Of a stretch of DNA of 64,000 bases, positions 1-64,000 are shown one piece after another (position 1 is the stretch's first letter; each line of letters opens with the position of its first letter). The notes under the pieces were generated by a model. The model did no database searches, was not told where the DNA came from, and worked only from the letters and a program-made list of their open reading frames with translations. This stretch comes from Collybiopsis luxurians FD-317 M1 (lineage: Eukaryota; Basidiomycota; Agaricomycetes; Agaricales; Omphalotaceae): the NCBI GenBank assembly GCA_000827265.1, contig KN834798.1:345013-409012 (forward strand), in the 5' to 3' direction. A program made the translations under genes and the position numbers.

Positions 1-379
1 AGTTCAAGGTGCGATGTTACAGTCAAATTAAAATACAGTTGCCTATGCCCAGACAAGAAAAGGGCCTAGTAACAGCGAGCGGCTCATTGGAGATCACTGC
101 TTCAAAGTTGCCGCGTCTCACTCCAATGATATTGCACGTAGATGCCGTCAATAGCGAGAATAGCTGAGCCAAATTGTTCCAGACCTCCCGAACTCAAATT
201 TTCGGACAGTTCGTGGCGTTTGCATGTCAAGCTTCGAGTCTAAGGCCTAAGGCCTAAGGTCCGACGCGAGATGTGAGTACCATGGAGGTAAGCGCCTAAA
301 AAGATGACAAGCGCCTATTTATGTTACGGGCGTCTAATTTCTACCCTTTCTTGTCTGCCCCGCTAATATGTTAACCTAA

Positions 380-1340
380 ATGCTTGCACGCTGGACATCC
401 AAAGCTTGGCCCCGTGCCCCCCTTTTCGCTACCCATTCTCCTACGCAATTTATCCAAAGCTTTTATTTCAACTCCGACTACTACAGGGCCTCCAGGAAGA
501 GCCTTTCTTACTCTCGGACGAAATATGACCAAAATCAAACATTCTCCAATACAATATATTCTTCCCCTGCAGTGCAAAATATGCTCAAAAAGTTTGAGGC
601 TTTTGGGACTAATCCTCATTCCGACCCCGAACGTATGTCTTCTTGGTGGACTTTTGAATGCTTTAATTCTGAACACGGAATGGATTATTCCCCAGGCCCT
701 TTTTCCTCTGCTGACATTCGTAACTATCAGTCCGCAGAACTTGAAAAGTTTATGATTCAGCCTGAATCATTTGTTACGGAAAAGGACGTTCGAATTGCTC
801 GGTATGAACAACCTCGTACGATCCATGTCAAACTTTTCGCTAATCTTTATCATTTCTATCTACATAGACGGAGCAACTACAAAACGCGTCTTCAAAGCGG
901 AATGGACAACCTAGAAGCTGAAAACAAGGACTCTGAGAATGCCGAAGCTTCGCAAGAAGCCTTGACCAGGCTTTCTAAGGAAGCAGCTGAAAGCTGGCGC
1001 GGGATGAGCCGGAAAAGTAGAATGGTAAGTTTCACAAATTCTGATGACCCCTTAGGACCCGGTCTCAAGCTCAACACCCGGTTATTAGAAACTCGCATTA
1101 ATTGTACGACAACGAAGGTTGGCACAAAACGCTCCAGAGCTCGCGCATCCGACAGACAGAGCCGAGCAGCGAGAATTGATGAGGGCTCGACAGATTCGTG
1201 AGGCTTCACGGTGGATGTGGGACTATGAATATCGGAGAAAGACGCGGATAAAGGAGTTCCGGGCGAAATGGAGAGAGGAGATGTTGAAGAAACTTGTGCG
1301 AAAGAGGATGAAGGAGAGGTCTGCGGTTGATGTATCATGA
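380..1340 (+). CDS. Hypothetical protein, possibly mitochondrial, two exons
   Basis: I do not recognise the family. The first exon (380-1024, 215 codons) opens with MLARWTSKAWPRAP, a basic, aromatic stretch with no acidic residue that resembles a mitochondrial presequence. A canonical donor GTAAGT at 1025 and an acceptor at 1139 join it in frame to a second exon (1140-1340). That exon encodes a very basic helical tail (many R/K/W/E, ending KRMKERSAVDVS), followed by a stop. The intron would be about 115 nt, long for this window, so the exact acceptor is uncertain. The middle has an acidic, Ala/Glu/Ser-rich helical segment (residues about 175-205). The gene is convergent with the oxidoreductase that follows. 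The basic tail and small size recall mitochondrial ribosome-associated proteins, but that is only a guess. Confidence 0.6.
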
Positions 1341-1505
1341 TATACGACCGCTGCTCAATGCCGCTTCAAACGCTGGACCTCTATCATTCACGTGTTTTAC
1401 GGGTATGTCGTCCTTAAAGGTGAGCTCTCCCTTTCAAGAACCCTTTTCGAGCGTAATTTTTATTTTTCACAAGGCTTATTGATGTACCCGCGGTTCCAGA
1501 TTGGA

Positions 1506-3026
1506 TTACTCGTTCGCAACCACAATCACCTTCTTGCCCGTATTCTTCCCAGTCTGCACCTCGCGTAAGGCTTCTCCAGCATTCTCCAGACCGTTCGTAC
1601 GATCCTCCTGGTACTTGATTTCACCGCTCGCTAGCTGCTTGGGAATAACCCTATAGAATTCATCTATCCATTTTGGAGCGAGGTCGGCGACTAGGAACCC
1701 GTAGAGCGTGATACGGCGCGCGTAGATTTGGTCGATGTTCTACATAGAAGATAGAGGAAAAAAAAAAAGCAGTTTAGAAATTATCGAACATAAACCGTAG
1801 AGAACCAACCTTCATATTCACACCGTCCTTTGAATTGTACGTCGAGATGGCGCCACACTCTATGAATCGTGCATGATTCACAGCGGTTTCCAGTGCAGCG
1901 TCTAAAGCTGATCCTCCCACATTATCCCAATATCTGGGTTATCCACGTTTGTCAGTTATGAAGCTCATGTCCGTATCAGAGACCGATACTCACACATTCA
2001 GTGGTCCCTCTTTCTTCAGCACATCAAGCGTGTTCACGGTTTTGTAATTGAAAGCCACGTCCGCGCCTACATCCTTGAGAATCTGTACCTTTTCATCGCT
2101 ACCAGCAGACGCGATGACTTTCAGGCCTTCTTGCTTGGCTAGTTGGATTACAAGGCTAGAATATTAATAGTCTTCATAACAGATCTCTTCTGTAGACTGA
2201 ATATGAACGCACGTGCCCACTGGACCTGCGCCTCCAGAAACGAAAACAGTCTCGCCCTAGAATGATGATTAGTATGGAAAGTATAAGTATGGAAAAGACA
2301 GATAGTGCCATACCGCTTTGGCGTTAGCGTACTCTTTCCACCCAAAGAAGGCGGTCTGCCCGGCCATTCCTGCGGTACCCAGATACACTGAATACGGGAG
2401 ACCAGGCTCTGGCTTCACGACCTTGATCCCGAAGAACGGGAAATCGGGATTTGGTTTGCTGTATTCAGCGTGCTCTGTGAATCTTTGTAGAATCGTGATC
2501 GGCCTGTATGAAAGGACGTCAACCTACCCATCACCCCGTAGACATAGTCGCCGGCTTTGAACTTTTCGTGCTCAGAGCGAATGACTTTCCCGATACCCAA
2601 GCTGTAAATTCTGGAAAGGCAAAAACAGCGAAAGAGTTATCACTGAACCAACTAAGGGGATTGAGAAAAGAATCTTACGGTTGGCCGACGATGAACGGAG
2701 GCTGGATAAGAATATCAGAAACGCACGGTCAATTTAAACACTGAAAGTCAGGCACACCATATAGCTTTCTACATCGGCTGGACGCATTTGCACGCGCATG
2801 TATGGGTCAACCGATAAGGCCAGCGTTTTCACCAGAACACCACCATTCAGGGGCTCATTCTCCAAATCGATTGTGTTGCTTGTATCATAGATGGTGGTTT
2901 TACCTGGCTCCGGGAAGCCTAGATGAGGATCTTAGTTTACTGTTGCCAATCCCGTTGCAAAAAAAGTTATAACTTGCCAGTAGGAATTTCGTTGAATAAG
3001 AGTCGTCCGTTGCGAGTGGGGGCCAT
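1506..3026 (-). CDS. MDR-family NADP-dependent oxidoreductase (leukotriene B4 12-hydroxydehydrogenase / alkenal reductase type)
   Basis: A multi-exon gene read from 3026 down to the stop at 1506-1508. The start MAPTRNGRLLFNEIPTG joins across an intron to FPEPGKTTIYDTS. Later exons give the LVKTLALSVDPYMR stretch, an entry to the catalytic domain (VIRSEHEKFKAGDYVYGVM), LGTAGMAGQTAFFGW, and the nucleotide-binding turn ETVFVSGGAGPVGT. They continue with QEGLKVIASAGSDEK, then FNYKTVN, YWDNVGG and a C-terminus IKYQEDRTNGLENAGEAL ending VVANE. This is the usual domain order of zinc-independent medium-chain reductases that reduce activated C=C bonds with NADPH in the cytosol. Introns fall between these blocks. 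The gene looks intact and host-like. Substrate cannot be deduced from the sequence. Confidence 0.9.
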
Positions 3027-3634
3027 TGGTTAAATCTGAGGATTTCGTTTCCGAGGAGAGCCTTATATACGTATGGCCGTTCAAACTTCGGACCTCGATC
3101 GTTTGCAGCTCGGTGGGTTTAGCTGGAAGTTGGGATCCTGTTACAAACCTGTTTCTCAGCATAGAGTAGGATTACGAATAGTCTGATGTCAGCAACTGAC
3201 GGTGAACTTCTAGGTTAGGGAAAATTGAACGCCGGGCTGGGGACCAAAATACTGATGCCTCGGTCCGATAGTCAGAGTACTGAGAAGATCATTGATGTCA
3301 GCTGAGATCCTTCTTTCGAGTGCTCCGTGGAGGTGATCCATTCTTTTTAGATTTTAAGCGTCAGGCAGCCAAGCAGGAAGCTTTGCTCATGGATTTCGCT
3401 CATGAACGCTTGTCCGGGCGACCGAAAGGCTGATTCAGAGAAACAAAGATAGACGGAACTAAGTTCGGTAAGGGAACATAGTGTGCCCGACAGGACATGA
3501 ATCCAGTTACAGAGAAACCGAATAGAGTTGAACCGGTAATCAATGTCGGAAGAGGGTATCAATTAAGCGCCAATATCGCCCTAACATGTGATCGTAGCCT
3601 CTGACACGAACCCGGTCAAGCCCGGACTTTTTTC
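3027..3634. other. Intergenic region between oxidoreductase and CHY gene
   Basis: About 600 bp separating the divergent oxidoreductase (minus) and CHY zinc-finger gene (plus). It should hold both promoters. I see no strong TATA box, repeat or RNA gene, and the small open frames here have no recognisable content. Confidence 0.5.
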
Positions 3635-3964
3635 ATGGAGACAAACACCATCGTCCACGGTCTCTCCGTATCCACGTCTTCCCAATGCGCGCATTGGCAT
3701 TCAGACCGCGACATCGTCGCCATTAAACACAAATGCTGCAACAAATTCTGGGCCTGCTATAATTGTCACGAAGCCGGAGCTGACCATACAAACCAAATCT
3801 GGCCCAAGATCGAGCAGAACGATACCAAGGCCGTCCTCTGCGGCAACTGCAGTCATGAACTGACCATCTCCGAGTATCTGGCAACTGGGAGCCAATGTAC
3901 CAGTTGTAGCGCCCTGTTTAATCCTCGCTGCAGCAATCATTATCATTTGTACTTTGAAGTTTGA
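3635..3964 (+). CDS. CHY zinc-finger protein, Hot13-like
   Basis: A single-exon 109-residue protein. It has the CHY-finger signature in order: CAHWHSDRDIVAIKHKCC, FWACYNCHEAGADH, a W, then LCGNCSHELTISEYL, CTSCSALFNPRCSNHYHLYF. The regular Cys/His spacing and the length match small fungal CHY proteins such as yeast Hot13. Hot13 acts in the mitochondrial intermembrane space on the Mia40 redox relay and binds zinc. No longer in-frame start is obvious: the ATG is immediately followed by METNTIVHGLSV, and HGLxV is the usual N-terminal beginning of the domain. No intron is needed. The gene lies just before the tandem repeat units begin and appears intact. Confidence 0.88.
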   Translation: METNTIVHGLSVSTSSQCAHWHSDRDIVAIKHKCCNKFWACYNCHEAGADHTNQIWPKIEQNDTKAVLCGNCSHELTISEYLATGSQCTSCSALFNPRCSNHYHLYFEV

Positions 3965-4676
3965 AGATTATTATGTAAATTAGAGAGTGGGTCAAGCTCT
4001 TCTGCAAGTCGTACGATCAAAGGCTTACTTTGCATTCCACAGGATCAGAAACAAGCCGACGGAACATCTGCAGCTCGAGGGACCAAAAGGAGTGATTCTT
4101 TTCGACTCCCGTACCGTTCTTTTGGAAGGACGACTCTTCCACGCTATTTTATTGCTATTAAGAAAGCATACATCCAAGAAGTAGGTTTTGCTAGAAAGGT
4201 TTAGCTAGACTCGTATATAGACGATCGCTACATAGAGTATGTTGCGTCGGTGCTCTCGGACGCTCATCCAACCACTGCAGAGCGGCTCCGGGTGGACTTA
4301 AGCAGCAGTGCCACAAACAGTGTATAGTTGAAACAGTATGTAAATAACAAGGCAGATCGCAAACTCGACTAAGGCTACAAAATAAGGGGACCGGTTTGAA
4401 ATCCAAGAAAGCAAGAACAAAACTACGTCGTGCACTACAAACGTAGAAATGCAAACAAAGCCAAGAAGAAAAAAACCTTGGCAAAAGGTTATCGAGTAAA
4501 TTATTACCAAAAGGGGGGGGAAGAATCACAGCAAGAATCAAAGCAGCTACGATAGCAAAAAGGACAGCAAAGACAAACGTGCATAGCGTAGGAAAAGCAA
4601 TTGTCCAAAGTATGGATACAGGACAACGCACATCCGCTAGTTGTGGCGAAACCTGGCAAAACCTTTGAGGGTCTTC

Positions 4677-5639
4677 TTAATGCCAATAGACATCGTCCGA
4701 AAGGATATCAGCAAGGCCTAAACGACGACCAGAAGGCCTGGAAGGCATGTAAGAACTCCCTTCATTAACAAACAGCAGAGGCAGGTTGACAGGAGGTACA
4801 GAAGCTGTGGACAGCTGCGTGGTAGCCGAGTATGCTGAAGTAGAAGTCAACTGTGTGGCGTCGGATTCGTATCCCGTATCCAGCGCCAGGGTGGATTGGG
4901 AAGGGGATGGTGCCTCGGACGGGGACGTTTCGACAGATGGCGACGAGGTCTGAGACTCGTAATCTGCAGGCGTTTCGATGACTATTTCCCCCGGTATTTG
5001 AGCCGGCGTGGCGTCAGGAGGGCTGTTACCGGGAGTACGAGGCTTCCTCGGTTTCGGGACGTATTCTGTGGATAAGGCAAAAAGAGTGAGAACCACATGA
5101 ACGTGAAAGAGAACAAGCTGATAAGAACTTACCATGTCGCCTTTTTCTGTGGCGAGTGAGTGAACCTGGATCGCCAGTAGCAAAATTGCAAGTCGGACAC
5201 TGCTGGTCCTTGACCTTCGTGCTTAAAAGGTTAAAGAAATAATTCGATCAGCACACTTTGGTCATGCGGCATGCAAACAACGACGACTTACTGTTTGCGG
5301 ATGTGCGTGTCTACGTTGACTTTTTGGAGGCTCTTGTACGAGCAGTCCGCGTAGGGGCAAGAGTACGATCTATATTGAGATTGAGATTCAATGGGTAAGG
5401 AAAGCCTTCAAGCGACGTCGACAAGAAATTGTGGCGTACATCGAGGCCTTCTCCTCTGCGCTCAGATGGGACTGCATGTGTCTCGGGATGTCGCCTTTAC
5501 GAGCTACCCTTGTCCCGCATACTTCGCAAACGGTCGGGTCCCTCGAAGTTTCGGTATTCTAGACGCCACTGATGATGAGCAAGAGGTAACAAGCTAATCA
5601 TTCACAAGGCAGACGTACCGAAGCTAAAACTTTGGGCAT
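4677..5639 (-). CDS. Three-finger C2H2 zinc-finger protein, copy A
   Basis: Four coding exons after MPKVLAS. Exon 2 carries finger 1 (CEVCGTRVARKGDIPRHMQS, His at the end). Exon 3 carries finger 2 (CPYADCSYKSLQKVNVDTHI). The next has finger 3 (CPTCNFATGDPGSLTRHRKR). A long Pro/Ser/Thr-rich tail follows, ending RRLGLADILSDDVYWH. Introns have GTACGT/GTAAGT donors. The first two exons encode compact DNA-binding modules, and the acidic, low-complexity tail could be an activation or interaction region, so a nuclear transcription factor is the natural reading. The last 12 residues are identical in all four copies, which argues for constraint on the C-terminus. Relative to copies C and D the tail sequence is diverged but open. 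Target and pathway are unknown. Confidence 0.8.
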
Positions 5640-7972
5640 GGTTGCGAAAGATTATTCGAAGACTGAAATTCGGCTGAGGATGTGGTAGTGAAAGAGAAGG
5701 ATGTGATGTGGCTTGTCTATTGGAATGTTATACGCCTTCTTTTAACAGGATGGGAGTAGCGGTCGTGTTGATGTGGGTTTTTAATCCAAGCCGGCGTCAA
5801 GAAATTACCAACGATGTTAACTTTTAATAATAAAAGCCACTCGCTTGTAAAAATCTCGCAGTCGAAGAACTAGAACACCATCTAGGGTAGAAAGAATCTG
5901 TTTAAGTATATTTGTCGGAAGGGCACAAAGGAAAAAGGAATTCAGTACTTGATTCCTCGGGAATGGCCTTGTTTCCAGATTGGGGATTGGGGGTGACATC
6001 CAAGCGATCGCTGATTTATTGTGATAACGCCATCAAGGTGGTGGAAACGCGATTGTCCAACAGATGAATGTTTGAATCGTTGATGAGGGCTGCTGAAAAA
6101 TTCAGCGTTGAGAGCCCCCACAGCAGACCTAGCGACGATTCTGTTCGCCACAGATTTTTTTGTAGGTCGCTCTGAAGCTGACATCCAGCGCTAAGAACGG
6201 GAGAGTCGTGACAATCGCCATTGTCTGAGTTAGAAATCATCAATTGAACGATGTGAACATGGGAGACCTTGCTTTATTCTCTCGGCAATTTCCCGAAAGC
6301 AAAGAGCTCGATTTTTTCGTAGTATTTCTGAGCCTACACACGACCCGGGAAGTGCGTGCGAACGGGATATATCTTAACCAAGACCTCATGGACATCAACA
6401 GGAATTTCAGGCGAGTGGCGTATAGCCTCACTAGCAATTTGAATCTTACGCCCTTTAGGTCTTAAATGAGGTATTTATCTTCCGGCGTACGAGGGGAACC
6501 AATCGTGATCAATATGGACCACAGCGAGAAAAGCGCCGGTGGTGTGCCTATTTTCTGTCCTTGACGAAGACCAAGCTTTGAATACATCCAGATTGCTTGT
6601 TCGACGAGCGAAGGCCATCCTTACCTTCAACGCCAGCATCAACCTAGTCTTTTCCGTACGAGCCGCGTCACCCAGCGAGGCGGGAGCGTTGCCGGAAGTT
6701 TGAGAGTTCTGAAGGTCCTCAGGCTGCGTCGGGGAGGTCCGCTTCTAGTGGAATGCCTCTGTGCCATCGTGAAGGACAGGACCCCCAAACGGGAGGCTCG
6801 CTCGGAAAGCAGAAGTTCCCTGAGCATTGTTTCTCCCCGCTGCCTGCCCTCCCACCGGACAGTCGTTGGTCGTTGGCACTCTAGAAGCTCCGATGACTTC
6901 ACTCGACGGCGAGTGAGGACCCGCTGTGCTCTAGACCATCACAATCGAGCAGCTATTAGAACCAATCGACATGATCTCCATACTCGAGGACGGAGCAGTC
7001 GTCTGCGCGCGGTGGGCCGCATCTTTGTGCATAGGCCAAGCTCCTTCCATCCACAAGACTATGATAGTCAAGCTGCTGGCATGATATTGAGCTATAGGGA
7101 CAGCAGCCTTCAGAAGAGATCCCTTCGCCTTATATACAGACAGCGGAGACCCTCGGAAACCCGGACTCGGTATCAATAAGTATACCAATCCGACTTGCCA
7201 CACGACAGGTCGAGTTGCCGGACAACCTGCACTTCGCTGAAACGGCAGTCTTCGAGTCGGAAATGAAGGTGGGGGAATACATCCAATCTATGGTCATAGT
7301 CATGTGTCTCCCAAGGAAGCCGACGTCGATCATCCGCCATCTCACTTCCACTCCTGGCAGCTATCATAAGCCGAGATGTATAGCACTAAAGCGGTAGAGT
7401 GCTTCGCCGATATCCTCCGCTCGTCCATGGAGCAAGTACCGCATTCTAGGGCTTTCTCCGAGCCGCGGCAGGAGGAGATAAGCACCGTCCCGTTAAGACT
7501 TCGACTGTCGTAGCATAGCGGCGGTGTCACTGCCGATGTGAAGCTTGAAGGGGACAGGGAACTCCAGGAGACAGATGAAGACCGAACAATCCCTGCTTGA
7601 GAGTGGATACCGTCAAGTCGCTGTCACCTTCTGCTCGTACAGAGCAGCTCCAGATAGGGAATCAGGCCTCGAAGGAGTTTTCGGGTGCCAACGAGCGACG
7701 GGGCATAATCTGTGAAACGTGGAATGACGATTTCTGTTCAGCATCGAAAGGCGGAATTATAGTATGGAGCCAAAAGGAATATGCAATCGGAACACGGAGG
7801 GTTGGACAGAAAGCTACTTTCACTACCTTGCATTGGCCTCAATCTAGTCATTCCCGAAATAGATCGATTTTCTGCCATTCCTCTTGAGCGTAGAATACGA
7901 CTAGGGAGCTTGAGGGGAAACAGGAAAGGACGTGGGATCGTCGTTTCAGCTCGGCACAGAATGTAGAGTGGC

Positions 7973-8380
7973 TCAGGAATCTACTGTTCCTTGGAGTTCC
8001 AACCACTGCAACGCACAGTACAATCTAGAAGACGAGTCGCGCACTTGAGTGTTTCCCCAGCACCCGAAGCCAAATACACATATTGCCGTCTCTATCAAAC
8101 ACCTATCTTCTTCGTCCGGCGGCAAGGAGCGCGTTCTTCTCAATTTCCACATTAGAAAGACCGTTTGAACTTCCACTCCCTTGTCATGGTCTTGATCAGC
8201 TACTTTGGAAATATTTCTCCAGAGACTAGAAGGACCTGAATGCGAACAACTAACAAGATAGGCATGTTGAGAGCAGCTCCTAGACCGCGTCGATAGCATA
8301 CAAGCACGCAGGGGCTGAAGAACGATCTTGATGCTATCACCCGGGCCTCCCTCGACCACGACTAGCTCTTCGGGCTTCAA
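7973..8380 (-). pseudogene. Decayed second coding region of unit A
   Basis: An open minus-strand frame of 135 codons (start context MKPEELVVVEGGPGDSIK) occupies the position of the decayed coding blocks in copies B, C and D. The shared pieces are an ELVVVEG-PG-SIK peptide and a downstream FGFGCWG-like peptide. The copies are broken by stops and shifts in different places, so this looks like the remains of one ancestral protein gene rather than a working gene. I do not recognise the ancestral family. Around it (6500-7970 and 8400-9060) I see only repeat sequence shared with the other units. Confidence 0.35.
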
Positions 8381-9206
8381 AATGCCCAGTATTGACCTTG
8401 CACTTGCACTTCTGTGAGCTGCCTTTGCCTTCAGGAACTGTGCCCGGAGGGTCAGTATACGAATCAGTCATTTGAGTTCTCAAAATATACAACTAACACT
8501 GCGACGCGCTCCTCAGGAAGAGGGCAGAATAGTACACGATAATTTGGCGTTAGTTCCTGATGAAATGAAAGCCCCTTGCGAGATGCAGCCGAACATTTCC
8601 TGTGGCAGGGCGTGAGCTCGCTGCTGGAGGGGAAAGAGGCATGAGGCCTGAGGTTCCAGTACCACTGGAGCTTCAAAGAATGTCAAGTCGGCTTGTACGT
8701 CGTCGGGAATGGTCCTTTGCCTCGAAACTGATCAGTACCGCTCAGCGTATTTGCTCGATAGGCAGCAAAATCACTTCAGACCTCGCTGGTGCGCTCCAGC
8801 ACTACCTCTAGCCCCTCCTACTCTCGCCTTGATTTCACGACTCCCGTATTTGCTCCCTCACCCTGATCTACGATGCCTGGAAGAGGTTATGACTTCGCCT
8901 TTGGATCACATTGCCGAGTTGGAAATTGGGACGCCGTCGTGCGATTCCAGAGCTGGGCGAGAGGGAGACGTAGAAATACAGTAAGTATGTAGACTGTCGG
9001 TAGCTGACTAGGGAATACAGGGAGTGTTGACGGTTGTCTACAAATACATATCCGTTCAAAGCTTAATTGTATTGACATTTGTGGGACAACTGTGAGCAAA
9101 TCACTACTGTGAATGACTCGTCGCTTCTTTTCTTTCACTTGGACTAGAAGAGTGGAACGCCGAACAGAACCTGGAAGGGGGTTTCGACCTTTAGGACCAA
9201 GAGGTG

Positions 9207-9290
9207 GGCTATCTAGTGCAATGGTAGCACATTTGGCTTCAATTGCTGAGCGTACCAAAAGGTTGTAAATTCGAGTCCTGCGGTGGTAAC
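9207..9290 (+). other. tRNA-Arg-like sequence with intron at unit A/B junction
   Basis: A cloverleaf-like stretch. It begins GGCTATC, has a D-arm region TGCAATGGTAGCAC, then TTTGG-CTTCAATTGCTGAGCGTA-CCAAA, and a B-box-like AATTCGAGTCC before GGTGGTAAC. The TTTGG/CCAAA arm encloses an enlarged loop, as in an intron-bearing tRNA; the version at 49008 reads CTTCGA, giving a UCG anticodon. The T-stem and acceptor stem are imperfect, so it is more likely a tRNA pseudogene or SINE head than a working tRNA. The same sequence sits at the left edge of units B, C and D. Confidence 0.5.
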
Positions 9291-9732
9291 TTAAGGTGAT
9301 TCTCGCAAAGATCGTTCCTTGTTTTACTACTTGGAAAGGTTCAGATTGACATGCATATTAGACTATCGTTGTTGCGTCAACATCCTCGGTTGATGCCCTC
9401 ACTTCCTTCCCAGAAAATCCGGAGCGTCCACCCGCGACTAAAAACCGCGCAAACCAACGGACGAGCTAGAATACACCCCGCACAGTCCGCCTTGAGAACC
9501 TATATGACTTCATCTCGACTCCGATGCATCCCAAAGCCGCGGATTGGAGGGACGAATGGCAACGACGAAACTACGTAGCCCTGGCACCCATGCCCATTCC
9601 GCGTAGACAAACCACTTTAACCGCTACGAGATCCCCCTTCTTCTCGCTTACCACTTCCTCAATTATACGTTGGTGCGCTCCTCACCGTGGAATGCATTGG
9701 TTTTGACTTCACCAGAGTGGAGAAACACCATG

Positions 9733-9867
9733 CCTGTCTCTCAAGCCTCGCATGCCTCTCAAGCCTCTCAAGCCTCTCATGCCCCTGAAGATCTCAAGCC
9801 TTGCGTGTCTTCTTGTCTCTCAAGCCTCTCAAGAGCTCAAGCCTCGCATGTCTCTCAAGAGCTCATG
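9733..9867 (+). repeat. Short minisatellite based on CTCTCAAGC
   Basis: A run of 9-bp-like repeats, variants of TCTCAAGCC and TCTCATGCC, some separated by short non-repeat stretches. Read in one plus-strand frame it gives SQASHASQASQASHA. It lies inside the part of unit B that is absent from the other copies. A short ORF spans it but has no other sign of being a gene. Confidence 0.7.
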
Positions 9868-10548
9868 CCATACAGTGGTTACGTCTGCGAAAGGGGCTTA
9901 GTTTTTACTTAATGTCTCTCTTGAATTGAGAGGTTGATGTCGATCCCCTCCTCCCTTATTTATCAAAGTCCTTTGACCGAGCGCATCCCATTCTATTTCC
10001 CTTGTCCTCCTCTTTGGACACAAGTCCCACCCGTAGCTATAACATACCCCACAGATACCCGTAACCCCTCGTAGAATCTCCCGCGAATGGAGCACTCCAT
10101 CATTGTTGCGGCTCCCCAGTCCTACTAAGTACTTAGCCTTACTTCCTCGCGATAGTGAAGGGTCCAAAAGAGCTCTCGTATACAATCACTACTCGAGGAG
10201 AGTACGGTAGACTTGTGCAACAGTGTTTATTCGAAAAAGCATTTACTTAAATAATTATATAATAAAAGACTAAAGCTACAAGCTATCCATGGGCGAGGAG
10301 ACCGGGTTTAACCCCAAAAAAGCACAACCAAAACTACGTCGTACACTACAAACGTAGTTTTGCGAGCAATGCCAAAATAGAGGTGCTCTGCATAGAAAAA
10401 ATTACCGAGTTAAAGTAAGGACCAAAGCAACTACAAACCAAGAAGAGTTGCGAAAATAAACCAATATGTATAGCGTACAAGAGAGGCAGAAAGAAGGTAG
10501 CAAAAGAATGCACTTCCGCTGGCTGTAGCAAAGTCGCAGAAGAATCTC

Positions 10549-11423
10549 CTAATGCCAATAGACGTCGTCTGAAAGAATATCTGCAAGGCCCAGACGGCGA
10601 CCAGAAGGCCTGGAAGGTACGTAGGAGTCCGATTCATCAACAAAAAGCAAAGGCTCGTATCCCGCATCCAGAGCGAGCGCGGATTGGGAAGGGGAAGAAG
10701 CTTCGGATGGGGGAGCTTCGACAAGTTGCGATGAGCCTTGAGACGCGTAGTCTGCAGGCGTTTCGATGATCATTTCCCCCAGAGTTTGAGCCGGCGTGGC
10801 TTCACGGGGTCCGTTTCCGGGAGTCCGAGGTTTTCTCTGTTTGGGGACGTACTCTGCCGATAAAGTAAGAAGAGTTAGCGCCAAATGGATGTTAAGAAAG
10901 AAAGCAGGTAACACTTGCCATGTCGTCGTTTCCGGTGGCGAGTGAGCGAGCCTGGATCACCAGTCGCGAAATCGCAAGCCGGACACTGAAGGTCCTTGAC
11001 TTTCGTGCTTGAAAGGTAAAAAGTTAATAACCCCATCAGCGCATTCTAGTCATGGGGCATGCAGTCAACTAAAGCTCACTGTTTGCGAATATGCGTGTCT
11101 ACGTTGACCTTTTGTAGACTTTTGTAGGTGCAGTCTTCGTAGGGGCAAGAGTACGATCTATATCGACATCCAACAGGGTAAAGAAAACGACTCAAGCGGG
11201 GGAGCGAAAAAGCTGTGACATACATCGAAGCCTTTTCCTCCGCGCTCAGGTGAGACTGCATGTGTCTCGGAATGTCGCCTTTACGAGCTACCTTTGTGCC
11301 ACATAGCTCGCAAACAGTTGGATCCCTCAAACTCTCGGTTTTCTAGTCGCCATCATCAATGAGCAAGAAGTAGGAAGTCGTTCATTAAAGAAGCAGACGT
11401 ACGGAAGCTTGAGTTTTAGGCAT
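10549..11423 (-). CDS. Three-finger C2H2 zinc-finger protein, copy B
   Basis: Same exon plan as copy A, starting MPKTQAS. Finger 1 reads CELCGTKVARKGDIPRHMQS and finger 2 CPYEDCTYKSLQKVNVDTHI. Finger 3 is CPACDFATGDPGSLAR-type, ending RKRRHG, followed by the tail EYVPKQRKPRTPGN ... RRLGLADILSDDVYWH. The Pro/Ser tail is shorter than in the others: the ATQLTSTS / AYSATTQLSTAS section found in A, C and D is missing, and GYE runs directly into PLLFVDES. The reading frame is kept through this deletion, so the gene may still be functional. Conserved zinc ligands and an invariant C-terminus suggest purifying selection after duplication. Confidence 0.78.
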
Positions 11424-13699
11424 AGTGGCGAAAGATAACTCGAAGATAGGAATTTGGCTGAGAATGTGGAAGTAAGAGAGAAAGGTGTAATGTGGGTGAC
11501 TAGAATGTTGTGTTCTTTTTGTCAGGATAGTAGTAGAGGTCAATCAGTGCGGGATTTCAATCTGTTTGGGCCGAGCGTCAAGAGATTACTAGCGTGTTAC
11601 CTTGAGTGATGATTAAAGCTGCTCACTTATAAAGATCCCGCAGTTGAAGAGTTAGAACATCATAGAGGGTAGAAAGAGATTGTTTAATTATGTTTGTCGG
11701 AGCCGCAAGGAGTGTATTGATGAAGGGAGACAAAGGAAGAGTCTGAAAGAGGCATTTCTTCGGAAATGACCTTGTTTCCAGATTCCAGATGAGGGGCGTT
11801 ATTCGAGTGATCGCTGATTTTGTTATGATACCGCTGTCAAGGTGGAAACGCGGTCGTTGAACAGACGAATTGTGAGGTTTGCTGTGGTACAGCGCTGAAA
11901 GCCCTCACAAAAAAACCTAGTAACAGCTCCCGATCGCCAAAGATTTTTTTGTAGGATATTCTGAGAGTAACATTCAACGCTGAGAACGGGAACTTGTGGG
12001 GCATACTTGTCATTGTCTGAGTAGGGCAACGAGGGGCAGCGTCAATTTCGATTGATGTAAGCATGGATTTGCCTACCTTTGTTCGCCGGCAAATTTCAGG
12101 AGACGAAAGGCTCAATTTTCCCTTTGAAAGTTGGTCATTGAACTTGCTATTTCACCCTTAGAATTCACGGCCTTTACGAGCTGAGGAATCCGTCTCCGTA
12201 GTATTTCTGAGCCTATGGACGACAGAGGTGCATGTGAATGGTATTTGGACTCGATATCGACAGGAATTTCAGGTGAGTGGCATATAGCTTCACTAGCGAT
12301 TTGAATCTTACGCTCTTTCGGTCTCCTTCGCGCACAAGATGACAAGCAGTGTGCTCAAAATGGACGGCAGCTAGAGAAACCCCAGCAGAGTACTCAATTT
12401 TTGTCCTTCGGAATGTCCCACAAAGGCTGAGCTTCCAAGATGCATCCACATAGCTTCATCAACGAGCCGAGGCTCAACGCCGGCCTTCGATATTGCAGCG
12501 TAGCCATTACTATGCGAGTCGGGCCACAAAGCAAAGCGCAGGCGGTGCTAGGAAGTCGAAGTCTCTCAAGGTTCCGAGACATTTTTGCTACGTCGCGGAG
12601 GTACGCTTCTGGTGAAAGACTTTCGTACCATTGCGGAGGCCGTAACCCTCATACGCGAGGCTCGCTCGGACTGCGAAAGTCTCTCGGGCATTGCGTCTTC
12701 TGCTGTCTGGCTTCCTACTGGATCGTCGCTGTCAGTTTAAAGGCAGCTCCGCTATGGCTAGCAAGGTCCCTCAGTGCTCTGAACCGTCATAATCGAACAG
12801 ACGTCAATCCCCACTGCTATGATCCTCGTACTCGAGGGTGCGTTCTTTCGGGCGCCAGGACTTCGGGGATGATTCCCACGGTTTCTCTGGGCACCCTGCG
12901 TCGTCCAGACCGCAGTAGTCGAGCTGCTGGCACAGTATTGAGCTATAGGGACAACAGTCATGGGAGGGGGAGAGAGTCCGGAGTCATTCCCCTATATACG
13001 GTCAACAAAGCCTCCCGGAGACTTGGTCTCGGTATTGATAGTCTACCAATCCGATCTGCCAGACAATATTCGAGTGCCACTGAACGTCGCTAAAACAGCA
13101 GCCTTCAAGTCGAAATGAAGGTGGACGAACAACCGACGTATGTTCGCAGTCATATGTTTCTCCGAGCAAGCTGGAAGACTCGATGTTGATCATCCGCCAT
13201 TTCAGTTCCGTCCCTAGCAGCTATCAAGAATCGAGGTGTATGGCACTAAAGCAAGAAAGTGCCTAGCCGTCGCCTTCCACTCGTCCATGGGGCAGCCCCC
13301 ACGTTCCGGAGCCTTGCACGAGTTGCAGAGCTATTAAAAAACCCTTCCGATAAGATTTCGACCTTCGTAGCGCAGCAGCGGTGTAAGGCTTAAGGGGGCT
13401 AGAGGCTCGGAAAACAGGTGGAGACCAATAGGCGATAATGAACAAGATATTCTGCGCTCAAAGAGCTCAAAGACTCGGAAAACGGAAGACGGTACAAGAC
13501 GATATCGCCACGCCACTACCGCCTCAACCCATCTCCGAGCTCGAGAAGTCGGATCAGCCCCTCTTGACTTCAGGAAACAACCAGGAGAGCTTGAGGGGAG
13601 ACAGGAAGGAACAGGAGATCATAATAGTGGCGCCACAATCCTGTTCCGAGAAGGCAGAAAGGATTAGGAATACCTTTTCCCCGGAATTTCAATTGCTGT

Positions 13700-14260
13700 A
13701 ACACACGGTAAAATTGCTGAGACGAACCGCACATTTGAGCCTACAACAAGATTGTTCAAGAGCTGACCGAGCTTCCGCTCTCCCTCCTCCTCCTGATCAG
13801 TTGCTTCCAGGAAGTCTCTGCATGCTGTGCGGACCGTTTTCTCACATCCTCATTATCATCATGGTCCAATCCCCAGCTCGTACCCGACTGCTCCGGCGTA
13901 GGAGGTAGCTCCGCTAACATCGTCTGAATCTACCAAGGCCCCCGTTCCTCCCTCAGACGCAGATTTTCAGCCTACAAAAGAACCCGGATTTGGTCAGTAC
14001 GCCATGATCAATCGGAAAAGTAACTCACCTCGATAACTCTGAATCGTTGTTTCTGTAAACCTCTTCCTCTCGACGTCCAGCTCCTTCTGCAAGACCCCCA
14101 ACCATTCGCATCCGGCGTCGAAAGCCAGATATCCAGACTTTGGCGACAGGATACAAGTACAATAGAAGCACGACAACCTGGGTGCTACCAATGCCCGAGC
14201 CTTCTCTCTCGACCACAACTAGTTCTTCGAGTTTCAGGGTGCTTTAGGATAGACCTGGCA
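13700..14260 (-). pseudogene. Decayed second coding region of unit B
   Basis: Two exon-like minus-strand blocks. One reads GCEWLGVLQKELDVERKRFT and continues TTIQSYRGE, then a splice-like junction and AENLRLREERGPW. An in-frame TAG follows, then IQTMLAELPPTPEQSGTSWG. The heptad-like Leu/Glu pattern suggests a coiled coil. The upstream part carries EELVVVEREGSGIGSTQ, the peptide that also occurs in units A, C and D. The in-frame stop and shifts mark it as broken. I cannot name the family; an LWxxLxxEL / LxxENxxLR layout is common in gag-like ORF1 proteins of LINEs and in many coiled-coil proteins. Confidence 0.4.
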
Positions 14261-15594
14261 GGCATTGCACGCGTATTATAGTTTGCTCTCTGTTTCATAA
14301 GCTGTGCTCGGAAGGTAAGTAAATAGTTCAATTATTGGAGTTTTCAAGATGTAGAACTAACGTTATGACTTGCTCCAGGAAGAAGGAAAGCAAAGGACGT
14401 GGTAAGATGTCGCCAATCCTTGATGAACGCCGCTCGGACTGCAGCAGAACATTTCCGAAGCTGAGGAGGGAATACACTCCTCAGCGATTTGTGGTCCCAC
14501 TGTATCGTATCGAGGCATTATACGACGTTCATTTTGCTTGAAGATAATAGGTAATCTTCGGGGTGCTTAGGTTTTCAATCCAATTCGGCCGCTGTTAAAC
14601 GTATAGATCGCCGGCCAACATTTCAACGCGTAGCTTCGTCTGTTTGCCATCTGTATTTTCTGACAACTGTCAAAATGGAAGCTTCAGGAGCAGTTCAAAC
14701 GCTACGTACCCATTTTGGAAGATCTGAGCGGAATGAAGCTGAGTTTTGGAATGTGTTGATCGGTACTGAGAACTCGTTCCGGAGAACAAGTCCGAGAATG
14801 TATAGCTTGCAAAAGGTCACTATTCGAAGGAGGGGAAGGAATAGTGAAAGCCGAGGTTCCGGTACTACTGGAGCTTCTGATAACGGCTTGTAATGCAAGC
14901 CTACCGAGGTGGTAGCACGATAGTCTTGATGCTACCGCCCGGGCCTCCCTCGACAACGACTAGCCCTTCTGGCTTCTAGATGCATAGAGTCGACCTGCGA
15001 GGTGAAGCACCTGTACTGCGAAAATTTCCCACTGCTTCATGGACGTTCTTGATTAAAAACAAGACGCCGAGCGGGACGCAGGAAGGCATCCCCTAGGCTG
15101 TGGCGGGTGTGAGCTCGCTGCTCGAGGGGAGGAGAGAAATGGTAGGGGATGAGGACTGAGGTTCCGGTACTACTGGAGCTTCTGGTATTGTGTTGTCGGC
15201 TTGTATGTCGCTGTCAATGATCCTTTTAGAATTTCTGTATCCTCGACTCGAAACTGCTTAGCACCACTCAGCGTAAATGTTCGGTGGCAACAAAGCTAGC
15301 ACTGTCGCGCTGCGGTAAAGTCCCTGGCATTCTCCTACTCTCGCCTTAATTTGAGAATCCCGTGTTCTCGTTCTCGAGACTCGCCCTCGCCCCGATTCTT
15401 CGACGCCCGGAAGAGTTCCTGATTGTGATCACAATTCCAAGTCAAATGTTGGGTCACGGTACAGTTTCAAAACTGAGTAAAAGGGAGACAGAAAAATATG
15501 TAGACTGGGGGTAACTGACAGTGATTGAGAATACAGGAATTGTTTACAGTTGTCTACATCTCCGTCGCCGGCATACGTGCTTCAAAGTTCAAAC

Positions 15595-16215
15595 TCTAAT
15601 TCCATCCGCCACCTTGGCTTCTTTGCCGACTACTCTTCCGCCATCACTACCATCTACGGTCAAAAACCAGTCGCCGGATGCCCAAGGTATGCCTAAAGGT
15701 TCAGGAAATAGAAAGATTCCTCGAAGCCGACTCGAGGAATACAGTCAAATTTTGGCAGTACCCTAGGCACCGCGGAACAGCCAAAAACGAACGAGCGGAC
15801 GAACTCGCTAGGGAGGCCAAAGAGCTATAGGTTTCTTCGCCTGCTCTAATGCTCGAAAGTCATTGCCTTGACAAAGTGGGAATCATCACACAACCAAGGT
15901 CCTACACAAGGCGGATTCTTCGTCGCAAACAGGTCCCAACCGCATTGGAAACCCTGGAAACCCTGGAACTACTTTACCGACACAATACGAGAGGTTTATG
16001 ACCATCTGATTCAATGTCGCACTTGCCATGGCTTAATAAGGGGATGCTATGCGATATCTGTACCTACTGAAAATGTGCAATGTCCGCGCGGTTTATATGA
16101 ATCAGCGGAATGGGAAAGATGCAGGGGAATCGAGAATAGAGGAGGTGGTGGTGCGGGGGAAGCAGGAGGAGAAGGTAAGCAAGGAAGACGGAAGGATCGC
16201 TACAGAAGCGAGTGA
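15595..16215 (+). mobile_element. LINE fragment: RNase H and C-terminal part of ORF2
   Basis: Broken frames give IRHLGFFADYSSAITTIY, then FLEADSRNTVKFWQYPRHRG followed by TAKNERADELAREAKEL. This is the C-terminal RNase H signature (W-x-P-x-H-x-G ... NERADELAKEA) of mushroom non-LTR retrotransposons. It is followed by EVYDHLIQCRTCHGLIRGCY and a CPRG motif, the region that follows RNase H in these elements (usually a Cys/His cluster starting QCRTGH). A TAG stop directly after AREAKEL and frame changes show it is dead. Only the 3' end is present, as expected of 5'-truncated LINE insertions. It lies between unit B and the start of unit C. Confidence 0.75.
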
Positions 16216-16689
16216 CGATGAGGAATAAACTGCGACGCGTACATCAAACAAGTCTCGGGCCATCGGTTTGCATACTGGCTCTATGCTATCTCTTTATACT
16301 CTCTAGGTTCTTTATGTCCATTCTCATTTCCCTTGATCCTGTTACTCGCAACTACACCCCCCTTATTTTAAATCTGCGTCATTAATTTTCAACCAGATCC
16401 TTCTACATAAATTGACACGAGGCGACAAAATAAGTGCACGTTCACTCAGAATATATGCTCGTACATTCTTGGCTTCATGGCTGGAATGGTGGTTTTCTCT
16501 CTCTCTACATCTCCGTTCAAAGCTTAAATGACTCTTGTGAGCAGCGCGTAAGGAAATTATGGCACGCCTAGAGACGGTGAATAGGTCGTCGAATTTTTTT
16601 GCTTTCATCTGGTTACAAAGACTTCAACAGAACGTGGAAGAGTATTTCATCCTTTAAAGTGAAAACGAATCCTATACCCTAAAAACCCT
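16216..16689. other. Unit B tail / spacer without gene
   Basis: No gene seen. The stretch around 16500-16530 (ATCTCCGTTCAAAGCTTAAA) matches the right edge of unit A near 9045, so this is the end of unit B displaced by the LINE fragment. Confidence 0.5.
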
Positions 16690-16757
16690 GCGCGTTTGGC
16701 TATGATCGCTGAACATACCAAAAGGCTGTAGATTCGAGTCCGGCGGCTGTAGCTGTA
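16690..16757 (+). other. 5'-truncated tRNA-Arg-like sequence at unit B/C junction
   Basis: Matches the tRNA-like sequence at 9207 and 49008 from GCGTTTGGC onward: CTATGATCGCTGAACATACC, AAAAGGCTGTAGATTCGAGTCC. The D-arm half is replaced by unrelated sequence, so this copy is a truncated pseudogene. Confidence 0.5.
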
Positions 16758-17212
16758 GAAAGGTGACTCTCGCGAAGTATTTTATCCTTATTGGCGGAAC
16801 TGGGTTTTTCTCCTTAGACAGGGTTCAGATAGACATGTATATAGACCATCGCTATATACATAGAGCATGTTGCGTCAACGTCCTCGTATGAAACCGTTAC
16901 TCCAGGAAAGTGCGGTTCTTTCATTTGATCGGAGACTAGAGATCAGTAGTATAAATTTGAAACAGTAGGTACGTAACAGAAAACAGGAGACCGGTTTTTA
17001 ACGCCAAACATAACTACGTCGTGCACTACAAACGTAACTTTGCGAGCAAAACCAAAAAAGACATATTCTACAAAAACAATACCGAAGAAAGCAAGGATCA
17101 GAGGGCCTACGATAGCACAAGAATAGCGAAGGCCAACAAAGGTAAGTTTCCAGGAGGAAGGCAGCAAGCGAATGCGCTTTTGCTGGTTATAGTAATACAG
17201 AGGACGATTCTC

Positions 17213-18159
17213 CTAATGCCAATAGACGTCGTCTGAAAGAATATCTGCAAGGCCCAGACGGCGGCCAGCAGAGCTAGAAGGTATGTAGGTATCCGTTTGG
17301 TCGGCAAAAGGCAAAGGGATAGCGATGGGAAACGCAGAGGCCGTGGACGACTGTGTGGCAACGGAATGTGATAAGGTGGAAGTCAACCGCGTGGCGTCAG
17401 ACTCGTATCCCATAAGTGCGAGTGCGGATTGGGAAGGGGAAGAAAGTACGGATGGGGGAGCTTCGACAGGTTGCGGTGGGCTTTGAGAGACGTAGTCTGA
17501 AGGCGTTTCGATAGTTGCTTCCCCCGGAGCTTGAGCCGGGGTGGCACCAGAAGGTCCGTTTCCGGGAGTACGAGGCTTTCTCTGTTTTGGGACGTACTCT
17601 GCCGATAAGAAAAAGAGTGAGAACCAAATGGATGTTAAGAAAAAAAGCAGACAAGGCTTACCATGTCGTCGTTTCCGGTGGCGAGTGAGGGAGCCTGGGT
17701 CTCCAGTAGCGAAATTGCAAGTCGGACACTGAATGTCCTTGACTTGTGTGCTTGAAAGGTAAATAGAAAATAACCCGATCAGCGGATTCTAGTCATGGGA
17801 CAGGCATTCAACGGCAACTCACTGTTTGCGAATGTGCGTGTCTACGTTGACCTTTTGTAGACTTCTGTAGGTGCAGTCCTCGTACGGACAAAAGTACGAT
17901 CTACATCGAAATCCAACAGGGTAAGGAAAAACTTGCAGCGGAGCTGTGAAATGGCGTACATCGAAGCCTTTTCCTCCGCGCTCAGATGAGACTGCATGTG
18001 TCTCGGAATGTCGCCTTTACGAGCTACCCTTGTCCCGCACACGTCGCAAACAGTCGGATCCCTTGAACTTTCGGTTTTCTAGCGCAACCGTCGATGAGAT
18101 GAGCAAGAAGAAGTTAACCATTCAACAAATGGACGTACGGGAGCCAAAATCTTGGGCAT
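17213..18159 (-). CDS. Three-finger C2H2 zinc-finger protein, copy C
   Basis: Start MPKILAP, then a GTACGT intron. Finger 1 ends CGTRVARKGDIPRHMQSH. Finger 2 follows RSTF: it reads CPYEDCTYRSLQKVNV-type with THIRKQ. Finger 3 is CPTCNFATGDPGSLTRHRK. The tail carries EYVPKQRKPRTPGNGPSGAT and TIETPSDYVSQ, then GYESDATRLTSTLSHSVATQ and RRLGLADILSDDVYWH. The coding sequence differs from copy D by only a few substitutions. Both copies have an extra run of Thr/Ser in the tail compared with B. A plausible transcription factor of unknown target. The shared upstream block (about 18500-18640) may contain its promoter. Confidence 0.78.
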
Positions 18160-19699
18160 AGTAGCGAAAGATGAGTTGAAGATGGAGATTTGACTGGAGA
18201 TGTGGAAGTAAAAGAGAAAGGTGTAAAGCGGCTGATCGGAGTGATAAAGCCACTCGCTTGTAAAAACCCGTCGAAGAGCTAGACCGGTAGAAGAGTTTGT
18301 TTGACTAAGTTCGTCGGAGCCGCAAGGTGCGTATTGATGGAGGGGACAAAGCATGGGGGACTGAAAAAAGGAGATGACCTTGTTTCCAGACGGGCGGTGT
18401 CATTCGAGCCGAACGCTGATATTTGTTATGATACGCCATCCAGATGGAAACGCGATGGTCGAACATATGATTCGTGAGGGCTGTTATAGTACAGCGCTGA
18501 GAACCCTCACAAAAAACCTAGTGACATCTCCCGTTCGCCAAAGATTTTTTGTAGGTCATTCTGAGAGTAATCAACGCTGAGAACGGGAACTTGCGGGATA
18601 TACTTGCCATTGTCTGAGTAGGGCGGAGCTTGAATTGCCTACCTTCATTTGTTCGACCGGCAAATTTCAGGAGGCGAAAGGCTCAAATTTCTCTTTGAAA
18701 GTCGGTCATTGAACTTCCTATTTTACCCTTAAAAATTACGGCCTTTGCGAGCTGAGGAAGATATCTCCATAGCACTTCCGAGCCTATGCACGACGGAGGA
18801 ATATTGTGTGTGAATGGGATTTGGACCCGATGTCGACAGGAATTCCAAGTGAGTGGCGTTTAGCTTCCACTAGCGAGTCGAATCTTACGTTCTTTAGGTT
18901 TATAAAAAGGCACCTATTAGTCCTCCAATACACAACAGGGAGTGACTGTGATCAAAATGGACAACAACCAGAGAAGCACCGTTAGTGCTCATCCTTGGTT
19001 CTCCAGAACGTCCCACCAAGGCTGAGCTTCGAAAATGCATCCACATGGCTTCATCGACCTAGCGGAGGCTATCATCTTCCTCAATGCCGGCCTTCAATAG
19101 TGCAGCGTAGTCATTACCATGCGAGCCGCGTCACGAAACAAGGCGCTGGGAAGTCGGGATCTCTAAAGCTCTCAAGTCTTTGGTCCGGTCGCGGAACTCC
19201 ATTTTGGTGCAGCACTCTCTAACCATTACGAAGATCATATTCGTCATACGTGAAGCTCGGAATGCGGGAATGTGAAGGCTTTGCGCTCTCTGCTGCCTGG
19301 CCTCCAAATGGATAGTCGCTGGCACTTTAGAGGCAGCTCTAATAGGGCTAGCAAGGTCCCTCTACGCTGTAGACCACTATCATGGAACAGACATCAGACC
19401 GGGTCCATTTCCATGATCCTTTTACTTAAGGATGGTTCGGGCGTTGGGGGTTTCGGGGATGATTCCCATAGCTTCTCTGGACATAGAACAAGTTTCCTGC
19501 GTCGTCACCATCGCGGTAATCGAGCTACCGGCCAATGTCGAGCCATGGGAACAACGGTCATGGAAGAGGAGAAAATCCGAAGCCATTCGTTGAGTCCCAG
19601 GAGGCGACCAGGGGAACTTGAGGGAGGGAGGACGAGAAAGAAGGGGGAATCATAGCAATGGCGCCGCAATCCTGGTCTCAAGAGGGCAGGGAGGATTAG

Positions 19700-20695
19700 A
19701 CATGCCTTTTCTCCAGAGCTTCGAAAACTGCAATGCACGGTAAAATCTCGGAGACGAACTGCACAGTTAAGCCTTCCCTAGCATCCAAAGCCAAAGTCTA
19801 ACCATACTGACATTGGTTCTTCAATCGGACGCCCGTCCCACTCGCTCAGCGACACAAAGTCGTTTTCCTCACTGACAGAGTTGACCAAGCTTCCACCCTC
19901 TTCCCCCGCTCCTAATCAGCTGCTACCAAGGACTAGAGGTCCGTGAGAACACCCAAACTTTGGCGACGGCTGTATGGCTGAATAGAAGCACGACAATTTG
20001 GGTACTGTCAATGCCCGAGCCTTCTCTCTCGACCACAACTAACTGTTCGGACTTCAGAGTGCATAGGATTGACCTGGCAGGCAATGCACTCGTGTTACGA
20101 ATAGTATGCTTTGCTCGGTGTTTCTCGAACTGTGCACGGAAGGTCAGTAAATGATACAATTGTTGAAGCTTTCGAAATGTAGGTGTAGAACTGACGCTGC
20201 GACTTATTCCTAGGAAGAAGGAAAGCAAAAGACGTGGGTACATGTTGCCAATTCCTGATGGACGCCACTCGGGCTGCACCGGAACGTTTTCGAAACTGAG
20301 GCTCCTCAGCGATTTGGGGTCCCGCTGTATCGTTTCAAGGCTTTCTGCGACGTTCATCTTGCTTAAGAGTAGTAGGTAATCTTGAGGGCGCTCAGAAGGT
20401 GTTGATTGGTACTGAGAGCTCGCGCCGAAGAACAAATCCGAGAGTCAATACCCCCTATGCTGCCGTCTGTGTAGACTTGAGTCGTTCTACGATGAGGGTA
20501 GGCAAAAAATGGTGACAGCCGAGGTTGCGGTACTACTGGGGCTTCCGGTAACGGCTTGTAATACAAGCCCGTCGCGTGGGGTGGTAGCACAACACTCTTG
20601 ATGCTACCGCCCGGGTCTCCCTCAACCACGACCAGCTCGTTTGAGCTTTCAAGATGTAAAACCAACGCCCTGGAAAGGAGGGAAGAATAGAACAC
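19700..20695 (-). pseudogene. Decayed second coding region of unit C
   Basis: Minus-strand coding remnants collinear with those in unit D. They include SLVNSVSEENDFVSLSEWDG and MSVWLDFGFGC near 19770-19900, and ELVVVEREGSGIDSTQ near 20000-20060. A second, related block NELVVVEGDPGGSIKSVV lies near 20600-20640. Several stops interrupt them. The two ELVVVEG blocks in one unit show an internal duplication about 0.6 kb apart. Family not recognised. Confidence 0.35.
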
Positions 20696-21390
20696 GGTGA
20701 TATAGTGTTAATTCTTCATGGAAAACAAAACACTGTGCGGGACGAGCAGGACATTTCCTAAGCTGTGGCGGGCGTGAGCCCATTGTCGAGGGGAGAGGGA
20801 GAGGTTCCAGTACTACCGGAGCTGCTGGTATTTTGGAGTCGACTTGTATGTCGTCGCCGTCGATCCTTCTAGTATTTGCGTATCCTCGACTTGAGACTGG
20901 TCAGCATCGCTCAGCGTATATATTCGGTAGGCAATAGAACTAAATTGAATCTCACTGTCGCGCTGCAGCAAAAGTTCCTAGCATTGGCCATAATCTTTGA
21001 AATCCCCCAATCTCGTTGTCTAGCCCCGATCCTACTATGAGTTTCTGATGGTGATCACATTTTCAAGTCAAGTGTTGCTTACAGGACCGCCACCGTCAGG
21101 CGGTGCTCACGCGCTTGAAAGTTCAAACTTTAATCTTCTTTGCTGACAACCGCTCCCTTTGCAATTGGTGGTTGAATCTTCTCAACTTTTTCGGGACGAT
21201 TAATAGGCTCTGTGTCCCAGCAGCCAAAGTCTCCGTATATAATTCTTCTAGCCTCGACATTCGTTTACAATCACACTACTTACGAAACAAGTCACATACA
21301 TGTCGAACTGCAGCACTATCTTCTAGCTCTGGTAGGGTACAGAAAACGGGAACTGAGGTGAACAATGTCTTCCTTATAGATAGATACTTA

Positions 21391-22358
21391 TCATTCTACA
21401 ACAGAGTATGTGGCATCAGAGCCTTCAGATTCGTCGTATAATTCTAAAGTTCCACTCATAACATTGATACCTCTTAAGTTTTCTTTCGGAGATGCATTGA
21501 AAGTGCTGAGGGGTCCTTGGACAGTTGTTATAGGCAAAGTATGCAGTCCTGAATCTGCGACCTTATGAAGATTCAACATGAGCCTCGACATCATTGTGAC
21601 GGACACGCTGCATAGAGGGGATAACTAAGAACTCAAGTGATTCAACGAGGGAAGATCATAGGGCACCTGCTAGCAAATGTGGATAGTGTACCCCTTGCAT
21701 ATGGCTAGTTCATGAATAAAGCATCAACTTTTTGCGACCTTTATGGGAGCAATACCAGATGTACCAATGGATACTAGAGTACCTATGGATTAGAGTTCGG
21801 CAGCAACGATTCATATTTTGTGACATTTGAGGTCAAGCCCATCCATGATTTCCAGCCCCCCCACAAGGGTTTCACTTTCTTCTGACCGACTGAAGAAGAT
21901 TGCAAACTATGATGTACTCAACTTATGGAAGCAGGTCCGATTAAATGGAACTTAGCAAAACTCACAATCGACACTGTCAACATTATACCAAGGGCAGAAA
22001 GCACAACAGCCAGTACATGCTTACTGCCGTGGTACAAGGCTATATACATATGGCGAGGAGTACTAAGATACAATTGGGTTCATTTGAGTTCTTGGGATTG
22101 ACAGATCGAATCTTACTGCAGACTATGAGCTGCGCCACGCCAAGTAGAATTTCGTGGAAGAGAGGGAACGGTGGGCAACTGGAAAAATTATAGATTCTCA
22201 GCAGACAGATTTGATAACATCGGTCATACCTCTATCATTCTAAAAAATCAGATAAGGCTTGCACTCAAAGCCAAAAACCAACCGATTCAGTAAGACGGGT
22301 GGAGAATAAAAATATGGTCATAACAATGTCTCCCAGCATTGTCAAGTAACGATTGAGA
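21391..22358 (-). pseudogene. DUF6533-like membrane protein gene, 3' part, split by the 21.5 kb element
   Basis: Minus-strand exons homologous to the complete gene in copy D: NRYLTMLGDIV- at the insertion edge, the exon CILVLLAIRIYALYHG-type with a hydrophobic helix, and the last exon MMSRLMLNLHKVADSGLHTL ... YSVVE. The middle exons present in D (GMILYKTYQTHHELRPLRIP and YFG-VMALANAVSV) fall in the ~490 bp missing here. With the 5' exons now 21.5 kb away, this copy cannot make the protein. DUF6533 proteins are multi-pass membrane proteins expanded in mushroom genomes; function unknown. Confidence 0.75.
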
Positions 22359-22369
22359 AAGAAAAGCAC
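22359..22369 (+). repeat. Left target-site duplication of the giant element
   Basis: AAGAAAAGCAC here and again at 43892-43902, while the undisturbed paralogous site in copy D (55222-55232) has it once. The duplication is 8 to 11 bp: the final CAC may instead be the first bases of the element. Confidence 0.85.
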
Positions 22370-22570
22370 ATAGCTCGGACCCCATTTACGTATTTAACAT
22401 AGCCCTATACACAGTAAAAATCGGGTACTCCCGTGGTAACAGGAAGGGTACCAAGGCGGTATTCACATGACATAAGCATCGTCGATTAGTAGAAGGTCAC
22501 CATGATTAAGCTTAGAGCGTAAAGCAGAATCCCAATACACCTGTACCTAGATTCAGGAAATTGAGGCATT
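22367..22570 (+). repeat. Left terminal inverted repeat
   Basis: Matches the reverse complement of 43673-43891 over most of its length; the right copy has about 20 extra bases between CATAAGCATC and ATTAAGCTTAGAGC. The outer ~28 bases are poorly conserved between the ends; the inner ~170 are well conserved. Confidence 0.85.
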
Positions 22571-25500
22571 AACAATAGGCATCCTTTCCACTGCCTGTTT
22601 TTAGAGGCAGGGTGCCCTTTGCTGTAGTAGAATGCAGCTGCCTATTGCTGTATCTGGATACAGGCAGCCAGATGTGAGTGACTGTATTTGAAATGACTGC
22701 CTGCCAATACAAGAAGCTGATGCCTGTATCCATATGCAAAGTATCCATAAGTGTATTGCCTATTTTGATTATCTGCTGCTGTACTATACAGGTAGTGAAT
22801 TGAATCTGCATTCCAAATGGCTGCCTCTCCATACAGGAACCTGGATATCTGATGCCTGGTCATATATGTGGAGCTCATGATGGTTTCATCCAAAAACAGA
22901 GGATTTCGGGGCTGTCTCTAAAAACAGAGAATAGACTTTCACTGCCTGTTTCCAAATGCAGGATACTCCTTGCTGGATCAGGATACAGGTAGCTAGATGT
23001 AGGGTGCCTGTATGTGGAAGCAAGGAGTCTAGTTTACCTGCCTGTTTTGTAATGCTTGCTTCTGAACAGTTGCATCTACCTACATGTAAATGCAGATTGT
23101 CTTATGGCGGCATGTAGAAATAGGGAGCCTACCTTTACCTGCCTATAGTGCTTTGTGCAGAAACAGGGAGAATAATTTTACCTACCTGTTATGATATGCA
23201 GGGAAGTTCCTGCAGACAGTTGTATGTATATTATTTGACTGCTTTTGGAATCAGGGAGCTTACTTTTACCTGCCTGATTTGAAAACAGGCAGGTTGCAGT
23301 GAATGGTTGTATCCCAAAACAGGCAGCTAAAAATGTACACCCTGTTTTTAAATGCAGTAATTTGATGCCTGTATTCAAAGAGCTCTTTGACTGCATTTAG
23401 AAGCAGCGAGCGTAATATCATCTGCCTGTTTTGAAATGCAAGTTTCAGTGAATGGTTGCATCTCAAAACAGGCAGCTAAAAATGTACACCCTGTTTTTAA
23501 ATGCAGTAATTCAATGCCAGTTTGTATATTCATAGAGCTCTTTGACTGCGTTTAGAAGCAGGGAGCTTACTTTTACCTGCCTGTTTTGAAATGCAAGTTG
23601 TAGTGAATGGTTGCATCTCAAAACAGGCAGCTAAAAATGTAGACCCTGTTTTTAAATGCAGTAATTTGATGCCTGTATGTATATTCATAGAGCTCTTTGA
23701 CTGCATTTAGAAGCAGGGAACTTACTTTTACCTGCCTGTTTTGAAATGCAAGTTGTAGTGAATGGTTGCATCTCAAAACAGGCAGCTAAAAACGTAGACC
23801 CTGTTTTAAATGCAGTAATTTGATGCCTGTATGTATATTCAAAGAGCTCTTTTACTGCATTTAGGAGCAGGGAGATTACTTTTACCTGCCTGTTTTGAAA
23901 TGCAAGTTGTAGTGGATGGTTGCATCTCAAAACAGGGAGCTAAAAAATGTAGACCCTGTTTTTAAATGCAGTAATTTGATGCCTGTATGTATATTCAAAG
24001 AGCCCTTTGACTGCATCTAGAAGCAGGGAGCTTACTTTTACATATCTGTTTTGAAATGCAAGTTTCAGCGAATGGTTGCATCTCAAAACAGGCAGCTAAA
24101 AAAATGTAGACCCTGTTTTTAAATGCAGTAATTTGATGCATGTATTCATATTCATAGAGCTCTTTGACTACATTTAGAAGCAGGGAGCTTACTTTTACCT
24201 GCCTGTTTTGAAATGCAAGTTGTAGTGAATGGNNNNNNNNNNNNNNNNNNNNNNNNNNNNNNNNNNNNNNNNNNNNNNNNNNNNNNNNNNNNNNNNNNNN
24301 NNNNNNNNNNNNNNNNNNNNNNNNNNNNNNNNNNNNNNNNNNNNNNNNNNNNNNNNNNNNNNNNNNNNNNNNNNNNNNNNNNNNNNNNNNNNNNNNNNNN
24401 NNNNNNNNNNNNNNNNNNNNNNNNNNNNNNNNNNNNNNNNNNNNNNNNNNNNNNNNNNNNNNNNNNNNNNNNNNNNNNNNNNNNNNNNNNNNNNNNNNNN
24501 NNNNNNNNNNNNNNNNNNNNNNNNNNNNNNNNNNNNNNNNNNNNNNNNNNNNNNNNNNNNNNNNNNNNNNNNNNNNNNNNNNNNNNNNNNNNNNNNNNNN
24601 NNNNNNNNNNNNNCTGTTTTGAAATGCAAGTTGTAGTGAATGGTTGCATCTCAAAACAGGCAGCTAAAAAATGTAGACCCTGTTTTTAAATGCAGTAATT
24701 TGATGCCTGTATGTACATTCATAGAGCTCTTTGACTGCATTTAGAAGCAGGGAGCTTACTTTTACCTGCCTGTTTTGAAATGCAAGTTGTCGTGAATGGT
24801 TGCATCTCATAACAGGCAGCTAAAAATATGCACCCTGTTTTTAAATCCAGTAATTTCTTTGACTGCATTTAGAAGCAGGGAACCTAATTTTATCTGCCTG
24901 TTTTGAAACGCAAGTTTCAGTGAATGGTTGCATCTCCGAACAGGCAACTAAAAAATGTCGACCCTGTTTTTGAATGTAGTAATTTCATTGACTACATTTA
25001 GAAGCAGGGAGCTTACTTTTACCTGCTTTGAAATGCAAGTTACAGTGAATGGTTGCATCTCAAAACAGGCAGCTAAAAAATGTAGACCCTGTTTTTGAAT
25101 GCAGTAAATTGATGCCTGTATGTATATTCAGCTCTTTGACTGCATTTAGAAGCAGGGAGCTTACTTTTACCTGCCTGTTTTGAAATGCAAGTTGTAGTGA
25201 ATGGTTGCATCTCAAAACAGGCAGCTAAAATATACACCCTGTTCTTAAATGCAGTAAATTGATGCCTGTATGAAGCTTATTTTCACCTGCCCGTTTTGAA
25301 ATGCAAGTTGCAGTGAATGCTTTGAACTGCACATTTTCCAATAGTTATGTCTGAAAACAGGCAGCTACAAGCATACCACCTGCCTGAAAATGCAGGGTAT
25401 CCATTCCTAATCTCAAATATATATATGCACAATGCCCTAAGGCCATTGACTGCATCCAAAAACAGGGAATGTACTTTCTCCCTGCCTGTATTGAGGTGCA

Positions 25501-25640
25501 GATATTCTCAATTGTTGCATATTCCATAAGTGAATAGTCCTGGCCTGTATTTATGTGCAGTGTGCTTTATCATTGCATTCAAAATAGGTGGCTGACAATT
25601 TGATATTGTACTTGTGGACTGTCATTAAAATAGAAGTACA
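22571..25640. repeat. Left subterminal satellite array, ~155-bp unit
   Basis: The landmark GAATGGTTGCATC recurs at 23301, 23450, 23605, 23760, 23914, 24070 and 24226. After the assembly gap it is at 24638, 24794, 24922, 25047 and 25199. The spacing is 149-156 bp with two shortened units (128 and 125). Each unit holds cores of the type CCTGTTTTNAAATGCAG in alternating orientation. At 23578-23629, for example, TGCCTGTTTTGAAATGCAA is followed 14 bases later by its inverse TTGCATCTCAAAACAGGCA. Further on, ACCCTGTTTTTAAATGCAGT is paired with ACTGCATTTAGAAGCAGGG. The flanks (22575-23270 and 25260-25600) have the same cores at looser spacing. No protein-coding potential; apparent ORFs are artefacts. 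Confidence 0.95.
24233..24613. other. Assembly gap (381 N) inside the satellite
   Basis: A run of N flanked on both sides by the same satellite unit. Landmarks on either side are 412 bp apart, not a multiple of ~155, so the gap length is probably arbitrary and repeat copies may be missing. Confidence 0.99.
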
Positions 25641-25649
25641 ACTTTAATT

Positions 25650-26192
25650 CTACTTTAATAATGCGTCCGCAATCAGAATCAGGTCGCGAAGCTCATCCTC
25701 GAGCACTAGAATGGATTCAAGTTCTTGTTTTACTTCTTCCAAATCATCAGCTTTTCGCCCCATCGCCTCTTGCATGTCGTAAAGCTCACGATGCAGGTCT
25801 TCCCTCTTGTCCATTAATTTCTCTTTCGATTTCAGGACACTGCGCCAACGCCTTTGAAGTTGTTCTCCAGAGAAAGACGGGAGCCGCTCACGTTCATTAT
25901 ATGACTGAACGGTGCATCGCCGAACTAGAATTCATCGCGTAAGTATCAAAAATTTTCCCTGAAAAAGCAACTCACGCTGAAGAGCAGTCCATCTCTCTAG
26001 TGGCAGGCCATCCAGTGAACGATCCCGGTCAGTTTTATCTGACCAATCCAGTCCTGCATCACCAAAATCGGGTCTGACGTTGTTTAGGAGAGCGACACGC
26101 CTATGTCTATTGAATGGCGATGTAGGTTCTGGCTCCGGTGAGGCATCTGGAATGAGAGGCTCAAAATTGCTGGTTGAATTTGGCATGTCCAT
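25650..26192 (-). CDS. Coiled-coil protein of unknown function, element cargo 1
   Basis: Two exons. Exon 1 starts MDMPNSTSNFEPLIPDASPE, with a Pro/Glu-rich head, then FNRHRRVALLNNVRPDFGDA and RDRSLDGLPLERWTALQ. A GTGAGT...TAG intron (about 50 nt) leads in frame to LRRCTVQSYNERERLPSFSG, QLQRRWRSVLKSKEKLMDKR and a heptad-rich C-terminus (EVKQELESILVLEDELRDLI), stop at 25650. The in-frame junction and clean intron argue for a real gene. About 165 residues. The C-terminal two thirds should form a coiled coil, so oligomerisation or binding to another element protein is plausible. I do not recognise the family. It lies directly downstream of the RPA14-like gene on the same strand, 86 bp apart. Confidence 0.72.
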
Positions 26193-26277
26193 TTTGGAGG
26201 TTAGAAAGGTTTATTACCAAATTTGGCCACGGCTTTAAAATTCAAAGCGGCAAATTAATACAACTTCTATGATACGC

Positions 26278-26881
26278 CTATTTTTCGACTTCCACACTGC
26301 CCTGATCCAAAGCCGCGATAGCGGCGGCATTGTGCTGCGCATGTACATTGAAAATGTCAGTTGCCCATGGCTCCCGGTGGATAATATCAATAACAGATCT
26401 CATCATCTGCGTATCTGCAATCCTGTGTGTGAGGATTGGCAAAAACAGTGCCAGGTTCAAACTTACCCAGATCATTGCCCATATTCCTCATCCTTGTTGC
26501 GACGAGGAACTCCACACCCTCGTTGCAATATTTGCCAAGAATTTCAACAAATCTTGTCCATGGCTACAGAAGATAGTAAACAATTAACAGCCAACCAGAG
26601 TGATTTGACAGGATCTAACCTTGCCATCAACCAGCGTTGTACTAACTTGAACATGTACTTGATCACAAGTTAGAACCAGCAAAGAATCTCGGCGATCCTG
26701 AATCACTATAAGCGTCCCGTCGAGCCAATACACATATTGCATTTACCTCTATAATCTCACAGGGAAGGGTCACATAACAACCTACAAAACGAGGCAACAA
26801 TTTGCCATGTACGCGGGGACTAAATCCCTCGTATGGTTCAAGGGGTTCGGTTGACACTGCAGAAGTTGTGTCTTGAGTCAT
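26278..26881 (-). CDS. RPA14/Rfa3-like single OB-fold protein, element cargo 2
   Basis: Four short exons joined by 45-60 nt introns. Exon 1 (MTQDTTSAVSTEPLEPYEGF) leads into RVHGKLLPRFVGCYVTLPCE. Exon 2 gives DRRDSLLVLTCDQVHVQVST with TLVDGK. Exon 3 gives PWTRFVEILGKYCNEGVEFL and RMRNMGNDL. Exon 4 is IADTQMMRSVIDIIHREPW ... VEVEK stop. The order RVN-x-x-LLxxFVGxxV, a beta hairpin, V-x-V, W-x-FVEIxG, G(D/N)DL, then a helix is that of the replication protein A 14-kDa subunit (Rfa3), which helps RPA bind single-stranded DNA. An upstream in-frame Met (26920, MLKRLHHSLFSKL) could lengthen it. A host genome needs its own Rfa3; a copy inside a transposon suggests that the element recruits or replaces RPA during transposition. 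Homology is judged by motif order only. Confidence 0.65.
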
Positions 26882-27008
26882 GAGTTTTGAGAATAAGGAA
26901 TGATGAAGGCGTTTCAGCATTAAATAATGCGGCGCGCGCGGTCAGACGCGAAAAAAACTAAGTAGATTTTGACTAAACGGGTGCTGAAATGCCCTAATGA
27001 ATTTATCC

Positions 27009-27529
27009 CTAGTAAAGATCGTACCCCCCTTTTACGCGCAAACCCGATATATCACGATACCAAGATTGCCACATATCAGCCATCTCACTATCACAACATT
27101 CCAGAGCTTTGGAGTATCCTTCCAATGCAATAGCGAGGCATTGGTGTCTTTCCACATAAGCCGCATGCATGCGGCCAAGCATCTCCCCTAGGGCCCGTTT
27201 GAACATTTCACGTTGGTGCATAGTCACAGCCTCCTCTGTACTGTATCATCAGAATACTGAAACGAACCCTTAAAAAACGTACCTTGCGACACGGGGGAAA
27301 CTATGTTATCGCAAGAATGGGACATTATGATATCCTGAGCTGGATCGGCATACATACATGGAAGTCCAAATGAAATAACCAACCTTATTACTATGGCGAT
27401 GAGTAAATGGAGGAGTAGAAGGTGTATAATTTGAGGCTCACTGCTGATTTTGTAGAATTCTCTCAAGTGGACGGCCGCCCTTGTTGGAGTCAAATGCGAA
27501 AGAGATCAAGGTCGGGCGCCATCCGCCAT
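27009..27529 (-). CDS. Small helical protein of unknown function, element cargo 3
   Basis: The last exon encodes EEAVTMHQREMFKRALGEML and RMHAAYVERHQCLAIALEGY, ending VKGGYDLY. It is joined through a 40-50 nt intron to DIIMSHSCDNIVSPVSQ. A further upstream exon probably reads TRAAVHLREFYKISSEPQII plus a Leu-rich helix, which would start at MADGARP (27529). In that frame a TGA interrupts after MADGARP, so the 5' end is uncertain; a shorter start MYADPAQ at 27355 avoids it. No recognised domain; the conserved part is amphipathic helix. It is one of five consecutive minus-strand or divergent genes left of the transposase. Confidence 0.5.
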
Positions 27530-27766
27530 TGCAAATTTGATACCAATTGAGATACACGAGTGGAGATATACGTATTACGAACACCATCCAAAGAGACATG
27601 AATGATAGCAATTCGGAGAGACACAAACTACGTACTACCACTGGCTTGCTCAATGCCATGGTAGATTGCAAAAAGAAGATTGTAATAAAAATGTTATGCG
27701 CAGAGCCAGTCCAAATATATGTGAACAGAGAAAATTTGTATGAACCCACAGGTTCCGAAGGAGAGA

Positions 27767-29256
27767 TTATCTATTACTGCTGCCTTGCTCGATGCCATCT
27801 AATTGTTCCAGGAGCAGCTGCTTCTGTTTCAGCTCTCGCTCCAATGCATCCTTTTCCGCGCGTAATTGCTCATTCTCTGCGTCTTTAGCCTTGATAGTTT
27901 CATTGGCGTCATGATTTTTGGCGGCCAAATCTTGGTAAGTCGACCGGCGTGCAAGTTGGATAGAGGAGAAGGTCCGTGCCATACTGCAGTGAAGATCGTT
28001 GAGCAAATCCTCATTAGGCTCATCCAATAACCGACGAGATGTAAAGTGTATAAATGGTTTATGCCGCCCGTCTGGGGTGAGCGCACCAAAATACATCCAA
28101 CATCCCGTCTGTTCGCAGAGTCGCTCGAGCTGTAACGAGAATTCAACTCTTACATCGACTGCTCATGTAGTAGTGAGACGCTTACCCGGTTCAACAAAGG
28201 GGGGATAGCCCACCTAAAACGAGCGGTAGCATCCGACTCCTCTTTCAGGAATGTGGGGAGGGGATGTGTTCTCGGAACCACTGTTAATAGTAAATTAGAT
28301 GAGAGTGATACTAGAATAAAAGTGAGAGTGTACTCCATGGCAAAGTTCCACACCCCAGTCCAGAAATGCATCCATACGGGGTCTTAATGACTGCATTTCT
28401 GTCTACCAAGGCAGGAGTTTGAGGAGTCATTGCAAGAGTCAATACAGGAGTCTGGGGGGTGCTTAGCAGGGCAGCACCACGTGGAGGAGTGCTGGATGGA
28501 GGAGTGCTGGAGGAAGCAATGGCGCCACTGCCAGAAGATTCTTTGGCAGGCGTGAGGAGGGCAGGATCGATGGTTTGAGTGTACTGCACCCTGTTATGGT
28601 TGACCACAGTCCTGGTCAGGGTGGACTGTATAGACTGGTGAGTATAAATTCATTTTGCAAAATCAAACTCACCGTGTTGGCGACGGAGGGAGACGGAATC
28701 GTTTCCGAGTTACTCTGTCATAGAGTATGATTGAGAAGAACGCACGTTATCATCAGTATGGGACTTACAGGTGCAAAGAGATCCAGAGACGCTGCCCTAT
28801 TCCCTAGATTTATCGGCGAGCTCATTGCCTGAGTAGCAGCTGGCCGTACTGGAGTTGACGGATTTTGGGAGAAGGTGGTGCCGGGACGAGAACCACCATC
28901 TCCACCGTTGCGTCGAGTGAGTAACTGCTGGATCTCAGTGGCCGAGGCTCTCTCGGGGCACTCAATACCTGCAGCACTGATGGCCCTTCTCTACAATGAA
29001 TGCATTAGCTTGAGTCTGTTAGGATCTTATACATACATACCAAAGCACCATATGCCTTAGAATGCAGACAGTCCAGAGAAGTGCGCAGAGGGTGATCTGG
29101 ACACTGCTTACAGCGCTGTGGAGCGCGAGCTTTCTTCAAAAGGGGAGCCGGTTTGGTTTTGGTAGGTGAGTTCGATGAAGGATTTCGTTGGAAAAACTGA
29201 TTTTTCCTAGAAGGTGTTGGTTTTCTTGGGGATTTCCTGGGACTAGTAGTGGCCAT
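27767..29256 (-). CDS. Basic N-terminus + Cys cluster + coiled-coil protein, divergent partner of the transposase
   Basis: Six exons with good splice signals. Exon 1 starts MATTSPRKSPRKPTPSRKNQ, a basic SPRK-rich stretch like minor-groove (AT-hook/SPKK) binders. It then has a Cys/His cluster RCKQCPDHPLRTSLDCLHSK. Exon 2 continues RAISAAGIECPERASATEIQ; a Pro/Ser/Thr-rich middle follows (IDPALLTPAKESSGSG). The next exons read PRTHPLPTFLKEESDATARF-RWAIPPLLNR, then LERLCEQTGCWMYFGALTPD and KPFIHFTSRRLLDEPNEDLL. The protein ends in a long coiled coil (AENEQLRAEKDALERELKQK) with stop at 27767. About 430 residues. Its start lies 150 bp from that of the transposase, on the opposite strand, so the two share a promoter region and are probably co-expressed. 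A DNA-binding accessory factor is my inference; the family is not recognised. Confidence 0.72.
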
Positions 29257-29405
29257 GGACGCGACATGAACAAGCGAATTGCGAGCTTTTATAGCTCAAT
29301 GAGCGCTTATCTCATTACCTAAATTGAAAATGAATGAGCCCAAGTCTAAAATATCAAATCGAATACGAATGAGCCAAAGTCTAAAAGATCAAATCAGGTT
29401 CCGCC
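29257..29405. promoter_or_regulatory. Bidirectional promoter of transposase and partner gene
   Basis: The 149 bp between divergent starts at 29256 (minus) and 29406 (plus). It is AT-rich, with TTTTATAGCTCAATGAGCG near 29287-29305 and two near-repeats of AATGAGCC(A/C)AAGTCTAAAA (29331-29385). The repeated element is a candidate shared regulatory or transposase-binding site. Confidence 0.55.
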
Positions 29406-32400
29406 ATGTACCGTGATACTGTGAAGCGGTCGCCGTCCCCAGTCCCCCTGCGAGGAGCGACTCCCTGGGAGCTAGAACAGGATTACCTACCTCTACGACA
29501 GGAAGGTGGATCCGGTATTAGATACAGTCCTCAGAAAAAATCCCGTCGTACGAAAACTCTGGTTGTTGCAGCAAAGCGACAGAAGAGAGCACCTGCCCTA
29601 CAACGACAATCAGCAAGTACAGTCCAAGACACTTTGACTGATGGTGGACCTACCCAGAAACACAATCTCACAGTGCCTCAGACTGTTCCACCGCAGCAAG
29701 TCCAAGGAGAAGACATCTATAACAACACAGCACTTGTTTTCCCAGACACTCCCAATACCCAATTTCCATCCCCCATCACCAACAAAATTCATGAAGATTT
29801 TGCATATTACACTGAAAGTGTTCTTTCCAGATGCGTAGGATTCATTCGCTTGCACGGAATGATGTTTGCGGTGGAAGGATGGTCGGATCACACTGGGGAA
29901 GGAACAGTGAGTATTTTCTGCAGTGAGAGGTACTTGCTGACGCTCTAAACTAGGACCGGTGGTATCATTTTGAAGCGTCGACACAGGGAAACCATAGTAT
30001 CATTGTTTGTACTTGCCCGAATAGTGAATATCAGTGTATTCACAAGCGTTTCTATGCTTTACATGGTGTCTATCATTTTCCGATGACCGAGAGTGAATCG
30101 ACAGGTGTGTAAAAGGAGATATTCTTCTATGTAAAAGCTGATAATGAGATAGGATTGTACAAGCGGGTCATCATGTTTCGGAAAGAGATTACAGACATAG
30201 GTGGCGCGCTTGCCATTCACCACTTCTCCGTTGCCAAATCCAATGATGAACTGGGATTGGCACATCGAGCGATGGTGAGATACAAAGGCTCTGACACAGG
30301 TGAAGGCATATGGAAATGCTTCAAGGATGGAGCGGTGTGTGCTCATATAACTGCGGCTCGGAACTCAATGCGAGGAAGTTCTACCGATGGCGAGAGTGAT
30401 GAAGAAACCGAAGAGACGCCGTCTTCATGCAATATAGATATCTGTAAGTGTGGGATTATTGTCTTAGAACGCTGAAGACTGTTCTGAAAAGTTTCCTAAG
30501 CCAATCAGAGAAATTACAATGATCACAGGGCGGTCTCGTACTTACCAATACTCCCTCCTGCATGGGCGACACTCCCTCAAGAGAATGTCGCCTACGATCG
30601 ACCCCCGCCTCTTAGAATACCTCCTGAACTCATCAAGTTGGACCAATTTTCCTCCTGTTGCTGCAGGGATGGCGGACGAGCCTATTACAATCCCGAGAAA
30701 CCGACTCTAACAAGAAAGGGAGTCTTGTACACAACTCAAGAAGCCTTCACGGTCGATATCGAGCTGCAGGTCTGTCCAAGATGCCCCGCAGCAAGTCGAA
30801 AATTCATCGGCCCAGATCCCAGAAATATTGGCCTATTCAATTACAACAATCGACGTCTTTTTACGCACGAGCTGTTCACTGAGTATATTAGCGCATTCAC
30901 CAGCTCCGAAACACCCATTGATCCATGGGTTGAACACGTCACTCACCGATACCAGGAGACGGCCCACAATGACACAGATAGCATCCCCTTCATTGGTGGG
31001 GAATTGTTCAGGGTCGTGTGGTTTGCTTTCGTTTGGCTAATGACCCTCGAGCCCGAGCATCCCAATTTCAGGGGTTGTCCTCTGTGTAATGAGATGCCCA
31101 AGAATGTAATTTGGGATGGCGTCTCTATTTCTTTTGGCTGGAAGCAAGTAAATGACAGCCTCTGTCCTCCAACTTTCACCGACTCCGACTCAATCAAGCG
31201 CCCAAGTAGATCATGTCCGAATAAGGGGTGGCTGGGTGACGGCGCACGGCGCAAACAGCTGCGAGAGTGGTTGGGTAGTGGGCTAGACAGCAAAGTCCAA
31301 GCAGGAGATAAGAACAAGAAGAAACTGATTGAGAATGCCTTGGCCTGACAAACCCAATTTCACGACCTCAAACATTGGCTAGCGATGGAAGACAGTCATC
31401 TCGGCAAATTTTTCGAGAGATCTATGGGTTTCAATGTCCTGCATAGTGATTTTAGCTGGAAGCCTTGTGTCCAGCACCTTAGACTCTTCCAACTGGTGAG
31501 TGAATGCCATTTACTGCTGAATTTGCATCAAACTGAAAGGCATAAGCTGAGTGCTGAGGAATCAACTATCCAAGCAGTGAATCGACCAGCTCTGAGAGCA
31601 CTGAAAACCTTTGTCAATCATCCAACATATTCCAACGCTCGCGCCCTCGACTGTGTCCCAACCCTTTACAAAATCCTTGAAATGGAATACTGTGCAGCAA
31701 AGGGGTCATTTCCGGTCGATATACTCGGGGTTGTGCATTGGATGACCGGAAGAGCGGATGAAGTTCTGGGGAAGGTCCTTAATTCAAATACCGCATCTCT
31801 TGCACTCCTGAAGAAGACACCACCACCTGAACATGTTGCATCTGGAGGTACAGAGACTAGGGATTGGGAGAAGGTTAGTACTCATGGTTCGAGATTGGGA
31901 AAGATACTCACAACTGCATAGACCGGATGTTGGTACCTGCTGCCGCAGATACGCCAGAGACCGTTGTACCCTCACATACCCCATGATGGTAAGTCAGAGC
32001 TGAACCCAGAGCGTTCAGGAACATGTCGAAAGTACTATGATGAGTACTCAAAGAAACGACTAACTGGCAGAATCATGGCTTGCTGGTGCAGCCATAGTAT
32101 CTGCTACGGGTTCCATTGCATGCCACTCGCGGAAGGACGAAATGACGTGTTCTCAGCAATGTTAACAAGATGGCCCGAAGCACCGGAGCGTGTGGTATAC
32201 GACTACGCTTGCGCCCTGGGGCCATATTGCTGGACTCGGGAGCCGGAGTTCTTCGCCGACATGCAGTTCGTGATTGATGGGTTCCATTCGACTGGTCATA
32301 CAAAATGCTCAACCGCTTCCTTCCTCAAAACGTATGCCGATGTACAACCTGCTTTGGCAAAACTCAACTCTAGCGCGGCAGAGTGCGGGAATAGTGGTCT

Positions 32401-32530
32401 TGCGAGGATTCAAAAATCAGTTAGCTATATGGGACAAGAACGAGCAGTTTTATATTGTTGGGTATTTCTATGGATATGGAATCGTCTGCGCATTAGGAGC
32501 ATGTTTCAACGAAGTAAAAATGCATTGTAA
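29406..32530 (+). CDS. KDZ-like transposase with SWIM and Cys-cluster domains (possibly interrupted)
   Basis: About 950 residues over six exons. Exon 1 (29406-29906) is a basic, low-complexity leader with KKSRRTKTLVVAAKRQKRA. Exon 2 (from 29954) has a SWIM finger: CTCPNSEYQCIH (CxCx(n)CxH), with the adjacent WYHF and KRFYALHG. Exon 3 continues LGLAHRAMVRYKG and WKCFKDGAVCAHI. Exon 4 has the Cys cluster LQVCPRCPAASRKFIGPD, FNYNNRRLFTHELF, AFTSSETPIDPW, and RGCPLCNEMPKNVIWDGVSI. The C-terminal catalytic-type blocks are VVYDYACALGPYC, FVIDGFHSTGHTKCS and NSSAAECGNSGLARI. They match the YD-x-AC / H-x(n)-H-x(3)-C / E order I know from KDZ transposases; the two Asp and the Glu are DDE candidates. 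A TGA at 31346 breaks the frame unless an unusual GTCCAA...CTAG intron (about 31292-31381) removes it. Confidence 0.78.
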
Positions 32531-33740
32531 ATACCTAGTTTCACAATAGATGGGCAATATGGTATGCTATCCATTGTGCGACTATTCGGGATTTCCGTAA
32601 ACAGAACAAATCACTGTGCTAACTGAGGTTCCGATGTTAAGGTGTTGGCAGCCTGTCAATAGGATTTTTATTAAGTCTGCTTTCGCAGAGGGAAATACTC
32701 AGTATGGTACTCAGTAGTAGGGGGTCAAAGGATAGGTATCGAAGAGGAGGAAACCACTACATGAGTACAACAAGCATAAAATTAAGTGTCTAGTGTTAGT
32801 CTAATGGTATAATGGTACTGCTGGTTAATTGTATGTTGGCATATGTTCAATCCCCGAGTTGGTCGCTCTTTTATGGATGCCTTTTTCTCAAGTTTTTTGG
32901 ACTCTTTTTAAATAAATTAGTTTTTGAGAGAAAGGTAATAGCGATCTGAACTCTATATGATTTGCACCTTGAGACAAGGAAGCACTTGATAAATTGAGTT
33001 TGGGATGCTTTCGAGGATGTACTATGCACGGTCAACCGTCAGGGTTCCCTAATGCTGTTTAAGAACATTAACCAGACAACATAGAACTACGATGGAATAC
33101 ATGAGAACTACAGTTTTAATTAAACATCAATGGGAATTAGCGCATGCATCGGAACAAAACGCGGATGCAATTGACTTTATGAGACTTGGATACTCGTTGA
33201 TACTTCTCTATTAACCATACGAGTTTTCTATGTTCTGAATATTGCCCGTCAACACATTCCCTGCTTTCCCGTCACCTGGGCATTGCGATCCACCATGATG
33301 GTATGCACCTAGATGAGGAGTAAAAGAATTTAATCAAATTAATATTCTACTGCACACGAATGAATGAAACATGCCGATCCTAGTATTGGTGAGAGCGAGT
33401 GATAGTTGAATAAGACAGGTTGGGCAGGGAGCCTTCGAAGACTCGACGACGTTCGCGACAGCTCTATGAATGACAGTGAATCAATTCCACGATGCATATA
33501 AGGCGATGGGGGGGAACACAAGGGATCGTTGGCCACATTAACTTCACAAATCCAGTCGCCAACCACTCGCCAACCACTCGCCAACTCAATCGCCAACTCA
33601 ATCGCCAGGCTCAATACCATCCACATCACTAAGGTTCATTTGACTGCTCGAAGAACTCCTTTCAAAGACACATAGACCATGTACATTCACATATTGCAAT
33701 ATATTTCCGAACAGAATCTACACAGTTTGCAACAAAAAAG
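32531..33740. other. 1.2 kb without gene
   Basis: No convincing coding region on either strand. It contains a degenerate tRNA-like stretch (described separately) and, at 33560-33605, three tandem copies of GCCAAC(C/T)(A)... of the type CGCCAACTCAAT. It is probably the 3' flank of the transposase and of the minus-strand gene beginning at 34820. Confidence 0.5.
32797..32876 (+). other. Degenerate tRNA-like sequence
   Basis: An A-box-like TTAGTCTAATGGTATAATGG and, 40 bases on, a B-box-like TGTTCAATCCCC, followed by GCTCTTTT. The spacing fits a Pol III internal promoter, but the stems do not pair well. Likely a tRNA relic or SINE head. Confidence 0.35.
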
Positions 33741-34820
33741 CTACTCCTTCTCTAAAGCCCTCAAAACATATGAGATCCTAGCCAAGGTGTCCCCGAGTGA
33801 AAACACCGCGATACAGCTCTCGCGAAAAAACATTTCCATGTCTCGTTGATCAGGGAAGTAGTTCAGGGGAAGATCGAAGAAGGTTAACCATTCCTGATAG
33901 ATCGAGTCCCCATCCATATGAGCTCGCTGTAATGTAGGGACATCGAACCTACGGACATAACAGAAATGGCCCAGGTGGCCCCATTTTCGAATGAACATTG
34001 AGGACTTTTTGCGTAGGGGGAGCAGGCTCTCGTTGAAGACCCAGGTCGTATCAACATCGGTTGCAAAGGGTGAGACTTCCGAGGATTCAACCCACGAAAT
34101 CAGCTCCAAGTCCACATTTGGGGAGGGTGGACAGATAAGAAGGAGATCGGCTCTCCTTGAACCGAGTGACACTTGAATCGTGCATACGACAGAGTAGATA
34201 AGTCCCAGGTCATGACTGTCAGAGGGGACATGATCCTGCAGAAGCCGCTGCAGCTTCAACGATAGCTGCTCAGCGTTAGCCATGTGGTGGAGAACTAGAC
34301 CCAATGGAGTTGTCGGTACTGCACAATCGGCTTGTTCGATCCATAGGTGATGCTGATGCTGCAAAGCGAGGAGTTCGCGGAAGACTTCATACATCTTGTG
34401 AACGGATGGTCCTTGGTACTTCTGGATCTTGGGAGATGGTTCCAGTTGGACACTGGGCACCGTTATCTCAGCCTCTTCTTTCTCCGAGGTTCCGCTTTCA
34501 CAATCAGAGGCCTGCAAAGATGATGGAAGGTCTGCAAACATTGCAGCCTTTTCAGCTCTCCTCTGGGCTCTCTTTGTTCGAGCATATTTACGGCTTTGCT
34601 CACAACGCGCCTCAGCATGACTGAAGTGATAACGTTAGAGGACACCTATGAATGTATAAAAAATATCAACGTACTTCCAATAATAAGTAAAATCCTTCCC
34701 GGGTTTCGATGGGGGGGATTCTGAGTCCACTGCGAATGTCCGATCTAAACATTGAGTAGAAGGGCTCCTTTTTCTTCTCTTCTGCTTATTCCTCTGCTTG
34801 CCGTTCCTTTGCCTCTTCAT
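33741..34820 (-). CDS. Hypothetical protein with basic N-terminal motif, element cargo 4
   Basis: Two exons. Exon 1 starts MKRQRNGKQRNKQKRRKRSP, a strong nuclear-localisation-like run, and ends KDFTYYW. A GTACGT...CAG intron joins it to SHAEARCEQSRKYARTKRAQ, an Arg/Lys-rich helix. An acidic stretch follows (SDCESGTSEKEEAEITV), then KYQGPSVHKMYEVFRELLAL. The large globular part includes SVVCTIQVSLGSRRADLLLI and WVFNESLLPLRKKSSMF, ending YVLRALEKE. The YYW-SHxExRxExSRKYAR pattern at the exon junction is one I associate with short basic DNA-binding helices in mushroom repeat proteins, but no named family comes to mind. About 320 residues, frame open throughout, so it is probably intact. Divergent from the next plus-strand gene. 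Confidence 0.6.
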
Positions 34821-35029
34821 TACTAGTGGTGTGTTGGGGAGTCATTGGAGCGACGGCTTCGTAGCCAACCTGGGCCGCCGCGCAAAATCAAATTACCTTT
34901 CGTGCGGTCAACCGTGCACAAGGGCATTCTGATTGGAAGATGCTCAGAAAAAAAAAAAAAACTGCTCACTTTCCTCTGCATTTGCCTGCAACCACCTATA
35001 CCTGCATTCTCATACCGTACCCCAGTGAA

Positions 35030-38000
35030 ATGACCTGTGAGCAGATGCACCCTTGTGTGAATACTGCTAACATGCCGACTGACTGACTGAGTAGACAACT
35101 CGAGAGAGCAACTTCTAAATAAAATAACAAAGTTAACCAATACGCTGGCCACGAAAAGGATTGAACTCACATATGCTGCGACGGCTAGTGGCCGGAAGAC
35201 CAGAGAGAAGCATATTGAAAAATGGATGGTCGAGTTGGAACAAGCTCAGACTGCCTTGGCAAACTTGGAGAAAACAGATGCTGGACGTGAGTCTGACTTA
35301 AACACTTGCTTGGTATTTTCTGAAAGCTTCCAGGGTCTTTCTCTCCATTGAGCCCAGTACCAGGTGAAGAAGAAGAGAGCAAGGGCTCAGTGAACACTTT
35401 AATTCATCAAAATACAGGAAGTGGTAGGTCTATACTTCGAAATAATATTGTCAGTGGAGCTGAATGGTGTTGTGACTAAACAGTACGAGAGTCTACACTC
35501 GCTTCAGAGGACAAACTTACAGGTAGTATAACCAATTCTCGAGCCAATGATCCTCCGGCGGACCCCTCAGAAACATCACTTCTGTCCTCTCCTCCTGCCC
35601 ATACCCATAAAGAACCAATCGAGTCCAAAAAAGAGGGTGGGGTGTCGCTGGAAACCAAAGAACACGATGAACCCGCACCCAGGAATGAGGGACATGACGA
35701 TATGCACTCAATAGATAGACAGCCCCCGGCGGCGATGGAAGATAGAAGTCCTGTGACTGATAACCAAGGACCCCAAGAGCTAGGGATGTCTTTGCCAGAT
35801 ACAGGTATGTGAAAGGAGGTAGACCCGCAGCCAGGCTGAGAATCATTCATAGTTGCTGTTCTTGATCATCAGTCTTCTACAAATCCCGCCGACGACATCT
35901 CTTCCACAGAACGCCGTCTTGCCAAGCTCATAAATACACTAGATCAAGCCATTGTCATCCCCGGTCCCCCATCCACACAAAATGTGGCCAGATACCAAGA
36001 TCCCCTCTCCAGGAAGATCGATAGTGTCAAGACTATCTGGAGACCTGAGCTTCCAAAGCTTGAATCTCCTGCTCAAAACTCCACAGATGAACTTCCCATA
36101 CATTGGACTAATGATGACAGCCTCATTGGGGGCATCTCCGCACAGTCTACCTCTCCAGGGCCATCTGGCATCGTTGCTGATGCGAAGGAGATGGTTGACG
36201 GTCACAATATCAATGTGAACATGGGGGCACAAACCGACATGGAATCTGATGGCACCGGAAAGACCTCCCTGGAGCCTGACTCTACAGGACAATCGAACGG
36301 CAGTGACACAGAATGATCGAATAGCGGATACCACGGAAAGGAGACGGATGCAAAACCGAGCAGCATCGAGAGTTCTACGAAGGATGCGAGGGAGGGAGCT
36401 GTGACTGATGTTGTTGGTTCCAATGCAGGTGCTTTGGCAGATGCGGGCAAGGACAGCATCCAAAGCCATGTGCTGCCAACTAACGATCAAACTCACGGCG
36501 CTTCCCTAGAGGCACTTTATGCGATGGCTGAGGAGCTTGGTGTTGAACTACAAACACTTCCACCATTACCTATCAAAGTGGAAACACCGGAAGGGCCATT
36601 ACAGCCAATGGAACAGAGATTTTCAAAGGGAAAGGCCAAAGCCAAGAGCAAAAGTGTTGGTCCAGCGACATCTGAGAATAAGGGTCAGCATATTCCTGGA
36701 GTAATTTCAATGCCTATTACTGACCTTGCAGATCTCAGTCAAAAGCGAAGGAGAGAGAGGGAAGAAGCGCAAGAGGAACGACACGAAGCATCAGTCTGGG
36801 GAGGGTGAGCCAAAACTCCAGTCAGAAAGAGATATACTTACCAGCAGATGAAGGGGGGCACGGAGGCATGCAATCCAAGAAGAAGAGGGAGAAATTCAGT
36901 GGTCAGTTCCTCATTCAACTTCTCATCCACAATTTATCTAACAATGATGTAGATTATATTGAGATCGATGGCGAAGAGGTCGGCGAAACGGATAACCATG
37001 TGATTGGACCGTCGAGCTTCAAAAGGGGGGGGAACCATGGTGAGGATGCACTCAACCTTCGTTCGACGGGTTACACTCTAATCGACGGCAAAAAAAAACT
37101 AGATGATGAAGAATATGTCGATGCTGATGCGGACGCCAGTGCGGAAGACAGTAAAGATATCAAGAAATCCGATAAAAAAGCCCAGCTTTGTAAGCGTCGT
37201 GAAAGCTGCACTGAAGGAAGGACGCTTATCATCATCTAGGGCAAAAGGATATGGCGGAGGCGATGACGGAAAAGTGGTTGGGTATGTGCTTCGTATACGA
37301 GACGGCCGAAATGAGTCTGAATAATGAATAGAGAAAGGGAACGAGGCGTGGAGCGCATGGTATTCAGACCCTGACGAGAATCCCCTCCCCCCAGGCGTGA
37401 GACTCAGAGCAAGAACTGTGGCTGAATACTGCCCACAATTGGCAACAACGTGCGAGAGGATGAGCTTGGAAGTTTTGACTAGTGAGGCCGGCACCACCCG
37501 TTGCCTTGCTCATACCCATATGCACGTCTTCAACCAACATGACCAGGTAGGATCTACTAAAGGGTATAAGGCCACTGGAACCCCTCACCCGGCGGTCCCT
37601 GCTCAGGAGAAACCGGAGGAAGGTTTTCTTCATTGCAGATGCAGAATCGACACCGCTCTCATGGAGCTGTACTTCTTCAAGACCGGAAAGATTGCCTCTG
37701 AAAAGAGGGGTCCAGATGGTGAGATTCTGGAGGAGCCGGTCGTTGAGGGCTGGTGTGGGATGAGACTGCAGCCCTGTCTGAGAGTGCTGATATTCAATCA
37801 AGTCGTGAGGGATATGGCGTGGAGTCTGGACTGTATCTGGGAAAGGAGGGAGAACGAGAAGGGGCAGTGGGTGATTCCCATAACTCCTATCGAAAGGCAA
37901 ATGAAGTTCATAACACGCCAGTTCAAGCAACTTAGTTGGCTGCAAGCTCAGGCAGACATTGAGATGCAGACGCGGATGCAGCAGACCGAGGAGGACAAGG

Positions 38001-38080
38001 GAAAGGCCGAGGAGAACGAGCAGAAGGGTGAAGAGAACAAGCAGAAGGCCGGTGAGAATGATATGGACATTGACAGCTAA
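35030..38080 (+). CDS. Large multi-exon protein of unknown function, element cargo 5
   Basis: Proposed start ATG at 35030: MTY, then an intron with CTAAC branch and TAG acceptor, then NSREQLLNKITKLTNTLATK, KTREKHIEKWMVELEQAQTA (coiled coil). Later exons are Ser/Glu/Pro-rich and disordered (PLSPVPGEEEESKGSV; PADPSETSLLSSPPAHTHKE), then STERRLAKLINTLDQAIVIP. A basic/acidic middle follows (SKGKAKAKSKSV, QKRRREREEAQEERHEA, VDADADASAEDSKDIKKSDK). The conserved C-terminal domain reads NEAWSAWYSDPDENPLPPGV, TVAEYCPQLATTCERMS and CLAHTHMHVFNQHDQ. It continues FLHCRCRIDTALMELYFFKT and GWCGMRLQPCLRVLIFNQVV, and ends in a Glu/Lys-rich tail. An in-frame TGA at 36314-36316 splits the disordered part. The His/Cys-containing C-terminal domain looks enzymatic or metal-binding, but I cannot name it. 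Confidence 0.6.
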
Positions 38081-38348
38081 CGAGTTTATTGTATGGTATT
38101 TCAGCTTGGGACGCCTCCCGTAGCTACATTTTTTTTGGGGTCCCCCCATAAAATAGATGAGCGTGCTGGAAGTAACCCGTGCACTGCTCAACGTTGGCGG
38201 TAGCGAACAAGTAGCTGAGGGTGGGAATGGGGTAAACAGTGGGCCGAAAGATAAGATTAAAGATAAGATAAAATACATTTGATAAATACACTTGATTCAA
38301 GAGGCGCATCGATCGTCCTCAGAAGATGTGCGCACCCCTTGCGAATGT

Positions 38349-38535
38349 GGTCTCCATGGTATAACGGATAATAGTACCTGTGCGACTTCGGCGAATGCTG
38401 AGCGTGGCGAGTTCGAATCTCGCATGAGGGCAAACAGCCCGGGACGGGCGTGATGTGTAGAGGTTCCGCAAGTCACTCCGTTGAGTAACTCTGCAACCTC
38501 TACCCACATGCCCGCCACTGGGTTGTTCTTTTTTA
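38349..38535 (+). ncRNA. SINE-like element: tRNA-Arg-like head joined to a long hairpin
   Basis: 38349-38432 is tRNA-like: GGTCTCCATGGTATAACGGA, ACTTCGG (UCG anticodon context), a perfect T-arm GCGAG-TTCGAAT-CTCGC and 3' TGAGGGC. It has A and B boxes for Pol III. It is followed by a foldback: 38437-38466 (CCCGGGACGGGCGTGATGTG, TAGAGGTT) pairs with 38495-38522 (AACCTCTACCCACATGCCCG, CCACTGGG). The inner parts GCA-AGTCACTC and GAGTAACTCTGC extend the stem to a CGTT loop. A TTTTTT run at 38529 could end transcription. The segment TGCTGAGCGT in the anticodon region is shared with the tRNA-like sequences at 9207 and 49008. Confidence 0.6.
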
Positions 38536-38736
38536 TCAATTTTGGTCAGTATCTAGCTCAACATCTTTGGGCAATTTCTTTCGGAATATTCTAGTTTAAA
38601 TCAAAGTAGTCGCAAAGCTCTGGTATGAGTGAAAGTTCATGTTGAAATGAGGATATACTTGGTACGTAACATACTTAGACACCAAAACAGATGTAATACA
38701 TAGCGCGTTGTTATTACTGAGTTGTGAGCTACTACA

Positions 38737-40294
38737 CTAACGGCTGTAGAAAAATTCCCAAACCAATTCTTCATTGTCAATTGCCCAGAGCTCGAACTTG
38801 ATTTGTCGCAGCTCAGTGTGAGTGAAGAAAGGAATAGCACTCTCCATTGCTCCCTCAATTACGCTGCACAATGGCCCAATATTTTCGGAAGGAATTCTCA
38901 TAACAGTCTTGCGGAGATCCCGGAGGCCATTGACTAGAAAAAACAGAAAGAATGCAACTTGCTTTATAAAGGTGAATCAGCTCAGGGCAAAATATTCAAA
39001 ACAATGGGACGTACAAACTGAAAATTACTCCCTATGGCACTGACTGCATCCACGCTGAGGATAAAGTCTAGATAGGAAAGACTCGGACAACTTTCCATGA
39101 CGCCCATTATGGATTCAGCCGTATACCCCATCGGGCTGTCAGAGATATCTTGGACAGTCAGATATTTGACCGGAATGTCTGACAGCACACAATGTAACTC
39201 GTTCCGAGCCCAAGGAACACCAATGTCTGTCACTGTTATGTCCTCCATTAACAAACCAGGATGCAGAGAAAGAGCAGTAACATCCTCCAGACTGCCAATG
39301 AAGCGACGAAGCCTTGGGAGAAGACCATGGGAGGAAATTTCCATCACATCGTATAACGGCGAACTTCCCGAATAACGCAACTCTTCGAGGTTAGGATGTC
39401 GCATGAAGAACTTGTTGAGGGAAAATACACAATGAAGTTCGAGCGTCAACACCCTCAGACGCTCGAAGAGGAAGGATGGAGCATCAAAAAGTTCGGCGAG
39501 AACCTGAGCCTTGTCATGCACGTATGTAGCTTCAGGAATGTGGACCTCCAAACATTCAAGGCTGGCAGTAACAAGAGATTGTAGGAGAGCAGCAATCATG
39601 CAGTAATTGGCTAGTTGAACCATTAGTTGGAAGAAAGAAAAATGAGCCAAAGACTTACCGGCTATGGATGGCGTGTTGAATGATAGCCTGCACTCGGTAA
39701 GTGACGATACACACAACGAGCTCTGGAAGTAAGTGAGCGAGAGGAATATGGAACAAACGGACTCGAACTTACCGCAAGATCTAGGGACTGTCCTTGGGGA
39801 AGTCTTGGATATGGAGCCAGTAATGAAAGCTGGCGAATGGAACATAAGAAATCGGGTAGCGGGGCATCCAAGAATCGCACGAGAGGAATATCGGGAGATG
39901 ACACATTGAGTCCCAGCAAATTTGTTCCTTTGACGGCGATGTTCTGCAGAGCATCCCTGATTGCCATCGATGTAAATTTAGAGCTGAGAGTAACGACTTT
40001 GACAAATGAGGCCGGATGAGGAGTCTGAAGAGGGAGCCTATCTTGATCTTTTTGAGCGAGAGTGAGGAGCGCTGTGTCGTGGGGGGCTCTATAAAGGTAC
40101 TCATTAAAAACCACATTATAATAAAGGCAAACTTTTGAAAGTCTAGAAAGTGCCAAGATGTCGGATGGAAATGTCAATTCCGATGCAATTTTTTGGAGAA
40201 GCTCTAAGGCCAGATGTCCTCTGCGCAAAGCAGGGTTGTAGAGTGCCACAGCGGTCGCTGAAGAGTGTCGCAGGCTGGACAGATTTGTGTTCAT
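38737..40294 (-). CDS. F-box/LRR-like protein, element cargo 6
   Basis: Four exons. Exon 1 starts MNTNLSSLRHSSATAVALYN and has an F-box-like segment LALELLQKIASELTFPSDIL-ALSRLSKVC followed by NEYLYRA. It then goes into LRR-like repeats (VKVVTLSS..., TNLLGLNVSSPDIPLVRFLD). Exon 2 is short (SLCVSSLTECRLSFNTPSIA). Exon 3 continues LECLEVHIPEATYV, LFERLRVLTLELHCVFSLNK, NLEELRYSGSSPLYDV and SCPSLSYLDFILSVDA. Exon 4 ends ELVWEFFYSR. F-box proteins dock substrates to SCF ubiquitin ligases, and such genes are greatly expanded in mushrooms. Splice sites are standard and the frame is open, about 430 residues. It may be a captured host gene. Next to it lies a broken relative. Confidence 0.7.
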
Positions 40295-40833
40295 TGATGC
40301 TCGGTAAAGAGGAGACAGCAACTTACAATTCCCTCAAATTTGTGGCATAACGTAGCGTTGTAAAGATCTCGTATTCAGGACCGACACGCATATACAATGA
40401 GGAAGTCAAACTTGGTTCACACTGACAGGCACCCAGGACGCTTAGCCGCTCGGTTATTCATCCCTATACCCAGTTTGTTATAATGTCCTGGTCAAATTAT
40501 TAGGCAAAAGATCAAGGACCGAGTATGTTTCAGAATGGACTTTACCGATTTCCAAAAAAAAAAAACCAGACGAGAGCGGCGCAAGACCGAATGCACGGAC
40601 ATTCTCAAACTATAGATCAACGCCGGACTGCAGCCGTCGGCTATGTGGCTTGGGAGACATGAAGACGCTGCGGTCAGAGCCGGACAGGCTTTTGCACCCT
40701 TTTGTGATTACTATGAATCTCATACTTAGAAACATCGGTTGACTGTATTAAATGACATATCGCGAGGATTTCGGTACACTCCTTTGTAGTAAAAATCTTT
40801 GGCTGCGTCCCGATTCGTCACAACTTTATAGGT

Positions 40834-41328
40834 TTAAGAATGAATGAATGTCAGTTGATAATGCCTGCTCGCCCAATTCAGAGTGTAATTCCTCATTGAT
40901 ACCTTCCATAAGTTCATCAACACCAAATCAGAGCCTTTAAGTGACAACAGCTTACCAAGGACACTGAAGTGGCTATAAAGGCGACTCATTCCCGACTCAT
41001 CCAAGTCAATAATATGTACCCGTTGGCGGAATGTGACTTTATCTAGTGCCGCCCAGACAGTTTCCGACTCCACTTTTGACAGGGACCCGAGGCCAGAAAC
41101 CACAAGGTAAAATTGGGCCTCCTCTGAATAGAGATGAACTTTACGGAGAGTTTGGATATAATTGGTGAGAACAAGAGTGGTACCAGAATAATGAAGAGAC
41201 GGTTCACATGCTCTAAGCATGCCCTGGATGCTGGTGGCAGAGATGTGCTGAAAAGTGACCAAGCATTGTTGATACGGGTTGTACGTGATGAGGGTCATTA
41301 AGAGACTTTGAAAGGGTGTATGAGTCAA
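40834..41328 (-). pseudogene. Truncated F-box/LRR-like relative
   Basis: The open frame resembles the later, LRR-like part of the preceding gene (TTLVLTNYIQTLRKVHLYSE, ...FYLVVSGLGSLSKVESETVW, HIIDLDESGMSRLYSHFSVL). No F-box or start region exists upstream, because the satellite array begins right there. At about 40920 the frame shifts: the other frame gives a convincing C-terminus VDELMEGINEELHSELGEQA ending SFLNL. Loss of the 5' end plus a shift make this a pseudogene. Confidence 0.55.
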
Positions 41329-41339
41329 CAGATTTGAAA

Positions 41340-43672
41340 TTTTTCAGCTGCAATGGATACCCTGCATTTGAAAACAGGGAAATGTTTTTAGCTGCCTGCT
41401 TCTAGATGCAGCTGTCCAGAATCCTGCAGTCCAAAACAGGAAAGTAAAATTTTCCTGCTGTTTCTACATGCTGTCAGAGGTTGGGAGTAATACTCTGTGT
41501 ATGTATTAACTGCCTGGGTTTAGATACAGCTCTTCAAAAACCTGCACATCAGAACAGGCAGGTCAAAGTATGTGCCCTGGGTCTACATGCAGGTATTGAG
41601 CCCATGCATTTAAAAACAGGGAGTATATTTTTAGCTGCCTAATTTGAATATACATATAGACAGCAGACATCTGCATTCAAAAACAGGGAGCATTAGCTGC
41701 CTGTTTTGTTTAGCTTGTCAAAAATCTGTATTTCTAAACAGGCAGGTAAAAGCATGCTCCCTGTTTTAAAATGCAGGGGTTCAATGCCTGCATGTAACAA
41801 CAGTGGGTATCTTTTCCAAAACCTGTAGGTCAAAACAAGCAGATGAAACAGTATGCTCCCTGTTTCTCCATTCAATTATGGAACTCCCTGCATATATGTG
41901 CAGGCATTGAGCCCCTGCATCTAAATACAAGCAGTATCATTTAACTCCCTGCTTTCAAATGCAGCTCTTTTTTAGCTGCCAGCTTCTAGACGCAGCTTCT
42001 CAGAAACCTGCATGTTAGAGCAGCAGGTAAAAGGATGCTCCCTGTTTCGACATAGACAGTCTGCATATACATGCAGGGTAGAACCCCTGTATTTAAAAAC
42101 AGGGTGTATCCCTTTTAGCGGCCTGTTTTTAGATGCCGCTCCTCAAAAATCCTGCATATTTGCCCTGTTTTAATATGCAGTCGGAAGGTGATCTGCATTC
42201 AAAAACAGGGAGTGTCTTTTTAACTGCCTGTTTTTGGACTCAGTTCTTCAAAAACCTGCATGTCAAGACAGGCACATGTAGGCATAGAACCCCTGTATTT
42301 AAAAACAGGGTGTATCCTTTTAGCAGCCTGTTTTTAGATGCAGCTCCTCAAAAATCCTGCATATTAGAGCAGACAGGTCAAAGTAGGTGCCCTGTTTCAA
42401 CATGAAGCTGGAAGGTAATCTGCATTCAAAAACAGGGAGTGTCTTTTTAGCTGCCTGTTTTTAGATGCAGTTCTTCAAAAACCTGCATGTCAAAACAGGC
42501 AGGTAAAAGGATGCTTCCCTGTTTCGACATACAGCCATTGGACAGTCTGCATATACATACAGGCATAAAACTCCTGTATTTCAAAATAGGGTGTATCCTT
42601 TTAGCGGCCTGATTTTAGATGCAGCTCCTCAAAAATCCTGCATATTTGCCCTGTTTTAATATGCAGTTGGAAGGTGATCTGCATTCAAAAACAGGGAGTG
42701 TCTTTTTTTAGATGCCTGTTTTTAGATGCAGTTCTTCAAAAACCTGCATGTCAAAACAGGCAGGTAAAAGGATGCTTCCCTGTTTCGACATACAGCCATT
42801 GAACAGTCTGCATATACATGCAGGCATAGAACTCCTGTAATTAAAAACAGGGTGTATCCTTTTTAGCAGCCTGTTTTTAGATGCAGCTCCTCAAAAACCT
42901 GCATATTAGAGCAGACAGGCCAAAGTAGGTGCCCTGCCCTGTTTCAACATGCAGCTGGAAGGTAATCTGCATTCAAAAACAGGGAGTGTCTTTTTTAGCT
43001 GCCTGTTTTTAGATGCAGTTCTTCAAAAACCTGCATGTCAAAACAGGCAGGTAAAAGGATGCTTTCCTGTTTTGACATACAGCCATTCAATAGTCTGCAT
43101 ATACATGCAGGCATAGAACCCCTGTATTTAAAAACAGGGTGTATCCTTTTTAGCAGCCTGTTTTTAGATGCAGCTCCTCAAAAGCTGCATATTAGAGCAG
43201 ACAGGTCAAAGTAGGTGCCCTGTTTCAACATGCAGCTGGAAGGTAATCTGCATTCAAAAACAGGGAGTGTCTTTTGGCTGCCTGTCTTTGGATGCAGTTC
43301 TTCAAAACCTGCATGTCAAAACAGGCAGGTAAACATGTAAAAGTTCTTCAACCAGCTGCATTTACAATCAGGGTGTATCTTTGGCGGCCTGTCTTTAAAT
43401 GCAGGAAGTTGAAGAACTGCATCGTAAAACAGGCAAGTATAAGTATACCCCCTGTTTTCATGTGCAGTCATAGGATGATCTGCATATACATACAGGCATC
43501 AAATGTGAAACCTTTTGTAGGTGCCTGTCTTGAGATACAACTGTTCACAAACAAGCATTGCAAAACAGGCAATTGAATTGCAGTCCGGCTGCCTGTATCC
43601 AGATACAGCAATAGGGAGCTGCATTCCACTGCAGCAAAGGGCACCCTGCATCTGAAAACAGGCAGTGGCAAG
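41340..43672. repeat. Right subterminal satellite array, higher-order unit
   Basis: Built from the same core as the left array, here mostly CCTGTTTTTAGATGCAG and its inverse CTGCATTCAAAAACAGG. In the central part a higher-order unit repeats: the landmark CATTCAAAAACAGGGAGTGT occurs at 42196, 42423, 42682, 42970 and 43251 (spacing 227, 259, 288, 281). Within one unit the order is: TGCATGTCAAAACAGGCAGG; TGCTTCCCTGTTTCGACATA; CATATACATGCAGGCATAGA; TGTATTTAAAAACAGGGTGT; CCTGTTTTTAGATGCAGCTC; CATATTAGAGCAGACAGG. The edges (41340-42130 and 43330-43670) are looser. No coding potential. The two arrays share the core but not the unit, so they have diverged or expanded independently. Confidence 0.93.
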
Positions 43673-43891
43673 TATGCCTCAATCTCCTGAATCTAGCTAC
43701 AGGTGTACTGAGATTCTGCTTGGTGCTCTAAGCTTAATTGTGGTGTGCTGTAAGCTACAGCTTAATTTTGGTGCGATGATGCTTATGTCATGCGGATACC
43801 GCCCTGGTACCCTTCCTGTTACCACGGGCGTACCCGATTTTTACCGCCCATAGGGCTATGTTAAGTACAATAATCGTTACCCACATAGGCC
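43673..43891 (-). repeat. Right terminal inverted repeat
   Basis: Reverse complement of the left TIR, e.g. GATGCTTATGTCATG, TACCCTTCCTGTTACCACGG, GTACCCGATTTTTAC and ATAGGGCTATGTTAA. The outermost bases here are TTACCCACATAGGCC. Confidence 0.85.
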
Positions 43892-43902
43892 AAGAAAAGC
43901 AC
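43892..43902 (+). repeat. Right target-site duplication of the giant element
   Basis: AAGAAAAGCAC, identical to 22359-22369; the interrupted DUF6533 exon resumes immediately after it (TGTACTTATGCCCACTGG). Confidence 0.85.
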
Positions 43903-44230
43903 TGTACTTATGCCCACTGGGTGTTTCCAAAAGTACCGAAATTCATCGGCTAACAGATGTCGATCAGAATAGTATCGTTGTCGACCAAGATGCAAAAAAA
44001 TGACCTACACAGCGTCAGGAGATAGTCCCAGTATAAAAAGACTGCGGGTCGGCTTGAGATCGAGCTGCCAGTGGATTTCAAAGATAGCCCAGGGACATAC
44101 TTATCGAAAATAAATGAATGTAATTCTGTAATTGTCTACATTGTAGTTCGTCAGAGCTTGGACTTTGTCGATGCTTAAAGACGCACTCTTGCTCTGTTAC
44201 TGAAACTTGTTGAACCAATATTTAGCTCAT
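43892..44230 (-). pseudogene. DUF6533-like gene, 5' exons cut off by the giant element
   Basis: Homologous to 55222-55560 in copy D: start ATG at 44230, then exons leading to DEFRYFWKRPVGIST. In D codons 3-4 read TCA GCA; here the sequence is TAA ATA, a stop at the third codon. So this copy had a nonsense change as well as the insertion. Sequence similarity to D continues upstream to about 44830, including the promoter. Confidence 0.75.
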
Positions 44231-46067
44231 GGCCTGCCACTTGATTCTCGGATGGTGTGCTAAAAGTCTGTTCTGAAGTTGTTCTTATATTCCCAAAAGC
44301 CGAATGACTTTTCATTGGTTCTTCATTCATTGTTGTAGAACGAAGTGTTGGTTCCCACACATGGCTGTATTCATTGTACTTATCAGTTCAAAGCAATCGA
44401 CTCAATTATGATTCATTACTTTGATCACACTGGGTCGATGCTGTTAACACGATATAAGACAGGTACATAGCTTCAGTGATCTACTTGAATCTTCTTTTGA
44501 TTATACTTCGGTATAACTCTGGAGTGGAATAAGTTTCCTACATAGCAGAAAAGGTCTTAATAACGTCGCCATCCCCGGTACATCCGACTTTTTTGAATAT
44601 ATATAAGTACGCAAACTTATGCCAACTTTTCGTTAAGTCCCGTTCGCTTTGTGAAGATTAATCACTGATGGCTGGTGCGAATCACTTAGCCTGGCGACTT
44701 GGCTGTTTATTCGTGGAAATTGAATGATTTCTTACTGTATCCCTTGCAATCCACATATAGGCTGCCTCGATTTCAACCGCCTTCTGCATGTCTCTAAGCA
44801 TTCCTGTTTTCAAAACACTTAAGTTTTCGATACCATATGCTGTATTAAGCCCTTCAGACTATCAGATGTTGAACCTTTATTACCAGGAGCCATTCCTCGC
44901 AAGATACCTACGGATGAGAGAATTTGTAAACCGTGGAAGTGAGAGGCTTTGGAAGGAAAAGTACATTGTGAAATTATGTAGCCAAGTAGCCAAGTAGGGG
45001 CAATTGTCCAATGTTGTCATTATAGACCGCTAAGTGTACTGCAAAGGCAAATAATAATTCCGAATATGTACGGACGCATACGCATCGCGGTCTCGGTACC
45101 GGTGAGGCTTTCGACAAACTGCCTGTCTGGGACATCAGGCTTCGGAACAAGCTGAAACATTGATTGAGATTCTGACTAGACTAATGAATCCTGACAGGTG
45201 CAAGTGTTCAGCTATCACCTGTCTTGTCCTGCAACCCTGGATACTAAGTGCCTATGTACAGATACCTGTCTATGATGCCTCAAGCCACTAAAGTAAGTTC
45301 ATCTAAGTGGAACCACAATTGTTGAATACCCCTGGATATGTCAGAGTCATATAGGCTCAATCAGAACATTTGCAAGTAAATGGGATGGGTCTGCTAGCAT
45401 TGACAGGCTAGGGGCAAGGTTCTGGCAGCTGTCCTTCAAGTTGGACCAGTACTTGACCACCTCAATGATAAGTGGTACCACATCAGATAAACTGTCTGCA
45501 GTGATTATACCAAGTACTCCATAGACACTCTGAGTTAGCTATTGACTTGGGCTCATCATAGTTCTCTATGTGTTTGTTTCCAACTGTAGAATTGTCAGTT
45601 CCATATGATTGTAAGACTAGACATGAAAATTGCACAATATCTCCCCCAAATTAAAACTCCGGACTGTCCTCAGTCCATACTGCAAGTTGTCTGGGTCAAC
45701 ACAAACACCCTGTCTATTCTTTCAAGTGGTTCTTACTTTGATTCTACTCCTTTGTGTTTTCTTGCACTTAAGTGCCAAGATGACTAAGTAACCATTTGGC
45801 TGGTTCTCAGTATCCTTGATCAGCAGATCTGAATGCAGTGCATGCTGATCAAAAGAAGTTCACCTCCTGTCTAAGTCTGTAGGTCCATAGTCTATTCTGG
45901 GATAACAACAAATTCACTGTTGAGTAAACCCTCATTCTGTCACATTCTTCCCTTTTCTAATCACATCCACTGAATGGCTTCACTAAGTGGATAGCAGGGT
46001 CTTTTTCAACTCATAGAGTCCCACAGGTGAAATTTTTCACCCAATTTCTTCTTGCTTTTGTTCTACC
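44231..46067. other. Promoter part of duplicate C, then 1.2 kb without gene
   Basis: 44231-44830 matches 55561-56190 in copy D, with TATATATAAGTACGCAAA (about 44598) as a probable TATA region on the plus strand. From 44830 to 46067 I see only short frames with no recognisable content. Confidence 0.55.
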
Positions 46068-47163
46068 ATGCCACCAAAGGCCAAAGCCATTGTTAAGCAC
46101 CAACTTGAACCATTTCTTCCAGTGGACCAGAAGGAAGTGAGGCCCCTCTATGCCATGTTGCCCAAGGAGCTTGTTCTTCAAGATGACTCTCTTTGATGAG
46201 GAGACCATTCTTGAACTTTACCTTCTGACCCTCAATAGGCATCCTCTATGTACCAAAAAACCCAAGAAATGTTTCCCAATGATGATGTACCCAGACTCTT
46301 TAATCAACTTTTATAAACCTCAAGATGGCATGTACTCCTACTACATGTACCACCCAGGGTACACAGTCTATGTTGTGGTTTGGCAAATCCAGCATTACTT
46401 CTCAGAAGCTTCTTGTGCTGAAGATTATGAGTCTGTCATATAGCGAACATGGCTCCTTGATGCTTTAAAGTTAGCCAAACTGGCCTTGGTATGTTCACCA
46501 ATTCTAATGTGTATTTCTTTGTTCTAACCTTTATTTCTGACAGGTCTACCTTCATGACTACTGGTACTGTTCTGTGAACTGCCCAGAGTTTGCACTGGAG
46601 ACTCTAGCCATAGTGGAGGACATGTTCCACATCCCTGCCTTTCAGAAGAATCACTGTCAATGCACACTCAAAGGCTGGGCCCTATTTTATGAGGACCATG
46701 AGGTCATCAGTAAAGTGCATCCTTTCCACATCTCCTATTTTCTTTGTTTTACTAATGTCTTTTCCTTTGTTCTAGTCAGTTGCCAAATGGAATCTGGACT
46801 TCCTTCAACTCCCTTGTATTCCATTGGATACAAGAACTCATGAGGCCACCCTAATTGTCTATACCAATGAAGTTGTTGGGGAGCTCAACACATTCCCTGA
46901 TAAACCCAAATTCTCATATGACAGTCTGTCCCCCCTGCTTGTGCTTGCAGACAAGTATCTCGAGGCCAAGATGGGGACTGTCCCTCCTATCTTTTCCGAG
47001 GTACATTTCTCTGTTCTATTTTCATTTTCCTTACTTATGCTTCTTCTAGACCAAAGCTCCCAGTTCTCCACCACCTGCTGACAATGACAATGACAATGAA
47101 GAAGATGGACTGCTCATGCTTTTGCAAAAACTGCCCAGCCCTTCCAAGAGCACCTCATTTTGA
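46068..47163 (+). pseudogene. Broken multi-exon gene of unknown function
   Basis: A plausible start MPPKAKAIVKHQLEPFLPVD, then a frame change into TLFDEETILELYLLTLNRHP and DGMYSYYMYHPGYTVYVVVW. A TAG interrupts at ESVI-RTWLLDALKLAKLAL. After an intron (GTATGT...CTGACAG), VYLHDYWYCSVNCPEFALET and FHIPAFQKNHCQCTLKGWAL follow. After another, AKWNLDFLQLPCIPLDTRTH, NTFPDKPKFSYDSLSPLLVL and DKYLEAKM follow. The last exon reads KAPSSPPPADNDNDNEEDGL ... KSTSF stop. Good splice signals in the 3' half but a frame change and a stop in the 5' half indicate a decayed gene. Family not recognised. Confidence 0.55.
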
Positions 47164-47202
47164 GGCTGCCTTGTTTTCCAAGCATTCACTTGATTGCTAA
47201 AC

Positions 47203-47497
47203 CAGTTGCCAATCAGGTCACCAACCTTCCAAGGTAAGTTGTCAACTTCAAATTATTTTATTGTACATGTAGCACAAAGAACTACTATTAGTTAAAAAAA
47301 CTCAAATATGCATTGAAAGGACAACAAATGTTCACCTGAAGCTAGGAAAAGGGGTGGATTAACCAGTTCCCAATCTGGTCACCAACTGGTTGCCAACCTT
47401 CCAAGGTAAGTTGTCAACTTCTAATTATTCTATTGTACATGTGGCACAAAGAACTGCTATTAATTAAAAAACTCAAATATGCATTGAAAGGACATTC
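47203..47497 (+). repeat. Tandem duplication, two ~125-130-bp copies
   Basis: Copy 1 about 47203-47325, copy 2 about 47363-47497. Both contain CCAACCTTCCAAGGTAAGTT, TGTACATGT, GCACAAAGAACT and AAACTCAAATATGCATTGAA. They differ by a few substitutions. The second copy has an extra ACTGGTTGCCAACC motif. Confidence 0.85.
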
Positions 47498-47522
47498 CAA
47501 AGACAGGTGGATGTTGGAATTT

Positions 47523-48206
47523 TGTTAGGACCAGAACTAGATTTTGAGATGAATCAGATAGTGTGGGCTGTACAGATAATTACATCAAGTCTTGCTGTAG
47601 TAGCTTAGTAGCAGGGTTCCACAGGGGCCTGCATATGAGAGGAAGCTGCAAAGGACTTGATGACTGCATTCAGAAGTGAGAAACACACGGACTAGATGCA
47701 AGAGTGACCAAATAAGGGTAAATAACCCCCGATAGGCAGTAGGTATTGGTGAATGAGAGGAGAGAGCAGTGATGAAATTGTTGGTATGAATTCAGAGCTG
47801 CATGGGTTTGAAAGTATCATGTTGGAGCTCACTGGAGGTCCAAACAATGCTAAGCAAAACAAATAGCTGTATTGGAGATGTATGGAAAGAGATTACTGAG
47901 TAAGGAAGCAGAAGGAGAAAGCAGTAAGAAAAGTAGGCAAGAGTTACAGTAATTCCAACATGCCCCTCCCAGTCTGGTAATGGGTTTATATATACTATGG
48001 AGTTCTTGTAACTATATAGAGCATGTAACCTAGTGCCATGTGGCTGGGATGTAAGGGACAGCGGATGTCGAGGAATCACTGGGTTGTCATGGTGGATCAA
48101 TTTGGATGAAGGTAGGGATGGCAATTGACCGGAAAGGCATGGATGATGAGGGGGCAAAAGTTGAAAGGAAGTAAATAAGGGAAGAAGAGTTGGTTGGGGT
48201 CTAACA
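47523..48206 (+). mobile_element. Probable solo LTR, 684 bp
   Basis: Starts TGTTAGGACC and ends GGTCTAACA, the short inverted TG...CA ends of an LTR. It contains a TATA-like TTTATATATACTATGG near 47988. No flanking protein domains of a retrotransposon are present, and the five bases on each side (AATTT / AAACA) do not match, so a target-site duplication is not visible. Confidence 0.5.
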
Positions 48207-49007
48207 AAACATTGATGTAGCAGATTCTAGACAGTTTGCACATGCTACTGCTGCTGTTGAACACAAAAGATGGCTTACTATTAAGCCGGTAGATCAGATG
48301 GAAGACAGCTGGAAGATGTTTAGTCTTCCAAGTTGGTACTCCGATGGCTATGTATTAACTTCCATTGCTTCAGTGGACTTGAATAACGAGGATCATCGGA
48401 TAACTTTTATGGGGGTTTTCAGATATCTCTTCCTGTCATATTACAATTGCATCTTTCGCGAAACACATTACTTCAAATGTTGACTATCTTTTGCACATCC
48501 TTGAACATCATAGCTTTTTGAGAATTTACCACACGGCTGTCGCAACGTCAGGCAGTGGCAGCATTCTGTTAATTTATAATCATGTGACCGTGTTTTGTTC
48601 CCATGCTCAAGAGCTCAGAGTCATCCGTTGCCACCAACACTATATATCGCCTCTGCGCCTCTGAATCTGACAGCGCAACACGTGCATCCGCACAGTCACT
48701 GTCAAATCTGACCATTATATTTTGCGATGTTCGAGTTCCTTGCGGTAAGCTCGTCAACCTTTAACTTCCACTCGTCCCGACACGTTCAGTAATGGCACAT
48801 CCTTTACTCGAGGAAATAAGAAAGGGAGATGCTTTGTATGCAGAACCGAAATCTCTCCCACGTTGGGTCATTGCATCCATTTGCAGCTAGTGAATTCTAA
48901 GGTAACTGTTTTGGCGAATATTGTAAGAAGATGGATGCCAATGTGAAACTCTTTTTGAGGCGTGCAAGTAAAAGGATGATAAACTTTGAAAATCCTGTTT
49001 GGTTAAT
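48207..49007. other. 0.8 kb without gene
   Basis: Unique-looking spacer between the LTR and duplicate D; short frames only. Confidence 0.5.
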
Positions 49008-49091
49008 GGCTACCTGGCGCAATGGTAGCGCGTTTGGCTTCGATTGCTGAGCGTACCAGAAGGCTGTAGATTCAAGTCCTGCGGTGGTAGC
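49008..49091 (+). other. tRNA-Arg(UCG)-like sequence with intron, best-preserved copy
   Basis: GGCTACC / GGTAGC acceptor-like ends, D-arm GGCGCAATGGTAGCGC, and anticodon arm TTTGG ... CCAGA enclosing CTTCGATTGCTGAGCGTA. That loop fits anticodon TCG with an intron of about 11 nt after position 37. A T-loop TTCAAGT follows, but with an imperfect T-stem (GTAGA/CCTGC) and two extra bases before the acceptor strand. It may be a pseudogene or SINE head rather than a working tRNA. It marks the left edge of duplicate D. Confidence 0.5.
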
Positions 49092-49551
49092 TGCAGAAAA
49101 GTGACTCTCGCGAAGCATTTTATCCTTATTGGCGGAATTGGGTTTTGCTCCTTAGAAAGGTTCAGATAGACATGTATATAGACCACCGCTATATACATAG
49201 AGCATGTTGCGTCAACGTCCTCGTATGAAACCATTACTCCGGGAAAGTGCGGTTCTTTCATTTGATCGGAGACTGGAGATCAGTAGTATAAATTTGAAAC
49301 AGTAGGTACGTAACAGAAAACTCAGGAGACCGGTTTTTAACGCCAAACATAACTACGTCGTGCACTACAAACGTAGCTTTGCGAGCAAAGCCGAAAAAGA
49401 CATATTCTGCAAAAACAATACCGAGGAAAGCAAGGATCAGAGGACCTACGATAGCAAGAATAGGGAAGGCCAATAAAGGTAAGTTTCCAGGAGGAAGGCG
49501 GCAAGCGAATGCGCTTTTGCTGGTTATAGCAATATTTAGAGGACGATCCTC

Positions 49552-50491
49552 CTAATGCCAATAGACGTCGTCTGAAAGAATATCTGCAAGGCCCAGGCGG
49601 CGGCCAGCAGAGCTAGGAGGTACGTAGGTACCCGTTTGGTCAGCAAAAGGCAAAGGCGTAGCGATGGGAAACGCAGAGGCCGTGGACGACTGTGTGGCAA
49701 CGGAATGTGATAAGGTGGAAGTCAACCGCGTGGCGTCAGACTCGTATCCCATAAGTGCGAGTGCGGACTGGGAAGGGGAAGAAAGTACGGATGGGGAAGC
49801 TTCGACAGGTTGCGGTGGGCTTTGAGAGACGTAGTCTGAAGGCGTTTCGATAGTTGCTTCCCCCGGAGCTTGAGCCGGGGTGGCACCAGAAGGTCCGTTT
49901 CCGGGAGTACGAGGCTTTCTCTGTTTTGGGACATACTCTGCCGATAAGAAAAAGAGTGAAAACCAAAAGGATGTTACGACAAAAAGCAGACAAGGCTTAC
50001 CATGTCGTCGTTTCCGGTGGCGAGTGAGGGAGCCTGGGTCTCCAGTAGCGAAATTGCAAGTCGGACACTGAATGTCCTTGACTTGTGTGCTTGAAAGGTA
50101 AATAGAAAATAACCCGATCAGCGGATTCTAGTCATGGGACAGGCATTCAACGGCAACTCACTGTTTGCGAATGTGCGTGTCTACGTTCACCTTTTGTAGA
50201 CTTCTGTAGGTGCAGTCCTCGTACGGGCAAAAGTACGATCTACATCGAAATCCAACAGGGTAAGGAAAAACTTGCAGCGGAGCTGTGAAATGGCGTACAT
50301 CGAAGCCTTTTCCTCCGCGCTCAGATGAGACTGCATGTGTCTCGGAATGTCGCCTTTACGAGCTACCCTTGTCCCGCACACGTCGCAAACAGTCGGATCC
50401 CTTGAACTTTCGGTTTTCTAATCGCAACCGTTGATGAGCAAGAAGTAAACCATTCAACAAATGGACGTACGGGAGCCAAAATTTTGGGCAT
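49552..50491 (-). CDS. Three-finger C2H2 zinc-finger protein, copy D
   Basis: Same structure as copy C: start MPKILAP, finger 1 ending CGTRVARKGDIPRHMQSH, finger 2 after a short intron, finger 3 CPTCNFATGDPGSLTRHRK. The tail carries EYVPKQRKPRTPGNGPSGAT, SHSVATQSSTASAFPIATPL and RRLGLADILSDDVYWH. It differs from C at scattered positions (for example a Gly/Asp change in the tail and ATP/AIP). All zinc ligands are kept. Nuclear, sequence-specific DNA binding is expected from the fingers; the target is unknown. A short hydrophobic frame downstream (about 49258-49473; FARKATFVVHDVVMFG) is conserved between copies but I see no independent evidence that it is translated. Confidence 0.78.
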
Positions 50492-52039
50492 AGTAGCGAA
50501 AGATAAGTTAAAGATGGAGATTTGACTGGGGATGTGGAAGTAAAAGGGAAAGGTGTAAAGCGGCTGATTGGAGTGTTATGCGCCTTTCGTCAATTAGTGT
50601 GGGATTTCACTGAACAAGGTGGACCTCTAATAACAGAGCCACTCGCTTGTAAGAACCTGTCGAAGAGCTAGACCATCATATAGGGTAGAAGAGATTGTTT
50701 GATTAGGTTCGCTGGAGCCGGGGGATAAAGCATAGGAGACTGAAAAAGGAAATAACCTTGTTTCCAGACGGCGGTGTCATTCGAGCCGAACGCTGATATT
50801 TGCTATGATAACCCCATCCAGGTGGAAACGCGATGGTCGAACGTGAGGGCTGCTATAATACAGCGCTGAGAACCCTCACAAAAAACCTAGTGACAACTCC
50901 TGTTCGCCAAAGATTTTTTTGTAGGTCATTCTGAGAGTAACCAACGCTGAGAACGGGAACTTGCGGGATATACTTGCCATTGTCTGAGTAGGGCGGAGCT
51001 TGAATTGCCTACCTTCATTTGTTCGACCGGCAAATTTCAGGAAACGAAAAGCTCAAATTTCTCTTTGAAAGTCGGTCCTTCCTGTTTTACCCTTAAAAAT
51101 CACGGCCTTTGCGAGCTGAGGAAGATATCTCCATAGCACTTCCGAGCCTACGCACGACGGAGGAATATTGCGTGTGAATGGGATTTGGACCCGATGTCGA
51201 CAGGAATTTCAGGTGAGGGGCGTTTAGCTTCCACTAGCAAGTCGAATCTTACGTTCTTTAGGTTTATAACAAGGCACCTATTAGTCCTCCAATACACAAC
51301 AAGGAGTGACTGTGATCAAAATGGACAACAACCAGAGAAGCACCGTTAGTGCTCATCCTTGGTTCTCCAGAACGTCCCGCCAAGGCAGAGCTTCGAAAAT
51401 GCTTCCGCATGGCTTCATCGACCTAGCGGAGGCTATCATCTTCCTCAATGCCGGCCTTCAATAGTGCAGCGTAGTCATTACCATGCGAGCCGCGTCACGA
51501 AACAAGGCGCTGGGAAGTCGGGATCTCTAAAGCTCTCAAGTCTTCGGTCCGGTCGCGGAACTCCATTTTGGTGCAGCACTTTCTAACCATTACGAAGATC
51601 ATATTCGTCATACGTGAAGCTCAGAATGCGGGAAAATGAAGGCTTTGCGCTCTCTGCTGCCTGGCCTCCAAATGGATAGTCACTGGCACTTTAGAGGCAG
51701 CTCTAATAGGGCTACCAAGGTCCCTCTACGCTCTAGACCACTATCATGGAACAGACATCAGACCCACTTCCATGATCCTTTTACTTGAGGATGGTTCGGG
51801 CGCTAGGGGCTTCGGGGATGATTCCCACAGCATCTCTGGATATAGAACAAGTTTGCTGCGTCGTCACCATCGCGGTAATCGAGCTACCGGCCAATGTTGA
51901 GCTATAGGAACAACGGTCATGGAAGAGGAGAAAATCCGAAGGGATTCGTTGAGTCCCAGGAGACGACCTGGGGAACTTGAGGGAGGACAAGAAAGAAGGG
52001 GGAATCATAGCAATGGCGCCGCAATCCTGTTTCAAGAGG

Positions 52040-53057
52040 GCAGGGAGGATTGGAGATGCCTTTTCCCCAGAGTTTCGAATACTGCAATGCACGGTAAAAT
52101 CTCGGAGACGAACTGCACGGTTAAGCCTTCCCTAGCATCCAAAGCCAAAGCCTAACCATATTGACATTAGTTCTTCAATCGGACGCCCGTCCCACTCGCT
52201 CAGCGACACAAAGTCGTTTTCCTCACTGACAGAGTTGACCGAGCTTCCACCCTCTTCCCCCGCTCCTGATCAGCTGCAACCTAGGACTAGAGGTCCGTGA
52301 GAACACCAGACTTTGGCGACGGTTGTATAGCTGAATAGAAGCACGATAATCTGGGCACTGTCAATGCCCAAGTATTCTCTCTCGACCACAACTCGCTCTT
52401 CGGGCCTCAGGGCGCATAGGGTTGACCTGGCAGGCAATGCACTCGCGTTACGAATAGTATTCTTTGCTCTGTGTTTCTCGAACTGTGCGCGGAAGGTCAG
52501 TAAATAATACAATTGTTGAAGCTTTCGAGATGTAGACGTAAGACTGACGCTGCGACTCATTCCTAGGAAGAAGGAAAGCAAAGGACGTGGGTACATGTTG
52601 CCAATTCCTAATGAACGCCGCTCGGGCTGTACCGGAACGTTTTCGAAACTGAGGCGGGAATACCCTCCTCAGCGATTTGGGGTCCCGCTGTATCGTGTCG
52701 AGGCTTTCTGCGACGTTCATCTTCTTAAGAATAATAGGTAATCTTGAGGGCGCTCAGAAGGTGTTGATTGGTACTGAGAGCTCGCGCCGAAGAACAAATC
52801 CGAGAGTCAATACTCCCTATGCTGCCGTCTGTGCAGGCTTCAGTCGTTCTACGATGAGGGTGGGCAAAAAATGGCGAGAGCCGAGGTTGCGGTACTACTG
52901 GGGCTTCTGGTAACGGTTTGTAATACAAGCCCGTCGCGTGGGGTGGTAGCACAACACTCTTGATGCTACCGCCCGGGTCTCCCTCAACCACGACCAGCTC
53001 GTTTGAGCTTTCAAGATGTAAAACCAACGCCCTGGAAAGGATGGAAGAATAGAACAC
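52040..53057 (-). pseudogene. Decayed second coding region of unit D
   Basis: Collinear with the remnant in unit C. Recognisable pieces: ERVVVEREYLGIDSAQIIVL near 52370-52400; PQIAEEGIPASVSKTFRYSP near 52640, which aligns with PQIAEECIPSSASEMFCCSP in unit B; and NELVVVEGDPGGSIKSVVLP near 52960-53010. Stops separate them. Frame conservation between B and D of the PQIAEE segment shows that it was once translated. Family not recognised. Confidence 0.4.
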
Positions 53058-53762
53058 GGTGATATAGTGTTAATTCTTCATGGAAAACAAAACACTGTGC
53101 GGGACGAGCAGGACATTTCCTAAGCTGCGGCGGGCGTGAGCCCATTGTCGAGGGGAGAGGGAGAGGTTCCAGTACTACCAGAGCTGCTGGTATTTTGGAG
53201 TCGGCTTGTATGTCGTCACCGTCGATCCTTCTAGTATTTGCGTATCCTCGACTTGAGACTGGTCAGCATCGCTCAGCGTATATATTCGGTAGGCAATAGA
53301 ACTAAATTGAATCTCACTGTCGCGCTGCAGCAAAAGTTCCTAGCATTCTCCTACTCTGGCCACAATCTTTGAAATCCCCCAATCTCGTTCTCTAGCCCCG
53401 ATCCTACTATGAGTTTCTGATGGTGATCACATTTTCAAGTCAAGTGTTGCTTACAGGACCGCCACCGTCAGGCGGTGCACACGCGCTTGAAAGTTCAAAC
53501 TTTAATCTTCTTTGCTGACAACCGCTCCCTTTGCAATTGATGGTTGAATCTTCTCAGCTTTTTCGGGACGATTAATAGGGTCTGTGTCCCAGCAGTCAAA
53601 GTCTCCGTATATAATTCTTCTAGCCTCGACATTCGTTTACAATCACACTACTTACGAAACAAGTCACATACATGTCGAACTGCAGCACTATCTTCTAGCT
53701 CTGGTAGGGTACAGAAAACGGGAACTGAGGTGAACAATGTCTTCCTTATAGATAGATACTTA

Positions 53763-55560
53763 TCATTCTACAACAGAGTATGTGGTATCAGAGCCTTCAG
53801 ATTCATATGATTCTAAAGTTCCACTCATAACATTGATACCTCTTAAGTTTTCTTTCGGAGATGCATTGAAAGTGCTGAGGGGTCCTTGGACAGTTGTTAT
53901 AGGCAAAGTATGCAGTCCTGAATCTGCGACCTTATGAAGATTCAACATGAGCCTCGACATCATTGTGATGGACATGCTGCATAGAGGGGATATCTAAGAG
54001 CTCAAGTAATTCAACGAGGGAAGATCATAGGGCACCTGCTAGCAAATGTGGATAGTGTACCCCTTGCATATGGCTAGTTCATGAATAAAGCATCAACTTT
54101 TTGCGACCTTTTATGGGAGCAATACCAGACGTACCAATGGATACTAGAGTACCTATGGATTAGAGTTTGGCAGCAACGATTCACATATTGAGACTCACAT
54201 AGAATGTTGAGATATTGACCTGTAGACGGTATGAGCACGTATCATTCGAAGTAGTTAGTCCTACACTAACCGCATTCGCAAGAGCCATCACGCTATAAAT
54301 GAAAAGAAAATAAACATTTCAGCGCATCCAACCATCGAGGGACACACCCAAAGTACAACGATCCTGCAGAAAGGTTGAATCAGCACGATTCACAACGATG
54401 CATCAATCCTTACCATCGCGAATAATAATATCAACCAATGGAATCCTGAGTGGCCGGAGTTCGTGATGGGTTTGGTAGGTTTTATACAGTATCATCCCAA
54501 ATAGCATAACATCGTACAAAAACAAAGCCTCCCAAGCACCTGCCTCTTCTGCAGACCATGTTAAGATGAGATCTCAAACGCTTGGCTGACGAGACGTACG
54601 GACAGATCTATACTGTGATAAGGGATCTGTCGCAGAGGAATTGAGATGATATGGTACCTACGGGAAAAACGATAATTTTGTGTGACATTTGAAGTCAAAC
54701 CCGTCCATGATTTCCAGCCCCCCCACAAGGGTTTCACTTTCTTCCGACCGACTGAAGAAGATTGCAAACTATGATGTACTCAACTTATGGAAGCAGGTCC
54801 GATTAAATGGAACTTAGCAAAACTCACAATTGACACTGTCAACATTATACCAAGGGCAGAAAGCACAACAGCCAGTACATGCTTACTGCCGTGGTACAAG
54901 GCATATATACGTATGGCGAGGAGTACTAAGATACAATTGGGTTCATTTGAGTTCTTGGGATTGACAGATCGAATCTTACTGCAGACTATGAGCTGCGCCA
55001 CGCCAAGTAGAATTTCGTGGAAGAGAGGGAACGGTGGGCAGCTGGAAAAACCATAGGTTCTCAGCAGATAGATTTGATAACATCGGTCATACCTCTATCA
55101 TTTGAAAAAATCAGATAAGGCTTGGACTAAAATCGAAAAACCAACCGATTCAGTAAGACGGGTGGAGAATAAAGATATGGTCACGACAATGTCTCCCAGC
55201 ATTGTCAAGTAACGATTGAGAAAGAAAAGCACTGTACTTACGCCCACTGGGCGTTTCCAAAAGTACCGAAATTCATCGGCTAACGGATGTCGATCAGAAT
55301 AGTATCGTTGTCGACCAAGATGCAAAAAAATGACCTACACAGCGTCAGGAGATAATCCCAGTATAAGAAGACTGCGGGTCGGCTTGAGATCGAGCTTCCA
55401 GTGAATTTCAGAGATAGCCCAGGAACATACTTGTCGAAAATAAATGAATGTAATTCTGTAACTGTCTACATTGTAGTTCGTCAGAGCTTGGACTTTGTTG
55501 ATGCTTGAAGACGTACTCTTGTTCTGTTGCTGAAACTTGTTGAACCAATGCTGAGCTCAT
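53763..55560 (-). CDS. DUF6533-type multi-pass membrane protein, complete copy
   Basis: Start ATG at 55560: MSSALVQQVSATEQEYVFKH. An intron (GTATGT) leads to IFLYWDYLLTL, and another to SDEFRYFWKRPVGVSTVLFF followed by LNRYLTMLGDIV. This is the N-terminal YDYLLT-x-DE-x-x-x-WKRP signature of DUF6533. Later exons give PLFHEILLGVAQLIVC, a hydrophobic exon ILVLLAIRIYALYHG, KHVLAVVLSALGIMLTVSIV, GMILYKTYQTHHELRPLRIP, DGSLYFG-VMALANAVSV, and the last exon SRLMLNLHKVADSG with stop at 53763. About seven hydrophobic segments are expected. These proteins are numerous in mushrooms and their function is not known. This copy keeps the exons lost from C and has no visible stop, so it may be functional. Confidence 0.75.
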
Positions 55561-56549
55561 GGCCTGTCACTTGAGTCTCGGATGGTGTGCTAAAAGTCTG
55601 TTCTGAAGCTGTTCTTATATGCCTAAAAACCGAATGACTTTTCATTGGTTCTTCATTCATTGTTGTAGAACGAAGTGTTGGTTCCCACACATGGCTGTAT
55701 TTATCGTACTTATCAGTTCAAAGCAATCGACTCAATTATGATTCATTACTTTGATCACACCGGGTCGACGCTGTTAACACGTTCAGGCTGTTCAGCAATG
55801 ATATTCACATAAGACAGGTACAGTGATCTACTTTTGATCATGCTTCGGCACCACTCTGGAGTGGAATAAGTTTCCTACATAGCAGAAAAGGTCTTAATAA
55901 CGTTGCCATCCCCGGTACATCCGACTTTTTCGAGAAGACGAAGTATATATAAGTACGCAAATTTATGCCAACTTTTCGTTAAGTCCCATTCGCTTTGTGA
56001 GGATTCATCACCGATGGCTGGTGCGAATCACTTAGCCTGACGACTTGGCCGTTTATTCGTGGAAATTGGATGATTTCTTCCTGTCTTATCACGCCTCTAT
56101 CTCGTGCAATTCACATATAGGCTGCTTTGATTTTCAACCGTCTTCTGCATGTCTAAGTTAAACATTCCTGATTTCAAAACACATCTGTTTTCGGTACCAT
56201 ACACCGCCAATTGATCTTAAGGTCATCTTAATATGAGGGTATTGTTAAGAAATGGATGTTACGGTTCGAGGAAAAGTGGCTGTCAACTTTGAGAACAATA
56301 ACACATCGGTTAACCTTTGTATCAGGCCGGGGTGGCCGTCTGCGGTATTTGCAATATCAGACCATATCGGGCATCTCAATGCTCTCTTTGATATCACATT
56401 GACCTCCGATTTGACCACTGGCCTTTATTGCTCGCAATTGTCACAGTTCTCTATGATTTGCTGTCTATTCTCCCTAGAATTCAACCTTTTTGGACCACAC
56501 GCTTGTCTATTTAAGGACGACATTCAAGAACACTCCCTCTATATCCCCC

Positions 56550-57213
56550 ATGAATACCGACACACCACAAGTTAATCCTATTCGGCTCTACCCGCAAGCT
56601 GGATCAATGTTACAGCTGACAATCAATCCATCCCCTGGTCCTGTTGTATGTCCTAAATTGATTCTCTCTCTTCGATAGACTCTGATACAGTGTACAGACT
56701 TTAATTCTGCATTTTGAATGCGCTGACACAATTGATTCATGGCGGAGGAATGTTCCTGCAGCTTCCGATGACCCAGAAATTGTTCCTGACTCTGAACCTG
56801 AATGTATCGAGCAGCAAGAGATAGAAGAAGAGCTGGCTAGATGCACTGGCAATAAGCGTAAGGCCAGTGGTCAACCTGGTCCAATCATTGCCGCCGAATC
56901 CCGAGAACAGCAAATTTCAGAACTGCTTGAAAATCAGATGTCAGGACACAGTGAGGAATCAGAGTACCAGTACCCTGAACCAGTACAAGAGTTCCTTGAA
57001 ATGGTATGATCTCAACCTTTCTTGATTCGACATTCTCAATAAAGTGCTTGCCAGCTTGCTACTCCTTCAAAGTCAACTCAAGCTAACAACACTGCAGAAG
57101 ACTCTGCTACCAACAACAGCAAGATCAAGTCTGATTCTTTTGATGAAGATCTCGCGATTGGTCCTTCTGAAGAGACTCAAAACATGTCATGGTCACAACT
57201 GATGCATGGTTAG
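56550..57213 (+). CDS. Small acidic protein, first gene of a three-gene transposon-like module
   Basis: Three exons. Exon 1 starts MNTDTPQVNPIRLYPQAGSM, LQLTINPSPGPV. An intron GTATGT...ACAG leads to TLILHFECADTIDSWRRNVP, DDPEIVPDSEPECIEQQEIE and GNKRKASGQPGP. A second intron GTATGA...CAG leads to LATPSKSTQANNTAEDSATN and ends SWSQLMHG. About 190 residues, strongly acidic with one KRK patch; probably disordered. It is convergent with the large transposase-like gene, whose stop is only 45 bp away. Family not recognised; the convergent arrangement suggests a module protein. Confidence 0.65.
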
Positions 57214-57257
57214 AGCCTCAATGTACATACTACAAATTAGGCATAGAATAGAAGTGT

Positions 57258-60200
57258 TCAATATGTAATGTCAATGTCTTCATTTCTCCTTCGCTTTTTT
57301 GGTGGTCGTCCAGGGTCAGAGTTTCCCACTTCATCAAAATCATCATCATGATTCTCTTCCTCGCCGCTATCATCCATTCTTGTGGATGACTCAACTTCCA
57401 TCAGCCTCATTTTTGCTTCCTTCCATTGACGTGTTGCTGCCCTTGTCGCCTTTGCTTTTTCCGATGTTTTCTTCCGTTTTTCCATCTGAGTTTTCTGTAA
57501 GTCTGCAGCCACTCTGTGATGAAACTGCTTTCGGTCAGTGACTAGTGGAAGAGGAGCAGTAAGGGTGCGTGGAAGTAATGAGTGTACAAGCTCTGCATTA
57601 TGCAAAGCAAACATATTGATTATGAAGTTGTTGTCATCACCATGTTCAATGTATTGTATTACACGTTCTGTAACTTGACGCTCTTGAATCACTTGCCGTG
57701 AACCTGTTGGAACACAGGATGCTGCACGACAGTCATGTTGGACTGAGAGTCGAAACAAAATCTCCTGTACTGCCCTATTGGAGAAATAACAAAAACTTAT
57801 GCAATTCAGCACATACCAATGGGTTGACCAATATATATTGCAGATCTCCAGCCTGAGGTTGGTGCAGAGCTGGCATTTTGAAGTGATGATGATGCTCTGG
57901 ACCTAGAATAAAGTGTTCAACTGTAACAACACTCTTGAGTCCCAAAGCTGAACTCAGGCCAGAGTCTGCTGGTGAAAGTAGTTCCACTATACGTCCAATT
58001 GAGAAATCCTATTATTAAATGAGCATTTTTGAAATGAAAGAACAAATGGCAGGCCCACCATCTCTGTCTCTTTGGACACAGCTACCCATGACCCAATCTT
58101 ACAGCAGTCTCCAGACTTAGCAACAACCGATGTATTGCTTTTCCACATCTTCCAATCCTGATCTTGAACAGAAGATGCCAAAGTGGTGGACCATAGAAAG
58201 GAGGCTGACTGCTTTTGAGAAAGAGGCTTCATGGAGCCTGGTCGCAAACAAGTGCAGTTATGAGTATTAAAAGTCATACAAGATTATCATTGGTTCATAC
58301 CGTAACATATTGCACTTTGAGGAATCCATCCTAGATGTCGCTGGATCATTGGCTGGGAAGTTAGAACCTCACAAACACGGGAACTAGCTTGAACCCATTC
58401 CCCTGACTGTTCCCAGAATCCCCCGCTAAGTATATGTTTGACACGATCCATACCTGAAAATTGTCGAGCAATGTCATGGCTTGGAGCCTGGCCATTGCTA
58501 AAAATTGAGCACATCCAGAATATAGCATTAAAACACTCAAAAACTTCTGTTGAGTTTTGAATGATAGGTCCAAAATGACGAATATTGGGGATAATGTGTG
58601 TAAGCAAATGGAGTTTAACCTTGTTGATGATTTTTGCTGCATCAACTGCAGCGAATGCATCCAATGTATTCCCAATTAGAATCTTGAGGTCATCCTGGGA
58701 TGCATATGAGTGTCACTAATGTTTCAAGTTCTCAATGATGTTCTCACCAGATACATGTCCATATTGCTTATTTCATGAACCCAAAGCATTGCCCCAAGCT
58801 CACCCACTGATTGTATCAGATTGAAATGGTCCAGAGTCACTAGGCCGTGGACATGGAATGCCATGGTTTGCATCAATGTCTTGAAATGCTTCCCAATAAG
58901 ATTGTTATTATACTGCATCATATATGCAGCGCAGAGTGGAGGTACTGTAAGACCATCAAGATCTGTAGACTGTAATCGCATCACAAACAGGCTTTTTTGT
59001 GCATCAGTAAGTGATGTGTGAAATAGATGCCACACATATTTGACAATCCCGAGCAGAATAGTATGCAGAATTTCTACAGGCGTATCCTGGGTAGGGTCCA
59101 GATCTCATATGCCAAGTCAGTTCATATTCAGACCTGAAAGGAACAGTGTATTACTGGCAATACCAAGCAAGGGATTGACCTTGTCACCAGGCTGATCTCG
59201 TAGCCAACCCAGGAGCTCCATGGTGATTTCATCCTGTGACTTATCTGGATTTTCACACTTGAAGATCTTGGCCTTTTTGAGGAGAATATCAATCCAGTAT
59301 TGAGCAACCTTGTCCTTGGTGCCTGTATTTGTTTGCATTTGGCGAACAGCATCCTTGTTTCCTTGAGTTGCAGCTTCAAGTTGAGCCCAGAGACGTTCTC
59401 GAGTCTGAGCTGCCGAGTGTGCAAGACCAACCTTCATTATAGAATTAGTAGTCAGCAACACAACCAAATTTGAATCAATCAATACTTACATCAAATAATG
59501 CATGATATCCTTTATCCAACTCAGTCACCTCATATGCTCCCCCAACTTCACATTTCTAGCAGAGATGATTGGCATTTCCACCTGCTTGGGATGCCTCTTC
59601 TGCCTGCTGAGGATTATCTGCTGGAAGACTGGGTACATGGAGCCGCACACCACACATTCATCCTGTGTGGGCATTATAGCATTTGATGGGATTTTTATGA
59701 GTTTCACTGCAGTCAGGCTGTTAATGAAAGTATAGATATATAATACATGACTGACTTGATTATGTCCTTCAAAGCTGAGAATTGCTCTGGTGATGAAGCA
59801 TTGGGTGAAGTTGATACAAACTGGACAAAGTATTCTTGGTGTAGAAGTTGCCCAGGAAGATTTGAGTTGACAGAATACAAATTGATATGCTTGTTGTACT
59901 GTTTTGATTTGTTGCAAGATACATCATCAGCCCATAGAGGCATGAAAACATCATAGAGATCCCAATTTTCAGGGACAAGCTCCCGATCAGGATTAGGCAT
60001 AGGTGGAATTGAGGAAGTATCTTTATACAGCATCAAACATGAGCAATGCGGAGGAAGATTATAAAGAATCAAGATGTCTGACCTTTCCATGGTATGGGTT
60101 GGCCATTTAGAGATGCTTCGATATCCTGATAAGTATACTGAAACAAATCAGAAGGTATGTTGATTAATTCCATAGACTTTTCCCATTTTCCATTCTAAAA

Positions 60201-61550
60201 AAACATGATAAGGATGAATAGCTACAGATAATAGATCAAAGCGACATACATTGTCAATAGTCACCTCTTCTGCATCAGCGCAAACTACTCCCTCACATTT
60301 CACCCAAGTCTTTGGAATAACCAGGCGGTTGTCTGACAACTTAGCCAGTTCGTTGATCCAAAATTGCTTCCCGCCAATGTAACAAGTTGGGGTGTGGTGT
60401 GAAGGATCGAACTCGTGCCAACGTTCAGCTTGCCAGACCTCAGAAATAGGTCCTTTTGTCTCCTCAGGATAAAAATTCATATGCTTCACTACCTGCGGAT
60501 TTGAGAAATTCTGGGTTTATTTAATAGAATGTGTTAACTCTAGGGATGGAAGGAGATAAAGCTTACCCGCTTGACTGCATCTCGAGGATCATTCACATAG
60601 AAATGATTCCCTAATGAAGATGTGAATGGAAGCGGCTCACTGGCGCAGGCCCTCTGAAGCTCTTCCTGCATCTTCCAGAATCCATTGAACGAGGGAACAT
60701 TAGGCACCCCTGAATCATGAAGGAGAAATAGGATCAACTTGAAATGAGCTTCAGATAGGTGTAGCCATGGAAGGTTGCTCAATACATCTAGCATCAACAT
60801 CTTAATGCAAGAGATACATATCTTATTGAGTGAGAAACTTGCAAAATACAAACATACATACCAGACGGTCTGGATAAGGAAAATATTCTGAGTTGCAATT
60901 GCTAGCAGATGCAGTATCATCCTCCCTTTCATCCTCGTCCACTATAAAAACCAGATGAGATTTATACAAGCTAGTATTATAAAGGAGGTCAGTTTGCTTA
61001 CATCCAAAGCTTTGAAGAGCATCTATTATATTTGTTTCAAACTCACTCTCTTCATCGGCTGGGGTTGAGAACAGCTGTTGAGTTAAAAGCTGTGTAAATT
61101 GATCATGGATACTTCTGCGCTGTTCATCAAGGCTTAAAGGAGTATGGTCTTCCATATCCAAGTACCCAAACTGAGGAAGAGAATGCTGCTCATCCAAATT
61201 TGCAAGCGAAGGCCGTGGAATGATCTCTGGCATGGCAAAGGTGTCAACTCTCCTATCTACAGATTGAGAGTATGTTTGGTCTAGTGCCTCCTGCTCCTTT
61301 TGTCTCTGAGCTCTTTGCACTTCAAGGGAGTCAGCATTTGACCAATGTATTGCACTTTTTAAATGAGCTCAGGCATTGGATCGAACCATCCAATCACTTC
61401 CCTGGCCGCTTGGATTAGCCTGATGGCATACTCGACAACGAGCCTTATTGTTGGAAGGGTTCTCCTCAAATTCTATGCAATCATTAGCTAAATTTAGACT
61501 ATATGGCAAGAATAGCTACCTGAGGGCAAAGATTGCTTAGATGCAGGCAT
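57258..61550 (-). CDS. Large transposase-like protein, mushroom-expanded family (probably decayed)
   Basis: Many exons. Start MPASKQSLPSG; exon 2 has a BED/C2H2-like finger (ARCRVCHQ ... DWMVRSN ... AHLKSAIHW), with a TGA at 61369-61371 inside it. Then LPWLHLSEAHFKLILFLLHD, NVPSFNGFWKMQEELQ, GNHFYVNDPRDAVKR, NFYPEETKGPISEVWQAERW, QFWINELAKLSDNRLVIPKT, WADDVSCNKSKQYNKH and LPGQLLHQEYFVQFVSTSP. These are followed by GLAHSAAQTRERLWAQLEAA, DTPVEILHT and QKSLFVMRLQSTDLDGL. The C-terminal part has AAYMMQYNNNLIGKHFKTLM, FGPIIQNSTEVFECFNAIFW, SVQHDCRAASC and a nuclear signal PPKKRRRNEDIDITY. I know this block order from a large agaricomycete repeat family with a Tnp2/CACTA-like or KDZ-like core, but cannot give a Pfam name. 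Two further TGAs near 59105-59120 may lie in coding sequence. Confidence 0.62.
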
Positions 61551-61970
61551 AAGGCGCAAAGGTTGATGTTGAGGATCAAGCAAGATAATTAGATTTTTGT
61601 ATATGCGACATTGGATTTAATATGGTCACATGTACGCGGAGCCTGATTCATTTTGTTCCATTGCACACAAACCTCTCTAATATAATAACCTCCCTTGCAT
61701 ACAAACCTCTCTCTCAACAAGTCTATCTCCAAGCTGGATTCCAATGAATGTAATCTCCCCTTGGCTTGCTTTGTACAAAATCCACTTTCTGTTCATCTTA
61801 TCTTTTTTGTCTCACATTGTTTCGTTTGCTCATCAGCGAGTTCATCACCCAAATGGCCGTCATCAACTATTGCCACAGGTATTGTTTGTGCAGATAAAAG
61901 GGAAGGTATGCATTCAATCTTCTCTTTCTTCTGCCCACTTCACACTGATATATTGTTGCCTGTTTTCTCC
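61551..61970. promoter_or_regulatory. Divergent promoter region of the module
   Basis: 420 bp between the starts of the large minus-strand gene and the plus-strand partner. It has CT-rich tracts (TCTCTCTCAACAAG near 61706) as in many fungal promoters. No open frame of note except leaders of the partner gene; an upstream start within 61695-61970 for that gene cannot be excluded. Confidence 0.45.
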
Positions 61971-63394
61971 ATGTCATCCGACTTGACCCAGATTGACCCT
62001 CAACTCCTTACACCAGCCCAGCAGATGATCCGGCGACAACAACTAAAGGAAAAAGAGAAACAAGTCTCCCCTCAAGATTCTTTGCCAATCGATGCTGATT
62101 TTCCCCAACTTGCTGCACTATCTTCCTCAGCCAGCATGGTGATATCGACGCTTAACCCCTCACTCTTGAACCTTGGACAGCAACAAATTGGGGATTATGT
62201 TAATACCTTGAAGCGTAAATTCGATTTACAGCCTCAGGATTGCACAGATTTGGATGAATTGGTCTCGGTGCATTTCTGTTTGAATCCAATTGTTCAAAAA
62301 TTGATTTTTTCTTTGAATTCAAGGCTACTGCTGAGGAGCGCTACTTTTTTCAAACTGCACTTCTACTTGCCAATCGCAAAGATCAGCTCAAACTGATAAA
62401 TTCATTGTCAGACAAGCTACCCGCAGCACTCAAGGTTTGCAATATTCATCATTGCCAATGACAAGAATAACAAAACTTTGTTTAGACCTGTGCCCGAAGC
62501 TTTACCTTTTCCATTCTTGTATCCCCTCATATCTCTTCATATTCGGGCAAAAATTTTGCTGACATTGTCGTGGTGAGTTCCATAGACCTTCATGCAAATT
62601 GTTATAACATATGATTACAGAAATGTATGCATTCTTCTGGGGTTGATGGTATTCCGGCAGAGAATCAACCAGTGAAGCTCAAGGAGTTAAAGACATTGAT
62701 TTCTGAGTGTGCTACAAGTGATCGTTATGCCATTAAAAATAAGGTGCATATACTTAACCATGGATACCGATTATTGATACATTCATGGAGCAGGTTGTGC
62801 TGTCAATTGCGGAAGTGGATTCATCCACCCGCAACATTGCTTTACTTGCCAAGGCCATCATTGGGACCCATGGCTCTGCTATCACTCCTGACCTGCTTGC
62901 CCGTATTGCTGTCATTGTATGTCACTCCGCTCTTCAATTTCTACACTTTCTAATTCATTCTAGTGATGGTTTGTTGTCAACCACCCTCACCAGAAATCTC
63001 GCGACTTCTGGGGTGAACTTGATAAATCAATCGATTGTTGGCGTGGTGATGGTGGATTCAAGCAGCACAGAAATTCAGTTGAAATGTGGCAGTGAGTTGA
63101 GATTCTTTCCTGAGCCTCCCATTTCATCATAATCCATGTAGATCCATACACTTTACCTACGAGGATGATGTCAAAACTTATGGTGACCCAGTTAATACTG
63201 AAGTTCAAATCACAGACATTTGAAACATCAGCAACTCACAAAAAATTGTCGACAACTGGGCCAAACAGGTCACACCTCCTGCCGCAGAAAAGTCCAAACA
63301 TTCTGCGGCACATGATGATGATCACCGACAAAAGCGAAGCTGGCAGGAGAGCAAGAGCGGTGATCTTCATGAGGATGAGAATGGTAGCGAGTGA
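61971..63394 (+). CDS. Partner gene of the transposase-like module (in-frame TGA near the 3' end)
   Basis: Start MSSDLTQIDPQLLTPAQQMI; exon 1 continues IDADFPQLAALSSSASMVIS, QIGDYVNTLKRKFDLQPQD. Further exons: ATAEERYFFQTALLLANRKD; TCARSFTFSILVSPHISSYS; KCMHSSGVDGIPAENQPVKL; VVLSIAEVDSSTRNIALLAK and ITPDLLARIAVI; then HQKSRDFWGELDKSIDCWRG, EMWQSIHFTYEDDVKTYGDP and VQITDI. There a TGA occurs at 63221-63223. The same frame continues NISNSQKIVDNWAKQVTPPA to a second TGA at 63392, so a premature stop is likely. The FWxxLDKSIxxWR motif is typical of the partner protein next to this transposase-like family; function unknown. Introns are 45-60 nt with clean borders. Confidence 0.6.
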
Positions 63395-64000
63395 AATTTT
63401 GGAACTTGAATAGTGTATATCTTTCTTATGAGTATTTACAACGAATAGAAGCGATTGTTATTCATTTTTTCATGTCTGAATATTCTCAGCTGGGGCTGGA
63501 TACTCGGCTAACTCTGAGCTAGGATTTCAGTTTGATTCACTGTCGAAGATGTGCCCTTGTCAGTGTCTGAAGTGCCATTCAGATCTCCTCAATAGATGTG
63601 TCTTAACAATGTAACTTAAGATATTGTACTGAACTGGCTATCCTTTGAGTATTCGATACCCTGCTTTACATGAAAAAGGTGAATGGGCTGTCTGTTGTAA
63701 AGCTGGTACGAACATCCATTCCTAACCCCTATTCATTTCTCTTTTACTATACATCTTTCACATGACCGCGTTTATGACTAACTTTCATATCAATACCTTT
63801 TGGACATACAACTCCTCCCTATCTCCACTCCACATGGTATCATTGTTCTTTTTCTATTTCGTTCCCACTGTCATTGTTTTATTAATGAACTGTCCTTGTT
63901 TCTCTTCTTGCATCTGTCGCATGACCACATGCTCCATACCTTTTATTCTTGTAGCTGTCACTTAGCTATTGTCTTCCAGTAGCATTAGTTTCTCGTCTTA
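63395..64000. other. Right flank without gene
   Basis: AT-rich, no recognisable coding or repeat sequence. The outer end of the three-gene module is not seen within the window. Confidence 0.45.

Follow-up and report, generated by a model that had tools for sequence, protein, structure and literature searches.

A multi-gene KDZ transposon inserted in one of two paralogous DUF6533 loci of Collybiopsis luxurians

The window, the whole stretch of DNA analysed here, comprises 64,000 nucleotides of contig KN834798.1 of the basidiomycete Collybiopsis luxurians FD-317 M1. Within it, a DUF6533 gene region occurs as four related copies, of which copies C (16690–22369 plus 43892–44837) and D (49028–56201) are the closest pair and are collinear. 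Copy C contains an insertion of 21,525 bp (22367–43891), a length that includes a gap of 381 N. The features of the insertion and its empty counterpart are as follows (TSD, target site duplication; TIR, terminal inverted repeat).

22359–22366: left TSD, AAGAAAAG, 8 bp, exact
22367–22676, plus strand: left TIR, about 300 bp; begins CACATAGCTCGG; outer 20 bp poorly matched to the other end
23234–25272: left subterminal tandem array, unit of about 155 bp, with the 381-N gap at 24233–24613
25734–27283, minus strand: gene A (one or two genes), coiled-coil-like by eye; model approximate
27767–29242, minus strand: gene B, core; conserved last exon 27767–28129; 5′ limit uncertain
29406–32530, plus strand: transposase gene T, with CxC4 (PF18717) and sub-threshold KDZ (PF18758) regions
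33741–34620, minus strand: gene D, core, without a known domain
35095–38080, plus strand: gene E, core, without a known domain; conserved last exon 37328–38080; 5′ part approximate
38348–38536, plus strand: structured RNA candidate, with a tRNA-like head, then a long hairpin, then a T run
38718–40333, minus strand: gene F, F-box/LRR-like by eye only, without a Pfam match
40834–41343, minus strand: open reading frame of 169 amino acids
41345–43505: right subterminal tandem array, in part an inverted relative of the left array
43582–43891, minus strand: right TIR; the reverse strand begins GGCCTATGTGGG
43892–43899: right TSD, AAGAAAAG, 8 bp, exact
55222–55229: empty target site in copy D, single copy, inside the predicted DUF6533 gene exon 55146–55279 on the minus strand

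An insertion with its empty site

Copies C and D are 89–96% identical in four main aligned pieces, and the insert is present in C only. When the flanks of C were joined in a script with one copy of the TSD, they aligned to D without a break through the junction (1,538 columns, 91.4% identity); the junction falls at query position 5677, inside the aligned piece 5116–6615. The interrupted gene lies on the minus strand, and the D-copy model, made with our own gene predictor, matches DUF6533 (PF20151, E = 4.8e-13). The insertion is thus confirmed. A preliminary description of this DNA had proposed a 21.5-kb element with TIRs in copy C, splitting a DUF6533 exon, with the collinear copy D preserving the site once (now placed at 55222), and had called for the alignment of C with D; the proposal is borne out. 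tRNA or tRNA-like genes occur at 9207–9290 and 49008–49091, near the left edges of copies B and D of the DUF6533 region, positions that possibly mark a duplication breakpoint.

Element ends in the window and across the genome

The TIRs are imperfect, matching in inverted orientation between 22390–22672 and 43868–43584 with 81% identity over 298 columns; the inverted ends described earlier stand, at about 300 bp. The subterminal arrays are about 2 kb each. Because the left array contains the N gap, it is the TSD and the empty site that link the left end to the interior, in place of an unbroken sequence. Matches to miRNA families in the arrays fell below cut-offs and were attributed to hairpins in the tandem repeats.

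Searches of the organism’s own genome covered 64.26 Mb in 200 contigs. The left 311 bp found eight similar places: the two ends in the window and six others. On alignment the ends are of two types, one beginning CACATA(G/C)CTCGG and, on the opposite side, one beginning GGCCTATGTGGG. The left ends on contigs C145 and C27 also start with CAC, next to unrelated flanks; CAC is therefore the element’s own terminus and the TSD is 8 bp, not the 11-bp repeated site first reported. Exact 8-bp duplications also pair split copies across contigs: C27 with C136 (AGAGAACG) and C145 with C128 (GGATCTGC). Two left and four right ends give eight possible pairs, and chance pairing was rejected, the random expectation of an exact 8-bp match being about 1/65,536 per pair. 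Exact 8-bp TSDs are thus in hand at four insertions, those of the window, C71, C27/C136 and C145/C128, the last two having been paired by the duplication itself, whereas C113 and C96 carry right ends without a partner. We predict from the matching duplications that C27 joins C136 and that C145 joins C128. Five of the six contigs (C27, C136, C128, C113 and C145) terminate no more than about 430 bp from where the TIR match has its inner edge; the breaks in the assembly thus fall in the arrays, a warning that the repeat arrays of these elements interrupt this assembly.

A related element on contig C71

In a DNA search of the same genome, the best long match to the interior of the element was 76% identical; a close intact sister was therefore not found in this assembly. 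A related element on C71 (81581–105314; 23,734 bp; TSD GCCCCTGG) has subterminal arrays and matches for genes A, B, T, D, E, F and G, and it and the window element are the copies for which both ends and TSDs are in hand. Its TIRs are 117 bp long and 87% identical; the inverted repeat that flanks them on the outside is part of the target, the insertion being inside a palindromic repeat (81101–81580 and 105315–105689) of a family with arms of about 370 bp. At C33:540925–541648 the same repeat family has a copy that no such element interrupts, consistent with a second empty site, in a looser test than that of the window (a palindromic repeat, with two TSD copies in the joined flanks). Relative to the genes between them, the two end types have traded sides in the C71 element compared with the window element (22367–43891), as if the interior had been flipped by recombination between the TIRs.

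A CxC4-type KDZ transposase

One exon of gene T matches the CxC4-associated-with-KDZ family, PF18717, far above its cut-off (E = 2.1e-41), and another matches KDZ transposase, PF18758, at E = 2e-4 and 21.5 bits, under the curated cut-off of 26.6, in agreement with the KDZ-like transposase first noted. The KDZ exon aligns in all 19 loci supplied to the comparison. Eight acidic positions in it are conserved in at least 17 of these loci, including Asp at 32201 (17 of 19), Asp at 32276 (18 of 19) and Glu at 32381 (19 of 19). We read these three as a candidate catalytic triad; the five other acidic positions are conserved too. The element combines a transposase domain with a candidate acidic core, an 8-bp TSD and TIRs, and is a KDZ-superfamily transposon with a CxC4 cluster and a KDZ core.

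A PDB sequence search with the KDZ exon returned one chance-level match. The genome yielded one sub-threshold Tet_JBP (TET/JBP dioxygenase) match, at C26:238489, which is not at a transposase match. Pfam detected no tyrosine recombinase family among the 20 of 41 open reading frames scanned, and no Maverick/Polinton polymerase, integrase or capsid family among the open reading frames and gene models scanned. An identity as a virus or Polinton was rejected on the lack of polymerase and capsid families in the scanned frames.

Gene content and a recurring core

There is support for six or seven genes in the window element, transposase included, fewer than the transposase and roughly eight further genes originally suggested. 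In T, E, B, F and A, third codon positions differ most (51–63%, against 8–48% at positions 1 and 2); D and G yielded no comparison. Pfam searches with B, D, E, F and G yielded nothing above a family's cut-off, and neither did NCBIfam searches with B, D, E and F. Single-sequence structure models were poor (pLDDT 44.5 for E and 39.7 for D), and a PDB sequence search with gene E gave no match.

Exon-wise protein searches of the genome gave 31 matches for T (some of them fragments), 29 for B, 28 for D, 33 for E and 41 for G. Within 15 kb of T we found B at 30 of the 31 transposase matches (two on C137 share one B), D at 26 and E at 27, with all three together at 23; G lies within 20 kb of T in 25 of 31. 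By a hand count, B, D, E and G all accompany T in 22 of 31. For each of B, D and E, a binomial test against random placement gives a tail below 1e-43, a result that shows linkage and not independent events, as the copies are related by descent. Few matches lack a nearby T (B, 0 of 29; D, 3 of 28; E, 5 of 33); for G the figure is 14 of 41, four of which adjoin E. These genes had been described as cargo, a term that is wrong for most of them: B, D and E, and G, which is absent from the window copy, recur with the transposase genome-wide. We also considered G as cargo limited to C71 and dropped this when further searching showed its recurrence. No match to G was found in the window copy, where the right array starts at the place expected for it.

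Gene B lies 2.6–3.2 kb upstream of T on the opposite strand in 29 of 31 cases. Six copies (window, C71, C81, C32, C55 and C56), which we call clade I, share the order B− T+ D− E+, followed by F− and G+ beyond. Clade II has the order G− E− D+ B− T+, with a fragment on C28, in which G is downstream, as the exception; one inversion of the B–T pair interconverts the two layouts. Strong matches to gene F are confined to the six clade I copies (weak matches on C24, C4 and C2, with E values from 1.8e-7 to 1.2e-4, were not counted), and gene A, searched with a short query, is near the transposase in at least four of the six. A single clade II copy, that on C146, was examined for element ends, and the 6 kb covered contained none; membership of one mobile unit therefore rests on synteny for this clade. 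Two clade II copies, at C60:129651 and C114:93920, are 96.8% identical over 2,603 bases.

A tRNA-like RNA candidate

The 3′ ends of E and F flank 190 bases in which tRNA-like boxes A and B, an acceptor stem and a T arm can be recognised, together with a long hairpin and a T run. This stretch occurs at the matching place in C71, C32 and C55 and thus, with the window, in four clade I copies (38348–38536 in the window; L051:5417–5606; L043:792–1010; L046:2330–2545). Of the 124 cells given by 31 proposed pairs, 98.4% pair, against 29–56% in slid controls, and six pairs are changed on both sides, a count reached by 5 of 500 shuffles; the structure was drawn from the same four sequences, which favours it. 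Rfam gave no match at cut-off in the window, and in the three loci searched at E 0.1 it likewise gave none. A covariance model run over the window plus 49 of 57 loci (50 sources, which mostly exclude the matching region of clade II) recovered only the four training copies, and also gave weaker reverse-strand matches at the same four places. A second tRNA-like stretch near 32800, picked out by eye, was discarded, having no match among the loci compared.

Decay of the window copy

The window copy is decayed: its transposase has an in-frame TGA at 31346–31348, where the C55 sister has a sense codon, and it is without gene G. A hand tally of the searches with T, E, F, B, D and G, which includes possible introns and distant relatives of G, gave 139 TGA, 11 TAG and 9 TAA as in-frame stops in element genes. 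This excess of TGA is as expected from the loss of methylated CpG. Observed/expected CpG is 0.74 in the interior, 0.95 in the left flank and 0.61 in the right flank; as the right flank is even lower than the interior, decay through methylation is only suggested.

Interpretation and alternatives

The window element has TIRs, exact 8-bp duplications and an empty site, and its lineage has a conserved transposase core beside which B, D, E and G recur; we are confident that it belongs to a lineage of large multi-gene KDZ DNA transposons. In the mechanism that we propose, the KDZ transposase would bind the TIRs and subterminal arrays, excise the element and integrate it at a target cut with an 8-bp stagger. 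B, D, E and G may be partner proteins that serve either transposition or escape from silencing, and the tRNA-like RNA would be transcribed by RNA polymerase III. The window copy arrived after the duplication that produced C and D, either while still intact or moved by the proteins of another copy, and has since decayed.

The locus might instead be a composite, in which a small KDZ element sits with unrelated host genes and nested elements that gathered at one place and the TIRs move little else. The restriction of genes A and F to some copies fits such a composite, but the six clade I copies share gene order and similar spacing on different contigs, and the C71 copy has its own ends and its own TSD; we judge it very unlikely. 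That a misjoin in the repeat arrays merely mimics an insertion is highly improbable: the N gap in the left array, and the five other contigs that end close to a TIR match, show that the arrays disrupt this assembly, yet the 8-bp duplication is exact at four insertions and the joined flanks of C match D through the junction. We give scarcely any credence to a duplicated host gene cluster with the transposase as a passenger. The conservation of B, D, E and G, many of whose matches read without stops, would suit a host cluster; against this, B, D and E have few matches away from T (G is weaker here), and two of the clusters, that on C71 including G, lie between TIRs and TSDs.

For the mobile multi-gene lineage itself, the occurrence of the same five genes at 22 of 31 transposase matches suggests a life cycle that needs more than a transposase. 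Our tentative proposal, which could well prove wrong, is a five-gene core, the KDZ transposase plus four element-encoded proteins needed for movement or escape from silencing, supplemented in one branch by a tRNA-like RNA made by RNA polymerase III. Descriptions of cut-and-paste transposons mostly list one or two genes; if the proposal is true, a gene-rich obligate core separates these elements from them. The elements also supply a new RNA candidate.

Comparison with known systems

Mavericks/Polintons carry DNA polymerase B, a retrovirus-like integrase and capsid genes, and Starships are giant transposons with a tyrosine recombinase captain (DUF3435). Like a Starship, the window element is a large multi-gene fungal element; unlike one, it has TIRs, an 8-bp TSD and a KDZ transposase, and its genes include a recurring core where those of a Starship are variable cargo. 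Starships, introduced in the preliminary description as well known in ascomycetes, are no longer confined to them, eight being reported in the basidiomycete Tremella (PMC13066641).

The KDZ identity of the window element is of a known kind, and the multi-gene core and the RNA candidate are the part for which we found no report. In the open-access literature searched, neither the set of B, D, E and G with T nor an RNA candidate of a KDZ element was reported; Iyer et al. 2014, which lies outside that search, may describe CxC4 neighbours. Other fungal examples include KDZ and Plavaka elements with TIR motifs in Marasmius (PMC8290104) and a CxC2-type KDZ in Pleurotus (PMC7641404). Zisupton, also of the KDZ superfamily, has TIRs and 8-bp TSDs (PMC12730594), in a nematode it is described with TIRs and without a detected TSD (PMC9297572), and fish Zisupton has an F-box isoform (PMC12062965) that may be compared with gene F. 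In contrast to the window element, the two Kyakuja families of Laccaria are described with 7-bp TSDs and without TIRs, and in contrast to the TET-bearing Kyakuja/Zisupton elements of the same paper (PMC12730594), the elements of this genome have no Tet_JBP match.

Two published groups of elements contradict the view that long TIRs and a KDZ core would set a basidiomycete cut-and-paste element apart as a distinct type. Giant KDZ elements reach 30.3 kb in Ectocarpus and 31.7 kb in Chlamydomonas, and accessory genes are reported to be frequent in fungal KDZ elements (PMC12477816). The algal giants resemble the window element in size class and extra genes, and their transposase is frequently decayed, with movement in trans proposed; they differ in being algal, and the account of them speaks of neither a fixed multi-gene core nor a structured RNA (PMC12477816). 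In the basidiomycete Cryptococcus neoformans, the mobile KDZ1–3 elements are 9–11 kb long with TIRs of 139–241 bp and TSDs of 8 bp (4–8 bp for KDZ2 and KDZ3) (PMC12810828); Cryptococcus KDZ elements with long TIRs and 8-bp TSDs are also described in PMC12510652. The account of KDZ1–3 describes the transposase and, in its text as distinct from its figures and supplements, mentions no conserved partner genes (PMC12810828). KDZ1–3 are of the CxC1 type and at 9–11 kb are smaller than the window element, but share with it a basidiomycete host, long TIRs, 8-bp TSDs and a zinc-chelating cluster joined to a KDZ transposase (PMC12810828).
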